From Arctopsyche grandis (lineage: Eukaryota > Arthropoda > Insecta > Trichoptera > Hydropsychidae), in NCBI RefSeq assembly GCF_051622035.1, contig NC_135360.1, positions 9,600,001 to 9,664,000 of the forward strand: a stretch of DNA of 64,000 bases, in the 5' to 3' direction. Position numbers and translations under genes: made by a program. This document shows positions 1-64,000 of the stretch, in pieces. A model generated the notes under the pieces. That model saw only the letters and a program-made list of their open reading frames with translations. It ran no database searches and was not told where the DNA came from. The stretch's first letter is position 1; each line of letters starts with the position of its first letter.

Positions 1-145
1 TGTTAAATTTCCAATAAGAACCACGTGCAACTTTGGCACCGAGCTTAATTATAAATCGGCTAAACTGAAAACATCTTCGGACACTTCACTACCGGTAGAA
101 ACAAATACAGACGTACATACGGTAAAACTAGAAATAACCACTTAC

Positions 146-285
146 CAGTTCTGTAGCCGGCGTTGGACAAATAAGCGGCGAACGAACGGGGCTCGTGGTC
201 TGCCTGCCACGCTGGACCACTGCAGTTGTCGTTGTTTGTGAACACGTTGTGGTTATGAACATACATTCCAGTAAGCAACGAGCTC
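146..285 (-). CDS. Sulf1: Sulf1-family extracellular endosulfatase, coding exon 2 (partial gene)
   Basis: This is the second coding exon of the gene whose first coding exon is at 1995-2650. On the minus strand it is preceded by a TTTTCAG acceptor (AG at 287-286) and followed by a GTAAG donor (GT at 145-144). Its 140 nt continue the upstream frame: codon AG|G rebuilds the Arg of the sulfatase motif, and then come [15 protein letters not shown], a NNDNCSG segment and LSNAGYRTG. Known sulfatases have this stretch right after the catalytic Cys, on the substrate-pocket side of the alkaline-phosphatase-like fold. It matches my memory of insect Sulf1 almost residue for residue. The exon ends in phase 1 (one base of the next codon), so the rest of the catalytic domain, the hydrophilic domain and the C-terminus lie beyond the left edge. 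Confidence 0.93.
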
Positions 286-1994
286 CTGAAAACGACAAAC
301 AATCATAAATGTAATCAGAATTTCAATAACGGCGCGTTTCAAACAAAAGCATCGTCCAAACTATGGATAGCTATGCTTAAAAAAAAACATTTTTTTGTCA
401 AACTCGTAGTATAAACTCGCTATATAATAATTTTATGTACATATGTAATATCATGGATGGACTTTGTTCCGCAGCCAGATCAGATGTATGCAATTATATG
501 GAGCATGCCATACCGGGCGATCCACTGGTTGCCCAAGACATAAAATCACCCGACGCCCTCGGTCTGGTCACGGTGATTTTGTTGCTTGTATTGGGGGACG
601 TAACACTGTGTCACTGTGGACTAACATCATGAAAAAACTTTGAACACGTGTGACTGAATAGTCATATATTGAAAACTATTATAGGTATTAGTGAGGGGAA
701 TCTTGGTTACTTCTGTTCGTCCGAGTTGGGTGACCATGAGCAACTACGCTTGGGCCACAAAATCACTACTAAGTCACCTGGTGTGATATTTTTTCACTAT
801 ATCATCGCCGATGACAAACCGCCGAGTGTGGCACCATCCAATACAACGCCATACATTTTGAGGGATCGTGTTGGTTGTTCAAGTGATAAAATTTTCGAGA
901 CCAGAACCAACGCCGGCGACCGATCTCGCTGGTTGGCAGATTTAACTGCTTGAGAGACCGATGAGTTGTACAGTGCGACATGCTCTATACAGCTGCATAC
1001 ATTTGATCTGGTCACGCAACTAGTCGGCCGACAAAGTCGCTCGCAAGTCGCTCGGTGTGGCCCGGCTCTTACACATACAACAGTCGTTGGCTATTTGGAT
1101 TGAAATAATGCATAAACGCTATTGACGGTTAATAACAATATACACCTATTGGTTAGTAGTCAACAAGTATTAAATATTTAAGGGTTTGTATTTTTTTAAT
1201 ATGACATTCAAGTGGCCTACGATGTATAGTATACGCTAAGGACTTGTCAAGTATATTAAATTAATTAATCATTTTCCAATTCAATTCCATTACTCCTGGT
1301 ATTATGGGCAAGCACAAAAAGTCGTGAATTTAGAATAAAGTCTAAGATTACTAGCTGAAAACTTACTAAGTGAAAGTCAAAATTGTACACTAACAAATGT
1401 TCTACTGTCTGCATGAAATGCAATTGGCCGAGAGGCGATGAAAGAGATAACATAAACGTTTTACCTAAGTATGTACTATAATTTATGTATTATGGTATAC
1501 CAAATTTGGTTCTGTAAATAGGTTGAGCATTTTGAGAATTATACCTTAAGCGAAAACTTGATTATGTACTGTAGATTTGCTTAGCGACATAATGAATTTG
1601 TAAATTACAATCTTATTATTTTTAACTGATGATGCTCGATCGGTTACAATTTATCTTATTTTTTCTTTAGTATAGAGTTATAGACTCATTTGTGCAGTAT
1701 AGAAATAGCTTTAGTATAGAGTTATAGACTCATTTGTGCAGTATATAAATAGCTTTCGTATAAATTGTTTCAAGGATAATAAATGGAAAAATGAATGTTC
1801 AAAATCTACATAGATTCCTATTAAGACTATGAAACACGCTACTATTCAATCTTTTCGAAAGTGAAAGTTTATTTATGTGTTTCCGTAAATTTTAAACTTT
1901 GAACAAAGGTTTGCAAACAGTCTTCAAATAGTCAGTCATATACCACACATGGCATTCAAAAATACTATAGGTACATAATTCAAAAAGAACTAAC
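286..1994 (-). other. Sulf1 intron, with a 44-bp tandem duplication
   Basis: Intron between the two Sulf1 exons, GT at 1994-1993 and AG at 287-286. It is AT-rich and holds no recognisable gene. Two nearly identical 44-bp units stand head to tail at 1665-1708 and 1709-1752 (unit begins CTTTAGTATAGAGTTATAGA). The ORFs here have no codon-like character. Part of 440-1030 is more GC-rich and contains repeated phrases around CAGATCAGATGTATGCA that recur inverted near 985-1015 (ATACATTTGATCTGG), perhaps an old inverted-repeat element. Confidence 0.6.
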
Positions 1995-2650
1995 CTTGAA
2001 GGACAGCACATGGGAGTCGTCGTATAAGCGTGCCTGAACTCAGCACCGGCGTCTCTTATAAGCCTCATAGTTCTAGGCATAAAATTCAAACTGCCCAATT
2101 CTACATCTTGATCGTCGGTTAGGATCAAGATTATGTTTGGTTTGCGCTCTTTGGGGGGTGGTAGCGGGATGAATCCACCGCCGCGACTCGCCGAATCTCT
2201 TCCACCCCTTCCTCCTTGGTTTCTATGTCTGGCACTTCCATGATATGGAAAATCGCCTCCTATAGGTCTTGCATATTCTTCTTGAGCGTGCCTGGAGTAC
2301 GGGTTGCGTCCATCTCCTTTGGGATCGGTGAAGTCCTTGAGGATCTCTTCCGAACTCCTTCGCAAGTTGGTGAAGTCCTCTGCATTTAGTCTGGCTGTGG
2401 TTATCTCTGCAGCTTTCCTTCTCGTCAGTCTGTTTCTTGTTCTTTGGGGTTTTTCTCTAGCGAAATAGTCTTGTACTAAGTGTTCCGAACTTTGGTGGGC
2501 GCTTTCTGAAGTTTGGTCCAACGGCGATGGTCGTCTCCGCGACGATTCTCCGTGGTATCTGGGATTCGATTGATCATCGGACACTTTTCTACACGAAATT
2601 ATAATAAATAAGTTTGAGATCACGACTAGAGTCACTGGAATTAAATTCAT
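1995..2650 (-). CDS. Sulf1: Sulf1-family extracellular endosulfatase, first coding exon
   Basis: Encodes the N-terminus of a secreted or cell-surface enzyme that removes 6-O-sulfates from heparan sulfate and so tunes Wnt, Hedgehog, FGF and BMP signalling (known role of the family). ATG at 2650; residues 1-20 form a hydrophobic signal peptide ([20 protein letters not shown]). Residues about 21-165 are a hydrophilic, Arg/Ser/Gly-rich segment, longer than in vertebrate Sulfs. The catalytic domain starts at [13 protein letters not shown], with the metal-binding Asp pair at 179-180, and reaches [10 protein letters not shown]. Cys215 is the expected formylglycine residue; its 36-residue distance from Asp179 equals the D51-C87 spacing known for human SULF1. 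The exon ends TCAAG with donor GTTAG (GT at 1994-1993) in phase 2 and splices to 285, a 1,709-bp intron. Family assignment is firm; Sulf1 is used in the insect sense of a single Sulf gene. Confidence 0.95.
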
Positions 2651-2764
2651 CTTGATTTGTTTATGTCTATTTCTTAGAATTGCACTAATACGAGTATTTG
2701 AAGCAGACGAGTCAGAGCCGCACTCGAACCGCTGTTGTTTCCTTTGGTAGATATCTTCATTTTA
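2651..2764 (-). other. Sulf1: Sulf1 5' UTR part of the first coding exon
   Basis: On the minus strand a polypyrimidine-like TTTCTCTTTGCAG acceptor (AG at 2766-2765) lies 114 bases upstream of the Sulf1 ATG. This suggests that the coding exon begins at 2764 with untranslated leader, and that at least one noncoding exon lies further right, inside or beyond the window. No upstream donor could be assigned. Confidence 0.6.
2674..2760 (-). other. upstream ORF (28 codons) in the Sulf1 leader
   Basis: An ATG at 2760, four bases inside the inferred leader exon, opens 28 codons ([20 protein letters not shown], then QILVLVQF) and stops at TAA 24 bases before the Sulf1 ATG. It is in a different frame from Sulf1, so it is not an N-terminal extension. 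It lies in the only sequence a scanning ribosome would meet just before the main start, so it could lower or condition Sulf1 translation. The ORF is seen directly; its use is inferred. Confidence 0.5.
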
Positions 2765-2770
2765 CTGCAA

Positions 2771-5168
2771 AGAGAAATAGAAATCATCAATGGTAATCAA
2801 AAATACGAGCATTAAATTACAAGATAAAAGATGAAACTGGAGATAAAAATCAAGTAAGTTCAAGGACGATATTTCAATCGTTAAATGCGTTCAAAGAACA
2901 AAGAAACTAAAAACTCAACACCGTGAAATTTTCATACATACTTAGACATTAAATTATTGCTGATTTTTTCTGGGTATTATATTTTGAAAAAAATCTAATT
3001 TGTTTTACGTGTAAAATAACTATGTATTAGATTAATAGTAACATAAATTCGTGGAAGTGAACGCTTCAGTAAGTGCAAACGTTTGAAATTTTTTTAACTG
3101 ATTTAAAATCGAAAATCATAAAAAGGTTGCAAAAAAACCACTAGCGCTAGTACATTCTGATTTGATATTTAGATATTAATAACTATTTAAATACATTTTA
3201 TGTATAAAGCCCGGTCCAAATTAACATCCATGGAGACACAGGAGTAAACGGAAACACAAGACGTGCACCAAAGAACCACTTGATGGAACCCATTATGTTT
3301 CTGTGTTCGTCGGAGCGCGCCTTGTCTTTCCATGCGCACCTTGTATCCTAGTGTTGACGCCACTTGAAGATCTATTCATACTAACACAGCAACTGCACGT
3401 AACCAGCAGTAAGAAAAGTATTATTTGGTACATTTTATCTGAATACATTCATATCTAACGTACCGTATACGTAACGGCAAGTAACAGTAGTAGCCGACAA
3501 AATCTATTCATACTATAAAGCCACTATCCATCTATTCATGTCACCGTAAAGTTCAAGCAAAGCCGGTTTATTTTGGCCACTATGGAAGTATTCAGGCACG
3601 ACGTGACGTCATAGTAGCAAGTGCACGCATACTAACGAATAATTTCGGAAACGTTGTGACAATATTGACTTGACGATAGGACGGAAGCAATATTGTCTTG
3701 GAGGATTGGAGGATTTTGCCTTGCACTCGGCCAAAATTTGTCTGAACGTCCGTTGCTGTATAGTATGAATAGAAACTGTCGTTTACGTGAGCTGATGTGC
3801 TGTGCTGTAGATAGTATGTGAACTGCTAGATAGTATGAATAGACCTTTTGGCATATAAACGCGTTTGACAACTTAAAAATATCAGGCCATAGAATGTATA
3901 TAAAAAGGCATTAACAAATTCAGCTTCCAATAAAAATGTCGGATATTGATATATATTTGTAAATTAAACTCTCCGTACATTATTGCCCAATAAAATGGGG
4001 TAAAACACAAATATACATATATTATCATTGGAAAATTAATGCTTGGGGTTTACATATTGAATGTATTCCATTTAATCCTACAGCATCGACATAATTCAGA
4101 GGAAAAGGTCGTTTGGATAAAGGACACAATGTGAATTCAATTACGGCCAACATCGTCGAAAAATAATTAACCCCAATTTAAATGTATTTAAAGATCGCAC
4201 GATCAATTTAAATGCATTGATGACAATATCAATAGCATTTGAATCCCGTCATCCCTTTTTAACTAGTCAAATATACAGAGAGAGAAAACAAACCAAAATT
4301 CTATCAATTAAATATCGTCGTAGAATTGAGAACCGATAATTATATATATTGTGAAACGGTCGTGAGTAAATAATTTTTTTTTTAAATCTGTATTGAATTT
4401 CTATAAAGGATTAAAATGAAATAAAATATACATAAGTATACAAGCGTGAAAAAGTCGTTTGAAAATTTAAATTCGGATAAAAAAGGTCGCGGCATTGAAA
4501 ATATTAAAATAAAAATATATAACATCTGTAAATGAAAGACGGAACGTTGAACGTAAAATTACAATTTTCCAAGTAATTAACTTTGAATTTTTCAAAGTAG
4601 ATGATTTAAGGTTGTACAAACCATAAATTCGTACAATATTAAAATGTAAAAAATACGTATTAATACTTTTAATGAAAAAATGTGATTAATATAAAGGTAA
4701 GTCTCGACGACCTTGAAATAAGAGCCCATTGGAGGATTGCGCCTACATCACAAACCAGCTCACCCCTCCCTCCTATCCTCTAATAATCACAAAAAGTTAA
4801 TATTGAGTGAGATAAGTGACATGCTATTTCTCCATATCCAAAAAAAAGCCATACATAAAATAATATTTGAAGATAAGCGGTAATTTCCATTACCCAACTT
4901 TAAACTGCTTACTTACATAGTACATACATAATTAGGTGACTCACATTATGTACATAAAAGTCAAGTACAAAATTACATGTAGATTTCACTTTATTACAAA
5001 CACGTCCTGTGCTTATAAATTACGCATATAAATATCATCACATAAACACATCTCGTTAGTACAAAACTAACATTACATAGAAGAATTACGTGACTCGCGC
5101 TCAGTGCAGCATTATATTGCACAATGCATTTGTAATATCATCTATTTACTTTACATATTGTATATAAT
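2771..5168. other. AT-rich upstream region of Sulf1, no gene seen
   Basis: Intergenic or 5'-intron sequence. It contains homopolymer runs and a perfect 12-bp palindrome ACTAGCGCTAGT near 3143. At 3360-3860 the phrases 'tctattcatactaaca' and 'atagtatgaatagac' occur several times in both orientations, which suggests a small decayed inverted-repeat element. No coding exon, RNA gene or intact transposon was recognised. Confidence 0.4.
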
Positions 5169-5322
5169 CAGCGGCGTGGACTAGTGGTTAGTATATTATG
5201 CTTTCGAGCAGAGTTGCCATGGGTTCAACTCCCACTAATCAATCCCACCGCTAGCCAGACCTCTTGCTAATATCAAGTTATTCAGCGTCTGCAGGCTCGC
5301 CAATTTGATTATAAAAATGCTG
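5169..5322 (+). repeat. tRNA-headed SINE, head type III, internally shortened
   Basis: Begins CAGCGGCGTGGACTAGTGG, with a Pol III A-box-like TAGTGGTTAGTAT and a B-box-like GGTTCAACTCCC about 35 bases later. It shares head and tail (TCTTGCTAATATCAAGTTAT...TTATAAAAATGCTGC) with the copy at 11249. Between them it goes straight from GCCAGACC to the tail, so the conserved core (CGATCGTTTCCTATC...) is missing. Confidence 0.75.
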
Positions 5323-7016
5323 CAAAAATTTCTCCCTAGATGTCATTGTGGATGTTTGTATAAATTTGCATTGTATAAAATGCATATGCATATTGATTGT
5401 ATTGTGTGATTGTATTTGTATAAGTGCATTCGTCGCTTTGGAGCGAGCTGTAGAAGCGAGTGTTCATGTTCTATGATATAAAATTAAAATATTGCACTCA
5501 TGTAAAGTTTCATTGAAAAATGTATTCGGGATAATTGCGGGAAATGGGTATGTCCGAAACGGTACATAGGATATTTTTAAATCTGAAAGCATCTGGTCGG
5601 TCTATGGAGCAAACTCCCGATAACATAACCGTGCAAATGAAGCTTTCTTCATATGCAAATTTATAATTAAAATTCAGATACGAGCGACGTGAACCGCACG
5701 ACGCTTATATATTTACAAAATTGTCTAGATAGAAAACTGTTAGGGTATCTACATACATGTATGTATATATATGTATATGCATATCTATTGTGTCTACATA
5801 TGTATTATAAATAAAAAAAAGTGTTATTGTATATATGCTATCTATTATGTCTACATATGTATTATATGTATGTATGTAAAAAAATAAGTAAATTATTGCG
5901 AGAGGAATATACGTATGTAAATAATATGTAGAAAATTTAATTTTAAAGTGCATGCCGAGAGTGCACGTAAAATGGAATTAAAATGAAAAATGCACGATGT
6001 GCAGTCGTAAAAACCCTTTCATTACAGACTATAAAAAACTTTGTAGTAGTCAAGAGATATGTATATGATATTTGAAGCGGTGGTTTATAATTTCCCATGT
6101 GGACCCATTTTAAAATCAAAATATATCTAAAGTGTGCCAAAGGCTAATTTTTTCAAAAAACGAGTGCTAATTAATTATAACGAAGTGCAAAAGCAATTTT
6201 TTTCGTGATAAGTGCATGTTTTCATTAGAAGAAGTGAAATACGCCGCAGGAGAAAATTTTAAGAAATGTTTTCAAAGAAATGGAACAATTTTCTTTCGAA
6301 TATGTCTGTGATTACGGATATATTTTCGCACAATACGTAATGAGATGAAATTATTTATTTAGCTGTCGTTTGGTGTCTACTTTTGATATATATATGTATA
6401 AAGCTCACAATTCATATATTGCATGACTGAGTCAATTATGATAAATTTTTATTGATTAACGAGAAGTCGCCATTAAAAACGCGCTGCGCTTTGTAGTGAG
6501 TGTTTGTATAGAGGAAGCGTTTTATGTATTCGGAAAATCGTCATTATTTTCATGTTGCCGTGATTATTTTGAGAATAAAAGCCGTTGAGATATATGTATG
6601 TAGTTTTAATTTGAACAGAAAAAATACTCAAAATATTTACAAATTTTATGAAATAGAAAAGCCAAAATGATCTACATATTTTGATGCAAAATGTCATGTA
6701 AAAACAGTTAGTAAAAATTTGGCCTCCTAAACGTAATATGTATACAGATGTATCTACATACATATATAATATCATGAAATGTACAGAATGAGGATATTTT
6801 TAGCACGTATGTACATACATACATACATATGTATGTGGAATTGTCTTAAAATCAATAAAAATAAACAGGAAAACTCGTCCATAATTTGGTTTTGCTATCA
6901 TCCTAATCGAAATATTAAAAATTTCTGTATTTATTTGATCACAAACTTCGTTTGATTTGGTCAGTAAATACATACATATATATGTAGAACAGTAACTTAT
7001 TTACAAAAATATAATA
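5323..7016. other. AT-rich region, no gene seen
   Basis: Several tracts of ATGTATGT and ACATACAT (for example 5745-5780, 5860-5880, 6590-6605, 6805-6836) and no exon-like sequence. The ORFs at 5705-6775 are low-complexity Tyr/Ile/His translations of these tracts. Confidence 0.4.
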
Positions 7017-7060
7017 TCAGCCACTGACTACTTGACTATTTTCAAGTAGTCAGTGGCTGA
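7017..7060. repeat. perfect 19-bp inverted repeat (hairpin)
   Basis: Arms TCAGCCACTGACTACTTGA and its exact reverse complement surround a 6-base loop CTATTT. With 19 perfect pairs this is the cleanest short hairpin in the window, and it is more GC-rich than its surroundings. Confidence 0.85.
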
Positions 7061-7120
7061 GTGTTGGACAAAAAAACTTAAAACAATAAGCGGTTTACTA
7101 ACTGTCCATTTTAATAAACA

Positions 7121-7630
7121 TATGTTACAGTGAAACTATTATTTCGAGTGAAATTATAATAATTATAATTCAATAAATTGAAAAATATTAACAAAGAGAG
7201 TAAACTTCAGCGTTATTGATTATTAAAACTAGATTTTGGAAAATTTTTAAATAAGTAAACTCAAAATGTTAAATGAAAATAAAATCTTCTTCTACATATT
7301 TTGACAATAATATCTTTGTTTAATTCAATTTAGTAAAAGCGTCATTCGGGTCTTCAGAAACTTTATTTTCATAGTTTTATTTCACACTATATATGTATGT
7401 ATGTATGTATAGTAATATCAATTAATTATTGAATCATAAAGCATTCTATAAAACAATCTTAAGTTGATATTTCACTATCATTCAACTGTCAAAATTTATA
7501 ATTTCACTAATAGCAGCAAGTGAATATGTAATTTCCGTAGTGAAAATATAACTATACCCGGTAAAATGTAATCGGATATGAATTACACGTAATTACAATT
7601 TCAATGCTGTCATAATTTCACTGTAACAAC
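7121..7630. mobile_element. candidate MITE with TGTTACAGTGAAA inverted ends
   Basis: TGTTACAGTGAAA near 7122 recurs as the reverse complement TTTCACTGTAACA near 7617-7629. Between them, short copies of TTTCACTA and GTGAAATTATAA occur in both orientations, as in the subterminal repeats of MITEs. No clear target-site duplication was found, so the exact ends are uncertain. Confidence 0.4.
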
Positions 7631-7859
7631 ACTGTACATGTACACACATAAAATGTTAAACTTATTATCATAGAAGTTAATGACCATTTACCGAAAAAAA
7701 TCGACCACTTAAATTGTCGCCATTAAAAGCTCAAAACTAAAATATATGCAATAGAAGGGAAAAAAAACTTGATAACAGTTGATAAAAATCGACATTTTCC
7801 TCGCAGTCATGAATCACTTTTTATACGTAGCAGAATCGTATCACACTATAAACGCAGTT

Positions 7860-8320
7860 TATAATACCGATAATTGCCCGCGATACTGACAACGAAACGC
7901 GAATCTTTTATGTGACGTAAGATCTCGACGCGATTGAAGATAATGCGAGGGTGGGTTGAGGGGGGGTTTAAGATACGTTTTGGCGCATTTGAGGGTTAAA
8001 TCGTTTCCGAAACGATGCGACCGGAAGCGAGCGCGCGACAAACGCCGCGATCGCACGACAGGGGGCGCTATTGTCACCCAGCTTCCGGTCGCGTGTTTCC
8101 CGCCAAAACGCGACCGACTTTTCCAGCCACTTCCGACGGCGATACGAGAGCATGCAAAGTACTTCCCCCTTCTTCGGGGATGTTTTTGCGTTGTGACCTT
8201 TGTCGCGTACCTGTCCTACACAAGAAAGAAAAGCGACGACGATGACCCCGTTTTTTCTCGACGGGGACAATTCGACAATGCGGCAATAACGGGTGTGGTG
8301 AGCGTGTCATGTTAAACGAG
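7860..8320. promoter_or_regulatory. CpG-bearing GC-rich island
   Basis: About 450 bases clearly richer in G+C and CpG than the flanks. ORFs are open in several frames on both strands, which is the effect of base composition rather than a gene. It holds a 12-bp inverted pair GCGACCGGAAGC (8017-8028) and GCTTCCGGTCGC (8081-8092), with CAGGGGGCGCTA (8059-8070) between them. It lies about 5 kb upstream of the Sulf1 coding start, so a distal promoter or insulator is possible; no transcription start can be shown. Confidence 0.4.
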
Positions 8321-8689
8321 CGTTATTTTATGAATGAACATTTTGCGTAACGCTTGATGACTTTGGACTTTGTATGGTGTGTCAGCTATGCATATTACTA
8401 TATTTTGTGTTGCGTCAACGATAGATAAATTTAAATTTAGAGCTTTTGACTAGGGCAGTGATATGAACTCTTCGAATGCATCATCGACTACCTATAACTA
8501 TTTACATAGCATTGGACAAAGGCCTGTCAAATTATTCTATAATTTATATATACGCAGTTTTTCAGAGTTCTACAAAAACTCCACGAACATATGGTCCAAA
8601 GACTATAAAGGTGCAGGCACATACTGGTTGGTACCCGGTGTTTTTTAGATGAAAAACGCCGGCAGTCTATACTCAAAACACACCCTCAG

Positions 8690-9050
8690 GAGTGTTTTCG
8701 CTGACATTTTATTCTTGTATTGACATATGTACATATGTATGTAGGTTTGGGTGACCGGGAAAATGCACTCGAGATAGTTGCACTGTCGAGACATCCAAAC
8801 TTTCAAAGATGCTCAAGGAGAACTAACGCAATAGAATTCCACAAAAAAGCGTCAAAGGGTATTAACTACCCTTTGACGAATTTTGTATGTTATCTGAGGG
8901 TGCTAACTTTGTTTTGCGCTACTATTTAGTGCATCTTTCCGGGAACCGTAGGTTTGATATTCACCCATAACAGTGATTCCCATATTTTAAGAAATGTAGG
9001 TAAAACTTGTCGAAATAATAAGATCGTACGAATTAATAATGACAGTGAAA
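8690..9050 (+). repeat. copy of the 'GTATTGACAGTGAT...GATTCCCATATTTGAAG' repeat, interrupted
   Basis: Shares TTTTCGSTGA-N-TTGTATTGACA and CAGTGATTCCCATATTT...GTCGAAATAATAAGATCGTA with copies at 11590-11735, 17740-17800 (minus), 22800-22890 and 46685-46770 (minus). Here the two halves are separated by the element at 8754-8945. At 11509 and 46572 the same sequence lies inside Harbinger-like MITEs, so this is probably a related MITE with lost ends. Confidence 0.55.
8754..8945. mobile_element. small MITE nested in the preceding repeat
   Basis: Ends CCGGGAAAATGCACT and AGTGCATCTTTCCGGG are imperfect inverted repeats, and the matching continues inward (ATAGTTGCAC against ATAGTAGCGC). In the centre is a perfect 12-bp hairpin, CGTCAAAGGGTA-TTAAC-TACCCTTTGACG (8850-8878). 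It separates two parts of a repeat that is contiguous at 11590-11735. Target duplication not resolved. Confidence 0.55.
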
Positions 9051-9514
9051 AAAGAAAAAGAAAATCAATGAAAATTTAAGAAAACATGATATGTACATCC
9101 TCTTACATTTTTTTTATTGTCATTTCTTACGCCTTTTGGTGAACTGGTCTGGAACTGGAACTACTTTATTTTATTATTAGCTAAACTTGGCATGCGTTGC
9201 AATGCCACAATAACGCATGCACTTCCCGTTCCCGTTTCTCTATGTGTTTCGATAAGTGAATTTCAACACTTCCAAATTAATACTTAATAATCAAATTAAA
9301 TTATAGTAATGATACTTTGTCGGAAAAACGCAGGCGGCGAACACATTTAAAATTATTCAATTGTTTGTTTATTTTATCTTAACAAATCAAATGGCGAACA
9401 CATTTGAAATTATTGCGTTCCCGTTCCCGTTTTTGGGATAGGAACGCAAACGTGACAGACACACAAACGTTGATTTTTATATATAATATATATGTACATA
9501 TAAATATGTATGTA
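9051..9514. other. region with repeated GTTCCCG and GGCGAACACATTT phrases
   Basis: CCCGTTCCCGTTT occurs near 9226 and 9417, and GGCGAACACATTT near 9333 and 9395. These suggest one old direct or partial duplication. No gene seen. Confidence 0.35.
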
Positions 9515-9795
9515 TATACCACGAAGACCTAACAGGTAAACCCCAATGCGCCTTCCTGGCCAATTATAAACAAAGCAACATTTTTTTTATTACAATCAAT
9601 CAGTTTTAACTTGTACAATAATCATACTCAAATAGTGGTGACATAGTAGGTAGGAAGGTTTTTAACTAATTTAATCAAGGAACCGTTTCAACAATGAAAT
9701 CAAAAAAATTGGCAAACTTTGATAGGATACGATCGACCTGTAGTCACTTAGTATCTAACATACCACTTATTGTGAATGAGATAAAAACATTACAT
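9515..9795 (-). repeat. SINE core with the 'CAGGAAGGCGCATTGGGG' tail, headless
   Basis: Reading the minus strand gives the shared core GTCGATCGTATCCTATCAA...GATTTCATTGTTGAAACGGTTCCT, then CACCACTATTTGAGTATGAT. The tail CCAGGAAGGCGCATTGGGG is shared with the copy at 35195. No tRNA-like head is visible, so this copy is 5'-truncated. Confidence 0.75.
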
Positions 9796-9879
9796 ATTTT
9801 CAACATTGCTATCCAAAGTCAAACATATTCATGATTTGTCTAATTTTATTTGATGGATGAAAATCCGACAACGTAAAAG

Positions 9880-9997
<118 letters not shown>

Positions 9998-10167
9998 TAA
10001 TAGGTACCCAGATGAAATACTTCAATGACTTTCCATGTAGCTAATGACTGGAAAAATTGCCGACGCGTTATCTTTCGCGAAACCCACTAATAAATGGAGG
10101 CGAGAATCGAGAGGCAATTCAAGCAGAATGTCATTATACATTCTAATTAATCGAACATTCATTTTTA

Positions 10168-10276
<109 letters not shown>

Positions 10277-10554
10277 TATTTATTAATAATCCAACTTGTT
10301 GCAACTAACATCAATTTATACAAAATCTATGATTTTCATATGGCATATCACTTGCATAACTTTCACCATTTCTGGATGAAAGCCTCTCCAATTCCATTTA
10401 CGTGCTCACGATTTTCTTCCTTACGTCCATTGTCCATTCAACTTTCTTTTACGTCACCCAACGATATAGTTGAATTGAGATGCATGTGAAATTATGACAC
10501 TAATCATACAGTTCATAACAATTAACTTCATAAAAAGCACATTGAAGTGTCGAG

Positions 10555-10660
10555 GATCTTAATAACCGGTGATATAAGAGATCCTAGCCGGGATTTTTGA
10601 ATAGTGATTCTTGGTCTGGACAGCTCATTGCCCTACCAATTCAGTTACGCCCATGCTTGT
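10555..10660 (-). repeat. tRNA-like SINE head, degenerate
   Basis: The minus strand reads GGGCGTAACTGAATTGGTAG (A-box like) and later ATTCAAAAATCCCGG where a B box is expected. It is probably the relic of a further tRNA-derived head. No intact cloverleaf. Confidence 0.35.
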
Positions 10661-11248
10661 AATTAACACATCGGGTCAATTGACTCGTAAATACGTTCGA
10701 AATTAATTTTTACGAACCGCAACAGTCTCTCAGCGAGGCCATTAATAAAAAGCACATAAAGCGTGTACCTACCACCAATTAATGGATATTTATGTCCGTT
10801 CTGGTTTAACTTTTCACCAAACGCACACACACAATGGCCATCGGAATCGAATAGCGTGAGTCCAATATCGACGAAAAATAAGGCACAAGAAAATGAAAAT
10901 AAAAGGAAAAACACAAATGCTAAAAGATTGTAGATATGAAAAAAGTTAGGCTACAATGCCGAATCGATATTGTTTTTGCGAAACGTCACGCTTACCATAT
11001 TCTATACACGGCTGAGAAAAAAAAAGGAAAACCAACGGGTCATTTACACCGATTTATTTTCGATACATTTTATTTGTTTTTAAAGTGGTGTATTTGATTT
11101 AAAGAATTCCCTAGTCACTTTTTCATTAAAGTTAGTGGCGTAAAACATGGCATAAAACACAAGCTGCACGCGACTTTTTGCGCATTTGTTCAATTAATGA
11201 GGCTTGATTATTTTGTAAATATTTACATATGAGCCGTTATATTTAAAC

Positions 11249-11505
11249 CAGCGGCGTGGACTAGTGGTTAGCATATTATGCTTTCGAGCAGAGTGGTCAC
11301 GGGTTCGAGGCCAGACCTTGGTTTGTGATGCAGGTCGATCGTTTCTTATCAGAATTTGCACATTTTATCTGATTTTCATCGAAACGGTTCCTGTAAAATT
11401 GGCATCTCCCTTACTATCTCTCTTGCTAATCTCAAGTTATTCAGCGTCTATAGGTTCACGAATTTTATTATAAAATGCTGCATACCTGTATAAAAATAAA
11501 AAAAA
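11249..11505 (+). repeat. tRNA-headed SINE, head type III with full core
   Basis: Head CAGCGGCGTGGACTAGTGG, A box TAGTGGTTAGCATAT, B box GGTTCGAGGCC. Then GCCAGACC, the core (GGTCGATCGTTTCTTATCAG...ATCGAAACGGTTCCTG), the tail CTTGCTAATCTCAAGTTATT and an A-rich end next to a Harbinger-like MITE. This copy proves that head III and the common core belong to one element. Confidence 0.85.
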
Positions 11506-11508
11506 TAA

Positions 11509-11797
11509 AGGCGCAGACAAACAGAGAAGTTCGCAGCCAGTGTTTTTAGTTTTGCACATGTAAGAACACACACCTTATCTATACCACGCCAAAACTCACC
11601 CCCAGGAGCGTTTTCGGTGATTTATTTTCTTTGTATTGACAGTGGTCGATAATGGTGATTCCCATATTTGAAGAAATTTAGGAGAAACTTGTCGAAATAA
11701 TAAGATCGTATGAATTAACAATAACATAAGACACGCACATTCACAGCTGGAGTTTACCTAGGCATATCGTACCGTGCGATTCTGTGTGTCTGCGCCT
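11509..11797. mobile_element. Harbinger-like MITE, TAA target duplication
   Basis: Terminal inverted repeats AGGCGCAGACAAACAGA and (reverse complement of the right end) AGGCGCAGACACACAGA, flanked by TAA on both sides (11506-11508 and 11798-11800). A 3-bp TWA duplication is the hallmark of PIF/Harbinger elements. The interior carries the GTATTGACAGTGGTCGATAA...GATTCCCATATTTGAAG sequence shared with 46572-46891. No coding capacity. Confidence 0.75.
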
Positions 11798-11800
11798 TAA

Positions 11801-13418
11801 CGATGTCCACAAAAAATGTGAAAGATTAAGGTGACAACAATGAAATAACATAATCCTTATAAAGTATCAACTAAGGAGGTTCTATGCTATATGTATACGC
11901 ATATCTATCTACCTTTCAACAAAGCAGAAGAATCCAATTCAGCTCCGATATGTTTTTAGTCTGAATTGAGAATCTGAATCACATGTTTCTTTTTTTATAA
12001 AATGATATGTTAGAAAAAAATCGGCGACTTCTAACAGAATACATATATGTATCAAATACCTATTTAGCTATGTATAGGTACATAGGAACAGGTATACTAG
12101 TGGGTATAGAAGCATATTATATGTCCAACGGGTAGATACAATTCTCAGGAATGGGAGAAGGACGCTCGATGTGTGGTCACACTATTCTTCGGGAGTGGAT
12201 GCGGTTTTGCGGTGAGAGTGCAACTCGTCGTGCAAGATTCCCAGAACGTGAAAGCAAAAAAGTGTAAAAAAAACCTGCATTAAGTGCATTCGATACGTTG
12301 GGAGTTGCACGTTTTACACCATATATGTATGTAAAACAATAGTGATGATTGCTGCAAGTGTCGGGCAATTGGATTGGATAAATTAATAATTAAAACCGCA
12401 AAATAAATATTTTGGAAGACAGCAATTTTCCGAATATACATTATAGTAAACACATTGTTGCTTGCTGTTAACAACTATTTTATGTTCGTTTTTACCTTGT
12501 GCGAAATATACGCAAATTTTGTGTGTTGAAATTTTATATTCAACACGTGGCTTAAATCTATTATGCATAACTATGCCCAATAGTGGTGCATGAGCATAAT
12601 TATGATCAATGAATAATGATTTGATTTGAACCTTATAAAAGGAGTACATATAAAATTTTATGAGTTATGCTATGCAAAATTTTGATAACGTAAGTAATAT
12701 ATTTATGTGTCATGAATCAAATCATATTACTGAAACATAATAAAGGATATCGAATTAATTACATACACTAAACTTGTTAGCCTCGTACATCTGCTTTTGC
12801 TCCAAAAGAGTATTTTTATTTGTTTTTGTCCTTTATTTAACACAATTTTAATTTAATAAAATTTACGAAATTTAAACTGCATAAGTATATAAAAGTCCTC
12901 AAAAATCATTATATTTTTTAATGCTAGAAACACCTATATCGATATAATAATGTGACATATTTTTCATCAAATCACAATACATATGTGACTATGACATAGG
13001 CACTTCTTACATTAATGTAACTTCTTACATTCGCTTATGTATGTATAAAAAATTGAAAACCATAACCATATTGTATACATATGGTTACGATATATGAGCC
13101 GTTTATTTGAAATTGACGTAAGTCCACTTTTCTTCACATTGAGAGATATCCCGCAAAACATTAAATATAATGTTTTGCATTTTACAATCTTTAAAAATAA
13201 TGGTAATACGTTTAATCTGCTTTTCCGGGATTCTGCACATATCGAATTAAAAAAATTGTGAATTAAGTCAAACAGAAAGTGTTTTTAGAACTGAAAATTG
13301 GACTTCCGCCACTTTTAAATATGTTTAATAGAATGGCCCATACATATGTAGAGGTTGATCAAACAGTTTTCATTATCTATTGAATACAATGTGTACAATT
13401 TTAGATTTATTTCATTAA
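11801..13418. other. AT-rich region, no gene seen
   Basis: No exon or intact element recognised. A perfect 11-bp hairpin, GCAAAACATTA-aata-TAATGTTTTGC, lies at 13153-13178. Small ORFs at 12177-12649 are antisense-overlapping and not supported. Confidence 0.35.
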
Positions 13419-13419
13419 A

Positions 13420-13650
13420 CATAGCTCAGTAGTTAGCGTATAATGCTAACAACTGAGGGTTCGAGCCCTGATCTAGTGTTGCTGGTCAGACCTCGATATA
13501 GGTGACTCCAGATCGATCGTTTCCTATCAGAGTTTGCCAATTTATTTGATTTCGGTGTTGAAACGCTTCCTACCCTCAATGGAGACAAAATCACCATTAT
13601 TAGAATTAAATTTCAAATTCATAATTCAATAAATTTATATACAGTACATA
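13420..13650 (+). repeat. tRNA-headed SINE, head type I
   Basis: Head CATAGCTCAGTAGTTAGCG...GAGGGTTCGAGCCCTG has the classic A box and B box of a tRNA gene, but no closing acceptor stem. It is followed by TTGCTGGTCAGACCTCGATA, the core GATCGATCGTTTCCTATCAG...GTTGAAACGCTTCCT and the 'TCACCATTATTAGAATTAAATTTCAAATT' type of tail (shortened phrase: ACCATTATT...TTTCAAATT). Confidence 0.85.
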
Positions 13651-14159
13651 TGCATAAAATTGGCCACATGTGTCACATTGGGGCAACCCATAATTGCACC
13701 ATGGTTTATATAAATAAAAAAATAATTTTAATTATATAAATAGTATGAACATGCTAACATTTCAAATTTAAATTTAGTAAATATGTATGTAAGTGAAGCT
13801 TCAATAAAGTAACAAAAACGCAGAACCGTAAAGGAGCTGTTGAAAACTTTGATTGCTCCAAAAAAACCTTGCAATCTCATCGATGTAAACGCTCTACTAT
13901 ACACGGCTTTTCAGATACATTCAAGTTTTACTCCATTATGCTTTTTTATTCCATCCTATGTAGGTATATCGTATTGCATATTTAAATTCCATTATACTTT
14001 GAGTTGTTCTGCACGTTCGCATTGTATAAAGTCTGCCGCACACTCGGCGATCAAACGCGAGACGCGTCAACACGCCTGGTCTATAAATTTACCCTCAAAC
14101 CATCGAACATAAAAAATACCAAATCAAATCGAATACGCCATAAATATTAAATTATAAGA

Positions 14160-14600
14160 GCAAAGAGGGGATAGTGACTTTGAGCGTCACCACGGCACAA
14201 TTTATATAGTTTAAATATGGTAATAGCGAATCTGCGACGGAAGGTAAACACCTACGGCACCAAATAGCGTCAATTAGCAAGTCGAGCCGGTCGTTAGGGG
14301 TGTATTCTCAACCCTTTATTTATGCGATTGGAGAGCCGATAGCGATGGAATGGGCCAAAAGTGAAGTGTGAAATGCGGGATGAAAGTGGCGGGACGGAGG
14401 CGGGGTGGTAAGCAGCTTTTCTTAATAAACTTGAGAGGAATTCTTGGCGGCGGACGTGTAGACGTATGCCCACGTGGAAACTTATAGGTCCTTAATGGCC
14501 CTACCCGAACAAATGCCACCTGGCATTCCGGCCCCCACATAACTCCCGATCTTGGCTTTTATTAAATTCTGGAGACGCTCCTGTATCCACCCGCGCACTC
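14160..14600. promoter_or_regulatory. moderately GC-rich island, no gene proven
   Basis: Richer in G+C than the flanks, with CpGs (GTCGAGCCGGTCG, GGGACGGAGGCGGGG). The minus strand is open at 14316-14540, but the translation shows no known domain and other frames are also open. Regulatory DNA or an unrecognised exon are both possible. Confidence 0.25.
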
Positions 14601-15039
14601 ACACAGAGTCAGACCTCAACTGATTTATAACAACACGTTCCGAATGTAGGAACAACGCGAATAAATAACTCATCGATCCGGGCCGAAATCGGCGATTGAA
14701 AATTCGACACGTCATACACGTTCCGAATATACATACATATGTACATATGTACGTAAAGTAAAGGTGGCCTATAGTTCTAAACATCTAAAGATTTTACAAA
14801 AATCCAGAAAATTGTCTGAAAATCAACTTGTAAATATGTATATGTAGATGGCGCGGACTTTGATACTTGGCCGAACGAACATTCAGCCAATTGTGTATCG
14901 AAATCACTCAATACTAACTTAGGACAGATACATTATTCAGAAATCATTTTGAACTCGTTAAAATTTGACATTTTTGATAAATTTAAACAATTGAAAATTT
15001 CATTCGGCCAAGCGTCCAATCGGCTAATAGTCCGTCAAC

Positions 15040-15140
15040 CCAATATATTGTTGACTTTTTAGGACTGAAAATCCAACTGAGTTATCAGTGGGAGGCTCAC
15101 AAGTTCGAGACCCACCCAGGGCGAAAATAAAATTCTCTGG
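15040..15140 (+). repeat. possible tRNA-like SINE head
   Basis: AGTTATCAGTGGGAGGCTC followed by AAGTTCGAGACCC resembles A and B boxes. No matching body was found. Confidence 0.25.
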
Positions 15141-15233
15141 TTTTATGTTGTGTCTTCTTTTGTTATTTTTACTGAATTTTACAATTTTATTCTAATAATA
15201 TACCCGATGATATTTAATCTGGCCTATCTTATA

Positions 15234-15412
15234 TCTAATATATAATTAGGAAAGAGACTTTGTATGTATATATGTATCCTTCGTTCGTTGGGTCTTAGAA
15301 ATCCATGACGTCATCGAACAAATAATTCGCTTTTTTCCATGATTCAAAGGATTCGAAGTTCCCGGGGGCGTAGGCGCCGAGGGCGAAGCCCTAGAGGGGG
15401 TAATACAGCTAG
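15234..15412 (+). mobile_element. short Helitron-type element
   Basis: Starts TCTAATATATAATTAGGAAA...GAGACTTTGTATG and ends in CTAG, set between A and T as Helitrons are. Close matches to its start are at 28198 and 35615. The 3' region contains GGCGCCGAGGGCGAAGCC, a degenerate form of the family's terminal hairpin. Confidence 0.65.
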
Positions 15413-15559
15413 TAATATATAAAACTTATTATTATAGTAAATAATAATATAATATTAGTAATTAACTTTAATTTAATATTTAATGTTTTTTTTTTCTTAT
15501 ATGCGAAAATTTTAAAAGGGTTTATCTTTTAATAATTATATTATACTAAATAAAACCGA

Positions 15560-15757
15560 AAACGCTTCTGAAATTCGTTTCTGATTGGCTATCGTAAAAG
15601 TCGTTTCTGATTGGCTGGATTGGTCAGACATTTGTAATTGGTCGGTCGTTATTATATTTTTTTTCGGTTCAAATGAATTTAATAAAAAAACAAATGAAGA
15701 TTTTTTTTCATCGGGTCATTTCATTTCTATATACCGAGCGAAGCCTTGTAGCACTAG
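15560..15757 (+). mobile_element. Helitron-type 3' end
   Basis: Shares TTTTTTTTCGGTTCAAATGA and ATACCGAGCGAAGCC...CACTAG with the copies at 28198 and 35615. It ends in CTAG before T. The 5' end is not recognisable. It contains a tandem phrase CGTTTCTGATTGGCT, twice, at 15575-15615. Confidence 0.65.
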
Positions 15758-17640
15758 TAGTATATCAATATAAATACTACTCAATGGTAATTTAATTGAA
15801 CAATTTAGTAGAGACTCCAATTTATATATTCATATTATTTAAGAGTTGATAACTATGTACATAATATTTTTTTTTGATTCAAGTTTTTAGATATGAACAT
15901 ATATGTATGTTAAAATTTTAGTTGTTAAAATGTATGTAGTTATTTAATAATGGAATCAAACTATAATTACGATACCTTTTTTTCGACAATGAGGTTTACT
16001 ATTTTTTACTATTTTAAGAATAAATATAATTTTAACCATAATTTATTTGTCAAGGGAATTTTTGGTTCGATAAAAGATTCTTAGAAGTCGAAATATTTAT
16101 CTCTCGTAGGGTCATTCGTAGCATCTACATACATGTCTATAGACAAGTATACGCGAAAAGCTTTATCGTGTTATATAAAGATTTATATATGTATACATAT
16201 TTGTAGAATATTAATATTTCGAATTGTACAAATGAAGAATATTATATTTTGATACGCACCCATATAATAGTAATTGAGCTTTTTAGACACCATAATAAAA
16301 ATACATCTACATACTTTGTAATCAAAAAGTTCGCAATCAAGAATGTCAAAAAATCAACTCCCTTCCATATAAGTAGCGTGTTTGACTTCATAGTAGTCAA
16401 AAATACTTTTCTCAGAAGCATTCCTCATTTTGCCTTTTTTAACTTAAATTTAAGTGCCTCAAAATAGAAAGCAGGGCAACTAACTTATTATAGGACAACT
16501 TCAATGGTACATACATACATATATACACACTTATATATTCTCTTATGGGTGATGTATGTATGTATCGTATGATTTCAAATATCATGAAACACTATTCAAT
16601 GAAGCCTCGTTTTCTTTGAGATATAAATAAATAGTACGACTAGACTGAATTAAACGTATACCTATGAGAAATGTAAGCAACTTCTGAGTTATTATCTTTG
16701 AACGAAACTAAGATACACCTTTTAAAAATCACAATATCCCGATTTAAACTCTTACTTTCGACTAAAAATAGCCGAAAATCCACGACTCCTACTCTAAATC
16801 TTATAGTTTTATAATTAGTTATACAAGTGTTACTACCATATTGGGAATCGACCCACGAATCATCAGTTCATCAGTTCAATGCTCTGTCTACAACGGCACG
16901 AATTGTAATATCGGTTTATTTTCTGAAAGAGTTATATAAGAACTTATCATACATCAATGTTGTTAGTATTGAGGCTATGATCTAAATAAATTATGCACAT
17001 TGTTAAGACATAACGGTGTGCTGACTCGTCCCAATTTCAAAACAATCATTCAATATTAAAGGAGATTGCCACACGACCACGGCGATCGTTTGATGTGTAA
17101 TATTATCATATGTGAATTTACAATTGGTTTTTGTGGTGAATTTATTATTTATATCCATAAATATATCCCAAAATAGAACTACATATATAGACGCTAATTT
17201 CGTTTTCATCGCCTGACCGTACAAAAGTGCATGCGCTGTTTAAATTCAAATATAGCCAATGAGCTAACTAGTTTGCAGACAAACCACGCGAACTCAAAAT
17301 CTATCAAGTCGTAAATTTGACTTGGAATTAGGCGAAAAAAATATCTGATTGCCAATGGGGTGGGGAAGAAATTAGCTCTTGTCACGCACTCTGCTCGTTT
17401 TCGGCGATAAAAAGAGGATTTAATTGAATACGAAAAAATAGATAAGTCGAAAAGTTCACACAAAATTTATACTGCATTATAAATAGCTTTAAACTCATCC
17501 GGCCTCGCAAAGCCTACAGTTCTTTAAATTAAATTTTTAAAAACGTAATGGGCAAAAACTCAAATTCAGAATTTTTTCAAATGTAATTACGCACACACAT
17601 GCAATAAAAAAAGGATTCAAATGAAAACGCTACTAACGTA
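15758..17640. other. AT-rich region, one possible SINE head
   Basis: At 16840-16905 the minus strand reads GAGCATTGAACTGATGAACT...GTGGGTCGATTCCCAAT, resembling a tRNA-like head with a B box. Otherwise no gene or element recognised; ORFs at 16249-17463 lack domains. Confidence 0.35.
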
Positions 17641-17739
17641 CTACTAACTACCCGACACTGTTCAGACGAATAAAAGTGGAAAAAAATTTTCAAAGAACAC
17701 CCCTTCCGAAATCCGTCTACTCTACGATCTTACGTGCTC

Positions 17740-17800
17740 GTGGTTTCGACAAGTTTCTCCTACATTTCTTCAAATATGGGATTCACCGTTACATGTACAT
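17740..17800 (-). repeat. fragment of the Harbinger-like MITE interior
   Basis: Minus strand gives AACGGTGAATCCCATATTTG and AGGAGAAACTTGTCGAAACC, as in 11640-11700. Ends not found. Confidence 0.5.
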
Positions 17801-17949
17801 ACATATGTATATACATATGTTAGATAGATAAAATATATTTAACATTTCATTAACTGATTTTATGGTATATGGCTATCAATACATTTTTTAGACCTGTTAA
17901 ATATTGAAGGTAGTAGAAGAAAGAAAAAAATTAAATAAGCGCAGAATAG

Positions 17950-18260
17950 GATAATAGCAGAAGAAAAGAAGAAAGCGAGAAATATGGAAGAGGAAGATAA
18001 GAAAAATGACTCGACTGAGAAAAGACAAACTGCAGAACACACGCCAAGATATATAAAATTTTTTAAAAGAAATGAAGAGTAGGAGGATAATCAGAGAAGA
18101 AAAAAGGTGGAGGAATTGAAATGAGTAGAAGAAAACGAGCAAAAGAGGATTCATAGCAAAAGAAAAGAGGGAAGCGAGAAACATGATAAACACGGAAGAG
18201 GATGATAAGAAAAATGACTCGATTGAAAAAAGACAAACTGCAGAACACACGTTATGCAGA
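17950..18260. repeat. purine-rich tandem duplication, period 208 bp
   Basis: The phrase GAAAAATGACTCGAYTGA...AAAGACAAACTGCAGAACACACG occurs at 18001 and again at 18209, each after GAAGCGAGAAAyATG-type sequence. The top strand is almost all purine from 17910 to 18330. Minus-strand ORFs here are Phe/Leu/Ser-rich by-products of this composition. Confidence 0.75.
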
Positions 18261-18384
18261 AGATAATTAATGGAGAAAAAAATGAGGAAGAAAAAAGGTA
18301 AGAGAAGAAGAAAAAAAGAGCAAAAGAGGATCCCAGATCGGTGCTATGGGTTTTGCCCCAAGGCAACACATATGTACATATGTA

Positions 18385-18566
18385 CTTAGGTTGCCAAATT
18401 GTTTGGAACCGTTTCTATCATACAATGAAATCAGATAAATGGGCAACCGATCGACCTGGAGTCACAAATATACGAGGTCTGGCCAGCAGCACCTGGCCAG
18501 CGATTGAACCCTTGACCCTTCAGTTCATAGCATTATACGTTAACCACTGAGCTATATTGCTGGTTT
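18385..18566 (-). repeat. tRNA-headed SINE, head type I
   Basis: Minus strand: AGCTCAGTGGTTAACGTAT, then GGGTCAAGGGTTCAATCGCT, TGCTGGCCAGACCTCGTATA, GACTCCAGGTCGATCGG and the core ATTTCATTG...AACGGTTCC. The last part (TTGTATGATAGAAACGG) is diverged. Confidence 0.8.
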
Positions 18567-18589
18567 AATCATTCCTAAATTCAAACTTA

Positions 18590-19540
18590 ACCTAAGCTAA
18601 CACCATGAATAATATACATACATACATACATACATCCTCAAATCCAAAATAGAATACTGTTTCCAAACGCATTGCCCACAACACACAACCAAACATTTGT
18701 GGAACATTTTCAAACACAAACAACTTTATCGTTACACCGAATTGAAACATCAAAAGTTTTTTTTAAAATCCAAATCCAATTTTACAACCGCGAAGTTCAC
18801 CGGAATAAATCAGCACTTCCGGTAGTCCATGACCAGTTTAATCCGTTGCGCAAAACTACATACATCACACACACGCGTCTACATACATACATGCAGGTTA
18901 TGTCACCGCGGAATTTTCATTTTCTATGGGACCGAATGACGCGCGAATAAATCCCGCCATTGTTTAAAAGCGCTATTTAAATCTCTTTGTTATCGAAAAT
19001 TTTGTATTTGAATTTAAACTCTTCGGGCGTGCGTGCGACGTGTTCGCTGGACCGTTCGTCGGCTTGACGTACGCCAGTGGGTACTTTGACGAAGAGTTCC
19101 ATCACCAGATAGGCCACGAGAGTAATTGGTGCCATTATCGCTGGCGAAGTGGGTCTTGTTTGATCGTCTTATTACCGACTACGTGTCTACATACAAATAA
19201 CAAGGTTCAAAATCCCATACAACCTTACGTATTGTTTGACGCCCCATATAATAACACGTAATTGGTGCTCATGGCATAGCCATAGACAGCCACTACGAAA
19301 TTCTTTCACGTCTAACCAGTGTGTGGAAAAGTGAATTAACACCACTTTTACTGCAATATTGTTTGCTTCATCGCACTCTGTGTCATGTCTATGTACTGAT
19401 AAGCATTCAAATTAATATGGTGAGCATCACTCTTGGCATGTACATATAATACTATGAGTTGGCAATATACTGGGAAAATCCAATGAAATTAGCACATAAA
19501 ACAAGGAAAATCTTATTAGTTTGAGATGAATATAAACCTA
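18590..19540. other. no supported gene
   Basis: Mixed composition. 19020-19160 is more GC-rich (GTGCGTGCGACGTGTTCGCT) and open on the plus strand for 73 codons, but no domain was recognised and there are no convincing splice sites. Confidence 0.3.
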
Positions 19541-19544
19541 AATA

Positions 19545-19995
19545 TTCCTTATATAAATAGCATCGACAAAATTTATGTGTTTTGCTAGTGATGGCGTATG
19601 AATGTGAAACTTGGATATTGAACGCCAAAAATGCACTCAAAGAAGTATGGAACGCTTCATGTTCGACGTAACGCGGAGAAATAGGAAACGGAATACGTAG
19701 GTGAGAAGTATAAAGAGGGTCGTTGATAAAGTAAAGGGCGTGAAGAAATTGAAATAGCAATGGTTGGGTAACGTAGTTAAAAAAATGAATGAAAAAGGTG
19801 GACAAAATATGTAAGTGCTGAAATGGAACCCGAGAGAATTTGAATAGGTAAATAAAAGGCCGCAAAGAAGACGGATGGGTGAAATTAGAAAAAAATGTGT
19901 GAGGTGAGAGGCGCAAAACATAAACGAATGGAAGCGTATTGTAGAGGCCTTTATCCAGCAGTGGATGGTGAATGACTCTAAATGATGATGAATTT
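19545..19995 (+). pseudogene. RTE-like LINE, decayed reverse-transcriptase C-terminus and 3' end
   Basis: Interrupted plus-strand reading recovers the pattern of endonuclease/reverse-transcriptase ORF C-termini: YECETWILN, then (after frameshifts) KLK-QWLGNV, PQRRWV and finally VEAFIQQWMVNDSK followed by TGATGATGA. The block order and the FIQQW ending are typical of RTE-type and related LINEs, and the short ATGATG tail fits. Several stops and shifts make it inactive. Two other copies of this 3' end are at 47930-48200 and (minus) 61385-61625. Confidence 0.8.
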
Positions 19996-20329
19996 TTAAA
20001 CAATCTTCGTAACGGTTTTGTTTTAAATCATTTTAATTTACGACCAAGTCTTCAATTAGTGTGTATATTGAATTGACGCCACAATTATACAAGGCATATG
20101 CATAATTGTGAGGTTTAATTAATGTGTAAACGTAGAAAGTCAATCTAATATATGTATATGTATGCTATGAGGAATAAAGTCAATCAATTACAACACATAG
20201 GTTAATATTAGTTATTAATCGACTTAATTATTAGTCGACTAGCATTCAATTTGAAGTATTACATATTATTTAGTACTAATACTATAGAGTTCAAAATAAT
20301 TAATAGCTAATACTCATTTTTTAGATATG

Positions 20330-20806
20330 AAGCACGGGAAGATATCCTAGAGCAATTCGTCGTGATTGGTGGTGTGGAGAGAACAAGAGGAAGGGATTTG
20401 CGACTGACTACTCTGGCAATAGCTCTTTATACTGCTGAATACCAAGACAATTGGGTAACTACATACTATAGGAGGTCTTCACATGGTACATACCGGGTAA
20501 TCGTCTTGTCAGATCTAACATAATGCATTTGTTGTGGGGAGGTGACCATGTTGAGGGTTTTGTAATTTTTTTTTAAATGACAAAAACCAATTACGTGTTA
20601 TTATTTTGGAAAGACGGTCTAGACTGAACTAGCTCTTTATACTGCCGAATACCAAGACAGTTGGTAACTAATATAGGAGGTCTTCACATGGTGCATATCA
20701 GGTAATCGTCTTGTCAGATCCAATATAATAAACATTTGTTGTGGGATGTTGACCATGTTGAGGGTTTTGTCATTTTTGTCACGTGTTATTATTTTTGAAA
20801 GACGGT
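20330..20806 (+). repeat. tandem duplication, period 210 bp, with a short ORF relic
   Basis: Unit 1 (20420-20629) and unit 2 (20630-20806) both run TAGCTCTTTATACTGCYGAA...ATAGGAGGTCTTCACATGG...GTTGAGGGTTTTGT...GAAAGACGGT. Before unit 1 an open stretch translates as YEAREDILEQFVVIGGVERT and continues into the unit up to a stop near 20520. The protein was not recognised; it may be a transposon fragment. Confidence 0.8.
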
Positions 20807-21139
20807 GAGATATAATTAGGCAGATTTCTTGAATGAAATATTTACGATTGGACTTTTACTTTTACATTAAGAGATTTGCATATTGTAATGTAATACGTAT
20901 AATCAATGCAAATTCAATTCTTTTCGATGCAACTTTTTCCTGCTACGAAACAATAGCGAGAGGATCTCATAATAATCGACCCAACAAAAGTAAAAAAGTC
21001 GAGTGATGACTACCCAAGTCAGAAGAAATTCGAATGCAACGAAACCAGTTCGGGGTGAACGGAGTAATAATAAATAAAAAGTGGCGGCACAAGGAGAGTA
21101 AAAAAATACATATTGTTAAAAAACGTTCACAGAAGAAAA

Positions 21140-21322
21140 AGTGTAGTTATGTAAATATTTAAGGATGCATTCTTGGGACGTCGACCTATTTTTTTTAGAT
21201 CCACCGACCGACAGAAAGAATCTCGAACGGTGACCGGCGATGTATCGGAATTCATGAGCTCTTCACCCAAAAGACGAAAGCCTTCAAAGCAAACAGTGAC
21301 CTTCCACACGAACAAGTACACA

Positions 21323-21373
<51 letters not shown>

Positions 21374-21380
21374 ACACACT
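21140..21380 (+). other. possible orphan exon before a CA tract
   Basis: After a TTTTTTTTAG acceptor-like site (21199) the plus strand is open and codon-like (STDRQKESRTVTGDVSEFMS, then SSPKRRKPSKQTVTFH), running into a (CA)n tract at about 21322-21372. No partner exon or known domain was found, so this is only a lead. The minus-strand ORF of Val/Cys repeats is the CA tract read backwards. Confidence 0.2.
21322..21372. repeat. (CA)n microsatellite
   Basis: About 50 bases of uninterrupted CA dinucleotide. Confidence 0.97.
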
Positions 21381-21466
21381 CCGGATGATTAATATTCAAA
21401 AGATGCAAAAAGGCGAATCAAAAGAGCCGTCAAATTACCAGTACGTACATATGCATATTATATATA

Positions 21467-21830
21467 CTATGAGCTCCCAGACCGAATGTGCTCCGACTCA
21501 TTAGAACAAAATTGAGACACACACCCAACATGTAAAAGGAAACGCCGACGCGGAGCACTGGAAATGATGCAAATCGAAGACGGTGCATCTAAAGTCCGAA
21601 ATATCCAACCAGATGGGAACATGAGAAGACGAGGATGCATCAACACCCACGTTGCCTGTTTAACTCCAATAACAAACGATTGTATGAGTGGCATATGTCC
21701 CGATCCAGATCTGAAGCGGTCCGCGTGTCGCAATTGACTGTGGTGCTTGCTGCTTCTTGCTGGGTAAACGGACACCTTTGAGTGTTTTTTGAAGATGCGG
21801 AAGCGACTTCTGAAATTCAAAGCCATAATA
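21467..21830. other. GC-richer block open on both strands, unrecognised
   Basis: The minus strand is open for 119 codons and the plus strand for about 60 (ALEMMQIEDGASKVRNIQPD...). Neither translation shows a motif I know. It could be an unannotated exon, a fragment of an old transposon, or chance opening in a less AT-rich segment. Confidence 0.2.
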
Positions 21831-21849
21831 GAATACCGTGGATTAAATC

Positions 21850-24430
21850 CGTCGAGTTCCCTGAACTCTGTCGTCGTTGAATAGGTTCTTTGGCCCGGTC
21901 GTATCGGAGCACTTCAGTAACAACTGAAGGATTTCCCTTGTCACAAAACGTTTAGAGTAATTGACAGAAGAGACAGTGAAACGCAGACGATAAGAGCTGA
22001 ACCATATTTTATGTTAATTATTATTGACCGTTAGTTATCTTGCCGTGGATCGTGAGTGCCACTCGAGGTTATGAGCCTTTTAAATTTTCACTAATTCCGA
22101 TATGGAGTCATTCAACCCAGTTTGGCACGAGTAAACTTAGCTAGTAAGGATTTGGAACCATTGTATGTAGGATCTTAAATGATAGCTATGTATGACATAT
22201 GTATGTATATAACATTGGTTAGATATTATGAAAATCTACAATTAAAATGGTTAATACTCATCATTGTTGTGAGCAACTTCGCTGCTCCACTATGCACGCT
22301 TAATTGTTTAACTTTTAAGAAGCGAATCTTAGCAATGATCCTATTATGTATCTAAGCCAGTTCAAGTTTTGCTTAGAGATTCGATTATGTATAAAATTTC
22401 AATTTCAACACGACTCCACGTCTCTGCAATGTCTACCATCAATGACCATTGCAAATCAACTAACTTAAATTGTAAAAAATAAAAAATAAAATACAATGTA
22501 ATTATAGTTATTTTTTTTGTAACCACATTGATAAGATAAAAATGAGAAACATCAATAGAAGAAGGATCATATTTCTTAACATTATTTATAACATTATTAC
22601 CAAATTTGTTTCATTATGAAAATTATGTAATATTCAATTTTTAATGATTATATGCAATAAATATGATATTATTTATTATTAAAATAACGTAATAGGCCAA
22701 TTTGTAGATTAAGTAGAAGACACAAGAGTGGTGCCCGGCACTTTTTTTTAAATAGTTTGGCAGAAGCAAAACACTGCTAGCACGCCTAATCTATATCGTC
22801 GCGATCCTTGGCAAAACTCATCACATAAGTGTTTTGTATTGACAGTGATTGATAACTGCGATTCCCATATTTGAAAAAATGTAGGACAAAAAATTTCGAA
22901 ATTTTTTTTCTGCGCTTCAAAGCATCCATCGACCGCCTAAAACTGGTTATAACTAGTCTTCGGCGGTGGAGTTTCCATTTCCGAATAAAAAGGGTTAACT
23001 ATTGTTCTACAAAGCTAGAAAGCAAAAAAAGGTTGACAATAGTGAATCCATTTTTTTTGGGGCAAAACCAAAAGCAAAAGATTATGTAAATAAGTTGCGT
23101 GGGGGTGGTGAGAAGGCGCGACGTATTCGTCGCGTTATAGAGAGCTGTCATCACGTCGATCTGACAGAGGGTCATTTTTAAATGATTTCGTTGATGATTA
23201 AATTCCTCTAGCATCATGTCGGAGACATTTGCCTAATTCAATAATAGCTAACCCTAGTATGTTGGTAAAGTATCAAATTGATTGGAAAAGTAGTGAAAAA
23301 TTTTTGAAACAAACTAACTAACACAGTGAAACTAATAAAATGCTGCGAAAAGCAAAAGTTTAGTCCCGATGAAAGTATGTGAAAATATATAAACATCCAA
23401 GAATTCAAATTTATTACTACGCACTAGGTAAAAGGCACTCAGTAAATTCGTATTAAAAGGTTTTCCCGGAGAGTTCTCTTTTTATATACAGGGAAGGGGG
23501 CGGTTGGGCAAAACGAAAGTACGTGTTCATTCAGAGATTGAGTAGTTGAAAAATTCATCGAAATGCGATGGAAGTTACGTTCTTCGCTCACATAATGTCC
23601 ATCTGGAACACACACACACATACCCTAATAAATAATTTATTGATGAGGAAGACGAAGACCTCTGAAGAGGGTCGAATCTTCAAAACCAGGAAGTGTTTTA
23701 TGCACACTTTAGTGGGTCACTGGTGATTCGGATTCGTGGATATTGCTTCGCTTGAAATTCAAACGTTTCGCCGATCAAAGTGCGGCAGATGTTCGGAAAA
23801 TTGCGATTTGAATGGAAATTGGTTTATTAAAAAGAAAACTCTGACAGCGAAACGTATTCCGCAAGTCCTCGAATCATTTCTCTGAGATGAAACTGAAATT
23901 GATAAATATAATAAAAATAAAAAAAGGGTTTCAATACATGGTGAACGAAAAGCGAACGCGCATTCCCAAACTACATATAATACAACTGTCAAATACAATG
24001 ATGGAAAATGGATACAATGATATATGTACTGTTGGCATTTTCAATTTATTATGAAACTAACTTTCCAAATTCTTAGAGACAATATACATACATATTTTTA
24101 AAACACTGTTGAGGAATTTATTGCGCAAATACCAGGCTCGGCTCAGTCAAAAGTGAACAACAACACTCCAAACGGTGTCAGCTTGAATGATCATTAATTA
24201 GAATCATATAGGATATGATCAATAAAAGCAAATCTAAAATATTTTTATTCAACTAGTAAAAATACATGAAACTGTAGTACATTCGCTACGGGAAACACAT
24301 TATCTATGTCTTCAACTACTTTTCTGTCGCGGCGGATGACGTAAAATCTGCGTCTTTGCATTTTTAATAATATTTAAAAAAAAAACGCCTATCTTTTGAA
24401 TTTAATAAGATTTTACGAACCACTCAAAGA
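21850..24430. other. no supported gene; one MITE-interior fragment
   Basis: At 22800-22890 GTATTGACAGTGATTGATAA...GATTCCCATATTTGAA repeats the Harbinger-like MITE interior, with an A-rich, T-rich 3' side. The rest is AT-rich sequence without recognised exons. 23630-23720 is somewhat GC-richer (GACGAAGACCTCTGAAGAGG) but unassigned. Confidence 0.4.
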
Positions 24431-25030
24431 CACATTTATAAAACATTTGCATTTGCGTGCACAGTGACACGACATTCTGGACGGTCGCGTTGCGTCGCAT
24501 CATGTCGTACCACAACGCGCTAGTACCACGAAACTTTTCAGTAAGCACAAATGTACGCATTGCTTATACACATATACATTTTCGTATTCAAAACTTATAT
24601 TATCAAACGAACGAACCGGCGATTATAAAAACATTTCAACCCAAAACTAGCCAAAAATCTGATAGCCGAGAGGAAGGGCGGAAGAGGGTGGTGAAAAACA
24701 ATCCAGACGCGTTTGCGTTAATCGCCATTAGGCGAGGAGGCCATTTTTGAAATTGGTCCGTTTCGAACGAGCAGTGGCGGCTCGCCGTGAAAACGCGCCC
24801 AATTATGGCTATAAATATTCGGCCGCGCTTGTTCGCAATGAAAACGTTTTCCCATTCAGACGTATATATATCTGGGTTACGGAAAATCGATCTACGCCGT
24901 ACGCTTTTCCGGCTGCAAGACTTCCTTTCACCTCCCTATCACCCCCTTGCCATTTTCCACGAGCCCCGAATTTCCAAAATAGCCGCCAAAAATATGTATA
25001 GGCGTATAGGTAGATTTCATTCAACCCTTT
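24430..25030. promoter_or_regulatory. GC-rich island, open in several frames
   Basis: CpG-bearing block (for example TTGCGTCGCATCATGTCG, CGGCCGCGC) in which plus-strand ORFs at 24457-24750, 24747-25001 and 24787-25089 overlap, as does a minus-strand ORF. This pattern reflects base composition. GGCTATAAATA near 24808 looks like a TATA box. Promoter or enhancer is an inference. Confidence 0.3.
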
Positions 25031-25416
25031 CGCGGCGTACCATAAGCCACGGTTACTATACACTGCGTTACATAAATATGTACTTTTGATATTGTACAAA
25101 GTTCCTATGTATAAATATATGGTATTCTACATCCAAAAAGTTATATACAATAGTGTTAGCAATATATAATATAGTGTATTATCATTAATTATAAATAAAT
25201 CATTTTTCTATTCAACCACATTACGATTAATTAATAAATAACTAAGTTAAATTATAATGCATTGACAAACTTCTATTGCCATATTAATATTTCGACACTT
25301 GTTGCTTTTAAGCAATGGACAACTACATATGTAACTTTTCAGCATGTAAGTATGTATATGCATCAAATTATAATCCCATAATTTAGTTAAACTTTAAACC
25401 AAACTATGTATATGTA

Positions 25417-25715
25417 GCCAGCAGCATAGCTCATAGTGGTTGCGTTAATGCTAACCACCGAGAGGTTCCTTGATTGAAAATAATTTATTTGGAAATATTT
25501 CTGTAGTGCTGCTGGTCAGACATGGATATTTGTGACTCCAAGTCGATCGTTTCCTATCGAGTTTGCCAATTTATCTGATTTCATTGTTGAAACGGTTCCT
25601 CATCGAATTTGCAAACCATCCTATCCACTATATCACCACTATTTGAATATGATTTCAAATTTATAATCTATAATTTTATATATGGACAAGTTGGTATCAT
25701 GGGGAAATATAAACA
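25417..25715 (+). repeat. tRNA-headed SINE, head type II with spacer
   Basis: CAGCAGCATAGCTCATAGTG...GCTAACCACCGAGAGGTTCC, then the type II spacer GAAAATAATTTATTTGGAA, then TGCTGGTCAGACATGGATAT, the core AGTCGATCGTTTCCTATCGA...GTTGAAACGGTTCCTC, and the tail TCACCACTATTTGAATATGA, ending near GGTATCATGGGGAAAT. The second half of the head is rearranged (the expected GGGTTCAAGCCC is lost). Confidence 0.85.
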
Positions 25716-25719
25716 TAAA

Positions 25720-26434
25720 ATCAATCAAATATGTTGTGATTTTCATACATTAAAATACAATTTGAACTGCTCAACATACTTTTTGACCAAAATGTGAAAA
25801 AAATGGTGGTCGATTCACACATTATTTGATCATACAAATTGAATGAAAAACGATAATAAAAAAAACTAAACGCTAAATCTAATAAGAATAATGATGAAAT
25901 AAAAACTATTTTCCAATAAGAATGTTTTCAAAATGGACAAAGATCAAAAGCAAACCTTACACGGTCAATAATACCGTCATTACTGCACGCCATCAGCATT
26001 AATGACAGCATCCCCTCCACCCTCCAATACTGAAGCTCTGATATCAAAATATTCAGATATAAACGTCATTACTTGCCGTCAACATCGAAAGTTTTCACGA
26101 TCAATAATTCTGTCTATATTTGATAGTAAACTTGATGAAAAAGTGAGTAATATGCAAATTACATTTACAAAAATATCTACATTTTCAATTTCGATTTGTA
26201 CACGCGCGATTAACCTTAACGTACACGCTCTCGACAATATCAGAGAAATCTCAAGAGCGCACTTGAAATTACAGGGACAGATTTAAAATAAAAATGCTAA
26301 ATTATTACAGTCTTTGCATTCGATTATCGTTAAAATTCCAAAGTGACTCCAATAAGGCACACTCAAAAAAATAATCAAAAAATTGAGCACATCGAATCGA
26401 GTTTTTTTCCCAATCGGACGACTCTATGTACATA
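25720..26434. other. AT-rich region, no gene seen
   Basis: A 94-codon plus-strand ORF (26002-26286) has no recognised domain and ordinary AT-rich composition. Nothing else seen. Confidence 0.3.
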
Positions 26435-26442
26435 GTAATAGG

Positions 26443-27484
26443 TAGAGACACGTATTTTGGGCACTTTGCTATTGATGCTTAATTGATGCTAAAATTCGTA
26501 AAATATGCGAATAGATGCTAAAATAACAAACAAAAGTGAAATTTGCATAAAATTTATAAAATTAATAGACAATTTATAAGGGTCTTCCTATCCCTTTGCG
26601 CATTTATTATGTGAAGAATTTGAGGGGATAACAGAGCTTGCAGTTTACCATAGACGGTGCTTTTCCTGTCGAAACCAAGCAACTGCTTTTGTCTACTATG
26701 TACTGTAAACAAAAGAAGACAGTTGGAGCTGTGTTTCCAAAAGGCTGCTCAAAAAAGCGTCTTAAAACTAGAATCGCACTCAAGACTATATGAGACAAAT
26801 CTATTCCTCCAAATATTAAGTAAACTATTCAATCCATCTGTGGCAGGTACAAAATCTAATATTAATGTTAAAGAAACAGTTTTGTTTTTTAGAAACCTGC
26901 CATTGTTTAATGTTTTAACAGAGGCTCAATGTTTGGAAGGATATCAGCACTTTTTTAGATAATTAATAGAGTATATAAAAAGTGAATCCACGCCGGATAT
27001 ATTGCTATTATTGATGGCAACAAAAATAAAATATGAAGAGTTTGGTTGTGCAGCTCTAAAATTTATTTGATGTCCCGTCAATAGTGTGGAGGCTGAAAGG
27101 TATTTCAGTAAATACAATATATGTAATTGTTAGCGATCGTCGCACAAATTTCAAAAAATAATCTGTAGAAATATGCTCCATGTTGAGTTTTAATAAATTT
27201 TAATTGGTATTATATTTTTATATTCATGTTTTTTTCATTGTAATTTTGATTCCAAAACATTTTTGAATTTTTCTATTATTTTTTAATTGTTGTGTTGTCT
27301 TTAAATTGTATATATGTATATACATTTCATTAAAATTCATCGAAATTTTTTATTATTTAAAATTAAACTCTTCATAAAAATATGTAGATGCTAAAATTGA
27401 ACATTTTAAATGTCCTAAAACGTTAAAATGTAAAATGAAAATGCTAAAATTGACAAAAATAGATGCCCAAAATACGTGTCTCTA
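26443..27484 (+). mobile_element. hAT element with decayed transposase, intact ends
   Basis: Ends are perfect inverted repeats for at least 20 bases (TAGAGACACGTATTTTGGGC inward), flanked by an exact 8-bp duplication GTAATAGG (26435-26442 and 27485-27492), as in hAT transposons. GATGCTAAAAT-type subterminal repeats occur at both ends (26478, 26513; 27388, 27450, 27468). Around 27050-27200 the plus strand, with breaks, reads like the hAT C-terminal dimerisation region: VWLCSSKIY, then CPVNSVEAERYFSKYN with one shift, then DRRTNFK and CSMLSFN. The 26657-26962 ORF is part of the decayed transposase. Confidence 0.88.
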
Positions 27485-27492
27485 GTAATAGG

Positions 27493-28197
27493 CAATTACG
27501 ATATTACAAAACCTACATTTCAAAACAAAAAAAATGTTGGCAGCTTCTGCCAGACAAAAAGCGCAACGTCTCATTAGGGTTGACTCACAGGGTAAATCGG
27601 GGATGGGGTCTGCGTCACCCCAATCCTCTTATTGTGACGTCACCGGGTAAATATTTGTGTCATCCCCCTCCCCATCAACCCCCCAATCTATTGTGCGAAC
27701 GTGTGATGAATAGTTACGGTTGATAAATGCTGCATTCGCCACTTGTGCACCCCACTTATTGGTATAAATACATATATCTATTCTTATTAACCGGACGTTC
27801 TCAAAATGTGACTAAAATAAATATACATACATATGCATAGTAAAAAAACACAAGAACAGTATCTATTTCGTTTTGGATAGTTTCACATATCACAATATCA
27901 ACTATCGTAACCCAGGCCAACGATATGAGAGATTAAAGTTATATTACAAACATATGTCATGGTTATATCTACGAATATATGTAGTTTCAGATATAGAGAA
28001 GACCTTTGCACGCGCACATCAATTGTAACGTCAATTAAGGTTGTAGTAAAAAAGGCGATGTAATATAATCGCAATTAGGAAATGACCTCGACCCATTTTA
28101 AAAACTGCAAATGAAATGATATCGCTTACACATGGATGTGCTATTAAGTCGAGGAAACGGAAAATGGAAATAGGCAAGTTATTCCCAAAGATCTTCA
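27493..28197. other. no supported gene
   Basis: 27550-27720 is GC-richer and open on the plus strand (to TAA at 27721), without a known domain. The rest is AT-rich. Confidence 0.3.
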
Positions 28198-28437
28198 TCT
28201 AATATATAATTTCGAAAGAGACTTTGTAACTATGTGTATATGTAAAGTTTGTTGGGAATATCGAAAATTAATCAAAATTTTCTATGGCAACGATATCTAT
28301 AGCGTTAAATATATTTTTTTTCGATTCCAATAAATTTAATAAAAAAACAAATTAATGTTTACTGTTATGTAGATTGTTTTGACATGTTTAAGCTGTTTAT
28401 ATTACAAATACCGAGCGAAGCCGGGTAAAACCACTAG
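28198..28437 (+). mobile_element. non-autonomous Helitron, complete
   Basis: Begins TCTAATATATAATTTCGAAA...GAGACTTTGTA and ends ATACCGAGCGAAGCCGGGTA...CCACTAG, inserted between A and T. The GCGAAGC hairpin followed by CTAG is the Helitron 3' signature. At 240 bp it cannot code for a Rep/helicase and must rely on an autonomous relative. The best-preserved copy in the window. Confidence 0.8.
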
Positions 28438-29052
28438 TATAATATAAGTATACTTATACGACTACCTGGTGAATAATTTCAGTTGTTATAATAAACGATA
28501 AATGCAGTGGGTTTGGTTTGATCGGTTAATTCGGCTATTTGGGAAAAATCCCAATAAACGAAAACCAAATGAAGAAATTAAAGGTAATCCTTCAACTTCG
28601 TTTATTAGAAATTAAAGGTAATCCAGCTGGCTTTTTGGGACAAAATATTTCGGCCTGATGTGTCCTAATTGATCGGAGTCCTCCGTTATCATAATAAACG
28701 ATAGATCATTATAATTAATGACAAATAACTACGATAAATGGTCAGTACATTCAGGTCAGTAAATAAATAGCTAATCAGTATTTTATTTGTATTAACTTTT
28801 TTTGAATGTTTAATTTCATTTTGACAGCTGGTTTGTAACATGACATACGAAATTCCAAATACCTTACATAAATAAATATTCTTACACGGCTACTGACAAA
28901 TTGCATTTGATAATTGACCAAAAATTTTGTTTGTCCAAGTATAATATGAATAATTAAGATTGATTAAAGCCTTCAAACGAGTTCTGAATAGATTCTAACG
29001 AGTTTCTCTTTCCAGATATACATACATACACATTTATACGACAATATTGATG
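28438..29052. other. region with short duplications
   Basis: ATAATAAACGATA occurs near 28489 and 28691, and GAAATTAAAGGTAATCC near 28575 and 28609. No gene or complete element recognised. Confidence 0.35.
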
Positions 29053-29697
29053 TTAACTCATTATGGACCGCCCGAGTTTGCAAAAAACTCTATGAGAGTC
29101 CGTGTATTTTTCGCAAAAAAATAGGTATTGTAAATTGAACATAAATCCTAAATCTTTCTATCAATTAAATTAAAAATTAGAATACAGCTTTTTTGCAGTT
29201 GCCTTCGACCGCATGAATTATCACATCAGTATATCTCAAATTGTGGTGAATTATGTATTAAATTTTGTATAAAGTTTATATACATTTTAATATATTTTCA
29301 CGAAATAAACGATATATATCTTATAAATCATTGTTATTCTTTGAATTTAAGAATCAATTTGAAAATTAAATACACATGTATGTGATGCGAAAAAAAAACA
29401 ATTTCAATATCTGGCGATTTGAAATCTTTTCTGAATATTATCTTTTTGGAATACTATAGAATTTACATCCTTGGAGAAAAAAAAGCCAAACTTTAAAAAG
29501 TCAGACTTTTTCTTAAATCTATTTATCGATATATTGAATAAAGATATTCTGGTATGATATACATGTATGAATGAAAGTTTAAAACAAAATCTTTGAAAAA
29601 AAGTTTGAAGGATTTAAAAACACACGCTGTGTTTCAGCCTTTGAATAACGTTTTATCAAAAGCACAGCGGATGTATTTACAACGCATAATGAGTTAA
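29053..29697. mobile_element. TTAA-flanked piggyBac-like MITE candidate
   Basis: Left end TTAACTCATTATGGACCG, right end CATAATGAGTTAA: a 13-bp inverted repeat that includes the TTAA target site typical of piggyBac. The interior is AT-rich and noncoding. The inverted repeat is short, so chance cannot be excluded. Confidence 0.5.
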
Positions 29698-31239
29698 TAC
29701 ACCACACAACACATGTATGAAGATATAATGAAATTTTCATTATTTTATGGAAAAAAAATCACCGATTACAACGAAAATCTATAAATATGTAATACTACAT
29801 ACTATTGTACTTGTTGCGAACATACATACATATAAAATACTAGAAATATTATAGATACGCAGATAAAAAGCGAAAGTCATTCTATCCAATTATATATGTA
29901 ACAATGTAAACAGTACCTACATACATGATACAGAATTCGATAAAAGTAAAAATCTTATCTTATGTATTTAGTTTACATGCGTGTCAGTTCTAAAAGGAAA
30001 CTTGCAACTTCAAGTGTAATTCAAATAAATACTATACATCCATAGTGTAACACTATGAATAAAATATTACGCACTTGTATTACGACTTATATTCATGTTC
30101 AGAAAAAAACTTTTTGATAGAAGCAAATTAAATATTGACAATTCACATCAACTTTTTCAAATATTTATCTACATACATACATAATTCCTTACCGATAACA
30201 TTTTCGCATATTGCAAAAGGGTCGATCTTTTCATGATCTCCTGTGGAAAATTAACTTTTACAACCCGTCGTATATCATCAAAGCCAACCCACAATAAATA
30301 CCTGGACGGACAAGACAATACCTAAGACGATAACGAGCGGCAAAGGTGTAAACACTATTTTCGCAGAAGCACTTCAAACGGTGAACGTCTCAATGGCTAA
30401 GCAAATATCGTTAAAATCAGCACTGGACCGACGCATTGTCTAGCTGCGGCATTCATTGTACATTTGGATAGCTTTTCCGGGAAAAACGAGCACAGGTACA
30501 TATATACCAATTGAATCGTCGTTTCAACGGATAGCTTTCATCGAAGCCGTTCTCGGAAGAATCACCTGACGGTTGTTAAATCTCAAACGAGTGCTAGAAA
30601 TCGCAGATTATAATAAATCGTGTCGGTTAACTTTTAGCCGATCATTTAGAGGGGTTTTCGCGTTGACTGTTTACCGTTATGGAAACTGCAATATTGTATT
30701 CGTATAATGATTTCGGATGGTTGTTTGTAAGTTATCTTTTTACCGATTCCAGTTTCGTTTGTTATTTTTTGCTGACACGCAAAAACAGAAAATGATCGAA
30801 TTGTAAACACGTCAATATATAAAAGCTCGTTTCACTCGACTGATTCTTTTGGTTCAAAATGATGATTAGATTCGGTGGATTTTTTACAAGCGAATTTTTT
30901 TCACATAAACTTGCATTGGTTGATTTTAACACTTTAAATAAACCACATGCAAAAAAAATATCCTCTTCTTATCGCTTAAATGCTTTCATCGTGTATAAGA
31001 TTTTGTAAATATGTATGTATGTATGTATTATGTTCCTTTATCGTATCACCGATTGAGACACTAATAATTATAATTTATATATATAATCTATTGAAATTTA
31101 AAAATAATTTAAATACAACGAAATTTAGATTTTAATTATTAAATCAATAATATAATTTTAATACTCATCAGAAAAATACTTTTATTTCATTTTATACACT
31201 TACATATATATATAACATTTATACGTTCATATACATATG
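29698..31239. other. no supported gene
   Basis: AT-rich. 30280-30600 is less AT-rich, with CpGs, but has no open frame of note. Confidence 0.3.
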
Positions 31240-31500
31240 TACATTTCTGCCATAGGTGCCATGACAATTCGCCCCAAGGTGTATGGCAATTTCTTGTACT
31301 AAACAATTACAATACAATAGCGTCATATATGGACAAACTGGTACAATTAACAATCAACAAATTCGACATACGACGAATTTGCGAAAAACTGCAGCCATAA
31401 TTATATACTTATATCCGGCCGGGATTTGAACCCTCAATCTCTCCTGGTAAACAATGGCTACAAAACACTGAACTACGGTGTGCCTATATAACTTTTATAA
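31240..31500 (-). repeat. second tRNA-like SINE family copy
   Basis: The minus strand starts GGCACACCGTAGTTCAGTGT (A-box region) and has GAGGGTTCAAATCCCGG (a perfect B box). The body differs from the other SINEs (TGCAGTTTTTCGCAAATTCG...), ending near CACCTTGGGGCGAATTGTCA. Single copy here. Confidence 0.55.
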
Positions 31501-31502
31501 TA

Positions 31503-31680
31503 CATGCTACACGACTTCGCTCGGTAAAAAGAAATGAAAACCATGAAAAAGTCTATTAAATTTATTATTTGAATTGAAAAAAAAAATATTACTTAAAGAC
31601 CTACCAATTACAAACGTCTTTGACCAATTCAGCCGATCAGAAACGACTTTGACGACAATCAGAAGCGAATTACAGGCGCC
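31503..31680 (-). mobile_element. Helitron-type fragment
   Basis: The minus strand ends TTACCGAGCGAAGTCGTGTA, similar to the 3' hairpin of the Helitron copies; the final CTAG is changed. The inside carries CGTTTCTGATCGGCTGAATT, related to 15575-15615. Confidence 0.5.
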
Positions 31681-31689
31681 GTTTTATAT

Positions 31690-32809
31690 ACATATGTACA
31701 TACATATAAGTATATTTCTGCCAAACTATTATTTTTTTATACAAACACTTAATCATATAAATAATATATGTAGATTGCTATATATTTGCTAGATTTATCT
31801 AAGTCAAATCATATGAAAACGTTATTCTAAAAAAATACACGATAAAATAATTTTTTATCATATTCGCTTTCGGTTAGCTATTAATTATAGCCATGGAATT
31901 TGTTACAGATAATTAAAAGCTTCAATATAGTATCATAACATATGTAAATATAAAAAAATAGACAAAGGTTCCCAAAATTAACTGTCTTGAAGCCCTTATT
32001 GGTATTCAAAATATTAAACGATAAAATTAAATATTCCGCAAATTATTATACAAATCTTGCGATAACTGAAACAATTGATTTAATAATCCTCTCTATTGAT
32101 TGATTTATTTTGTTATTGTACTTAAAAATAACAACATTTAAACCACAATAAATTCATCCTATTATAATCTACAAGGAGACGAGCTCTAAGACTTGACTAT
32201 TTAAATAAAACATATATGTACGTATATTATATTAAAGCGAAACATATAATATGCACGTGCGTACGTGACACTGGTAACATTGAAGGGAATTTGACCACAA
32301 TTTCCAAAGGGCACCGGTATTAATTAATAGACCAAACGTAATTATTCGAATACGCCAACGTTGACGTACATTTGATCCCGCGAGGAATCATGGATGGATG
32401 CGAATAATTTTCGCATGGATGACAGCTAATTTGATTGATTCCCACAATCTATACACTGACTAAACCGATGTAGCCAGCGAAGCTTAGGGGAACTCTAATA
32501 CGACCTATGTATGTATGTACATATGTATGTATATATATAAATATATATTGGCGACCACAAATAATGAAAAATTCAACATAATTCTAATAAATTTCCCAGA
32601 AAAAAATACTTTTAATATAAAAATGTATACCTACAACGCATGTATGTACATATGTTCATACATATACATATATCGCATTCTAAGAACGCAATGAAGAAGT
32701 CTTTAATATAATACCCAACTATGTATTCAGGACAATGTTTAAAAATTTCAATATATGTATCAGGAGGGTAATTTTTCAAAATTCATGCTAGTGTTTCAAT
32801 TGAAATTCA
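31690..32809. other. AT-rich region, no gene seen
   Basis: ATGTATGT/ACATACAT tracts at 32500-32540 and 32640-32670. ATGCGAA-taat-TTTCGCAT is a small hairpin near 32398. No exon recognised. Confidence 0.35.
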
Positions 32810-33735
32810 GGGCCGTGCAAAGATAAAGTTGCGCCCGGGGCAAAAGCTTGAATTTGCCGCCCCCTCCTACTCATATTAAAACTTTTTTATTAGTTTCACT
32901 CTGTTAGTTACATGAATTTCCTGCCCGTAAAAATTTTTGATCTGATTTTGAACCACTTCCACTCTTTAGATCGCTTTGATATTTTACCGACATACGGGGG
33001 TTAGCTAACATTGAAGTAAGCTAATATCTCCGAAATGGCGCTAGAAGTGGTTAATTATCAACGAACTCGTTAAAAATTACATCGGAATCTTGTGTCAGAT
33101 CCAAGCGATGACAGCAAGCTATCCAAACGCTGCTTTCTATCGCCCCGTCAAAACTCAGAATTCAACAGTGGTAAAAGTTACTTTTTTCACTCTCATATAT
33201 GTACTCTCATCTCATATCATAAAAACTTAATATAACAAGCTTTCATACTTTCTCATGTAAGATTTTAATTCATAAATTTGATACAACAAATTACAATTTA
33301 AAAAAAATAGTTCCAATTTTCGTTAAATCTAAGAATTGTATTTCCTTGTTTTCAATTGAAAAATTCAGTTGAAATTTATCAATTGAAAAATTCAGTCTGT
33401 TCCGAGCCATTGAAGAATTTTAACCTTGGACTATTTTAAGTTTATATTAAGCTTTTAAACTTTCAGCTCATGTGTTTGTTACTGAAAATTATATATGCTA
33501 TATGCATACTTTCATAGTTAGTTTACAAATTCTGCAATTTAGTTTATCTGCAATTTAATTTTGGCTAATTTTTTTCAAGAATTTTCATTTAAATCCGGAA
33601 AAATATCTTTGCATTTATTATTTAGCTAAAAAATTAGTTGAATTAATTTCCAATTCGTATTCTAAATTCTAATTTGGGTCATCACCCCCTTCAACCCCCC
33701 CCCCCACTTCCCTTCGCATGGCTTTGGTATTAACC
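32810..33735. mobile_element. candidate hAT-like non-autonomous element
   Basis: The left part AGGGCCGTGCAAAGATAAAG...CGCCCGGGGCAAAAG and the right part read backwards (AAAGCCATGCGAAGGGAAGT) are imperfect inverted repeats. GGGCCGTGC...GCCCCGGG ends are common in hAT-derived repeats. A C-tract lies at 33697-33709. No target duplication was identified, so the boundaries are approximate. Confidence 0.35.
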
Positions 33736-33937
33736 CTTTGACAATTCAACGAATAGTCTTGGAATGGATTTGATCCAGGATTTGAAATTTAATTTAAAAT
33801 TAAAATACTTATGTACATTATGTTGCTAATAAAAAGAGACTTAAAAAGTAATAACTTAAAAAATAATAAAAGTAGTAACAAATAAACTCCGATAAAATAT
33901 GACAACTCAATTTAGTCAAATCGTCACTTATGGAATT

Positions 33938-34030
33938 TTAGTGGTTTTACCCGGCTTCGCTGGGTATTTGTAATATAAACCGCTTAAATTTATTTGAATA
34001 GTTTTATTTTATTCAAATTTATTTGAATAT
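33938..34030 (-). mobile_element. Helitron 3'-end fragment
   Basis: The minus strand reads ATACCCAGCGAAGCCGGGTA followed by AAACCACTAA. The hairpin ACCC-AGCGAAGCC-GGGT is perfect in its outer pairs. Only the 3' end is present. Confidence 0.65.
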
Positions 34031-35194
34031 TCATTTGTTTTTTTATTACATTTAACATCACGGATTCTACGAACCAAACTTACATACATATAAAGTCTTT
34101 CGAAACTATATATTAGATTTTTATTCCAGACGATAATTACATAGAATAGTGCAGTCCTTATCATCCACAATAAATAAATATGGTATATATCATTGATGTA
34201 TAATAGTAAGTGTATTATATATCGATAATGAACATACAACAATATGTAGATATAGTGTAGAGAGAACGCGTTATCCGACGGAAAATGCGGTTAAATATAA
34301 CGATAATAATACTGTCGACTTACCTTGAAAATTTAATTGTACATCTGAAGTCGACGAAACTTGTTTGCGATGCGTTAATTCTCCCGAGAACATATTTCAC
34401 TGATCAGTCCGACAAAACTCACTTTTTCAGCACAGGATATCTATCAAAAAATGAAACAAATCTTTTATAAAAATATGAGAATATAAACTACGTATCGGCA
34501 AAGGCTGATTTTAATAATAATAAAAAAGAAAAAACAAAAAAAAAAAAACGGGGAGAATATGTAAATGAAATAATCAAAAATCGCTTAGTATCGTCGCCTG
34601 TGCGTCAAACTCGCATATATGTAACTTATACATTATCTAATTTGATATTATGGATTGAAAATTCATATATTGTACCTATAATTTCTTTTAAAATGAATTT
34701 GTGATTCTTTTGTAACGTTGCACGTGAACGTAAACGTCAAACACGACTGGCTAGTGGCTCGTTTACAACGCACGACCCACAACCGATCTCTACGGTCAGC
34801 CGAGACCGACTGTGGTCTTCGTACGACTCTAGTCGTTGAAATGCGTTCGCACTCGCCAGACACCTACGCTGCATTTTTTTTATTATTTATTTATTTATTA
34901 TGTGGGTGGGGTGTGTTTACGTGAGTTTAGTTTGGATTTTCTAGTGCAAGGGTGATCGACTTGCATTCTAGGTGTATTTTTTATTTGTTTTATCCGTATT
35001 ATATATGAAGTGATTCAAGTTTATTAGCTTGATTAAAATGTGCTGAATAGCATTTCAGAATTGCACAAGCAAGGGTGTGGAGTCAATATTAAAAATTCCG
35101 ATTCCGACTATAGATTACAGTCACAGATAAGATTCCGTTTTAAAATCTAATATTATTTTTTTTTTTTTCACATATGTAGATATATGTATATATG
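34031..35194. other. no supported gene; small GC-rich island at 34700-34860
   Basis: 34700-34860 is CpG-bearing (GTGAACGTAAACGTCAAACA..., CTACGGTCAGCCGAGACCGA) and open on both strands for 66-68 codons without known domains. Possibly regulatory. The rest is AT-rich. Confidence 0.3.
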
Positions 35195-35608
35195 TACCAA
35201 GAAAGCTTGACAGGAAGACCCCAATGCGCCTTCCTGGACAATTAATTACAAACAATGCAGCAATTTTTTTTTTATTATTACATAAATCACTGTATTTCCA
35301 AAAGCTGAAGAATATGAAGTAACAATTAATTTAATTAATTAATACAGAATTAATGGATTTTATATTTTATACATACTTTTTACAAATTATACTCACAATA
35401 AATACAGAATATTTGTGACAACAGGAAAGGATTTTTTTGGCAATTTGTGGAATCGTTTCAACAATGATCAGATAAAATTTGCAAACTCTAATAAGAAACG
35501 ATCGATTCAGAGTCACAAATATCCCCAAATCTAACCAGTAGTTTGGCGGATCGAACCCACATCACATGGTGCTAAACATACACGCTACCACTAAGCCAAA
35601 CTGCTGTT
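35195..35608 (-). repeat. tRNA-headed SINE, head type IV with CAGGAAGGCGCATTGGGG tail
   Basis: Minus strand: CAGCAGTTTGGCTTAGTGGT (A box), GGGTTCGATCCGCC (B box), CTGGTTAGATTTGGGGATAT, core GAATCGATCGTTTCTTATTA...CATTGTTGAAACGATTCC, and finally the tail CCAGGAAGGCGCATTGGGG shared with 9515. It shows a fourth head on the same core and a tail different from heads I-III. Confidence 0.8.
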
Positions 35609-35614
35609 TGCAAA

Positions 35615-35923
35615 CTGAATATATAATTTCGAAAGATACTTTGTATGTAAGTAAATATTGTTGGTTGGATAATGGTTGCGAACTTCGAAAACAAGTCAAA
35701 ATTTCCATGATGACATGGGGACGGGGGACGGGGGTGAAGGCCCGGGGGGCGCTGAGGGCATTCGCCGGAGGGGAACTTCGAAAATAAAACAGTTTCTATG
35801 ACGATTCGATATATTTTTTTTCGATGCAAATGAATAAAAAACAAATGAATATTTACAATTAGATTCGCCATGTTTAAGCTGTTTATATTACAAATACTAA
35901 GCGAAGCCGGCTAAAACAACTAG
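35615..35923 (+). mobile_element. non-autonomous Helitron with GC-rich insert
   Basis: Start GAATATATAATTTCGAAAGA matches 28198; end ATACTAAGCGAAGCCGGCTA...CAACTAG. Between them, 35715-35775 is a G-rich stretch (GGGGACGGGGGACGGGGGTG), foreign to the family, that resembles the GGCG-rich part of 15360-15400. The first base pair of the 5' end is changed. Confidence 0.7.
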
Positions 35924-36057
35924 TATATAATAATATCACATTTTATAGTAAATATGTATTATGTTGATTTTAATATTACTTTTTTTTTTATTAAAATTAA
36001 GTCGGAATTATTATATATTTCACGGCATTCAAATACAGAGTGGCATATTTAATATGA

Positions 36058-36532
36058 ACCACGGACGTAGCCTGGATTTTTTTAAGGGGGGGGGGCTGCA
36101 ATACAATTGTAGGTACCCCCCCCCCCCAAGAGATCTAAAAAATTAAACTTCTTTTCGTTCCAAATATCTTCGGAAAATTACACTTAGTGTATATAAATAT
36201 TAGGAACATTGAACAGAAATATTTATACCGAAAGTTCATACGACTAGAATATCAAGTTGAATAGAATAATCGATTTTTCGTTATATTTATGAATTTTTCG
36301 GACCAAATTATAAAATTAATTTTGCTATTTTTCGAAAAAAATTACGTCTGCAGCGTCTTAATACGTTTTTCTTGTTTATTCAATAAAATACGCGTGTTAA
36401 ATTCAAGGCGCAAATAATTCATTCACGATGGTGTGATATACCTTGAGATAATTCTCACAATTATAATATATTACTTTTCAATTTAGGGGGGTCTGGCGCC
36501 CCCACATACCCGCCCTGGTTACGGCCGTGGTA
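36058..36532. mobile_element. MITE with CCACGGMCGTARCC ends and G/C tracts
   Basis: Left end ACCACGGACGTAGCCTGG and right end read backwards ACCACGGCCGTAACCAGG are inverted repeats. Inside each arm is a run of G (GGGGGGGGGG at 36086; on the other side GGGGGCGCCAGACCCCCC). Similar GGCGTAGCC termini are common in hAT-type MITEs. Target duplication not clear. Confidence 0.6.
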
Positions 36533-39428
36533 TGTAAATATATTATAAACATATATATTGCAATGTATTTATAGATTTATTTGTTTAGACTGCGATCAAA
36601 TATGAGCATAAATGACGTGACGGGCACAACTTGGTTATTAATTCAACGATTTCGATCATTTATTTTTATTCATCTATGACTACCTATTTCGACCATCTCT
36701 TCAACCTAACCTAAACTATAATAATACATGTATGAACGATTAGGCTGGCATGCACGAATTGAATAATGGTTAAGTTGTCATATTGATATTATACGTGTAA
36801 CGCGGCGACCAACAGTTCATTGTGGCGCTCTTTGAAATAAACAATGTTGTAAACTGCCCAAGGAGTCTTATTTTACCGCTTATGCTTCCTCACAACCAGA
36901 TCCTACATCAGTAATAGATGAATCGATAAATATATTTTTGTGGTCATACGAAATACGAATAGAAATTTTGGGATCATACGAAAATTCGAAATTTTGACTA
37001 TTTTAACTCAAAATGAATCACTGATGACTAGTCACCGGACCCAGAAGGTGCCGCGTATTTTCAAAGGTTGTAAATGCATTGTTGAAGGTTTGCCGAACCT
37101 TTTTAACAAAGGATTTACAACAATGGAACAATGGATAGCACTGTGACTATCCTACCTCTTCTGATGACTTTTCATAGTTTAAAAAGATTTGTGTATTTAT
37201 TTTGCAGATAATTCAAATACCCTTTCACACTGAGACATAGTTACTGATGTTTAATTTTTTACATATCGGTTACTGATGTTTAATTTTATTTTATTTGAAG
37301 CATCTTATTCTGATATGTCAAATATTCTAATTAAATGATTGCATACAAATGATTAAGAAACTATGAATCAACTGTAAAAAGTTTTATTATCCTGTCTCAC
37401 TTTTTAAAATAGTAAAAATACCAGATGTTTCAATCAATTACATAATTATGATCACATTATATGCCTATTATTTTATTTTAATTAACGACGAAATGCTCAT
37501 TCAGAGCGTGCTACTTTGAATTATTAATACGTGTTAAATTATTCTCAATGGTTCGCTTTATTGAATTTAATTTAACGAGAAAAAAATAATAAATAGCTTT
37601 ATTAATGTGAGAAAATAATAACAGGTTAAAAATGTAACTAACCGCAACACGAATGCTTTCAAGTCACGAAATATCACACTGGAGTGCTGAATATTTTACA
37701 AAAAAAAAAAACTGGCATTTTTTATAGTATACACACATATACTTATTTATGCATACAAGCCGCAGACAAGGAGAAAAATCTTGTCAGACGCCTTTCTTTC
37801 TGAGATGAAAGTCAGAAGAAGGGACGAACTAATTAAAAGGTCGGCTTGTTGACTGAAAGTAAACAATTCTGACGTGATTCGCTCAAATTTCTTCCGGGCA
37901 AACCGTAGTATTCGCACAGTAGCATTGCGTATATTTGCACTGAAAACAAATAAAAAACAAACTTAGCATGTACGTATTGAACGTCTATTGAAAAAAAAAG
38001 TATTTATAGAAATCGAAATGACTCAAAAAAGTTCGGCCTTTCCCAATCAAATAACTTACATACCTTTAAAGTGACATTTTTGAAATGGGAAAAACCAGGA
38101 GATACGATAGTAGTTAACTGCAAAGTATATTTATAATCCCTTTGCGGGTTACTAATCCCTCATTCGTGGAAGTTGACATTCTAAGTTTAATACAACATTG
38201 TTAATGCCCGTACATATGTAACGCAGTATAGTGCAAAGGTACGGTGACCGACACTTCGCGGCAAAATCATCGAATAAAAATAACATTAAAAAAAATGTTA
38301 AATAAACGAAAATGCGGCGATAAAGAAGTGTAATGCGGAAAAAGTAATTACCAGATAAGGACTACAACCTCAAAAATATCACATTGTATCGAATGTCGGC
38401 AAACTTATCAGGTACTCGACCGGTGAGAAAAAGTCATTTTGAGAGTGGTTTCTTCCTAAAAAAAAGGTTTTAAAATATATCACTAATAATCCGCTTAGCA
38501 AACACTAATCTGCATTATAGCCTTGCCTTAAAGTTAAGTTTCGTCCGAAATACATTAATCGTTGTGGACGATGCATCCTTTCGGATCGCTAATTTGCAAT
38601 ACCGCACTAAACTGGAATTAATTCCGCGAATCGTGTGCAGAAATTTCACGCTCGAAATACCTGAGAATATGAATAAGACGTATGTTGGACCACCCATTTT
38701 ATGTTTGCAGTGATAAATAGCCGAGGCTCGCAATCTATAAAATCAACTAAAAAAGATCATCTGAAAATTCTTCATGTACCTATAGATATGTATTGTAGAT
38801 AGCGAAGTTGTAAAGATACCGCAAACTCGATCTGAGTTCAAACCTATTTCAGAAATTAACAGAAACCTATAATGATAGATTGATAGCCCATCAATCTTCA
38901 AAGTTGGACTGCCGAACTATCATGTACATATATATCTACACTGACACGTGTTAGACTTTTTTGCGAAAGATACGCAAAGCTTTAGATGAAGGGCAATGTG
39001 TGAGTTGCAAAAAAAAATTATGCCAGAAAGTTTTTCTATTGAATGTATGTATGTAAACAGTAGATTTCAACGCATAAGTAAAGCGAATTATAACAATTTC
39101 AGTTGTTACTGTCTGTTTACTTTAGCAAACGAGTACAAATATGTAGGTATATGTAAGTTACGCGACATGCCATTCGTTCTAAAATTTTCGTAAGAGGTTG
39201 TGTGATACTGTTGATTAGATGTATCTATAATATAAGAAGCTCATTAAAAAATAGACCAACGACTAAAGTGACCAATTTTCCAAGCTCTATGCAGTTCGTT
39301 ATGTAAGTTTGTTTTTGAAAAAGAAAGCTATCTATCAAAATTTTGGTCATTGATGATCTATAGATGTTAAGCTTTGCTCTTAAATGCTATTTTGCTGCAT
39401 AAGATTCATTCAAGTCGAATAAGTATAA
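36533..39428. other. AT-rich region with one long hairpin, no gene seen
   Basis: Besides the hairpin at 37067-37121, nothing was recognised. ORFs here (36940-37146, 38515-38733, 38996-39193) lack domains and splice support. Confidence 0.35.
37067..37121. ncRNA. miRNA-precursor-sized imperfect hairpin (candidate)
   Basis: GTTGTAAAT pairs with ATTTACAAC, TTGTT with AACAA, and AGGTT with AACCT around a TGCCG loop, giving a 55-base hairpin with two small internal bulges. This has the size and shape of a pre-miRNA but could equally be the centre of a decayed palindromic element. No known mature miRNA was recognised. Confidence 0.25.
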
Positions 39429-39760
39429 CCAGCAGCATAGCTCGGTGGCTGCGCTAATGCTAACCATCGAGAGGTTCCCGGGTTCAAGCCCTGGATTGAC
39501 CTCGATTGAAAATAATTTATTCGGAAGTATTTCTGTAGTGCTTCTGGTCAGACTGAATATTAGTGACGATCGATCGTTTCATATCAGAGTTTGTCAATTT
39601 ATCTAATTTCATTGTTGAAAAGGTTCCTCACAAAAATTGGCAAACTATGTATGTCACTATGTATGTCATCACTATTTGAATATGATTTCAAATTTATAAC
39701 CTATAAATTTATGTCGTTCAAGGGCAACCCGTAATGCCATCATGGAAACATATAATTTAA
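39429..39760 (+). repeat. tRNA-headed SINE, head type II, most complete
   Basis: CAGCAGCATAGCTCGGTGGC (A box), GAGAGGTTCCCGGGTTCAAG with B box GGTTCAAGCCC, spacer GATTGACCTCGATTGAAAAT...TTCTGTAGTGCT, TCTGGTCAGAC, core CGATCGATCGTTTCATATCA...CATTGTTGAAAAGGTTCC, tail ATCACTATTTGAATATGATT, ending near CCATCATGGAAA. Best reference copy for head II. Confidence 0.9.
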
Positions 39761-40034
39761 ATATATGAATAAGCAGAGATGGCGAAAGAGTAGTGTGGAG
39801 GAAGTCCAGATTTCAGTCCAAAAAACACTATTTCAGTTTGGCTTAATTCACAAATTTCTCTAACTACTTTTAATACAGTATGTCCAGAATCTTGGAAAGA
39901 CATAATAAACTTATAACAGACCACAAGTATTTTTAAATATTATAAAAAGCAAAAGCTTATATTTAATGTTTTGCAAAATATTCCTGAAATGAAGAAAAAT
40001 GGACTTACGCAAATTTCAAATATAACTAAATTAA

Positions 40035-40190
40035 ATCAGATAAGTTCGGCAAACTCTGATAAGAAAGATGGACCTGGAGTCACATACTAAATCCAAAGTC
40101 TGGCCAGCAACAGCGGACCAAGGCTCGAACCCGTGACCCCTCAGTTTTAACATGATACGCCAACCACTGAGCATGTTGTTGGTTAATATA
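40035..40190 (-). repeat. tRNA-headed SINE, head type I
   Basis: Minus strand: CATGCTCAGTGGTTGGCG (A box), GGGTCACGGGTTCGAGCCTT (B box), TGCTGGCCAGACTTTGGATT, GACTCCAGGTCCATC, then the start of the core. 3' part truncated at the phrase TTATCTGATTTAAT. Confidence 0.8.
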
Positions 40191-40779
40191 TAAAGAAAAT
40201 ACCAAGTACTTACGTTGTGCAATACGCAATTCTTACAAAATTTGTAACTTTCACCAAATTTAACTAAACATGATTCCCAGAAACTTGATACTTTGACACT
40301 AACCCTTTTATACCCAAGTTGTATATAACTGACATAAAATATTCCATTTAATAATTACCATCCTATTTCTAAACCGAGACGCTAGAACACGTCTAGAACA
40401 CATTTATTTATATTTATCTTCAATCAAATTTTATTTATTCCGACAACTGTAATGTTTATGTATGTAGATATACACACATAAAATCCAGTAACTTTGAAGT
40501 TTAAATTTGATAAACTTTCCAAGTTAAATAATCGATAGAATGAAACCAATTCCCAACACACACATACTTTGCACAAATTCGAGCCGTGAATTTGAATAGC
40601 TGAGAAGTTTCCTAGTCCAGGTAAACGAAATCAGATCGATCACATTCTGAAGGTGTTGACCCAACGACCACAAAAAACCGTTGATCCGAGATAAGATAAG
40701 TGAAACAGTTCAACCGCATACCTACGACCGAAAGAAAAAAAATAACATACATACATACATACATGGTAACCTTACTATT

Positions 40780-41040
40780 GTGTTACAACACAGAGGACAT
40801 CATAGAGCACCTGGAATTCGAAGAGCCCGTAATTAGAGGAGGTGACGTGTCTCCTTTCTTCGAGGGGTTGAAGACTTGAATGGACCGGTCGAAGCTCGTT
40901 TTGAATGGTTCGTTTTTGCATCCCATCCCATACGTTTCTTTCGGGTAGGAGTCCTGGTCTGACCAGGACCGGTTTCCCAGTCCAGACGGCGGCGGCCATC
41001 TGCCGCCAAGGGTGACCCTCCAGCACTACATGTGTGCATT
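40780..41040 (-). other. GC-rich block open in three minus-strand frames
   Basis: All three minus-strand frames stay open for 60-85 codons over 40775-41040, at a G+C content well above the flanks. One frame has a protein-like composition (DQDSYPKETYGMGCKNEPFK, then NPSKKGDTSPPLITGSS). No domain or splice junction was recognised. It may be an unplaced exon or just composition. Confidence 0.25.
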
Positions 41041-41592
41041 GAGTATTGGTACTTGGTACCTAGAGAGGATGGTGCATATCGTACATATGTAACATATTCC
41101 ATTTAACCATAAGCGACGATGGGCTTTCATCGATTGGACCAGTTCGACGAACTTTCGACTGGATGAATTTGAAAATAAGAATCGATTCAGTTCAAATCGG
41201 ACACAGAAGTTCTCAATTTGGTTCGCTCGCTTATTTTTCAGGTGGAGCATTCAGAATGAGAGGTGGAGTAAAGAAGAATACAATCAGGGGTTTCTTTATC
41301 TAATGCAATAAGATTGACAATCCAATAAATTGCTTAAAAACACTAATTATAAATTGAATCAATTACACAATTTGTTTTAAATATAAAATTCCAAGTAGTT
41401 AAATAAAATAATTTCCTATTTAATTGCATTCCTTTGAATAGATGAATTTTAAAACACCATTAAACTAAATTGATAATAATAAAATTGACAGACTAACTGA
41501 CTTATTTCCAAAGGACGATGATAGAGAAATCCTCTAACGAATCAAGAATTACCTGAATTTTGTAGGCATGTTTAACCTTTTCCACTCTGGAT

Positions 41593-41743
41593 CAGTGGCG
41601 TGCGGTGAAATTTTATTTTTTTGTCCAACAGCCTTACTTAATGTGCGCGAGCAGGATACGAGAGGAACAGGCTTGTATCCTGCATGAGCACATTAAGAAA
41701 GGCTGTATGACAAAAAGAAAGAAAATTTTACCGCACGCCACTG
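41593..41743. mobile_element. hAT MITE, 151 bp, exact 8-bp duplication
   Basis: Inverted ends CAGTGGCGTGCGGTGAAA and CAGTGGCGTGCGGTAAAA (right end read backwards), with the match continuing almost to the centre (AGCCTTACTTAATGTGC against AGCCTTTCTTAATGTGC). Flanked by CTCTGGAT at 41585-41592 and 41744-41751. Noncoding; needs a hAT transposase in trans. Confidence 0.93.
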
Positions 41744-41779
41744 CTCTGGATATACTTTTTAAATTATAATTTTCCATGA

Positions 41780-41935
41780 TGTCATTATCTATGGTATTAA
41801 GCTTGAAATCATATTCAAATAATGGTGACGTAGTGGGTAGAATGGTTTTGTCAATTGGATGAGGAACCGTTTCCACAACGAAATCAGATAAATTGACAAA
41901 TTTTGATAGGAAACGATTGACCCAGAGTAGAGCTG
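41780..41935 (-). repeat. SINE core and tail, headless
   Basis: Minus strand: TCAATCGTTTCCTATCAAAA...GATTTCGTTGTGGAAACGGT, then CCACTACGTCACCATTATTT and TTTCAAGCTTAATACCAT. 5' end truncated at CTCTACTCTGGG. Confidence 0.75.
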
Positions 41936-42157
41936 CCATACGTCCCGGTTTATAGATACATGTGTTCCCATGTCCATGAGTCAGTTGCCCAGGTATTATA
42001 TCTAGCAGTCAGTTAGTCAGACAAAAACAAGTACATGTGGGAATGAAAGGTGTAAGGGCGGCAGGGGGCCAAGGACAAGTGCGAATTAGTAGTCGGATAT
42101 GAGTCGCCAGATCTAATAACATGCTCATATCCAGAGATCTTCCACTATTGTCAACCT

Positions 42158-42677
42158 TTAAGAGGGCTGGACAGCAGCACCTTGTCCATACAAACGTACT
42201 ATACTTTTCCCTTCCTCAATTATGGCACTAGAGAAATTATTTTTTAATATGCTATGGATATCCACCATTGGGGTGCATCTATCGTTTTATTTTTTTGATT
42301 AATTATTTTTTATAGGACATAGGAGCCGCCAAACATCTATAAAATCGCCTCTTTTTTACACCCACGAAACGGGTCCAGCGTGCTTATTTAACGGTCGATT
42401 TAAAAAAAAAATACGCCGATAGATGCACAGAAAGTATCTTTCTCATACCGATGATGATTTTTTTTTTTAAATTGGTCCAGTTTTGGAGGTGAAAATAGTA
42501 GAATACGAAACCTCGATTTTGTCAATTTAAAATACGTTTTATCTGGTCGAAGCGCAACTGTCGCATTCACTCAATATATATATTGTCGCATTCACTCAAT
42601 ATATACATACACTCAATATATATATCGAAGAAAGGAACGGTAACAAAATTAAGGTTTCGGGTGTACAGCCTTCTTAA
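42158..42677 (-). mobile_element. piggyBac-like MITE copy A, TTAA-flanked
   Basis: Bounded by TTAA at both ends, with inverted repeats GAGGGCTGGACAGC and GAAGGCTGTACACC. It is the reverse-complement counterpart of 49843-50369; the two can be aligned nearly throughout (for example TGGATATCCACCATTGGGGT and AACCTTAATTTTGTTACCGT). A short tandem array of 'gtcgcattcactcaatatata' type units (20-base core TCGCATTCACTCAATATATA) sits at 42560-42625. No ORF of note. Orientation is assigned relative to copy B. Confidence 0.9.
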
Positions 42678-42898
42678 CCAACCTCTACCGACCTCTAGTC
42701 CACTATTGTGAACGTTTTTTGTGCTCCCTTGCTTTGTAGGATAATAGTAACAGACAATTAAATAGTTTAAATTACTCGCGAGCTAAGAATATTTAAATAA
42801 AACTGCAAGTTTGTCGATTGAAGTTTAAATCGTGAGTTTTTCAATTCTACCTTCTATCTTTCAATTCCCAAGCGGCATCGATAATTACGGCAGCTTAG

Positions 42899-43052
42899 AA
42901 TCACAAATATCCAAGTCTGACCAGCAGCACTACAAAAATTCTTCCAAATAAATTATTTTGAATCGAGGTCAATCCAGAGCTTGAACCCGGAACGCGGAAC
43001 CTCTCGGTGGTTAGCATTAACACAATCATCAAGCTACGCTGCTGGCTAAATG
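42899..43052 (-). repeat. tRNA-headed SINE, head type II, core truncated
   Basis: Minus strand: CAGCAGCGTAGCTTGATGAT...GCTAACCACCGAGAGGTTCC, GGGTTCAAGCTC, spacer TTCAAAATAATTTATTTGGA, TGCTGGTCAGACTTGGATAT. It stops at GTGATTC just before the core. Confidence 0.8.
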
Positions 43053-43124
43053 TTAAAATGAACAAAAAAAAACGTTTATAAAATAACATATGTACATACA
43101 TATACATGTAGATTTCAATGTGGG

Positions 43125-43252
43125 ATACCCAGCGAACCCAATCAGCAGGATTATAGAAATACTTCCGAATAAATTATTTTCAATCGAGGTCAACCCAGTG
43201 CTTGAACACCGGAACCTCTCGGGGTTAGCATTAACGCAACCACTGCTGGCTC
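43125..43252 (-). repeat. tRNA-headed SINE, head type II, short
   Basis: Minus strand: CAGCAGTGGTTGCGTTAATG, CCCGAGAGGTTCCGG, TGTTCAAGCACTGGGTTGAC, TTGAAAATAATTTATTCGGA, ending after TTCTATAATCCTGCTGATTG. Only head and spacer remain. It lies within 75 bp of the previous copy, in the same orientation. Confidence 0.75.
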
Positions 43253-43254
43253 AC

Positions 43255-44860
43255 CCTACTTGTGCCATTTGGTGGTAAAATGCGTGTACGCATAAGCGTA
43301 AGTCAAATCAACAAAGAATTAAAGTTATGTATACTCTTAAACTAAAAATGATCCAATCGCATCATCGTAATTAGCGAAGTGACACATAGAAAAGCTTTGT
43401 AAAAAGTATCACAGATCACGTTTCATGATTAACGAAATAAGAACTACAACACAAGTTCAAACATATGTACATATATGTAAATAACGAAACTACCGTAGTA
43501 ACCTGAAATTGATAACGAAGACCAAAAAGCACACAGTATAAGATTTAGGATTAGCTCTGAAAGAAATCTCATCAAAACTGATCTTCCTATACTGAAGTTT
43601 TTAATTTTCATTTCAATAATATTAAATAGCTTAAGGTTTGCTACTTGAAAACTTCTGTACAGTCATGCAAAGTTACTCTAAATATAGAAAAGTTCAAACT
43701 TACGTACATACATATATAAATTTTTCAGAACTCATTTAAAATTTATACAATACGTACTTCATGTCTTTAGTCACGTACTCTCCGAATCTCCGCTTACTAA
43801 AATAATCGACATACTGCATACATACATATTCTGATATACGGGACGAATTTCGTAACAAAATACGCAATCTTAATCCAAAGATTACGTGCTATGCTTGAAT
43901 TTCAAACTGTTCAAATAAAATGCACTCTTAGAAGTCAAATAAAGCTTTGTTGACTTTTCACCAAAACTTAAGTAAGATAAGCAAGCTACGATTTCGCGAG
44001 ATTTTTACCAAATTTCAAGGTAATTTTAAAAGTTAAGCTTCACACTTAGCTGTGAAACCGAATATAGCACAATATACATACATATGTAGGATACGACTTA
44101 TCACAAGGACAGCTTACATACATACATACATACATGTGTACATAGCAATACGTTAAATCCTCAATCATCCGAAACTGGATTCTATATACACAAATTTGAC
44201 CAATGTCACAATACACGTTTGCTTTTTCAAACGATTCGTTTTAACATTATTATCTAACACGGTAATCGAAATAAAAAAGTGTCGCCAAACAAGGAACGAG
44301 GTCGCTGTTAAAAAATTGCACAAAGCGAATTATTCAACGGATGTATCGCGAATCCATTACCATATTCGTCTGTTCGAATTGGACCGAATTTGCAGATTTT
44401 ATCGAGGAAGTATGTGTATGTTAATGTCTACGAATTTGTTATTGTGATTCGAGAGCGTCTAGACGAGAGCCGTTGTCTGAAACGTCGTGTTTGTTGTCAT
44501 GAGATTGCGCATGTAACGAAAATATCAGTCAAGGCCTCGGAGTCTGCGTTTTTTGCGATTAAACACAATACATAACCTAACCTAATATCCTTCCTGTTTG
44601 ATCTTTATCTGAAATTCCAAACACGAACCTTATCGAGGAGGTTAAACATGTAACGCGTGACAAACGCATACAACAATGTAACGAGATAGAAAATATCTGA
44701 TAAAAGAATTCACGCATGTAATTCTTATTCATATATCATCTTCCTAAGGTAAGATTGGAGTCAATGCGACTGCAACGTGGAATGTTGACAGCGTGGCTGG
44801 AAATTAGTGCAAATATGCGACACAACTAAATTTTATTAAGTAAATCTACGGTAAAACTAA
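43255..44860. other. no supported gene
   Basis: AT-rich with several ACATACAT/ATGTATGT tracts (43465, 43705, 44075, 44125). Plus-strand ORFs at 44196-44575 overlap in two frames and show no domain. Confidence 0.35.
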
Positions 44861-44871
44861 TGTACCATAAG

Positions 44872-45335
44872 CAGTGGCGTTGCTAGGGGTATTGTCACCT
44901 GGTGGGTGGTGGTGTCACCAAAAAAATATTTCTTATTAATTATTGATATTTGTTCATTGTTATGACTAGAGAAAAGCGCCAAAAAAAATCTAATTTCACA
45001 CGTTGTTTCTGGATTCCGTCTCCGTCTGACTAAATCAGTTAACCTTCTTACCTTTAGATACATACACTGATTTCTCAGGAATTCGAACAAAAGCCAATTA
45101 TTACTCATATTTAATGCTACATATAGCTGCACCAGACGGATTTCACGATAGCTGTTTAAATACAGAAAGCTGTATATATACAGAAAGCCGTATATATACA
45201 GAAATTGCAATGAGACGTGTAGCCGCTCGAGGACCGTCATACAACGAATATGTCGAATTGGCGTTTTTCAATTTGAACAATTTGGTGTCAGCCGGTGCAA
45301 ACCGCAATCTCCGCACGAGCCTAGTGACGTTACTG
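44872..45335. mobile_element. hAT-like MITE with CAGTGGCGTTGCTAGG end
   Basis: Left end CAGTGGCGTTGCTAGGGG; right end read backwards CAGTAACGTCACTAGGCT. Flanked by CCATAAG on both sides (44865-44871 and 45336-45342); an eighth base does not match. It contains a small tandem repeat (CTGTATATATACAGAAAGC type, 45160-45200). Confidence 0.65.
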
Positions 45336-45409
45336 CCATAAGATCAAGATGAGCAGACATCCCTTACTCAGAGGGTATATTTATTATATTTTTTTTACAT
45401 TTTATTCGT

Positions 45410-45595
45410 CAAGATAATTGGCAAACTCTAAAAAGGGAGCGACTTGGAGTCACAAATATCCAAGTCTAACCAGCAGTACTACAGATTATACTCGGAATAG
45501 ATTATTTTCAATCAAAGTCGACCTACGGGATCGATCCCGGCAATCTCTTTATGTGGTTAGCATTAACACAACCACGAGGTATGCTGTTGGCTATT
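45410..45595 (-). repeat. tRNA-headed SINE, head type II
   Basis: Minus strand: GCCAACAGCATACCTCGTGG, GCTAACCACATAAAGAGATT, a diverged B box GGGATCGATCCC, spacer TTGAAAATAATCTATTCCGA, TGCTGGTTAGACTTGGATAT, and the core start GACTCCAAGTCGCTCCC...AGTTTGCCAATTATC. Confidence 0.8.
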
Positions 45596-45719
45596 GAAAT
45601 ATATCGTGCATCCCCGTACAATAAAAGTGGAGAGCAGTTTAGGACTGGAGATAATACGAAACAAAATATAACAAAAAGAAAAATAACAAAAATAAAACGA
45701 AGTTTCTTTCTGTGTTCCG

Positions 45720-46090
45720 ATTCAGGACTCTGAACTCTGAAGAGCTCACCGAATTTGTTTATCTGGGTACATTGGTCTCAAAAGGTGGAAGCTATTAAGC
45801 ATATATTCGAAGTGGAATTGGAAATTGCAAAACTAACATTGACTGGTCTGACGAAGATATGGAAGAGCCGGTCCATTCTGGAGAAAGCGAAGACCCATCT
45901 GGTGAGATCCTTAGTGTACTAGATCGTAGTATATGGAGTTGAGACTTGAAAGTTGAAGAGGAAGGAGAGAAACAACATGAAATGTGGCACTGAAGGCAAA
46001 TTCTCCACGGGACTGGGAAGAGTGGAGTTGATTCGTCCATCAGGTCTGCGGGACCATGGGACCGTGATGCTCTGTGTTGAGCAAACGAGT
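45720..46090 (+). pseudogene. LINE reverse-transcriptase fragment, decayed
   Basis: The plus strand reads EELTEFVYLGTLVSKGGSY, then after a stop and frameshifts IGIAKL-TLTGLTKIWKSRS and THLVRSL, VVYGVET and KLKRKERNNMKC. FVYLGS.VS, the T-K..L..S block and YG.ETW are in the order seen downstream of the RT palm in LINE ORF2 proteins. It is probably the section just upstream of the C-terminus seen at 19545. Not functional. Confidence 0.75.
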
Positions 46091-46571
46091 AAAGACTACA
46101 ATATGTATTACAATGAGACAGAATTTTCTGAAAATATTTTATATATACATATTGCACAAGAATGACCTACCACTACCAAGATTAAACTTATTAAAAACTT
46201 ACACATACTCAAATGTGGACAGATTATGCATAAGCTTGTCTCGCATCAACGCACTGAGATGATTATAATATTTATCAAATTTATACAGTCGGTGTAAACA
46301 AGCCGTCACATCTGCTCGTCGTATAGTTCGGCCTAGATTTTCCGAACGTATTCCTGCATATTATTAAACGGGTCATTAAGCACAAACAAGTTTCAATTAA
46401 TGCACGGTAAATTGTGAACTAAACAACGGCCATTGTTACAACACTATATACAATAACACGCCAATTGACGAATATTTATAATAATGAAATTACATGTAGT
46501 TACCCACACGTTAGCAACCAAAGGTTGGTTCCCGAAGCATATGGCATAAAAGATTCTATGGAGGCGGCTAA

Positions 46572-46891
46572 GGGTGAAAACACACTGAGTGGTATACGAC
46601 GTCACGTGTCTTTGGCTTCCCACTGTGTACGTGCAGAATGCATATATTTGAGAGGTCGCACGTGTATGAATATCCATATGAAACTGACAAGTTTCTCCTA
46701 CATTTCTTCAAATATGGCATTCATCGTTATCGATCACTGTCAAGCAAGGATAAAATATCACCGAAAACAGTCCAGGGGGTGATTTTTGGGACTGTGTAAC
46801 ATGAATATGGGCTAGAAGTGCTACGTTTTTTCGCATGTTTAAAAGTATCTAAAAAAAAAAGTACCGCGTACCACTCAGTGTGTTTTCGCCC
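46572..46891. mobile_element. Harbinger-like MITE, TAA target duplication
   Basis: Ends GGGTGAAAACACACTGAGTG and (read backwards) GGGCGAAAACACACTGAGTG, flanked by TAA at 46569-46571 and 46892-46894. The interior (46685-46790, minus orientation) repeats the GATCGATAACGATGAATGCC...TTCTCC-type sequence of the 11509 element although the terminal repeats differ. Confidence 0.8.
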
Positions 46892-46899
46892 TAACTTGT

Positions 46900-47000
46900 A
46901 CGTGTTGTGAATCAGCAAATTGATCCAGATCGACCATCACCTGTTAGACTTTGCCAATTTATCTTGACTTAATTGTTTTAACGGTTTAATAAAAAAAACA
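46900..47000 (+). repeat. SINE core fragment
   Basis: GATCCAGATCGACCATCACC...CTTTGCCAATTTATCTTGAC, TTAATTGTTTTAACGGTTTA: the shared core only, diverged. Starts 6 bp after the TAA of the Harbinger-like MITE. Confidence 0.6.
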
Positions 47001-47439
47001 ATGATGCGGATAGTTAGAGGTCGATCAATTTATAAAGTCCTACGGAAAATATGTGCACGCTAGGATATTGTACTGACCTTTGCTTTTAAGCACACTTTCC
47101 AAGGAGTAGGGGGTAGGCCTTCATAAATCGAACTACCTCTATTTAACTAACAAGGATAGTTAATGATTCATAAATGGTTGGTATATTGAAGAAATTTAGG
47201 TAAAGATCTATTAAACCTCTACTGAAAATGCATACAAGAGGATAGAATAGGACTATATAGTTACTTAAATTACGCTATGGATTGTTTGTTTGTTTTAAGC
47301 CCCTGGCCAATGTCACGGGTCGAATCAATATAGGATGACATTGCTTAATTACTGTGGGTTTTTTCGATTCGAATTGAAAAATGTTCTTATCTTAATACGT
47401 CACCGAAAAAGTAAAAAAGGAAATCACACGATCTTGTGC

Positions 47440-47760
47440 ATTACTAAACGAAAACTGCAAACGTTGCAAGTGCTTCGGCTGTTTCAGCTGAAACGGGGCA
47501 TTAGAACAATCCTCCAGAACTTTGTACCGGAAGTAGGTACACAAGAGTGGAGGCTGTGTGAACGGTGTGGGAAAAGCACGGATGACGGGGAAGCAGTTCA
47601 CGTGTGACTGCACCGATGCACGGGCAAGCTTTAGTACCGCGGTCCTGAAGGGGTTAAATCCGGCTAAGCCAATAAGGGAGGTTTGCTACCCATAGCTCGC
47701 AACATGGAAAACCACTCAAAACTCTCCGGGATACTCCATGTGTCGTCGTTATCCAGCATC
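47440..47760 (+). pseudogene. possible LINE ORF2 C-terminal zinc-knuckle remnant
   Basis: The plus strand reads EWRLCERCGKSTDDGEAVHV, stops, and continues in another frame (CTDARASFSTAVLKGLNPAK). The CxxC...H...C spacing after a short Trp/Arg segment resembles the C-terminal Cys/His motif of Jockey- or R1-type LINEs. The match is by pattern only. Confidence 0.35.
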
Positions 47761-47929
47761 TTCTATCGGATTTTTCCATTTTGATGCTTTTGTCTACCAA
47801 TCAATGAAAATTGTCAGTCTACATATGTGTGCATATTTCAATTGTGAAAAAACCAATCGGCATACAACCATTCAAAATACATGTAGATTTAAAATATGAG
47901 TTGTGTTAGTGGCTACTTTTTCATTAAAG

Positions 47930-48205
47930 ACATAACAAGCGTATTTGATATAGTAGAGAGAGTGAAGAGATTGGCAATGGGCTGGTCACGTAACTACAAC
48001 TAAGGTGGACAAAATAAGTGCTGATATGTTACCTGAGAGAATGTAATAATGAAAGAAAGGCAGAAAGGTAGATAGATGGGTGGATGACATTAGAAAAATG
48101 TGAGATGTATAAGGTGAGATGTATAAGAGTTGCGCAAAACAGAGACGAATAGAAGCATGTTGGAGAAGCGTTCATCCAGCAGTGAATGGCTGTAAATGAT
48201 GATGA
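47930..48205 (+). pseudogene. RTE-like LINE 3' end, decayed
   Basis: Same 3' region as 19720-19995: VERVKRLAMGWSR-type reading, GAGAATGTAATAATGAAAGA, GATGGGTGGATGACATTAGA, TTCATCCAGCAGTGAATGGC, then AAATGATGATGATTAAA. Frameshifts and stops throughout. Confidence 0.75.
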
Positions 48206-49487
48206 TTAAAGACACAATCCAAATCCAAAGACATCTAGAAATTATTGGAAATATCCTTAGTTCCCGAAACGCGTTCGTTCAGAAAGACAGGAATAAAAAC
48301 GGTTCTATGCATAGTTTGTATAGTGTTTTATCTCACAAAGGCGTATTTTACCAATTATATTCGTCAACTCTTCTGTGTATCACGCGTTAGATCGGTGCAA
48401 CAAAAAATCGTAAGAAATAATAGTGAAAATGTAAGAGGACGTTATATCCTGATCATATTTTCTAACAATTTCATTCCTATTCTTTTATCTTATTACTTTT
48501 TTTACCGATTTCTTGCGAAACAAATCTAACGCGTTATAGGAGGGTTCACAGTATAGCAATGACGTAACTACTATGACTCGGAGATATGCGGTGCATGTGG
48601 GCCCTTGGGGTTGGGGGTCCCCAGGAGGCATGATCTATAAAGTCAATTTTATTTTTATTTTTGAGAAAAAAGATAAAAGTTGTTAATAAAAAAAAGATAC
48701 ATTTATACGATAGCAAAAGCAATGGTTTTACAATTCCGAAAGTAACAATGCGCTTTCATTTATTGGCTGTGAAGGTACGAAATTAGCTTCAAAGTGCATT
48801 TTAAAATAATAAAATAAGGAAAGAAGCAAAGGTTTCTTTATTTTCTATGAGTTGTTGTGCTTCGAAATTGATGATCTAGTGGCAGCACTAGATCATCAAC
48901 TTGATGATTATTGTCAATACAACATAGACATTATTGTCATATGATTGTAATGACCAATTCTAATTTGTATTGTACAATTTTGCATGAAAATAAATTTTGT
49001 GGCAAAATTTAAAAATGTGTACATAATACAATACTACGATTGGAATTTTATTTAAAAAAATAAAGCAGGGAAAAAAACGATGAGTGACATTTCATTGTAA
49101 CGATGTCGGTTCCATGAAAATTGATAACATTGAATGGACAAAAGGGTGGCTTAACCTTTTCCGGGTCAAAGCGCTTACATGTAAACTGTCGCCTCGTATC
49201 GCAATTCCGAAAAGGAAATTTTTTATCTATAATCGCATTCAATTCAAAAATAAAACCAAAAAATGCATTTTCATACTCGTCAGATTTTATACGATCATAT
49301 ACATATATAATATCGCTATTCTGTGTGTATGCGGTGCATCTGAGATAACGCTCGCCGAAATATAATAGTCGTTTCGATTCGACATACATATGTACGTCAC
49401 AGCTAAAACAATGCCAACAAAACGAATATAATAACAAAAGAAAAAAACTTCTATATATACTGTTTGCTACCAATCTTTCCTCTAGAC
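48206..49487. other. no supported gene; one hAT-like end and one hairpin
   Basis: CAATGACGTAACTACTATGA...GTGGGCCC (48555-48605) resembles one end of a CAGTGGCGTAACTA-type MITE; no partner end was found. A perfect 14-bp hairpin, TTGATGATCTAGTG-gcag-CACTAGATCATCAA, lies at 48868-48899. ORFs at 49048-49521 and 49084-49365 overlap on opposite strands and are unsupported. Confidence 0.35.
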
Positions 49488-49842
49488 CAAGCCTGGGCAA
49501 ACTTTTTGGATGAAGGGCCACATTAGAAATTAAAAATGAGCGGCAGGCCGCAAGTAAAATACTATTTTTAGATATACATTATTTATTATCGTGAAAGAAA
49601 TTAAAACATTTTTTTTTAAATTTCATTTAAAACAACAATTTATTTTGACGAACGAAACTGTTTTACGTTTTTAACAGTTTTTTAATTTCAGGAGAAAATT
49701 TTGTAGTTGAAATTCTTAAAAATGCTTGTAAATTTTCATCTGTGATGCTTGATTGTAAAGAATTTTTATTGATATTCATGATTGAAAATGTTTGTTTACA
49801 TTTTTTTTAACAAAATCTCTAAGTTTGTCGAATTTTTCCGTA

Positions 49843-50369
49843 TTAAGAGGGCTATACACCCGAAACCTTAATTTTGTTACCGTTCCTTTCTTCGATATAT
49901 ATATTGAGTGTATGTATATATTGAGTGAATGCGACAATATATATCAATATATATATTGAGTGAATGCGACAGTTGCGCTTCGACCAGATAAAACGTATTT
50001 TAAATTGACAAAATCGAGGTTTCGTATTCTACTATTTTCTCCTCCAAAACTGGACCAATTTTTAAAAAAATTTGATCATCGGTATGAGAAAAATACTTTG
50101 TGCATCTATCGGCATATTTTTTTTAAATCGACCGTTAAATAAGCACGCTGGACTCGTTTCGTGGGTGTAAAAAAGAGGCGATTTTATAGATTTTTGGCGG
50201 CTCCTAGCTCATATAAAAAATAATTTATCAAAAAAAATAAAACGATAGATGCACCCCAATGGTGGATATCCATAGCATATTAAAAAATAATTTCTCTAGT
50301 GCCATCATTGAGGAAGGGAGAAGTATAGTACGTTTGTATGGACAAGGCGCTGCTGTCCAGCCCTCTTAA
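49843..50369 (+). mobile_element. piggyBac-like MITE copy B, nested in the hAT
   Basis: TTAA at 49843-49846 and 50366-50369; ends GAGGGCTATACACC and (read backwards) GAGGGCTGGACAGC. It is the inverted counterpart of 42158-42677. The shared sequence includes CGAGGTTTCGTATTCTACTA and CAAGGCG(C)TGCTGTCCAGCC. The TTAA duplication is exact. Confidence 0.93.
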
Positions 50370-50557
50370 GGGCGTTGTAAAATTTGCAAATTTCTTCATG
50401 ACGGTGTAATTCCTTTAAATCAGCATCCCACTGTAAATATATAATCTTAATTTATATCTCCGTCGATACGCTATCAATATATGTATATTGCAATTGATCT
50501 CGTATAATTCCGAAGTCTATCTCAATTTTTCGGAAGTCGCCGAATCTTCATGGAAAC

Positions 50558-51420
50558 TCACCACTTATGTAAATCGTTGATAATTTCACCATATTCTTCA
50601 AATTTATTTTCTGGTATCTTCAGCAATGTCATGGTTGAAAAGTGGTCCACCCGTTTAATCAATAAATGGTGAAGAAACAGTCGTAGTTTTAATTTAATTG
50701 CATTCAAACTTTTCACCATATCATGGACATATAAATTTTCCCCTTGGAACACTGTGATGAAAGTATTTAAATGTGTCACGATGTCCAAAGTAAATGCAAA
50801 ATCACACAGCCAGTCATTAACAGTTAATTCGGGGAAGTTGATAATATTTATCATTTCTAAAAATAGAACGATTTCTTCTCTTGTATCCCATACTCGCCGA
50901 ATAACCAAATTCAATAACTTGAAGGAAAGCAATAAATTGTCTGTGTTTCAAGCCACTCGATCGTATTAAATTTACAAGTTTAATAATACAAGATGTCACA
51001 TGTTCAACTTTTAACACATTTTTGCACAATACTTGTTGATGTACATATAATACAATGAATCATAATTAAATTGTAATCAGGACAATTTTCGCAAATTTAT
51101 CCTGGATTTTCTTTAATAGTCCAATATTTTTACCGGTCCAACTTGGTGTGCCATGAGTTGTTATTTTTTTAAGCAATTAACAACTTTTTCAAAAATATCA
51201 GCTCCTGTTGTTTGAAGTGATTCCGATGACAAAAGCTCTTCAATAATTTCAAATTTAGAGTTACATCCGCGAATGAAAATTAATAACTTCGGTATCTTTT
51301 CGATCATTACTTTCGTCGAAAGCTATCGAGTACCATGAGATCGATTGTAATATTGATGATAATTGCTTATTAAAATTAGTATTCTAGTTTGCCGTCTAGT
51401 TTAGCCCAAATTTCAATTAT
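50558..51420 (-). pseudogene. broken hAT transposase coding region
   Basis: The longest open parts are 50558-50932 (124 codons) and 50817-51029 (70 codons) in different frames, with further relics up to 51420 (SWYSIAFDESNDRK, then FH). That DES motif, followed by the WDTREEI and DWLCDFAF blocks, is in the N-to-C order of the hAT catalytic domain. Frameshifts between blocks and the loss of the C-terminal third by the MITE insertion rule out activity. Confidence 0.8.
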
Positions 51421-51577
51421 ATCTTATGTCAGAAACGATAAACCATTTAACAAATCAACAAAAATTTTTTAGATCAGAAAAAGTAACTTTTTTTAATTTT
51501 GCTCGCGGGCCGCACCAAAAAACTCGGCGGGCCGCATGCGGCCCGCGGGCTGCGGTTTGCCCAGGCCTGCTCTAGAC

Positions 51578-51711
51578 CAATAGACGGCGCTAAGTCTCTG
51601 AGCATTTACTGCCATCTATTGAAAATTTATTTAATTAATTTTTCTATTGGTGTTTTATATTGTTTACATATATGTAGGTAGGTGGTAGTTTTTACTACCA
51701 TATTAAACAAT

Positions 51712-51745
<34 letters not shown>

Positions 51746-53245
51746 AAAGGTATTTGAAAAAAATTGGACCACATGCGGATCGAATACAGGACAGACACAT
51801 TTCTTTTAATTTTTTTGCCAACACCCATGCGATGATATTTAATCAGGTACAATACTAGTATCAAATATAATAATATATTCATTTTTATTTTTAATTATAA
51901 TAAGAGGTGAAAAATTGATTTGAAATCCAAAAGCGTCAGTTTCCCTTTACATTAACTTTTGTATACAATTTTAGTAATTGATGTAATAACTTTTAATATT
52001 ATTAATGAATATCGTGGATCAAATCGTGAATATACTCCTAAACATCACTAAATTGTATTACTGCGACTTAAATTTCGGGACGAGCTGTTATGTACATATA
52101 CGAATGTAGTGTAATTTAATGCAGTTGAGCGTTGGCGCGTGCTCCATATAATATGCAATCTTCGTAATGATGACATTTATCTGGTAATCTACCTACGCCC
52201 TTGCATTATTACCCGACCGCAATATACGACTCAGATTTGAACAAAAAGTTCAAAGATCGATTTAAATATTCAAATAAATTACGTACATACTTACAGTAAG
52301 TCTTGCACAATATGTACTCATGCTCACAATCCAACTTTTCTCTAACACAAAACAAGCTTCTATTGTTTTCAATATAAGCCTCGAGTCATAGTTAGGTTGA
52401 AAAAGCTAAAAATATTACAATGAGCAATAACCATACTGGTGTTCATGAATGCATACGACGTATAAAATAGGTGAATGCGATTAAAAACAAAACATGCAAT
52501 TCATAATAGCTAACCTTTATTCGACGGATTAAACGATAGGCTCCAAATTTTCACAGTAAAGATGTTCATAAGTCTCAGAAGGTTGAACGTTGAATGATTT
52601 AAGCCTTGGTATTCAAAATTTGATACAATTATATTATTTTAATGCTAATTGTAAGTCAATTTGATATATTTACATAAAGTTATACCATAATCTTTCGAGT
52701 GTCTTCGCAAATGGCGTCGCAGCGGCCATCTTGTAACGGCACGCGCGATCAGCAATGAATTCAATTACGGCCGAGCTTACATCCCCGCTGATTGTGATTA
52801 ATGGGTCTGGACGAACAGGGACTTTGCCATATAAATAATGCACTTTATTCTCGCGTTGACAGCTTATTTTTACAATGGCCGGTAGCTTTCTTTAATGGCC
52901 GGAGAGCTTATTTTTAGCAAGATTGAACTGAACCTCAAAAGTACTGATGTGAATACTCATGCATGATTTACAGCCGCTTCCGACGTTTTGGACGGGTAAA
53001 TGAAAACTCCTTTGAATTGATGAGATGATTGTGACTTTACCGAGTAAAATCTAGCAAAATTTATTAACATAATATAAAAAATAGCTTACATTGTATTTAT
53101 TTCACTCTTCTTTAAATCATTTATTTAAAACAACCAACAAAAAACACAATCCTTGTCGATCCATTCAACTCGGCTTGGAGTGGTCATGATGCCTGAAATG
53201 AATCGTAAAATCAAATTTAAAAAAGTTAATTGTAAAAGTCATATG
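51578..53245. other. no supported gene; short (AT)n tract
   Basis: An (AT)n tract of about 28 bases lies at 51714-51741. The rest is AT-rich. At 52890-52990 CpG-poor sequence of moderate G+C, nothing recognised. Confidence 0.35.
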
Positions 53246-53253
53246 TATTTTTT

Positions 53254-53446
53254 CGGTCTCCGTGAGGAGACAGAATGTTAAATTACAGAAAACGCAAATA
53301 TTGGTAAGCAAAGATCGAAAATCGAAAGATCTTAAGATGTACCGTTTACCATGCAGCATTTTTTTTTGATCTTTCGATTTTCGATCTTTGCCTTCCGATA
53401 TTTGTGTTTTCTGTAATTTAACATTCTGTCTCGTCACGTAGACCCG
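53254..53446. mobile_element. palindromic MITE, 193 bp, exact 8-bp duplication
   Basis: Almost the whole element is an inverted repeat: left CGGTCTCCGTGAGGAGACAG, right read backwards CGGGTCTACGTGACGAGACA, with arms matching on to GATCTTTCGATTTTCGATCT near the centre. Flanked by TATTTTTT at 53246-53253 and 53447-53454. An 8-bp duplication suggests hAT or a similar superfamily, though the CGG ends are not the usual CAG. Confidence 0.88.
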
Positions 53447-53454
53447 TATTTTTT

Positions 53455-56400
53455 ATATGTAGTTTCTTATACTTACTTTTTAAGTATTGAACTGGATTTC
53501 ACAACACATATTTTCCAAGACATATTCTTTCTACACACCTAAGAAAGAAAATACTAATTAAGTTAAAATAATTTTAATTTAATGATAAACTCTTTGTTGG
53601 GACGAACCTTTAAGAACAGTCAAAACAGAATAAAGTACTGCATTAATTCGTTTACTAGTTTTTGCTGGCCTGAATTCAACTCCTCATAAACCCATAACCT
53701 TAAAAAACAATCGAAAATGATACATTAAAATCTCATTTGAATGATCATTGAAAAATTTTACGTCAAATGACTGTGATCGGATATTTCTCCTTTACATTGA
53801 CAAACATATTTCTGAAAATTTTAATGATACTTACGTTGTTATATTCGAGAGCTTCACATTGTCATGGGTAGTGTTCGGAGACTACCTAAAAATTCACACA
53901 ATACTGACTTATCTTTTGTGTTATTACTTTCATAATGTATCATATATTTCATTCCAAAACCAAAGTTAAAAAGTTGTATCACAATTATTTATGCAAAGTA
54001 AACTATTGACTGATTTTACAAATATTATGTATTAGCATTTTTAGTTGAAGAAATTCAATAAATCTTTTACAAAGTACAAAAAAAAATGTATGACTCTCAT
54101 AGCAAATAAAGTTAACTCATTGTTGCTATGACTTATTAAATTACATTAATCTTTTTTTTTTAAATATAATAAAATGAAATATGTAGTCGCAGAAGAAATT
54201 GACCTAGTTTTATATAACTTTGAACAGTACCTTTGGGTGTTGTCAATCGCAAAGCAATACAATTGGCATTTTGCGTAAAATCATGGTAGTTTTACATGTT
54301 TTTATCGTTCAATTTCACAAAATTCGATCAGTTGGCATACCTTTCAATGAAAATCTTTTGAGTTGATACATAAAGACTACGATGACCACTCACGTCATTG
54401 GTCCATTACTTTTTGTTTTCAACATCAAAGGCAAAAAGCATATAGATAAGTTATTAGTTATTTTCCTACAATTACTCTTGTTTTTGTTTCAACTTTTATT
54501 GTTTTGTTTTAATGAAAAAATTATTTAAATTTTTAACTTGAAATCGTTTCAAAAAAAATTTTTTTTATGTAACAAGAAAACTTTAAAAACTATTCAGACT
54601 ATTTAGTCATAAGAAATTAATTTTTTTTTAATTTATATTGAATTGAAATTTAACTTGAAGCATACCTCAAATAGGTTAACGATTATAATATAGTTTTGAT
54701 ATTTAAACAAATATATTAAGATTTTATAGCTACCATTTTTATTATTATCAAATGTATTATTTTGAAATACAAGAAATATGTGTAAAAAAAACTTGCTTTT
54801 CAGACTTAAAATGCAAATCTGCTTCCATAATAAACAAAGATAATGTTATTATATATAAATAAAAACTTTTTAAATAATGTAACATTTAAAATATTTTTAG
54901 GTGGTGCTCGTGTAGTTCATTCTATACAAACCTCATCTTTTCATTGACTGAACCAACAATATAATTGTTTAACAGTAGTGAACAACACAATATATTGTGT
55001 TCAATTTTATAAATATGTGCTCTTTTCTATCAAGAAACTGTCCTCTGTGAAAATGAAAAATTGACATAATAATCATATACATAATATCTGTTCATCAAAA
55101 TAAATAATAACTAAATAATTTGTTATATCGAAATTACTGTTTGAATTTTATCTGTAATATTTCAATAGGTCAATTTTTTAAATTAACTATCCTTTTTTCG
55201 TTATTTATTTGCATTTAACTGAAATTAAGTTCGTTAAAACATAAAAACAATTGAGTCTTAGTAATTAATAAAAGAGTGATTGTAAAGATATGTAAAATAA
55301 ATATTGTAAATGTTGGAGTAATTCAAATAAAGCACAACAAATTTGTGAAAGATTGAAAATTGAATACGTCTTCATAAAAAGAAACGTTATTCAAAAAGTT
55401 TAAAATTCCTAGAATGCATTCGAAACCTTATACAAATCTCACACTTTGCGCATAGGATTTTGAGAAGTTTGAAATGATTTCTGTGGAATATTTTTCTTTA
55501 TCTTCGTATCTTTTAGAACTATCTATCCATGTATTATGAAAATCTTTTTAATGTATTACAATTTTTTATGTAAAGCTGGTGATATCACTTCGTCCTACAA
55601 AGACATTAGAGCTGCATTAAAAATAAATGTAATGTATCGAGTCAATATTTAGCTAGATTTTCAATCAAATAAAACGATAAATATATATAATTCAAATGTG
55701 TAAAAAATAGTTGAAATTATGAAATAATTATTTCTCCACTTGATTAAGAACAAACTCATTTTTAAAAAAAATATCTATTACTATAACTACGATTACATTT
55801 TGACTGAATTTGAGAAGAAAAATGCATCCATCAGATACTTTGTGTTTCTCTTATTGTAATTTCAATACATTTGTTTATCATTCTGAAAGTGGAAATAAAT
55901 TAAAATGTTTAATAAATATGCAAGTATATTCAAACAGTGCATTTGATTCAATGTCCTGAATATAATTGAATTTGACGAATACGAAATCGACTTATAATCC
56001 TGATAGAACTCTGAAAAAGTTAAAGTATCAATATATTATTTATATAACGAAATATTATTTAACCATTTCCATACACAAATGACAAGCAGCTACATTTTTT
56101 TCAGTCATATATCAAATAAGATTTCACAATATATTATAATTCACTTCGATCTTACATACATTGGTTGTTATATGAATAAGCCAGGTTCACGTTGTATTAA
56201 AACAAAAAATATATGATATGTTTTAATTTTAATTATAAGATTCGTCAATTTTGAATCGAATTTTACATTATTGTATTGAACAGAACAACGGTAAGATTTG
56301 CAATATTGATTAATTACAATACATTTAAGACTATAAAAGTGTGCCGTTTTTTAAGCACTGGAGTCGGGACAATACATTCACGTTTGTCCACACACATACT

Positions 56401-57012
56401 AAACAAGATAGAGAATCAAAATCCATGTAAATTATGCTGTTGATTCGAGTTTAACCAATCTGAAAAAAGATTCTTGCCTCTTATCAGTGTAAATCAGAGG
56501 AAAAAACATCAAATTATTAAATATAACTTATAAAAACAAAATAAAAATCAAATAAACATCAAGTTTGTTATCAAATGTTCTTCAAAAATTACACTTATCA
56601 CTTCATTTTGTTAATTTTTACAAAAGTAATTAATTGCTTTTATTTTATAAAATTGAGCTGAAAATAAATATCGCAACAGACTAAATTTTACAAATAAATT
56701 TACGCTCGGCAAAAAATGTATTAAGGGAACTATAGAGTACATAAAAATTGCATGAAAAGTAAATGATAGTATTTTTTGAGAGATTGACGAAAACACATCT
56801 TCACATTCAGATCAGCTAATAAATTTATTTAAAAAAAAATTGTTCACAATACAAAATTTTATGGCAATTTGAAACATATTTACGCATCCAAATCAAATTT
56901 TTGTATATATTTATTAGAGTTTCTTTTTTTTAAATATAAAATCATAGTGAGATTTCGTTTTTCTTAAATAATATACATGCTATTGTGTGAATTTTAACCA
57001 TTTCCATTCATC
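53455..57012. other. repeat-poor AT-rich block, no gene seen
   Basis: About 3.5 kb with no SINE, Helitron, MITE or ACATACAT tract recognised, unlike the rest of the window. It lies downstream (minus sense) of the prion-like gene. No codon-like ORF: the longest (53748-53969) is Phe/Tyr/Ile-rich. Confidence 0.45.
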
Positions 57013-57013
57013 A

Positions 57014-57363
57014 TCAGTGGCGTAACTTTTCTAATATACATACTAATACAAAAAATTTAATCACCTAGGAATTATTCAAATGTTTCAAGGGAAAGAAAAA
57101 ATACAACAATATTTTACTGTTATAGTAATAATTAAATCCATATCAAGGTATTTTTCATTTAAAATACAAATAGGTTAATCTTAAGCTATAAAGCATTGTA
57201 CACATTTTATTCAACAGTAAAATTGATCTCTTAAGTATTTTTAATAATTCGGTAATCCCTGTATTGTCGACCAATTGCACCTCGTTACAGAACTTACACT
57301 TCACTAATCATATGCTTATTGAATACTGAATCACTCCGTCTTCACGTCATAGTTACGCCACCG
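57014..57363. mobile_element. hAT-like MITE candidate with GTGGCGTAACT ends
   Basis: CAGTGGCGTAACTTTTC at 57014 and, read backwards from 57363, CGGTGGCGTAACTATG. The inverted ends are about 14 bp, with an AT-rich interior. No target duplication identified. Confidence 0.45.
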
Positions 57364-57934
57364 ATAACAAAATAATTCTCAGAAATGTATCGACATAAAC
57401 TCCACTGTTCACATAAAAAAGAGAATAAATAGTTGAATGACGAATAAAACATCAGTATACACCTTACAAAAAATAATCATCACGGTGTGTGACAACGTTT
57501 TTAATTCTATCCACATAATAAATAAGATGTCATATTTACATCTTTTTGTAATGTCATATAAATATTATAATTTAATGGGTCGTTGCGTCATGAATTGAAA
57601 CTTTCAAGTATACACATGATTTTTGTTTATTAAATCCGTCAATCAATGACAGTATACACAAATACAATAGATGCAAGTCATGTTGGTGAGGAGAAAAAAA
57701 ATATTTATCAGTCAATTTCTTATTTTGTTGTTTTAGAACGTTTTAATATGTATTCATATAAACCATGAGAGTCTACATAAAGCCCGGAGACGGGTAAAAG
57801 TGGTTGGTTGCACAACATATACAAATACACACATCATAAGCATACATACATATGTGTTAAAAGTAATATTTATAATACTTTTTCACATTATTCATGTAAC
57901 TCACCATTTTATCACACTTCCTAGTAGATTTAAT

Positions 57935-58008
57935 TCAATAATAAGCCGGTGCTCCACCGTATTCCGGCTTTGCCGAGTAGTCCACAGACGCTCCATAAGC
58001 GTGCGAGT
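57935..58008 (-). CDS. prion-like RGG/GPM protein, coding exon 8 (C-terminus)
   Basis: Last exon: acceptor AATTTCAG (AG at 58010-58009), then DSHAYGASVDYSAKPEYGGA ending PAYY and TGA at 57937-57935. Its phase fits exon 7 (one carried base). An aromatic, small-residue end like this is usual in low-complexity RNA-associated proteins. The 3' UTR runs leftward; an AATAAA on the minus strand at 57631-57626 is a possible poly(A) signal, but such hexamers are common in this AT-rich sequence. Confidence 0.85.
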
Positions 58009-58114
58009 CTGAAATTGCCAACACAGTCAACGTTTAAAAATGTACACACATAAACACACCCAAACTGGTCTCATTACAATACAAAACATGAACAATCATC
58101 GTATCAGATATTAC

Positions 58115-58284
58115 CATAAGAAGAATACGCAGTTTGTTGCACTGGCGGCGGTTGTTGATAAGAGACAGGCGTCGAATATTGAACTGGAGCGTACTGAGGT
58201 ACACCTGACTGATCGTACCCCGTAGCTGAAAGGTTGTACTGATCGGAGTACACCGGAGCCGATTCAGACGAAGGATATTGAGAG
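58115..58284 (-). CDS. prion-like RGG/GPM protein, coding exon 7
   Basis: Acceptor TTTTTTCAG, donor GTAATA (GT at 58114-58113). 170 nt in phase with exons 6 and 8. Encodes SSQYPSSESAPVYSDQYNLS, ATGYDQSGVPQYAPVQYST and PVSYQQPPPVQQTAYSSYG: tyrosines evenly spaced among Ser, Gln, Pro and Gly, the 'sticker and spacer' composition of phase-separating proteins such as FUS. No folded domain. Confidence 0.88.
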
Positions 58285-58361
58285 CTGAAAAAAGTTATCA
58301 ATCATACTTTAAATACAAAACATTGCAATTTTATAGTGCACCGAATCGAATTGCAGCGTAC

Positions 58362-58502
58362 CTGTAATCGGTCACTTCGTAGCCCTGCGTCGACTGCGGC
58401 ACCGCATTGGAATAAACCGGAGCCGAAGCGTAAGATGCACCGCCCTGGGAAGCTCCATACTGCAGATTGTTTCCCATATATCCGCTGTCGTTGGAATACG
58501 AG
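58362..58502 (-). CDS. prion-like RGG/GPM protein, coding exon 6
   Basis: Acceptor TTCCATCAG, donor GTACGC. 141 nt, which preserves the frame (a symmetric exon that could be skipped without a shift). Encodes SYSNDSGYMGNNLQYGASQG, GASYASAPVYSNAVPQSTQG and YEVTDY. Confidence 0.88.
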
Positions 58503-58577
58503 CTGATGGAAGTAATATAATTAAAAATGAGTAATATAATTAGAAAAGAGTGAATGAAATTTATTCAAATATAATAC

Positions 58578-58646
58578 CTCTGTGAATACTGTGTTTGCTG
58601 ATAAGATTCATTGGGAGTATTGTCATATTGCTGGTATCCAGAGTGA
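58578..58646 (-). CDS. prion-like RGG/GPM protein, coding exon 5
   Basis: Short exon of 69 nt: acceptor TGTTTTTCAG, donor GTATTA. Encodes HSGYQQYDNTPNESYQQTQY then SQ. Length divisible by three, so it too could be skipped in frame. Same phase at both borders as exon 6. Confidence 0.85.
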
Positions 58647-59721
58647 CTGAAAAACATTAAAATTTTATTTCATACACAATAACTGTTTTATATGATGGTG
58701 TCTGATCTGATCCATACAATTACAAAAATGATTTGATTGAAGAAAATAACGATGGTTGCAGAACAAAGACCATAAATAAATAGACCGTGTAACAAAATTA
58801 GAAATACGGTAATTTTTAGTAATTAGCTAAAAAGCACCTATACTAAACACTTTGCAAGCGGGTGGGTCATGCGGCCTACCGATGGGCGAATGCGGGCATA
58901 GTTTTTTCGGGACCCACAAGTCCAAGCGCAGACTACGTAAATACGAGAATCCTCGTGACACGCCGTCAAAGGTTGGCTACTCAAACACGAGAATTTTCAT
59001 TACCCACTTGCAAAGTATTAAGAGTCTGGAACTATCACTAACTAATGAATGGATGTAAATAGTCTGCAGTATAGCTAGGTGCTTACATTAATGCTAACAA
59101 CCAAAAGGTTTTACGGTTAAAGCTCTTGGTTGACCTTGATTGAAAAGATTGTTTTTGGAAGTATTCCTGTAGTACTGTTGGTCAGACTTGGATATTTGTT
59201 ACTCTATGTCGATCGTTTCTTATCAGATTTTGCCAACATATCTGATTTAATTGTTCTTCATCAAATTATCAAAACCATCCTACCCACTATGTCACCACTA
59301 TTTGAACATGATTTCAAATTTACATATATACAAGTTTAATACCATAGGTGTCACTCAAGGGCAACCAATAATGGTATTATGGGAAAATATATACGTATAT
59401 AAAATCATGATGAATATATCTTTCCAAATATGATTATTTTTCACCATCGAACTATCAGAATCGATTTAAATTTCTCACATTGACCAAACCGCGCAAAATT
59501 ACTAAGTTTTAAAACGATCAGACGACTGTAGGAATAGATACTGAATCGTTAGCGATGTGAGACATAGAAAAGCCTTGTAAAAAGAACCCAATCAGTCCTA
59601 AAGTTCATTCGCCGCACTATTTTAAGAATGATGATAGAGTGAAACTGTTCCCAATGACTTATTCCTCCCAAATCTTTATGGTTCAGATTTATTTAATTAC
59701 AAAAACATAATAAATACTTAC
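58647..59721 (-). other. intron 4 of the prion-like gene
   Basis: The gene's second-longest visible gap. It carries the SINE at 59062 and, at 58850-59050, a GC-richer block of unknown origin (GCGGGTGGGTCATGCGGCCT). No exon was seen in it, and the phases on both sides join directly. Confidence 0.6.
59062..59385 (+). repeat. tRNA-headed SINE, head type II, inside an intron
   Basis: GCAGTATAGCTAGGTGCTTA, GCTAACAACCAAAAGGTTTT, a diverged B box GGTTAAAGCTC, spacer GACCTTGATTGAAAAGATTG, TGTTGGTCAGACTTGGATAT, core TGTCGATCGTTTCTTATCAG, tail TCACCACTATTTGAACATGA, ending GGTATTATGGGAAAAT. It lies in the 1,075-bp intron between exons 4 and 5 of the prion-like gene, in antisense. Confidence 0.85.
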
Positions 59722-60085
59722 TTTGATCGTGAGTATCCATTGGATTGCATCTGATGGTTCATTTGTTGGTGCTGGCCATGTGATTGGTGGGATTGATTCT
59801 GATACAAACGTTGCTGCGACAGATTGCCTTTCGGAATAAATTCGCGCCTCGGTCTTTTTCCACCCTGATAGTGCATGCCACCCCTGTCGGGTCGCTTCAT
59901 GCCACCACTTATCACCGGCACTGTATTCCTCTCGATCGTGGGAATCCCAGAGCTGGCCAGAGGTTTTGCGGAACCTGATGAAGGTTTATCATTGGAATTT
60001 GACTTGTTATTGCCGTTATTGTTAGCTACGTCGTTGGCCGGCTTATTCGAGTTGTTAGTCGGGGAATCTGTGGTGACCGATTTGC
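59722..60085 (-). CDS. prion-like RGG/GPM protein, coding exon 4
   Basis: 364 nt; acceptor ATCGTATCAG, donor GTAAGT (GT at 59721-59720). Residues about 224-345. It starts with an Asn/Ser/Lys-rich disordered stretch (NNNGNNKSNSNDKPSSGSA), followed by IPTIERNTVPVISGGMKRP, the basic KRPRRE patch near residue 300 that may be a nuclear-localisation signal, and a Gln/His-rich tract (NQSHQSHGQHQQMNHQMQ). No RRM, zinc finger or KH domain is visible. KRPRREFIPKGNL looks like the most conserved-type part. Confidence 0.9.
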
Positions 60086-60156
60086 CTGATACGATAATCA
60101 ATATTTAATAAACATTTCAAGTATAGGGAAACGAAAATAAAATTTATATATCGAAC

Positions 60157-60276
60157 CTTTCATGGGCATTGGACGGATTCCTTTATCGCCACGCTGAACA
60201 AAATTATTAGTCTTGTTGTTGCCACCGTGGTCTTTGTAGTTGCCTGAATTTCTACCATATCCACCTTGTTGATCAC
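60157..60276 (-). CDS. prion-like RGG/GPM protein, coding exon 3
   Basis: 120 nt, a symmetric exon; acceptor TTTTTTTAG, donor GTTCGA. Encodes DQQGGYGRNSGNYKDHGGNN, KTNNFVQRGDKGIRPMPMK. Continues the Gly/Asn-rich low-complexity character. Confidence 0.88.
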
Positions 60277-60347
60277 CTAAAAAAATATACATAATTATTT
60301 AATTACAAAACATGATTTTTAACTAAAAATCATTTAATGGAATTTAC

Positions 60348-60811
60348 AATTTTGAGGAGGTCCTCTAGTCTCGATAGTTGGTACGGGATGAGGACCAGGT
60401 CCTTGGGGTGTCATCGGCGGAAATCCACGGCGCATGCCAAAGTTGCCACCTCGGAACGACCCACGATTGAAACCACCTCGACCCTCAGGCGGCCCAGGAG
60501 GATATGGTCCACGTGGACCGTTGAATCCTCCACGTCCTCGCATCGGTCTTGGACCACCGCCTGGTCCTCCGGGACCCATTGGCCCACCTGGACCCATCGG
60601 ACCGGGGCCCATGTGTCCACCCATCCCCATTGGACCACCTGGACCCATCGGGCCTGGAGGTCCCATATGACCCGGACCAAGAGGTCCACCTGGACCCATA
60701 TGACCACCCGGTCCCATTGGGCCAGGACCCATTGGACCACCAGGGCCCATCGGTCCTCTCATTCCAGGCATTGGACCAGGTCTTCCCCTCATTCCCATCA
60801 TCATCCCCCCT
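60348..60811 (-). CDS. prion-like RGG/GPM protein, coding exon 2 (GPM repeats and RGG)
   Basis: 464 nt; acceptor CCAATTTCAG, donor GTAAAT. It encodes GGMMMGMRGRPGPMPGMRGP, then about 75 residues of GPM/GPGGPM/GHMGPG repeats, then RGRGGFNGPRG and EGRGGFNRGSFRGG-type RGG boxes, and FPPMTPQGPGPHPVPTIETR. Gly-Pro-Met triplets resemble collagen only superficially: there is no signal peptide, and the RGG boxes point to RNA binding. Antisense and shifted frames are open only because of the repeats. Confidence 0.92.
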
Positions 60812-60888
60812 CTGAAATTGGATTGATAATTTTATTTAGCTCATATTAATAACAATCTAGTATATGTACATATATTCGATGAGTTTAC

Positions 60889-60974
60889 CTTCGCCTATTG
60901 TCGAAACAACGACCCCTCGGTGGGCCAAGATGTCCTCCTCTGGGTCTAAGCCCTCTAGGTCCATTTCCGTCCAT
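60889..60974 (-). CDS. prion-like RGG/GPM protein, coding exon 1
   Basis: ATG at 60974 (context AAATATGGAC). 86 nt encode MDGNGPRGLRPRGGHLGPPR, GRCFDNRR, followed by donor GTAAAC. With the other seven exons the CDS totals 1,488 nt = 495 codons plus stop, with every junction in phase. That total is the main argument for the model. The protein is probably nuclear or RNP-granule associated (inference from composition). I do not recognise the gene; FUS/EWS-like low-complexity proteins without an RRM are the closest comparison. Confidence 0.85.
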
Positions 60975-61000
60975 ATTTATTAAACCAAGTCAGTATTCAC
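60975..61000 (-). other. 5' UTR piece of the prion-like gene
   Basis: A TTTTATAG acceptor (AG at 61002-61001) lies 26 bases upstream of the ATG, so a separate noncoding first exon further right is likely. A GTGAGC donor at 63297-63296 (exon ending CCAAG) is one candidate partner, giving an intron of about 2.3 kb. Confidence 0.4.
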
Positions 61001-61384
61001 CTATAAAATAAATTTATAAACATCGATATATAAAAAGCGAAATTCAAGTTTTTTTTTACATCGAGATTGTGTTCACTGTGCAGTATTATTTGGGCTGTGG
61101 GGGCAAAGTCGTAGAAAATCGAACGACTTCTGATTCAATATTCAAATACTGTTTATTTATTTTTTACTTAATAGTGAATTTAAGTATTGAATCACTAATG
61201 AGAAGGATTCATGCTTGTCACAAACATGAAACATGTTGTCGAGTCACAAACATTTTGTGACTCAACAACGTTTAGGTCAAATTGAGGAAAGGTTCGATGT
61301 TTGACAAATCCATTATGCCAAATGCGTAATTGTTAATAGTTTCATGTAAACATCGTCTAAAGCCATTCAACTCAGCCATCTCAA
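61001..61384. other. presumed 5' intron or upstream DNA
   Basis: AT-rich with GAGTCACAAACATTTTGTGACTC, an imperfect palindrome at about 61241-61263. No gene seen. Confidence 0.35.
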
Positions 61385-61625
61385 CCCACACATTTTTCTA
61401 ATTACATCTACCCATCATCCATGTGGCCTTTGTTGCATCCTTTTAGATTCTCTCGGATACCATTCCAGCATTACTTTTGTCCACTCTTCCAACGATGTGA
61501 CTCGTCTATTAACATTTCAACCTCTTCACTTTATCTACAATGTCTACTACTCATCCATTTATTCCGTTTTCTACCTCTGCTTATTATGTCGAACTCACAT
61601 CGTTCCATACTTCTTTGAGTTTCAT
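61385..61625 (-). pseudogene. RTE-like LINE fragment, decayed
   Basis: The minus strand matches the plus strand of 19640-19870: CTCAAAGAAGTATGGAACG, then RGRKRNK-type reading, GAGTGGACAAAAGTAATGCT, GAATGGTATCCGAGAGAATC, GGATGATGGGTAGATG. Several stops. Plus-strand ORF 61421-61618 is its antisense shadow. Confidence 0.75.
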
Positions 61626-61804
61626 GCATGTGTTCACAAATGAAAAATTCAAAATATTCAAAGGAAAAGAAGTTGATTAAAAATCAACAAATTTACATGA
61701 CCTCACTATAAGTGCTGCAACCTGTATTAGTATACACCAAAGAGATTCTAAAATTAAATTACAAATATATAAATACACATAACGAAAAAAATATTAACAC
61801 AATG

Positions 61805-62238
61805 GCGGCCGCTGACTCATATTTGACGGGCTGAAAACCAGACTGGTACAAGTGACATTTTTTTAAAAAATCTGGATCAAGTGCTAAAATAATAGCATAT
61901 ATGAAATGCTATCATTTTAGCACTTAAACCAGCTTTTTTTTTAAAATGTTACTTGTACCAGTCTGGTTTTCAGCCCGTCATCTGTATCATGGGTGCACTT
62001 AGTGGCCGCTGGTACATATATGATTTACGACTACGCGAAATGTATTAGTCCGCTGATATATTTATGTATCAATCGTTTGTGGCCGATGATACATTTTTGT
62101 ATCACGTTTATGACGAAATCGTGATACAAATATATATCAGTGAAAAATATATTCGCGCAGTCGTGAATCATATATGTATCAGTGGCCAGTAATCGTTGTA
62201 TCCAACATGATACAAATATGAGTCAGCAGCTACCAGTT
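61805..62238. mobile_element. foldback MITE with long arms, interrupted
   Basis: Left arm GGCCGCTGACTCATATTTG, resuming after an insertion with TATCATGGGTGC...TGGCCGCTGGTACATATATG...TTTACGACTACGCGAA. Right arm read backwards: TAGCTGCTGACTCATATTTG, TATCATG, GGCCACTGATACATATATGA, TTCACGACTGCGCGAA. The arms match over more than 100 bp, and the middle is filled with TGATAC-wwww-GTATCA motifs in both orientations. Noncoding. Superfamily and target duplication not settled. Confidence 0.8.
61824..61980. mobile_element. palindromic MITE nested in the foldback element
   Basis: TGACGGGCTGAAAACCAGAC...GTACAAGTGACATTTTTTT at the left and its reverse complement at the right (ACTTGTACCAGTCTGGTTTT, CAGCCCGTCA). 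The centre also pairs (GTGCTAAAATAATAGCAT against ATGCTATCATTTTAGCAC). About 157 bp that can fold as a single hairpin. It interrupts the left arm of 61805-62238 between CATATTTG and TATCATG, so it arrived later. Confidence 0.88.
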
Positions 62239-62239
62239 T

Positions 62240-62955
62240 TAAATTTGACATGCCTTAGTTTTGTCTAATATAATATAGAGATATCCATACATAAGGTCAT
62301 ATATAGAAAATGATCCAATAATCGTTCGCTCTGCAGTATTGATAAACAAAAGACCAGATGAGGTCAATGCTTATAAACATGTAACAAATATGAAAGGTGG
62401 GAACATCTTCGGTGAGAACAAATTCCAGCAGCAGCATAAGATAAGTCTTCATGGATGAACCTATTTAAAGCTTTTCAATTTTTGACTAAGAAAGAAGCAG
62501 ATTATAAGATCAAATTTAAACCAAAAATTGGAAATATTGGTGAACAAAAATTCATCTTTATATAGATGTCTCCATACAAAATAAATGAAACATGAATAAA
62601 ATTAAATTCAAATGTTTCAACCGACAAATATGGCGGCGTATACACTTCTCTTTCACTCGCCACTGAACGAATGTGCAAAAACGAGACAAAAAACAAAACT
62701 GTCAAAAACAAAGCCACTTGGCATTCACAGCAATCGACAATCCAACCCTCAATCGAGTCGAATCCAACAATTCCACACACGAACCTTCACAAAAACGTCA
62801 AAAACCACTAGCTGTCAGTGCATCACACAAACTCGAAGCGTATAGGTTATGATAAGTCGCAGTTATTCAATTACGAAGTCGACGCAATCGGCGTTACGAC
62901 ATGTCAAACGAGTACAATGCGAACAAATGTACTAGAATTGAGTGAAGGCGCCGAT
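62240..62955. other. no supported gene
   Basis: Mixed sequence; ORFs at 62502-62845 overlap on both strands without domains. It lies just 3' (in minus sense) of the GC-rich island. Confidence 0.3.
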
Positions 62956-62959
62956 TATG

Positions 62960-63300
62960 AGAGTTCATTGATGATAATAATGGAAGTTACCGTTAAAAGT
63001 AGTAGAATGTGGTGGCGACGACAGACGAGCGACGAGCGACGAGCGACGAGCGACGAGCGGCGAGCGGCGTGCGAATTTCCACTGATGTGCGAATGGCACG
63101 CGCCGAGCGACCGGCCGCCTTCGCCAAGTCAGAGCTGGCGAGAGAAGGAGTACGTCTGCGGATGCTACGGCCAATTCTTCGAAATATACTTTGAATGATT
63201 GGAGTGCGAAATCGCGGAACGAGCGCCGGGAAAAGCCAAATGGCGGACAGCGGATGGCGTCCCTACAATTCGCCCGCACTCACACGGCAATGCTCACCTT
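62960..63300 (-). promoter_or_regulatory. CpG-rich island, likely promoter region of the prion-like gene
   Basis: About 330 bases rich in G+C and CpG in an AT-rich neighbourhood, open in three or more frames on both strands. It includes a heptamer array (GACGAGC, about five units, 63023-63060) that passes into GGCGAGCGG. It ends at a strong minus-strand donor, CCAAG|GTGAGC (63298/63297). The position about 2 kb upstream of the minus-strand gene fits a promoter and first-intron start. No TATA box was identified; assignment is inferred. Confidence 0.4.
63023..63062. repeat. GACGAGC heptamer tandem repeat
   Basis: Five or so head-to-tail units of GACGAGC, the last ones changed to GGCGAGC. Read on the minus strand it gives GCTCGTC. 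Confidence 0.85.
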
Positions 63301-63560
63301 GGTCGTAACACTCTCATCTACACCCTACTCGCAAATTCAATTACATTTTTTTTTTGATGTTTTAGATATAACAACCAATCTCAAAATGTTTCAATTTTGA
63401 CTACTTCAATTCTTAAGCTAAAAAACTAATAAAAATTGTGATATTGTTACTATGTATATTTATTTTAGCAGATAACAATGTATTTTTTTTCGATCAATAG
63501 ACTTTAATTTATTGTTTCAGCACATTATATGGAAGTTTAATAATATATAATTATCTTATT
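63300..63560. other. AT-rich sequence, no gene seen
   Basis: May contain the noncoding first exon of the prion-like gene, just right of 63298. No other feature. Confidence 0.3.
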
Positions 63561-63561
63561 A

Positions 63562-63718
63562 TCTTGGCTCCGGAACATCAGGTCATAGATGGGACTCGAA
63601 AAGTTATTTCGGCTTGCCCATGATAGGAAAGAATTCGCATGGGCCATAAACGATGTCTGCCCATGGTAGTCGCCTACGTCCGAATACGGATTCGGCATTA
63701 GAAGAAGAAGAATCTTAT
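63562..63718 (+). pseudogene. LINE 3' end with GAA tail
   Basis: The plus strand reads MGLEKLFRLAHDRKEFAWAI then NDVCPW and a stop, followed by a short 3' UTR (GTCGCCTACGTCCGAATACG, GATTCGGC) and a (GAA)-type tail, ATTAGAAGAAGAAGAA. 'A.DR..F...V...' before a stop is the usual last block of RTE- and CR1-like ORF2 proteins. It differs from the 19545 family, so it is a second LINE lineage, strongly 5'-truncated. Confidence 0.65.
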
Positions 63719-64000
63719 TGTATTTCTTGGTTAGGAGGAATCATCAAATGTCTATTTAGGTAAGGCATATTCTTCTCTTCTTTTTGCCATTTTGTAATAT
63801 GACATATGCAGCAGCCACAAGAATTTCGGTATTGTCCACGTTGCTCGAGCACACAGCCCGTGTAAACGCAAAATCTGGACAATAAGAAAACTGCAACTAA
63901 TTCACGGCAATCATTGAGCAACATATGTATTATTGGGGGGGGACATATTGTGCATTTAATGCTGAAAATATTGCTTTATACTTTTATTTATTTAATAGCA
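63719..64000. other. right edge, no gene seen
   Basis: A minus-strand ORF (63715-63924) contains several Cys residues (CRELV, CVYTGC, CGCCICH) but no complete domain. A run of nine G lies at 63934-63942. Nothing is supported. Confidence 0.3.

Follow-up and report, generated by a model that had tools for sequence, protein, structure and literature searches.

SINE superfamilies of the CORE, V, Deu, Ceph and similar kinds occur in distant taxa and carry different heads. Their names are given in the excerpted text of PMC8010984, which counts 23 insect SINE families catalogued in SINEbase and describes PxSE1, PxSE2, PxSE3 and relatives, with a common 44-bp central domain and differing 3' ends. The excerpt places SINEs of this type in Lepidoptera and one baculovirus, and its authors regard their bodies as distinct from named domains such as V, CORE and Deu. 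Two tRNA-derived SINEs of Helicoverpa armigera, HaSE1 and HaSE2, have their head and a 62-bp central domain in common and differ in their 3' parts, and the HaSE1 tail is common to an RTE LINE (PMC3272025, in excerpt). At the 3' end, extracts of PMC4176376 describe a LINE/SINE stem-loop in eel UnaL2 and zebrafish ZfL2-1 and ZfL2-2, in which the loop is recognised specifically and the stem generally. SINE bursts have been described, as class totals, in cocoon- and tube-case-building caddisflies (PMC8881205, in part); these are likewise Trichoptera but belong to another suborder than Arctopsyche, which is placed in Annulipalpia (PMC12576367, in part). An open-access literature search returned no SINE family described from a caddisfly among the matches listed.

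We analysed a 64,000-nucleotide stretch of the Arctopsyche grandis genome, hereafter the window. With a probability of about 75%, its repeats belong to a single, old SINE clan of tRNA origin that has a conserved core, whose heads drifted from a single one and which is mobilised via a LINE-type 3' hairpin. A full copy would open with a tRNA-like head containing an internal Pol III promoter, followed in turn by a short linker hairpin, the core of about 60-75 bp, a body, the 3' hairpin and TAAA-type repeats. The body contains CCATAGATGTCTC in several subfamilies.

A profile built from eight copies found 11 cores in the window, all at E of 2.6e-5 or lower, and the best match of the same profile in 20 first-order Markov versions of the window had E=0.98. 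One of the 11, the remnant at 46929-46987, was absent from the initial annotation. A weaker match at 45394-45450 (E=0.079) was retained because a type II head adjoins it, and another at 39608-39660 (E=0.082) is probably chance. Counting the 11 cores, the weak one at 45394 and three heads without a core (5169, 42899 and 43125), the window holds 15 loci. The initial annotation had proposed about 15 copies sharing a core of about 75 bp; the number of loci and the core itself are real, but those three loci are core-less and the common block is longer, exceeding 75 bp in the consensus and starting at the 3' acceptor strand and linker (TGCTGGTCAGACC...). Its head coordinates were correct, those at 18385, 35195, 40035, 42899, 43125 and 45410 being on the minus strand. 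Five of six open frames in the window had no Pfam match, and the sixth resembled a sulfatase below the cut-off.

Loci of the SINE clan in the window (positions in the window)
Interval	Strand	Structure	Evidence
5169..5500	+	IIIo head 5169-5261, body remnant and T4-type hairpin 5423-5466, no core between	hairpin E=3.2e-11, copy included in covariance model
9517..9737	-	core 9678-9737 and T3 hairpin 9517-9561, no recognisable head	core E=1.5e-18; hairpin E=2.1e-13, outside model
11248..11500	+	IIIo head 11248-11317, core 11334-11392, III-type body, 3' end unrecognised	core profile, head comparison
13418..13722	+	type I head 13418-13492, core 13512-13571, T1 hairpin 13662-13706	core E=2.9e-19; hairpin E=5.3e-4, outside model
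18404..18563	-	type I head 18476-18563, decayed core 18404-18471	core E=1.4e-7
25418..25721	+	IIo head with insert from 25418, core 25542-25600, body, decayed T1-like end	core E=5.7e-19
35195..35606	-	type IV head 35528-35606, core 35448-35506, T3 hairpin 35195-35239	core E=1.4e-15; hairpin E=4.1e-12, outside model
39429..39770	+	IIo head 39429-39554, core 39569-39628, T1 tail 39698-39770	tail used in T1 profile; missed by covariance model
40012..40182	-	type I head 40096-40182, decayed core 40012-40073	core E=1.8e-7
41862..41921	-	core, no recognisable head	E=1.9e-18
42894..43045	-	type II head and linker fragment, no core	repeat family D6
43125..43249	-	type II head fragment, no core	repeat family D6
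45394..45590	-	IIo head with insert and core fragment	core E=0.079
46929..46987	+	core remnant	E=2.6e-5
59062..59406	+	IIo head, core from 59208 internally deleted, T1 tail 59342-59406	core E=1.1e-12; tail used in T1 profile, missed by covariance model

In the genome-wide search that had been suggested for the core, its first 20 bases matched at least 25,628 sites over both strands of the 475.7 Mb assembly at up to two mismatches, against none for the reversed 20-base control under the same limit. Sequence not selected for the core (264 kb) contained 23 cores, about 87 per Mb, from which we infer roughly 41,000 copies genome-wide. The clan is short, dispersed and high in copy number, as expected of a tRNA-derived SINE. 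Between copies with different head families, core positions 21-60 are 70% alike and heads 58% (1172 pairs, 60 measurable copies); in regions not picked for the core the values are 68% and 57% (39 pairs). The core is more conserved than the modules flanking it, as in a SINE superfamily with a conserved central domain, and may well have a function. RNAalifold returned no structure for the gapped core alignment. Exact core-pattern scans of viral contigs gave no match; one bacterial contig contained a match, which we put down to chance. A literature text search with the core letters listed three papers, each sharing a single 14-letter word and, judging by its title, concerned with another subject.

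The heads were compared in a sample of 118 copies comprising types I, II, III and IV and a fifth type V (one copy). Identity was taken over the whole alignment with gaps counted; a measure with permissive gaps was dropped because shuffled heads scored 74%. Nine head representatives join above 63%, the highest identity found among 151 unlike phage tRNA pairs. The type II head is type-I-like with a 34-36 nt insert 5' of the 3' acceptor strand, intermediate heads (IX and VI) bridge I with III and II with IV, and the acceptor strands are similar across heads (CAGCAG.. and ..CTGCT). Core II accompanies 45 of 47 unambiguous type II copies, core III 24 of 25 copies of types I, III and IX, and core IV all four type IV copies; the seven type VI copies carry mixed core classes.

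Because the heads form a graded series and head class mostly tracks core class, they look to have diverged from one ancestor rather than to have been swapped. An independent joining of the core to several different tRNAs, which would make the clan a superfamily like CORE, V or Deu, is improbable. It would fit the lower likeness of heads (58%) than of core (70%) between families and the several head pairs that fall within the range of unlike tRNAs (IIy-V at 53%, IIy-IV at 57%), but is hard to reconcile with the intermediates IX and VI, the similar acceptor strands, the single connected group above the unlike-tRNA maximum and the congruence of heads with cores. The comparison does not support a core joined to unrelated heads; head V is uncertain, its single copy being 65% identical to the nearest head where the limit is 63%. 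Four independent heads were rejected on the connected head chain and head-core congruence. The four different heads of the initial annotation accordingly fell away, types I to IV not looking unrelated, and of its core conserved across swapped ends there remain a conserved core and ends that both differ, but no support for the exchange of whole heads.

Of three tails proposed initially, CCAGGAAGGCGCATTGGGG belongs to the true 3' terminus, which is a hairpin followed by TAAA-type repeats, but ATCACTATTTGAATATGATT and CTTGCTAATCTCAAGTTATT lie within the body, about 30-40 nt beyond the core on its 3' side. Among the 118 copies, 65 carry tail T3, eight T1, four T4 and four T5, and 37 none that was recognised. 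T3 (hairpin CCAGGAAGGCGCATTGGGGT) was found behind heads II, III, IV, V and VI; in subfamily III, bases specific to that subfamily (TATAAATTAAAGATAAAA) follow its outer stem. Between subfamilies IIy and III it is 93% alike, whereas the preceding 60 nt are only 48% alike; the segment before T3 is 44-50% alike between IIy, III and V. Judging from these alignments, tails change on a constant lineage.

We aligned 16 hairpins chosen by eye, namely SINE tails of types T3 and T4, the 3' ends of two LINEs and a single copy left unassigned. All fall into one register with conserved apical letters and a covarying outer 12-bp stem. In the 12 outer pairs, 89.1% of 184 cells are paired, compared with 33-45% when the strands are slid, 41 cells show double changes against 11.7 in shuffles, and the covariation score is 0.691 against 0.206 shuffled. 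A covariance-model search of 264 kb gave 20 matches, all at E of 5.3e-4 or lower and 12 of them outside the model. These include the non-T3 tails L016 (2e-8), L011:5560 (1.3e-6), L020 (5.7e-6) and window 13662 (5.3e-4), the last being the T1 tail of copy 13418. The model missed the T1 tails at 39698 and 59342, and the T5 tail differs in its interior. Since the apical part is conserved and the outer stem varies freely while pairing, at least T3, T4 and one T1 tail can be grouped as one hairpin type with different stems.

Comparison with LINE 3' ends, also suggested initially, revealed the same hairpin type at two LINEs of this genome, with different stems. In LINE-A a 236-aa frame precedes the hairpin by about 250 nt, and TAAA repeats are present. 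Of 45 homologues of the frame, 14 carry an annotation as reverse transcriptase (domain PF00078), and the two best are from A. grandis; Pfam gave no match for the LINE-A C-terminal frame itself. The LINE-B frame is 42% identical to that of LINE-A over 139 aa, and its 3' end carries the LINE-A hairpin type with different stems. The SINEs share a 3' stem-loop type with LINEs of the same genome, as in stringent-type pairs. The genome sequence sampled yielded no recognisable LINE bearing the outer stem of T3, and inspection by eye of the listed frames found no LINE upstream of the T3-only copy in L019 or of the L012 hairpin. A long reverse-transcriptase frame lies upstream of the L016 hairpin and may be an unrelated neighbour.

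The likeness between LINE and SINE hairpins could in principle reflect convergence or chance in AT-rich terminal repeats, given that stem scores of at least 7 around loop-like words also occur in shuffled sequence (35/517 vs 90/566) and that the aligned sequences were picked by eye. We consider this very unlikely, as the 16 sequences keep a single register and conserved apical letters and the model recovers non-T3 tails on which it was not built (L016, L011:5560, L020 and window 13662). More serious, though short of even odds, is the possibility that subfamily III acquired its T3 tail from SINEs of subfamily II, through recombination or template switching between them, and not from a LINE. The drop from 93% in T3 to 48% in the preceding 60 nt between IIy and III would suit such a transfer, as would the abundance of both subfamilies in the sample; against it, LINEs in the same genome bear the same hairpin type, LINE-A with TAAA repeats, so that a LINE source of T3 is possible.

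A- and B-box-like words are visible by eye in the heads. When heads of types II, III and IV were given singly to Rfam, the tRNA model recovered head IV over positions 1-71, with 13.9 bits against a cut-off of 29; head III matched only in a T-arm (tmRNA, 7.5 bits), and no tRNA match was listed for head II. ARAGORN found no tRNA in the window. A cloverleaf was rejected for seven folded heads, for which RNAfold gave hairpins. A possible resemblance of the heads to tRNA-Ile, -Glu and -Ala as separate sources was set aside and entered none of our conclusions. The linker stem occurs as GACCTGG/CCAGGTC, GACTTGG/CCAAGTC and GATTTGG/CCAAATC; a one-column slide gives 10 double-change cells against 11 in register, and 67% paired cells against 89%. 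TAAA-type repeats stand 3' of the hairpin. Signs of target-site duplication are weak. In an exact-match test the true flanks did not stand out from permuted ones, 19 of 200 permutations being as high. A mismatch-tolerant test found duplications in 8 of 33 copies, where 1.4 would be expected and 60 permutations never gave more than 4; most of the 8 are AT-rich simple sequence, and one clean 14-bp duplication flanks L084.

On the preferred reading of a single clan, one ancestral head would have given rise to subfamilies I, IX, III, II, VI, IV and probably V, lineage II gaining its 34-36 nt head insert. Pol III would transcribe the SINE, and a LINE protein would recognise the 3' hairpin and copy the RNA into a new site, as in a stringent-type pair, with the apical part of the hairpin as the putative recognition key. 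Tails would be renewed along SINE lineages, the hairpin type being kept and the stems differing. We propose more tentatively that several LINE families and many SINE subfamilies share this hairpin, with an apical key and an outer stem free to change by compensation, and that SINEs pass from LINE to LINE without change of core or head. If true, the SINEs would naturally record both bipartite tail recognition and the turnover of LINEs.

With tens of thousands of copies and graded intermediates, the clan is suited to testing whether head exchange, or instead drift around a constrained core, gives rise to SINE superfamilies. Its tails, with apical letters kept and stem letters free, offer an evolutionary test of a mechanism that cell assays have shown for a few fish LINEs. 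These repeats would be a natural record of how mobile elements keep the tag for their copying.

Likened by description, the clan resembles the CORE, V, Deu and Ceph superfamilies in its conserved central core and variable ends, but those span distant taxa with different heads whereas the clan lies in one genome with related heads. As far as the excerpted descriptions go, HaSE1 and HaSE2 are similar in being insect tRNA-derived SINEs with a common central domain and differing 3' parts; their heads are 95.7% alike (PMC3272025), whereas clan heads on one core are down to 53% alike in this caddisfly. The PxSE elements, from the sister order Lepidoptera, likewise combine a central domain with differing 3' ends in the account excerpted. 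Like UnaL2, ZfL2-1 and ZfL2-2 as described in the extracts, the clan has a 3' stem-loop common to LINE and SINE. It differs from them in that, within one genome, two LINE ends and three or more types of SINE tail share the apical part and have different, covarying stems, as read from the sequence.

The core is abundant in the genome of A. grandis. A profile built from eight core copies matched 11 copies in the window, which lies on contig C6, at E<=2.6e-5, plus a weak one at E=0.079 and a match at E=0.082 that is probably due to chance. The best match in 20 Markov copies of the window reached only E=0.98. The first 20 core bases, allowing two mismatches, gave two counts, both lower bounds, of at least 12,976 and at least 12,652 matches in the assembly (475.7 Mb, 189 contigs), and the reversed 20-mer gave zero in the same assembly. 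In 264 kb chosen independently of the core (the window and twenty 10-kb stretches of another contig, C1), 23 cores were found at E<=1e-3. The sample of 118 cores was drawn from the window and the 20 regular stretches, plus 88 sites where the first 20 core bases match exactly; these sites bias it toward well-kept cores, and all sampled stretches except the window lie on C1. By best profile, the heads of these copies were type II (61), III (25), I (7), IV (6), V (1), weak (2) or none (16). Headless copies appear to reflect truncation, interruption or a cut at the locus edge.

The window holds several further features. Its sulfatase exon (table) is 50-70% identical to three aligned proteins and less so to seven others, which include Lepidoptera, flea and mosquito proteins (34-42%). 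Inverted arms of ~520 nt (42155-42677 and 49843-50372), 93-98% complementary in four pieces and ~7.2 kb apart, enclose three SINE head loci. They may mark a DNA transposon with long terminal inverted repeats or stem from a rearrangement. Three related repeats (15233-15770, 28197-28447 and 35614-35933) start near ATATATAATT and end near GCGAAGCC...ACTAGTA; they look Helitron-like, resembling lepidopteran elements. The type IV SINE adjoins the third.

Nine head kinds were compared, using majority consensuses for seven, the single copy of V and, for IV, the window copy adjusted by eye. These finer kinds were defined by word patterns, which placed 76 of the 118 copies and left 42 unplaced. Identity was taken over the whole alignment, with gaps counted and the type II insert removed. 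Identities included III and IIIo (85%), IIo and IIy (83%) and IIo and VI (83%), with further links I-IX (76%), IX-III (75%), VI-IV (71%) and V-IIIo (65%) and a minimum of 53% (IIy-V). As a yardstick, unlike tRNAs were compared in 151 pairs, drawn from 18 of the 23 called by ARAGORN in a phage T5 stretch; they averaged 53.4% identity with a maximum of 63.3%. Shuffled heads averaged 45.9% identity to the heads. Single linkage above 63.3% joins all nine heads in one group, with V near the limit and the yardstick tRNAs of bacterial type. By eye, the D-/anticodon-arm region of type I and II heads (for example, window 13418-13492 and 39429-39554) can form one long hairpin, whose arms, CTCAGT...ACTGAG in type I and CTCGGT...ACCGAG in type II, show an apparent compensatory change between types.

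Cores were sorted into classes II, III and IV on alignment score, and the classes compared with head families, for which the finer patterns took precedence, so that counts differ from the best-profile classes. Head II copies carried core II in 45 cases and core III in two (nine ambiguous), head III copies core III in 18 and core II in one (three ambiguous), and all four head IV copies core IV. Cores were III or ambiguous behind heads IX (four and one) and I (two and three), mixed behind head VI (two II, two III, one IV, two ambiguous) and ambiguous in the one head V copy. Copies with no or a weak head had nine II, five III, one IV and three ambiguous cores. In most copies head and core stayed together. 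Identity could be measured in 60 of the 118 copies, 10 of these unselected. Between head families, core positions 21-60 were 70.5% alike against 58.4% for heads (1172 pairs; 67.7% against 57.1% in 39 unselected pairs). Within families the values were 79.8% and 74.9% (598 pairs; 66.7% and 69.1% in six unselected pairs).

The linker folds into a 7-bp stem enclosing ATATTTGTGACT. Young type II copies mostly have GACCTGG/CCAGGTC, a copy-bearing C1 stretch (L023) has GACTTGG/CCAAGTC and two type IV copies have GATTTGG/CCAAATC. In 25 copies, 88.8% of cells were paired, against at most 67% in slid versions, and both sides were changed in 11 cells against 4.6 in shuffles. Double change affected three pairs, an unremarkable number (206 of 500 shuffles), and the stem slid by one column still gave 10 double-change cells. 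In 19 of 34 copies examined, CCATAGATGTCTC (up to three mismatches) lay 67-156 nt 3' of the core.

T3 was the most frequent tail among the 118 copies (65; T1 eight, T4 four, T5 four, none recognised 37), with the letters CCAGGAAGGC - GCATTGGGGTTTACCTGTAA - GGCCTTCCTGG, and was found behind heads II, III, IV, V and VI. Between III and IIy (the latter here taking in type II copies that lack a finer placement), T3 was 93% alike, the preceding 60 nt 48%, heads 64% and cores 89%, a core figure inflated by exact 20-mer selection. The 93% in T3 against 48% just before it indicates that the tail moved or was renewed, with head and core staying in place. Head and linker diverge from their consensus by a median of 6.8-8.1% in the subfamilies with frequent T3 (IIy, III and VI) and by 10.8-14.5% in those where T3 was not seen in the 118-copy sample (I, IX, IIo and IIIo); each group except IIy has 4-10 copies. 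The T3-bearing subfamilies therefore look younger.

The tail hairpin type also occurs at two LINE 3' ends. A scan for similar apical words flanked by complementary arms found a stem score of at least 7 in 90 of 566 cases; the controls gave 35 of 517 (shuffled sequence) and 161 of 2830 (arms taken from separate places). Many of the 90 were T3 copies, and the remainder included the 3' ends of LINE-A and LINE-B (table). In LINE-A, frame and hairpin are followed by TAAATAAATAAA. Its frame itself had no Pfam match, and PF00078 was found on 14 of 45 homologues. A LINE fragment of this genome matched two A. grandis proteins (86% identity over 76% of length, 97% over 62%).

Sixteen hairpins chosen by eye (eight T3, four T4-type, three LINE, one unassigned) fit one register, with seven 5'-arm bases missing in one T4 copy. 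Its twelve outer pairs span 184 cells, of which 89.1% were paired (33-45% when slid); 41 were double-change cells against 11.7 in shuffles, and the covariation score was 0.691 against 0.206. Double change occurred in nine pairs, a number reached by 27 of 500 shuffles. The four inner pairs were 95.3% paired and varied slightly. In RNAfold predictions T3, T4, LINE-A, LINE-B (interior partly paired) and the hairpin of the C1 stretch L012 all consist of an outer stem, an interior loop and an apical stem capped by 4-5 nt; T5 and T1 also formed hairpins, with different interiors. A covariance model returned 20 matches in the 264 kb, all at E<=5.3e-4, eight from its own set and 12 new, most of the latter T3 copies (the informative others are in the table). 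Two T1 tails, at 39698 and 59342, escaped this search. On the minus strand of L016, the hairpin at 1189-1232 is preceded at a distance of 241 nt by a long endonuclease-reverse transcriptase open frame that looks RTE-like by eye and may be a separate element.

Features of the window and of C1 stretches (L handles)
Feature	Location	Strand	Remarks
Extracellular sulfatase (SULF-1, Sulf1) homologue exon	window 1892-2761	-	ends ...CCPSR
Low-complexity Gly/Pro/Met-rich frame	window 60334-60831	-	GPMGPGGPMG...
Array of related 78-123 aa frames	L012:7150-9943	-	e.g. ...THCPVIESLVYPGAHTQAGV...; repeated protein or minisatellite
LINE-A	L011, L024		236-aa frame L011:4268-4978 ends ~250 nt before hairpin
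LINE-B	hairpin L014:2761-2804, frame L014:2869-3495		42% identity to LINE-A frame over 139 aa
T1 tail	window copy 13418		new covariance-model match, E=5.3e-4
LINE-A-like end	L016:1189-1232		new covariance-model match, E=2e-8
LINE-B-like end, partial	L020:5033-5060		new covariance-model match, E=5.7e-6
T4-type hairpin	L011:5560-5603		new covariance-model match, E=1.3e-6

Target-site duplications are poorly kept in the SINE copies. An exact-match test on 30 copies showed no significant excess (mean 3.23 against 2.65, equalled or passed in 19 of 200 permutations), and a second test found duplications in 8 of 33 copies against a mean of 1.4 expected, mostly in AT-rich sequence. One C1 copy, at L084, has a clean 14-bp duplication. 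The SINEs may be mobilised by LINE-A or LINE-B, or else by an unseen relative.

Among the matches listed in open papers, we met no description of caddisfly SINEs, and two caddisfly genome papers, in their accessible parts, report SINEs as class totals or name no SINE family (PMC8881205, PMC6302954). Among the open papers listed for the core and tail letters, none was seen to describe them; three, whose titles point to other subjects, contain one 14-letter word each. In Lepidoptera, according to the portions available, SINEs have central domains common to elements with different 3' ends (PMC3272025, PMC8010984). The zebrafish L2 LINE protein, in the accessible part of its description, has loop-specific and stem-general recognition parts (PMC4176376). 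Such a mechanism predicts the pattern found here, a conserved apical part with paired exchanges in the stem.
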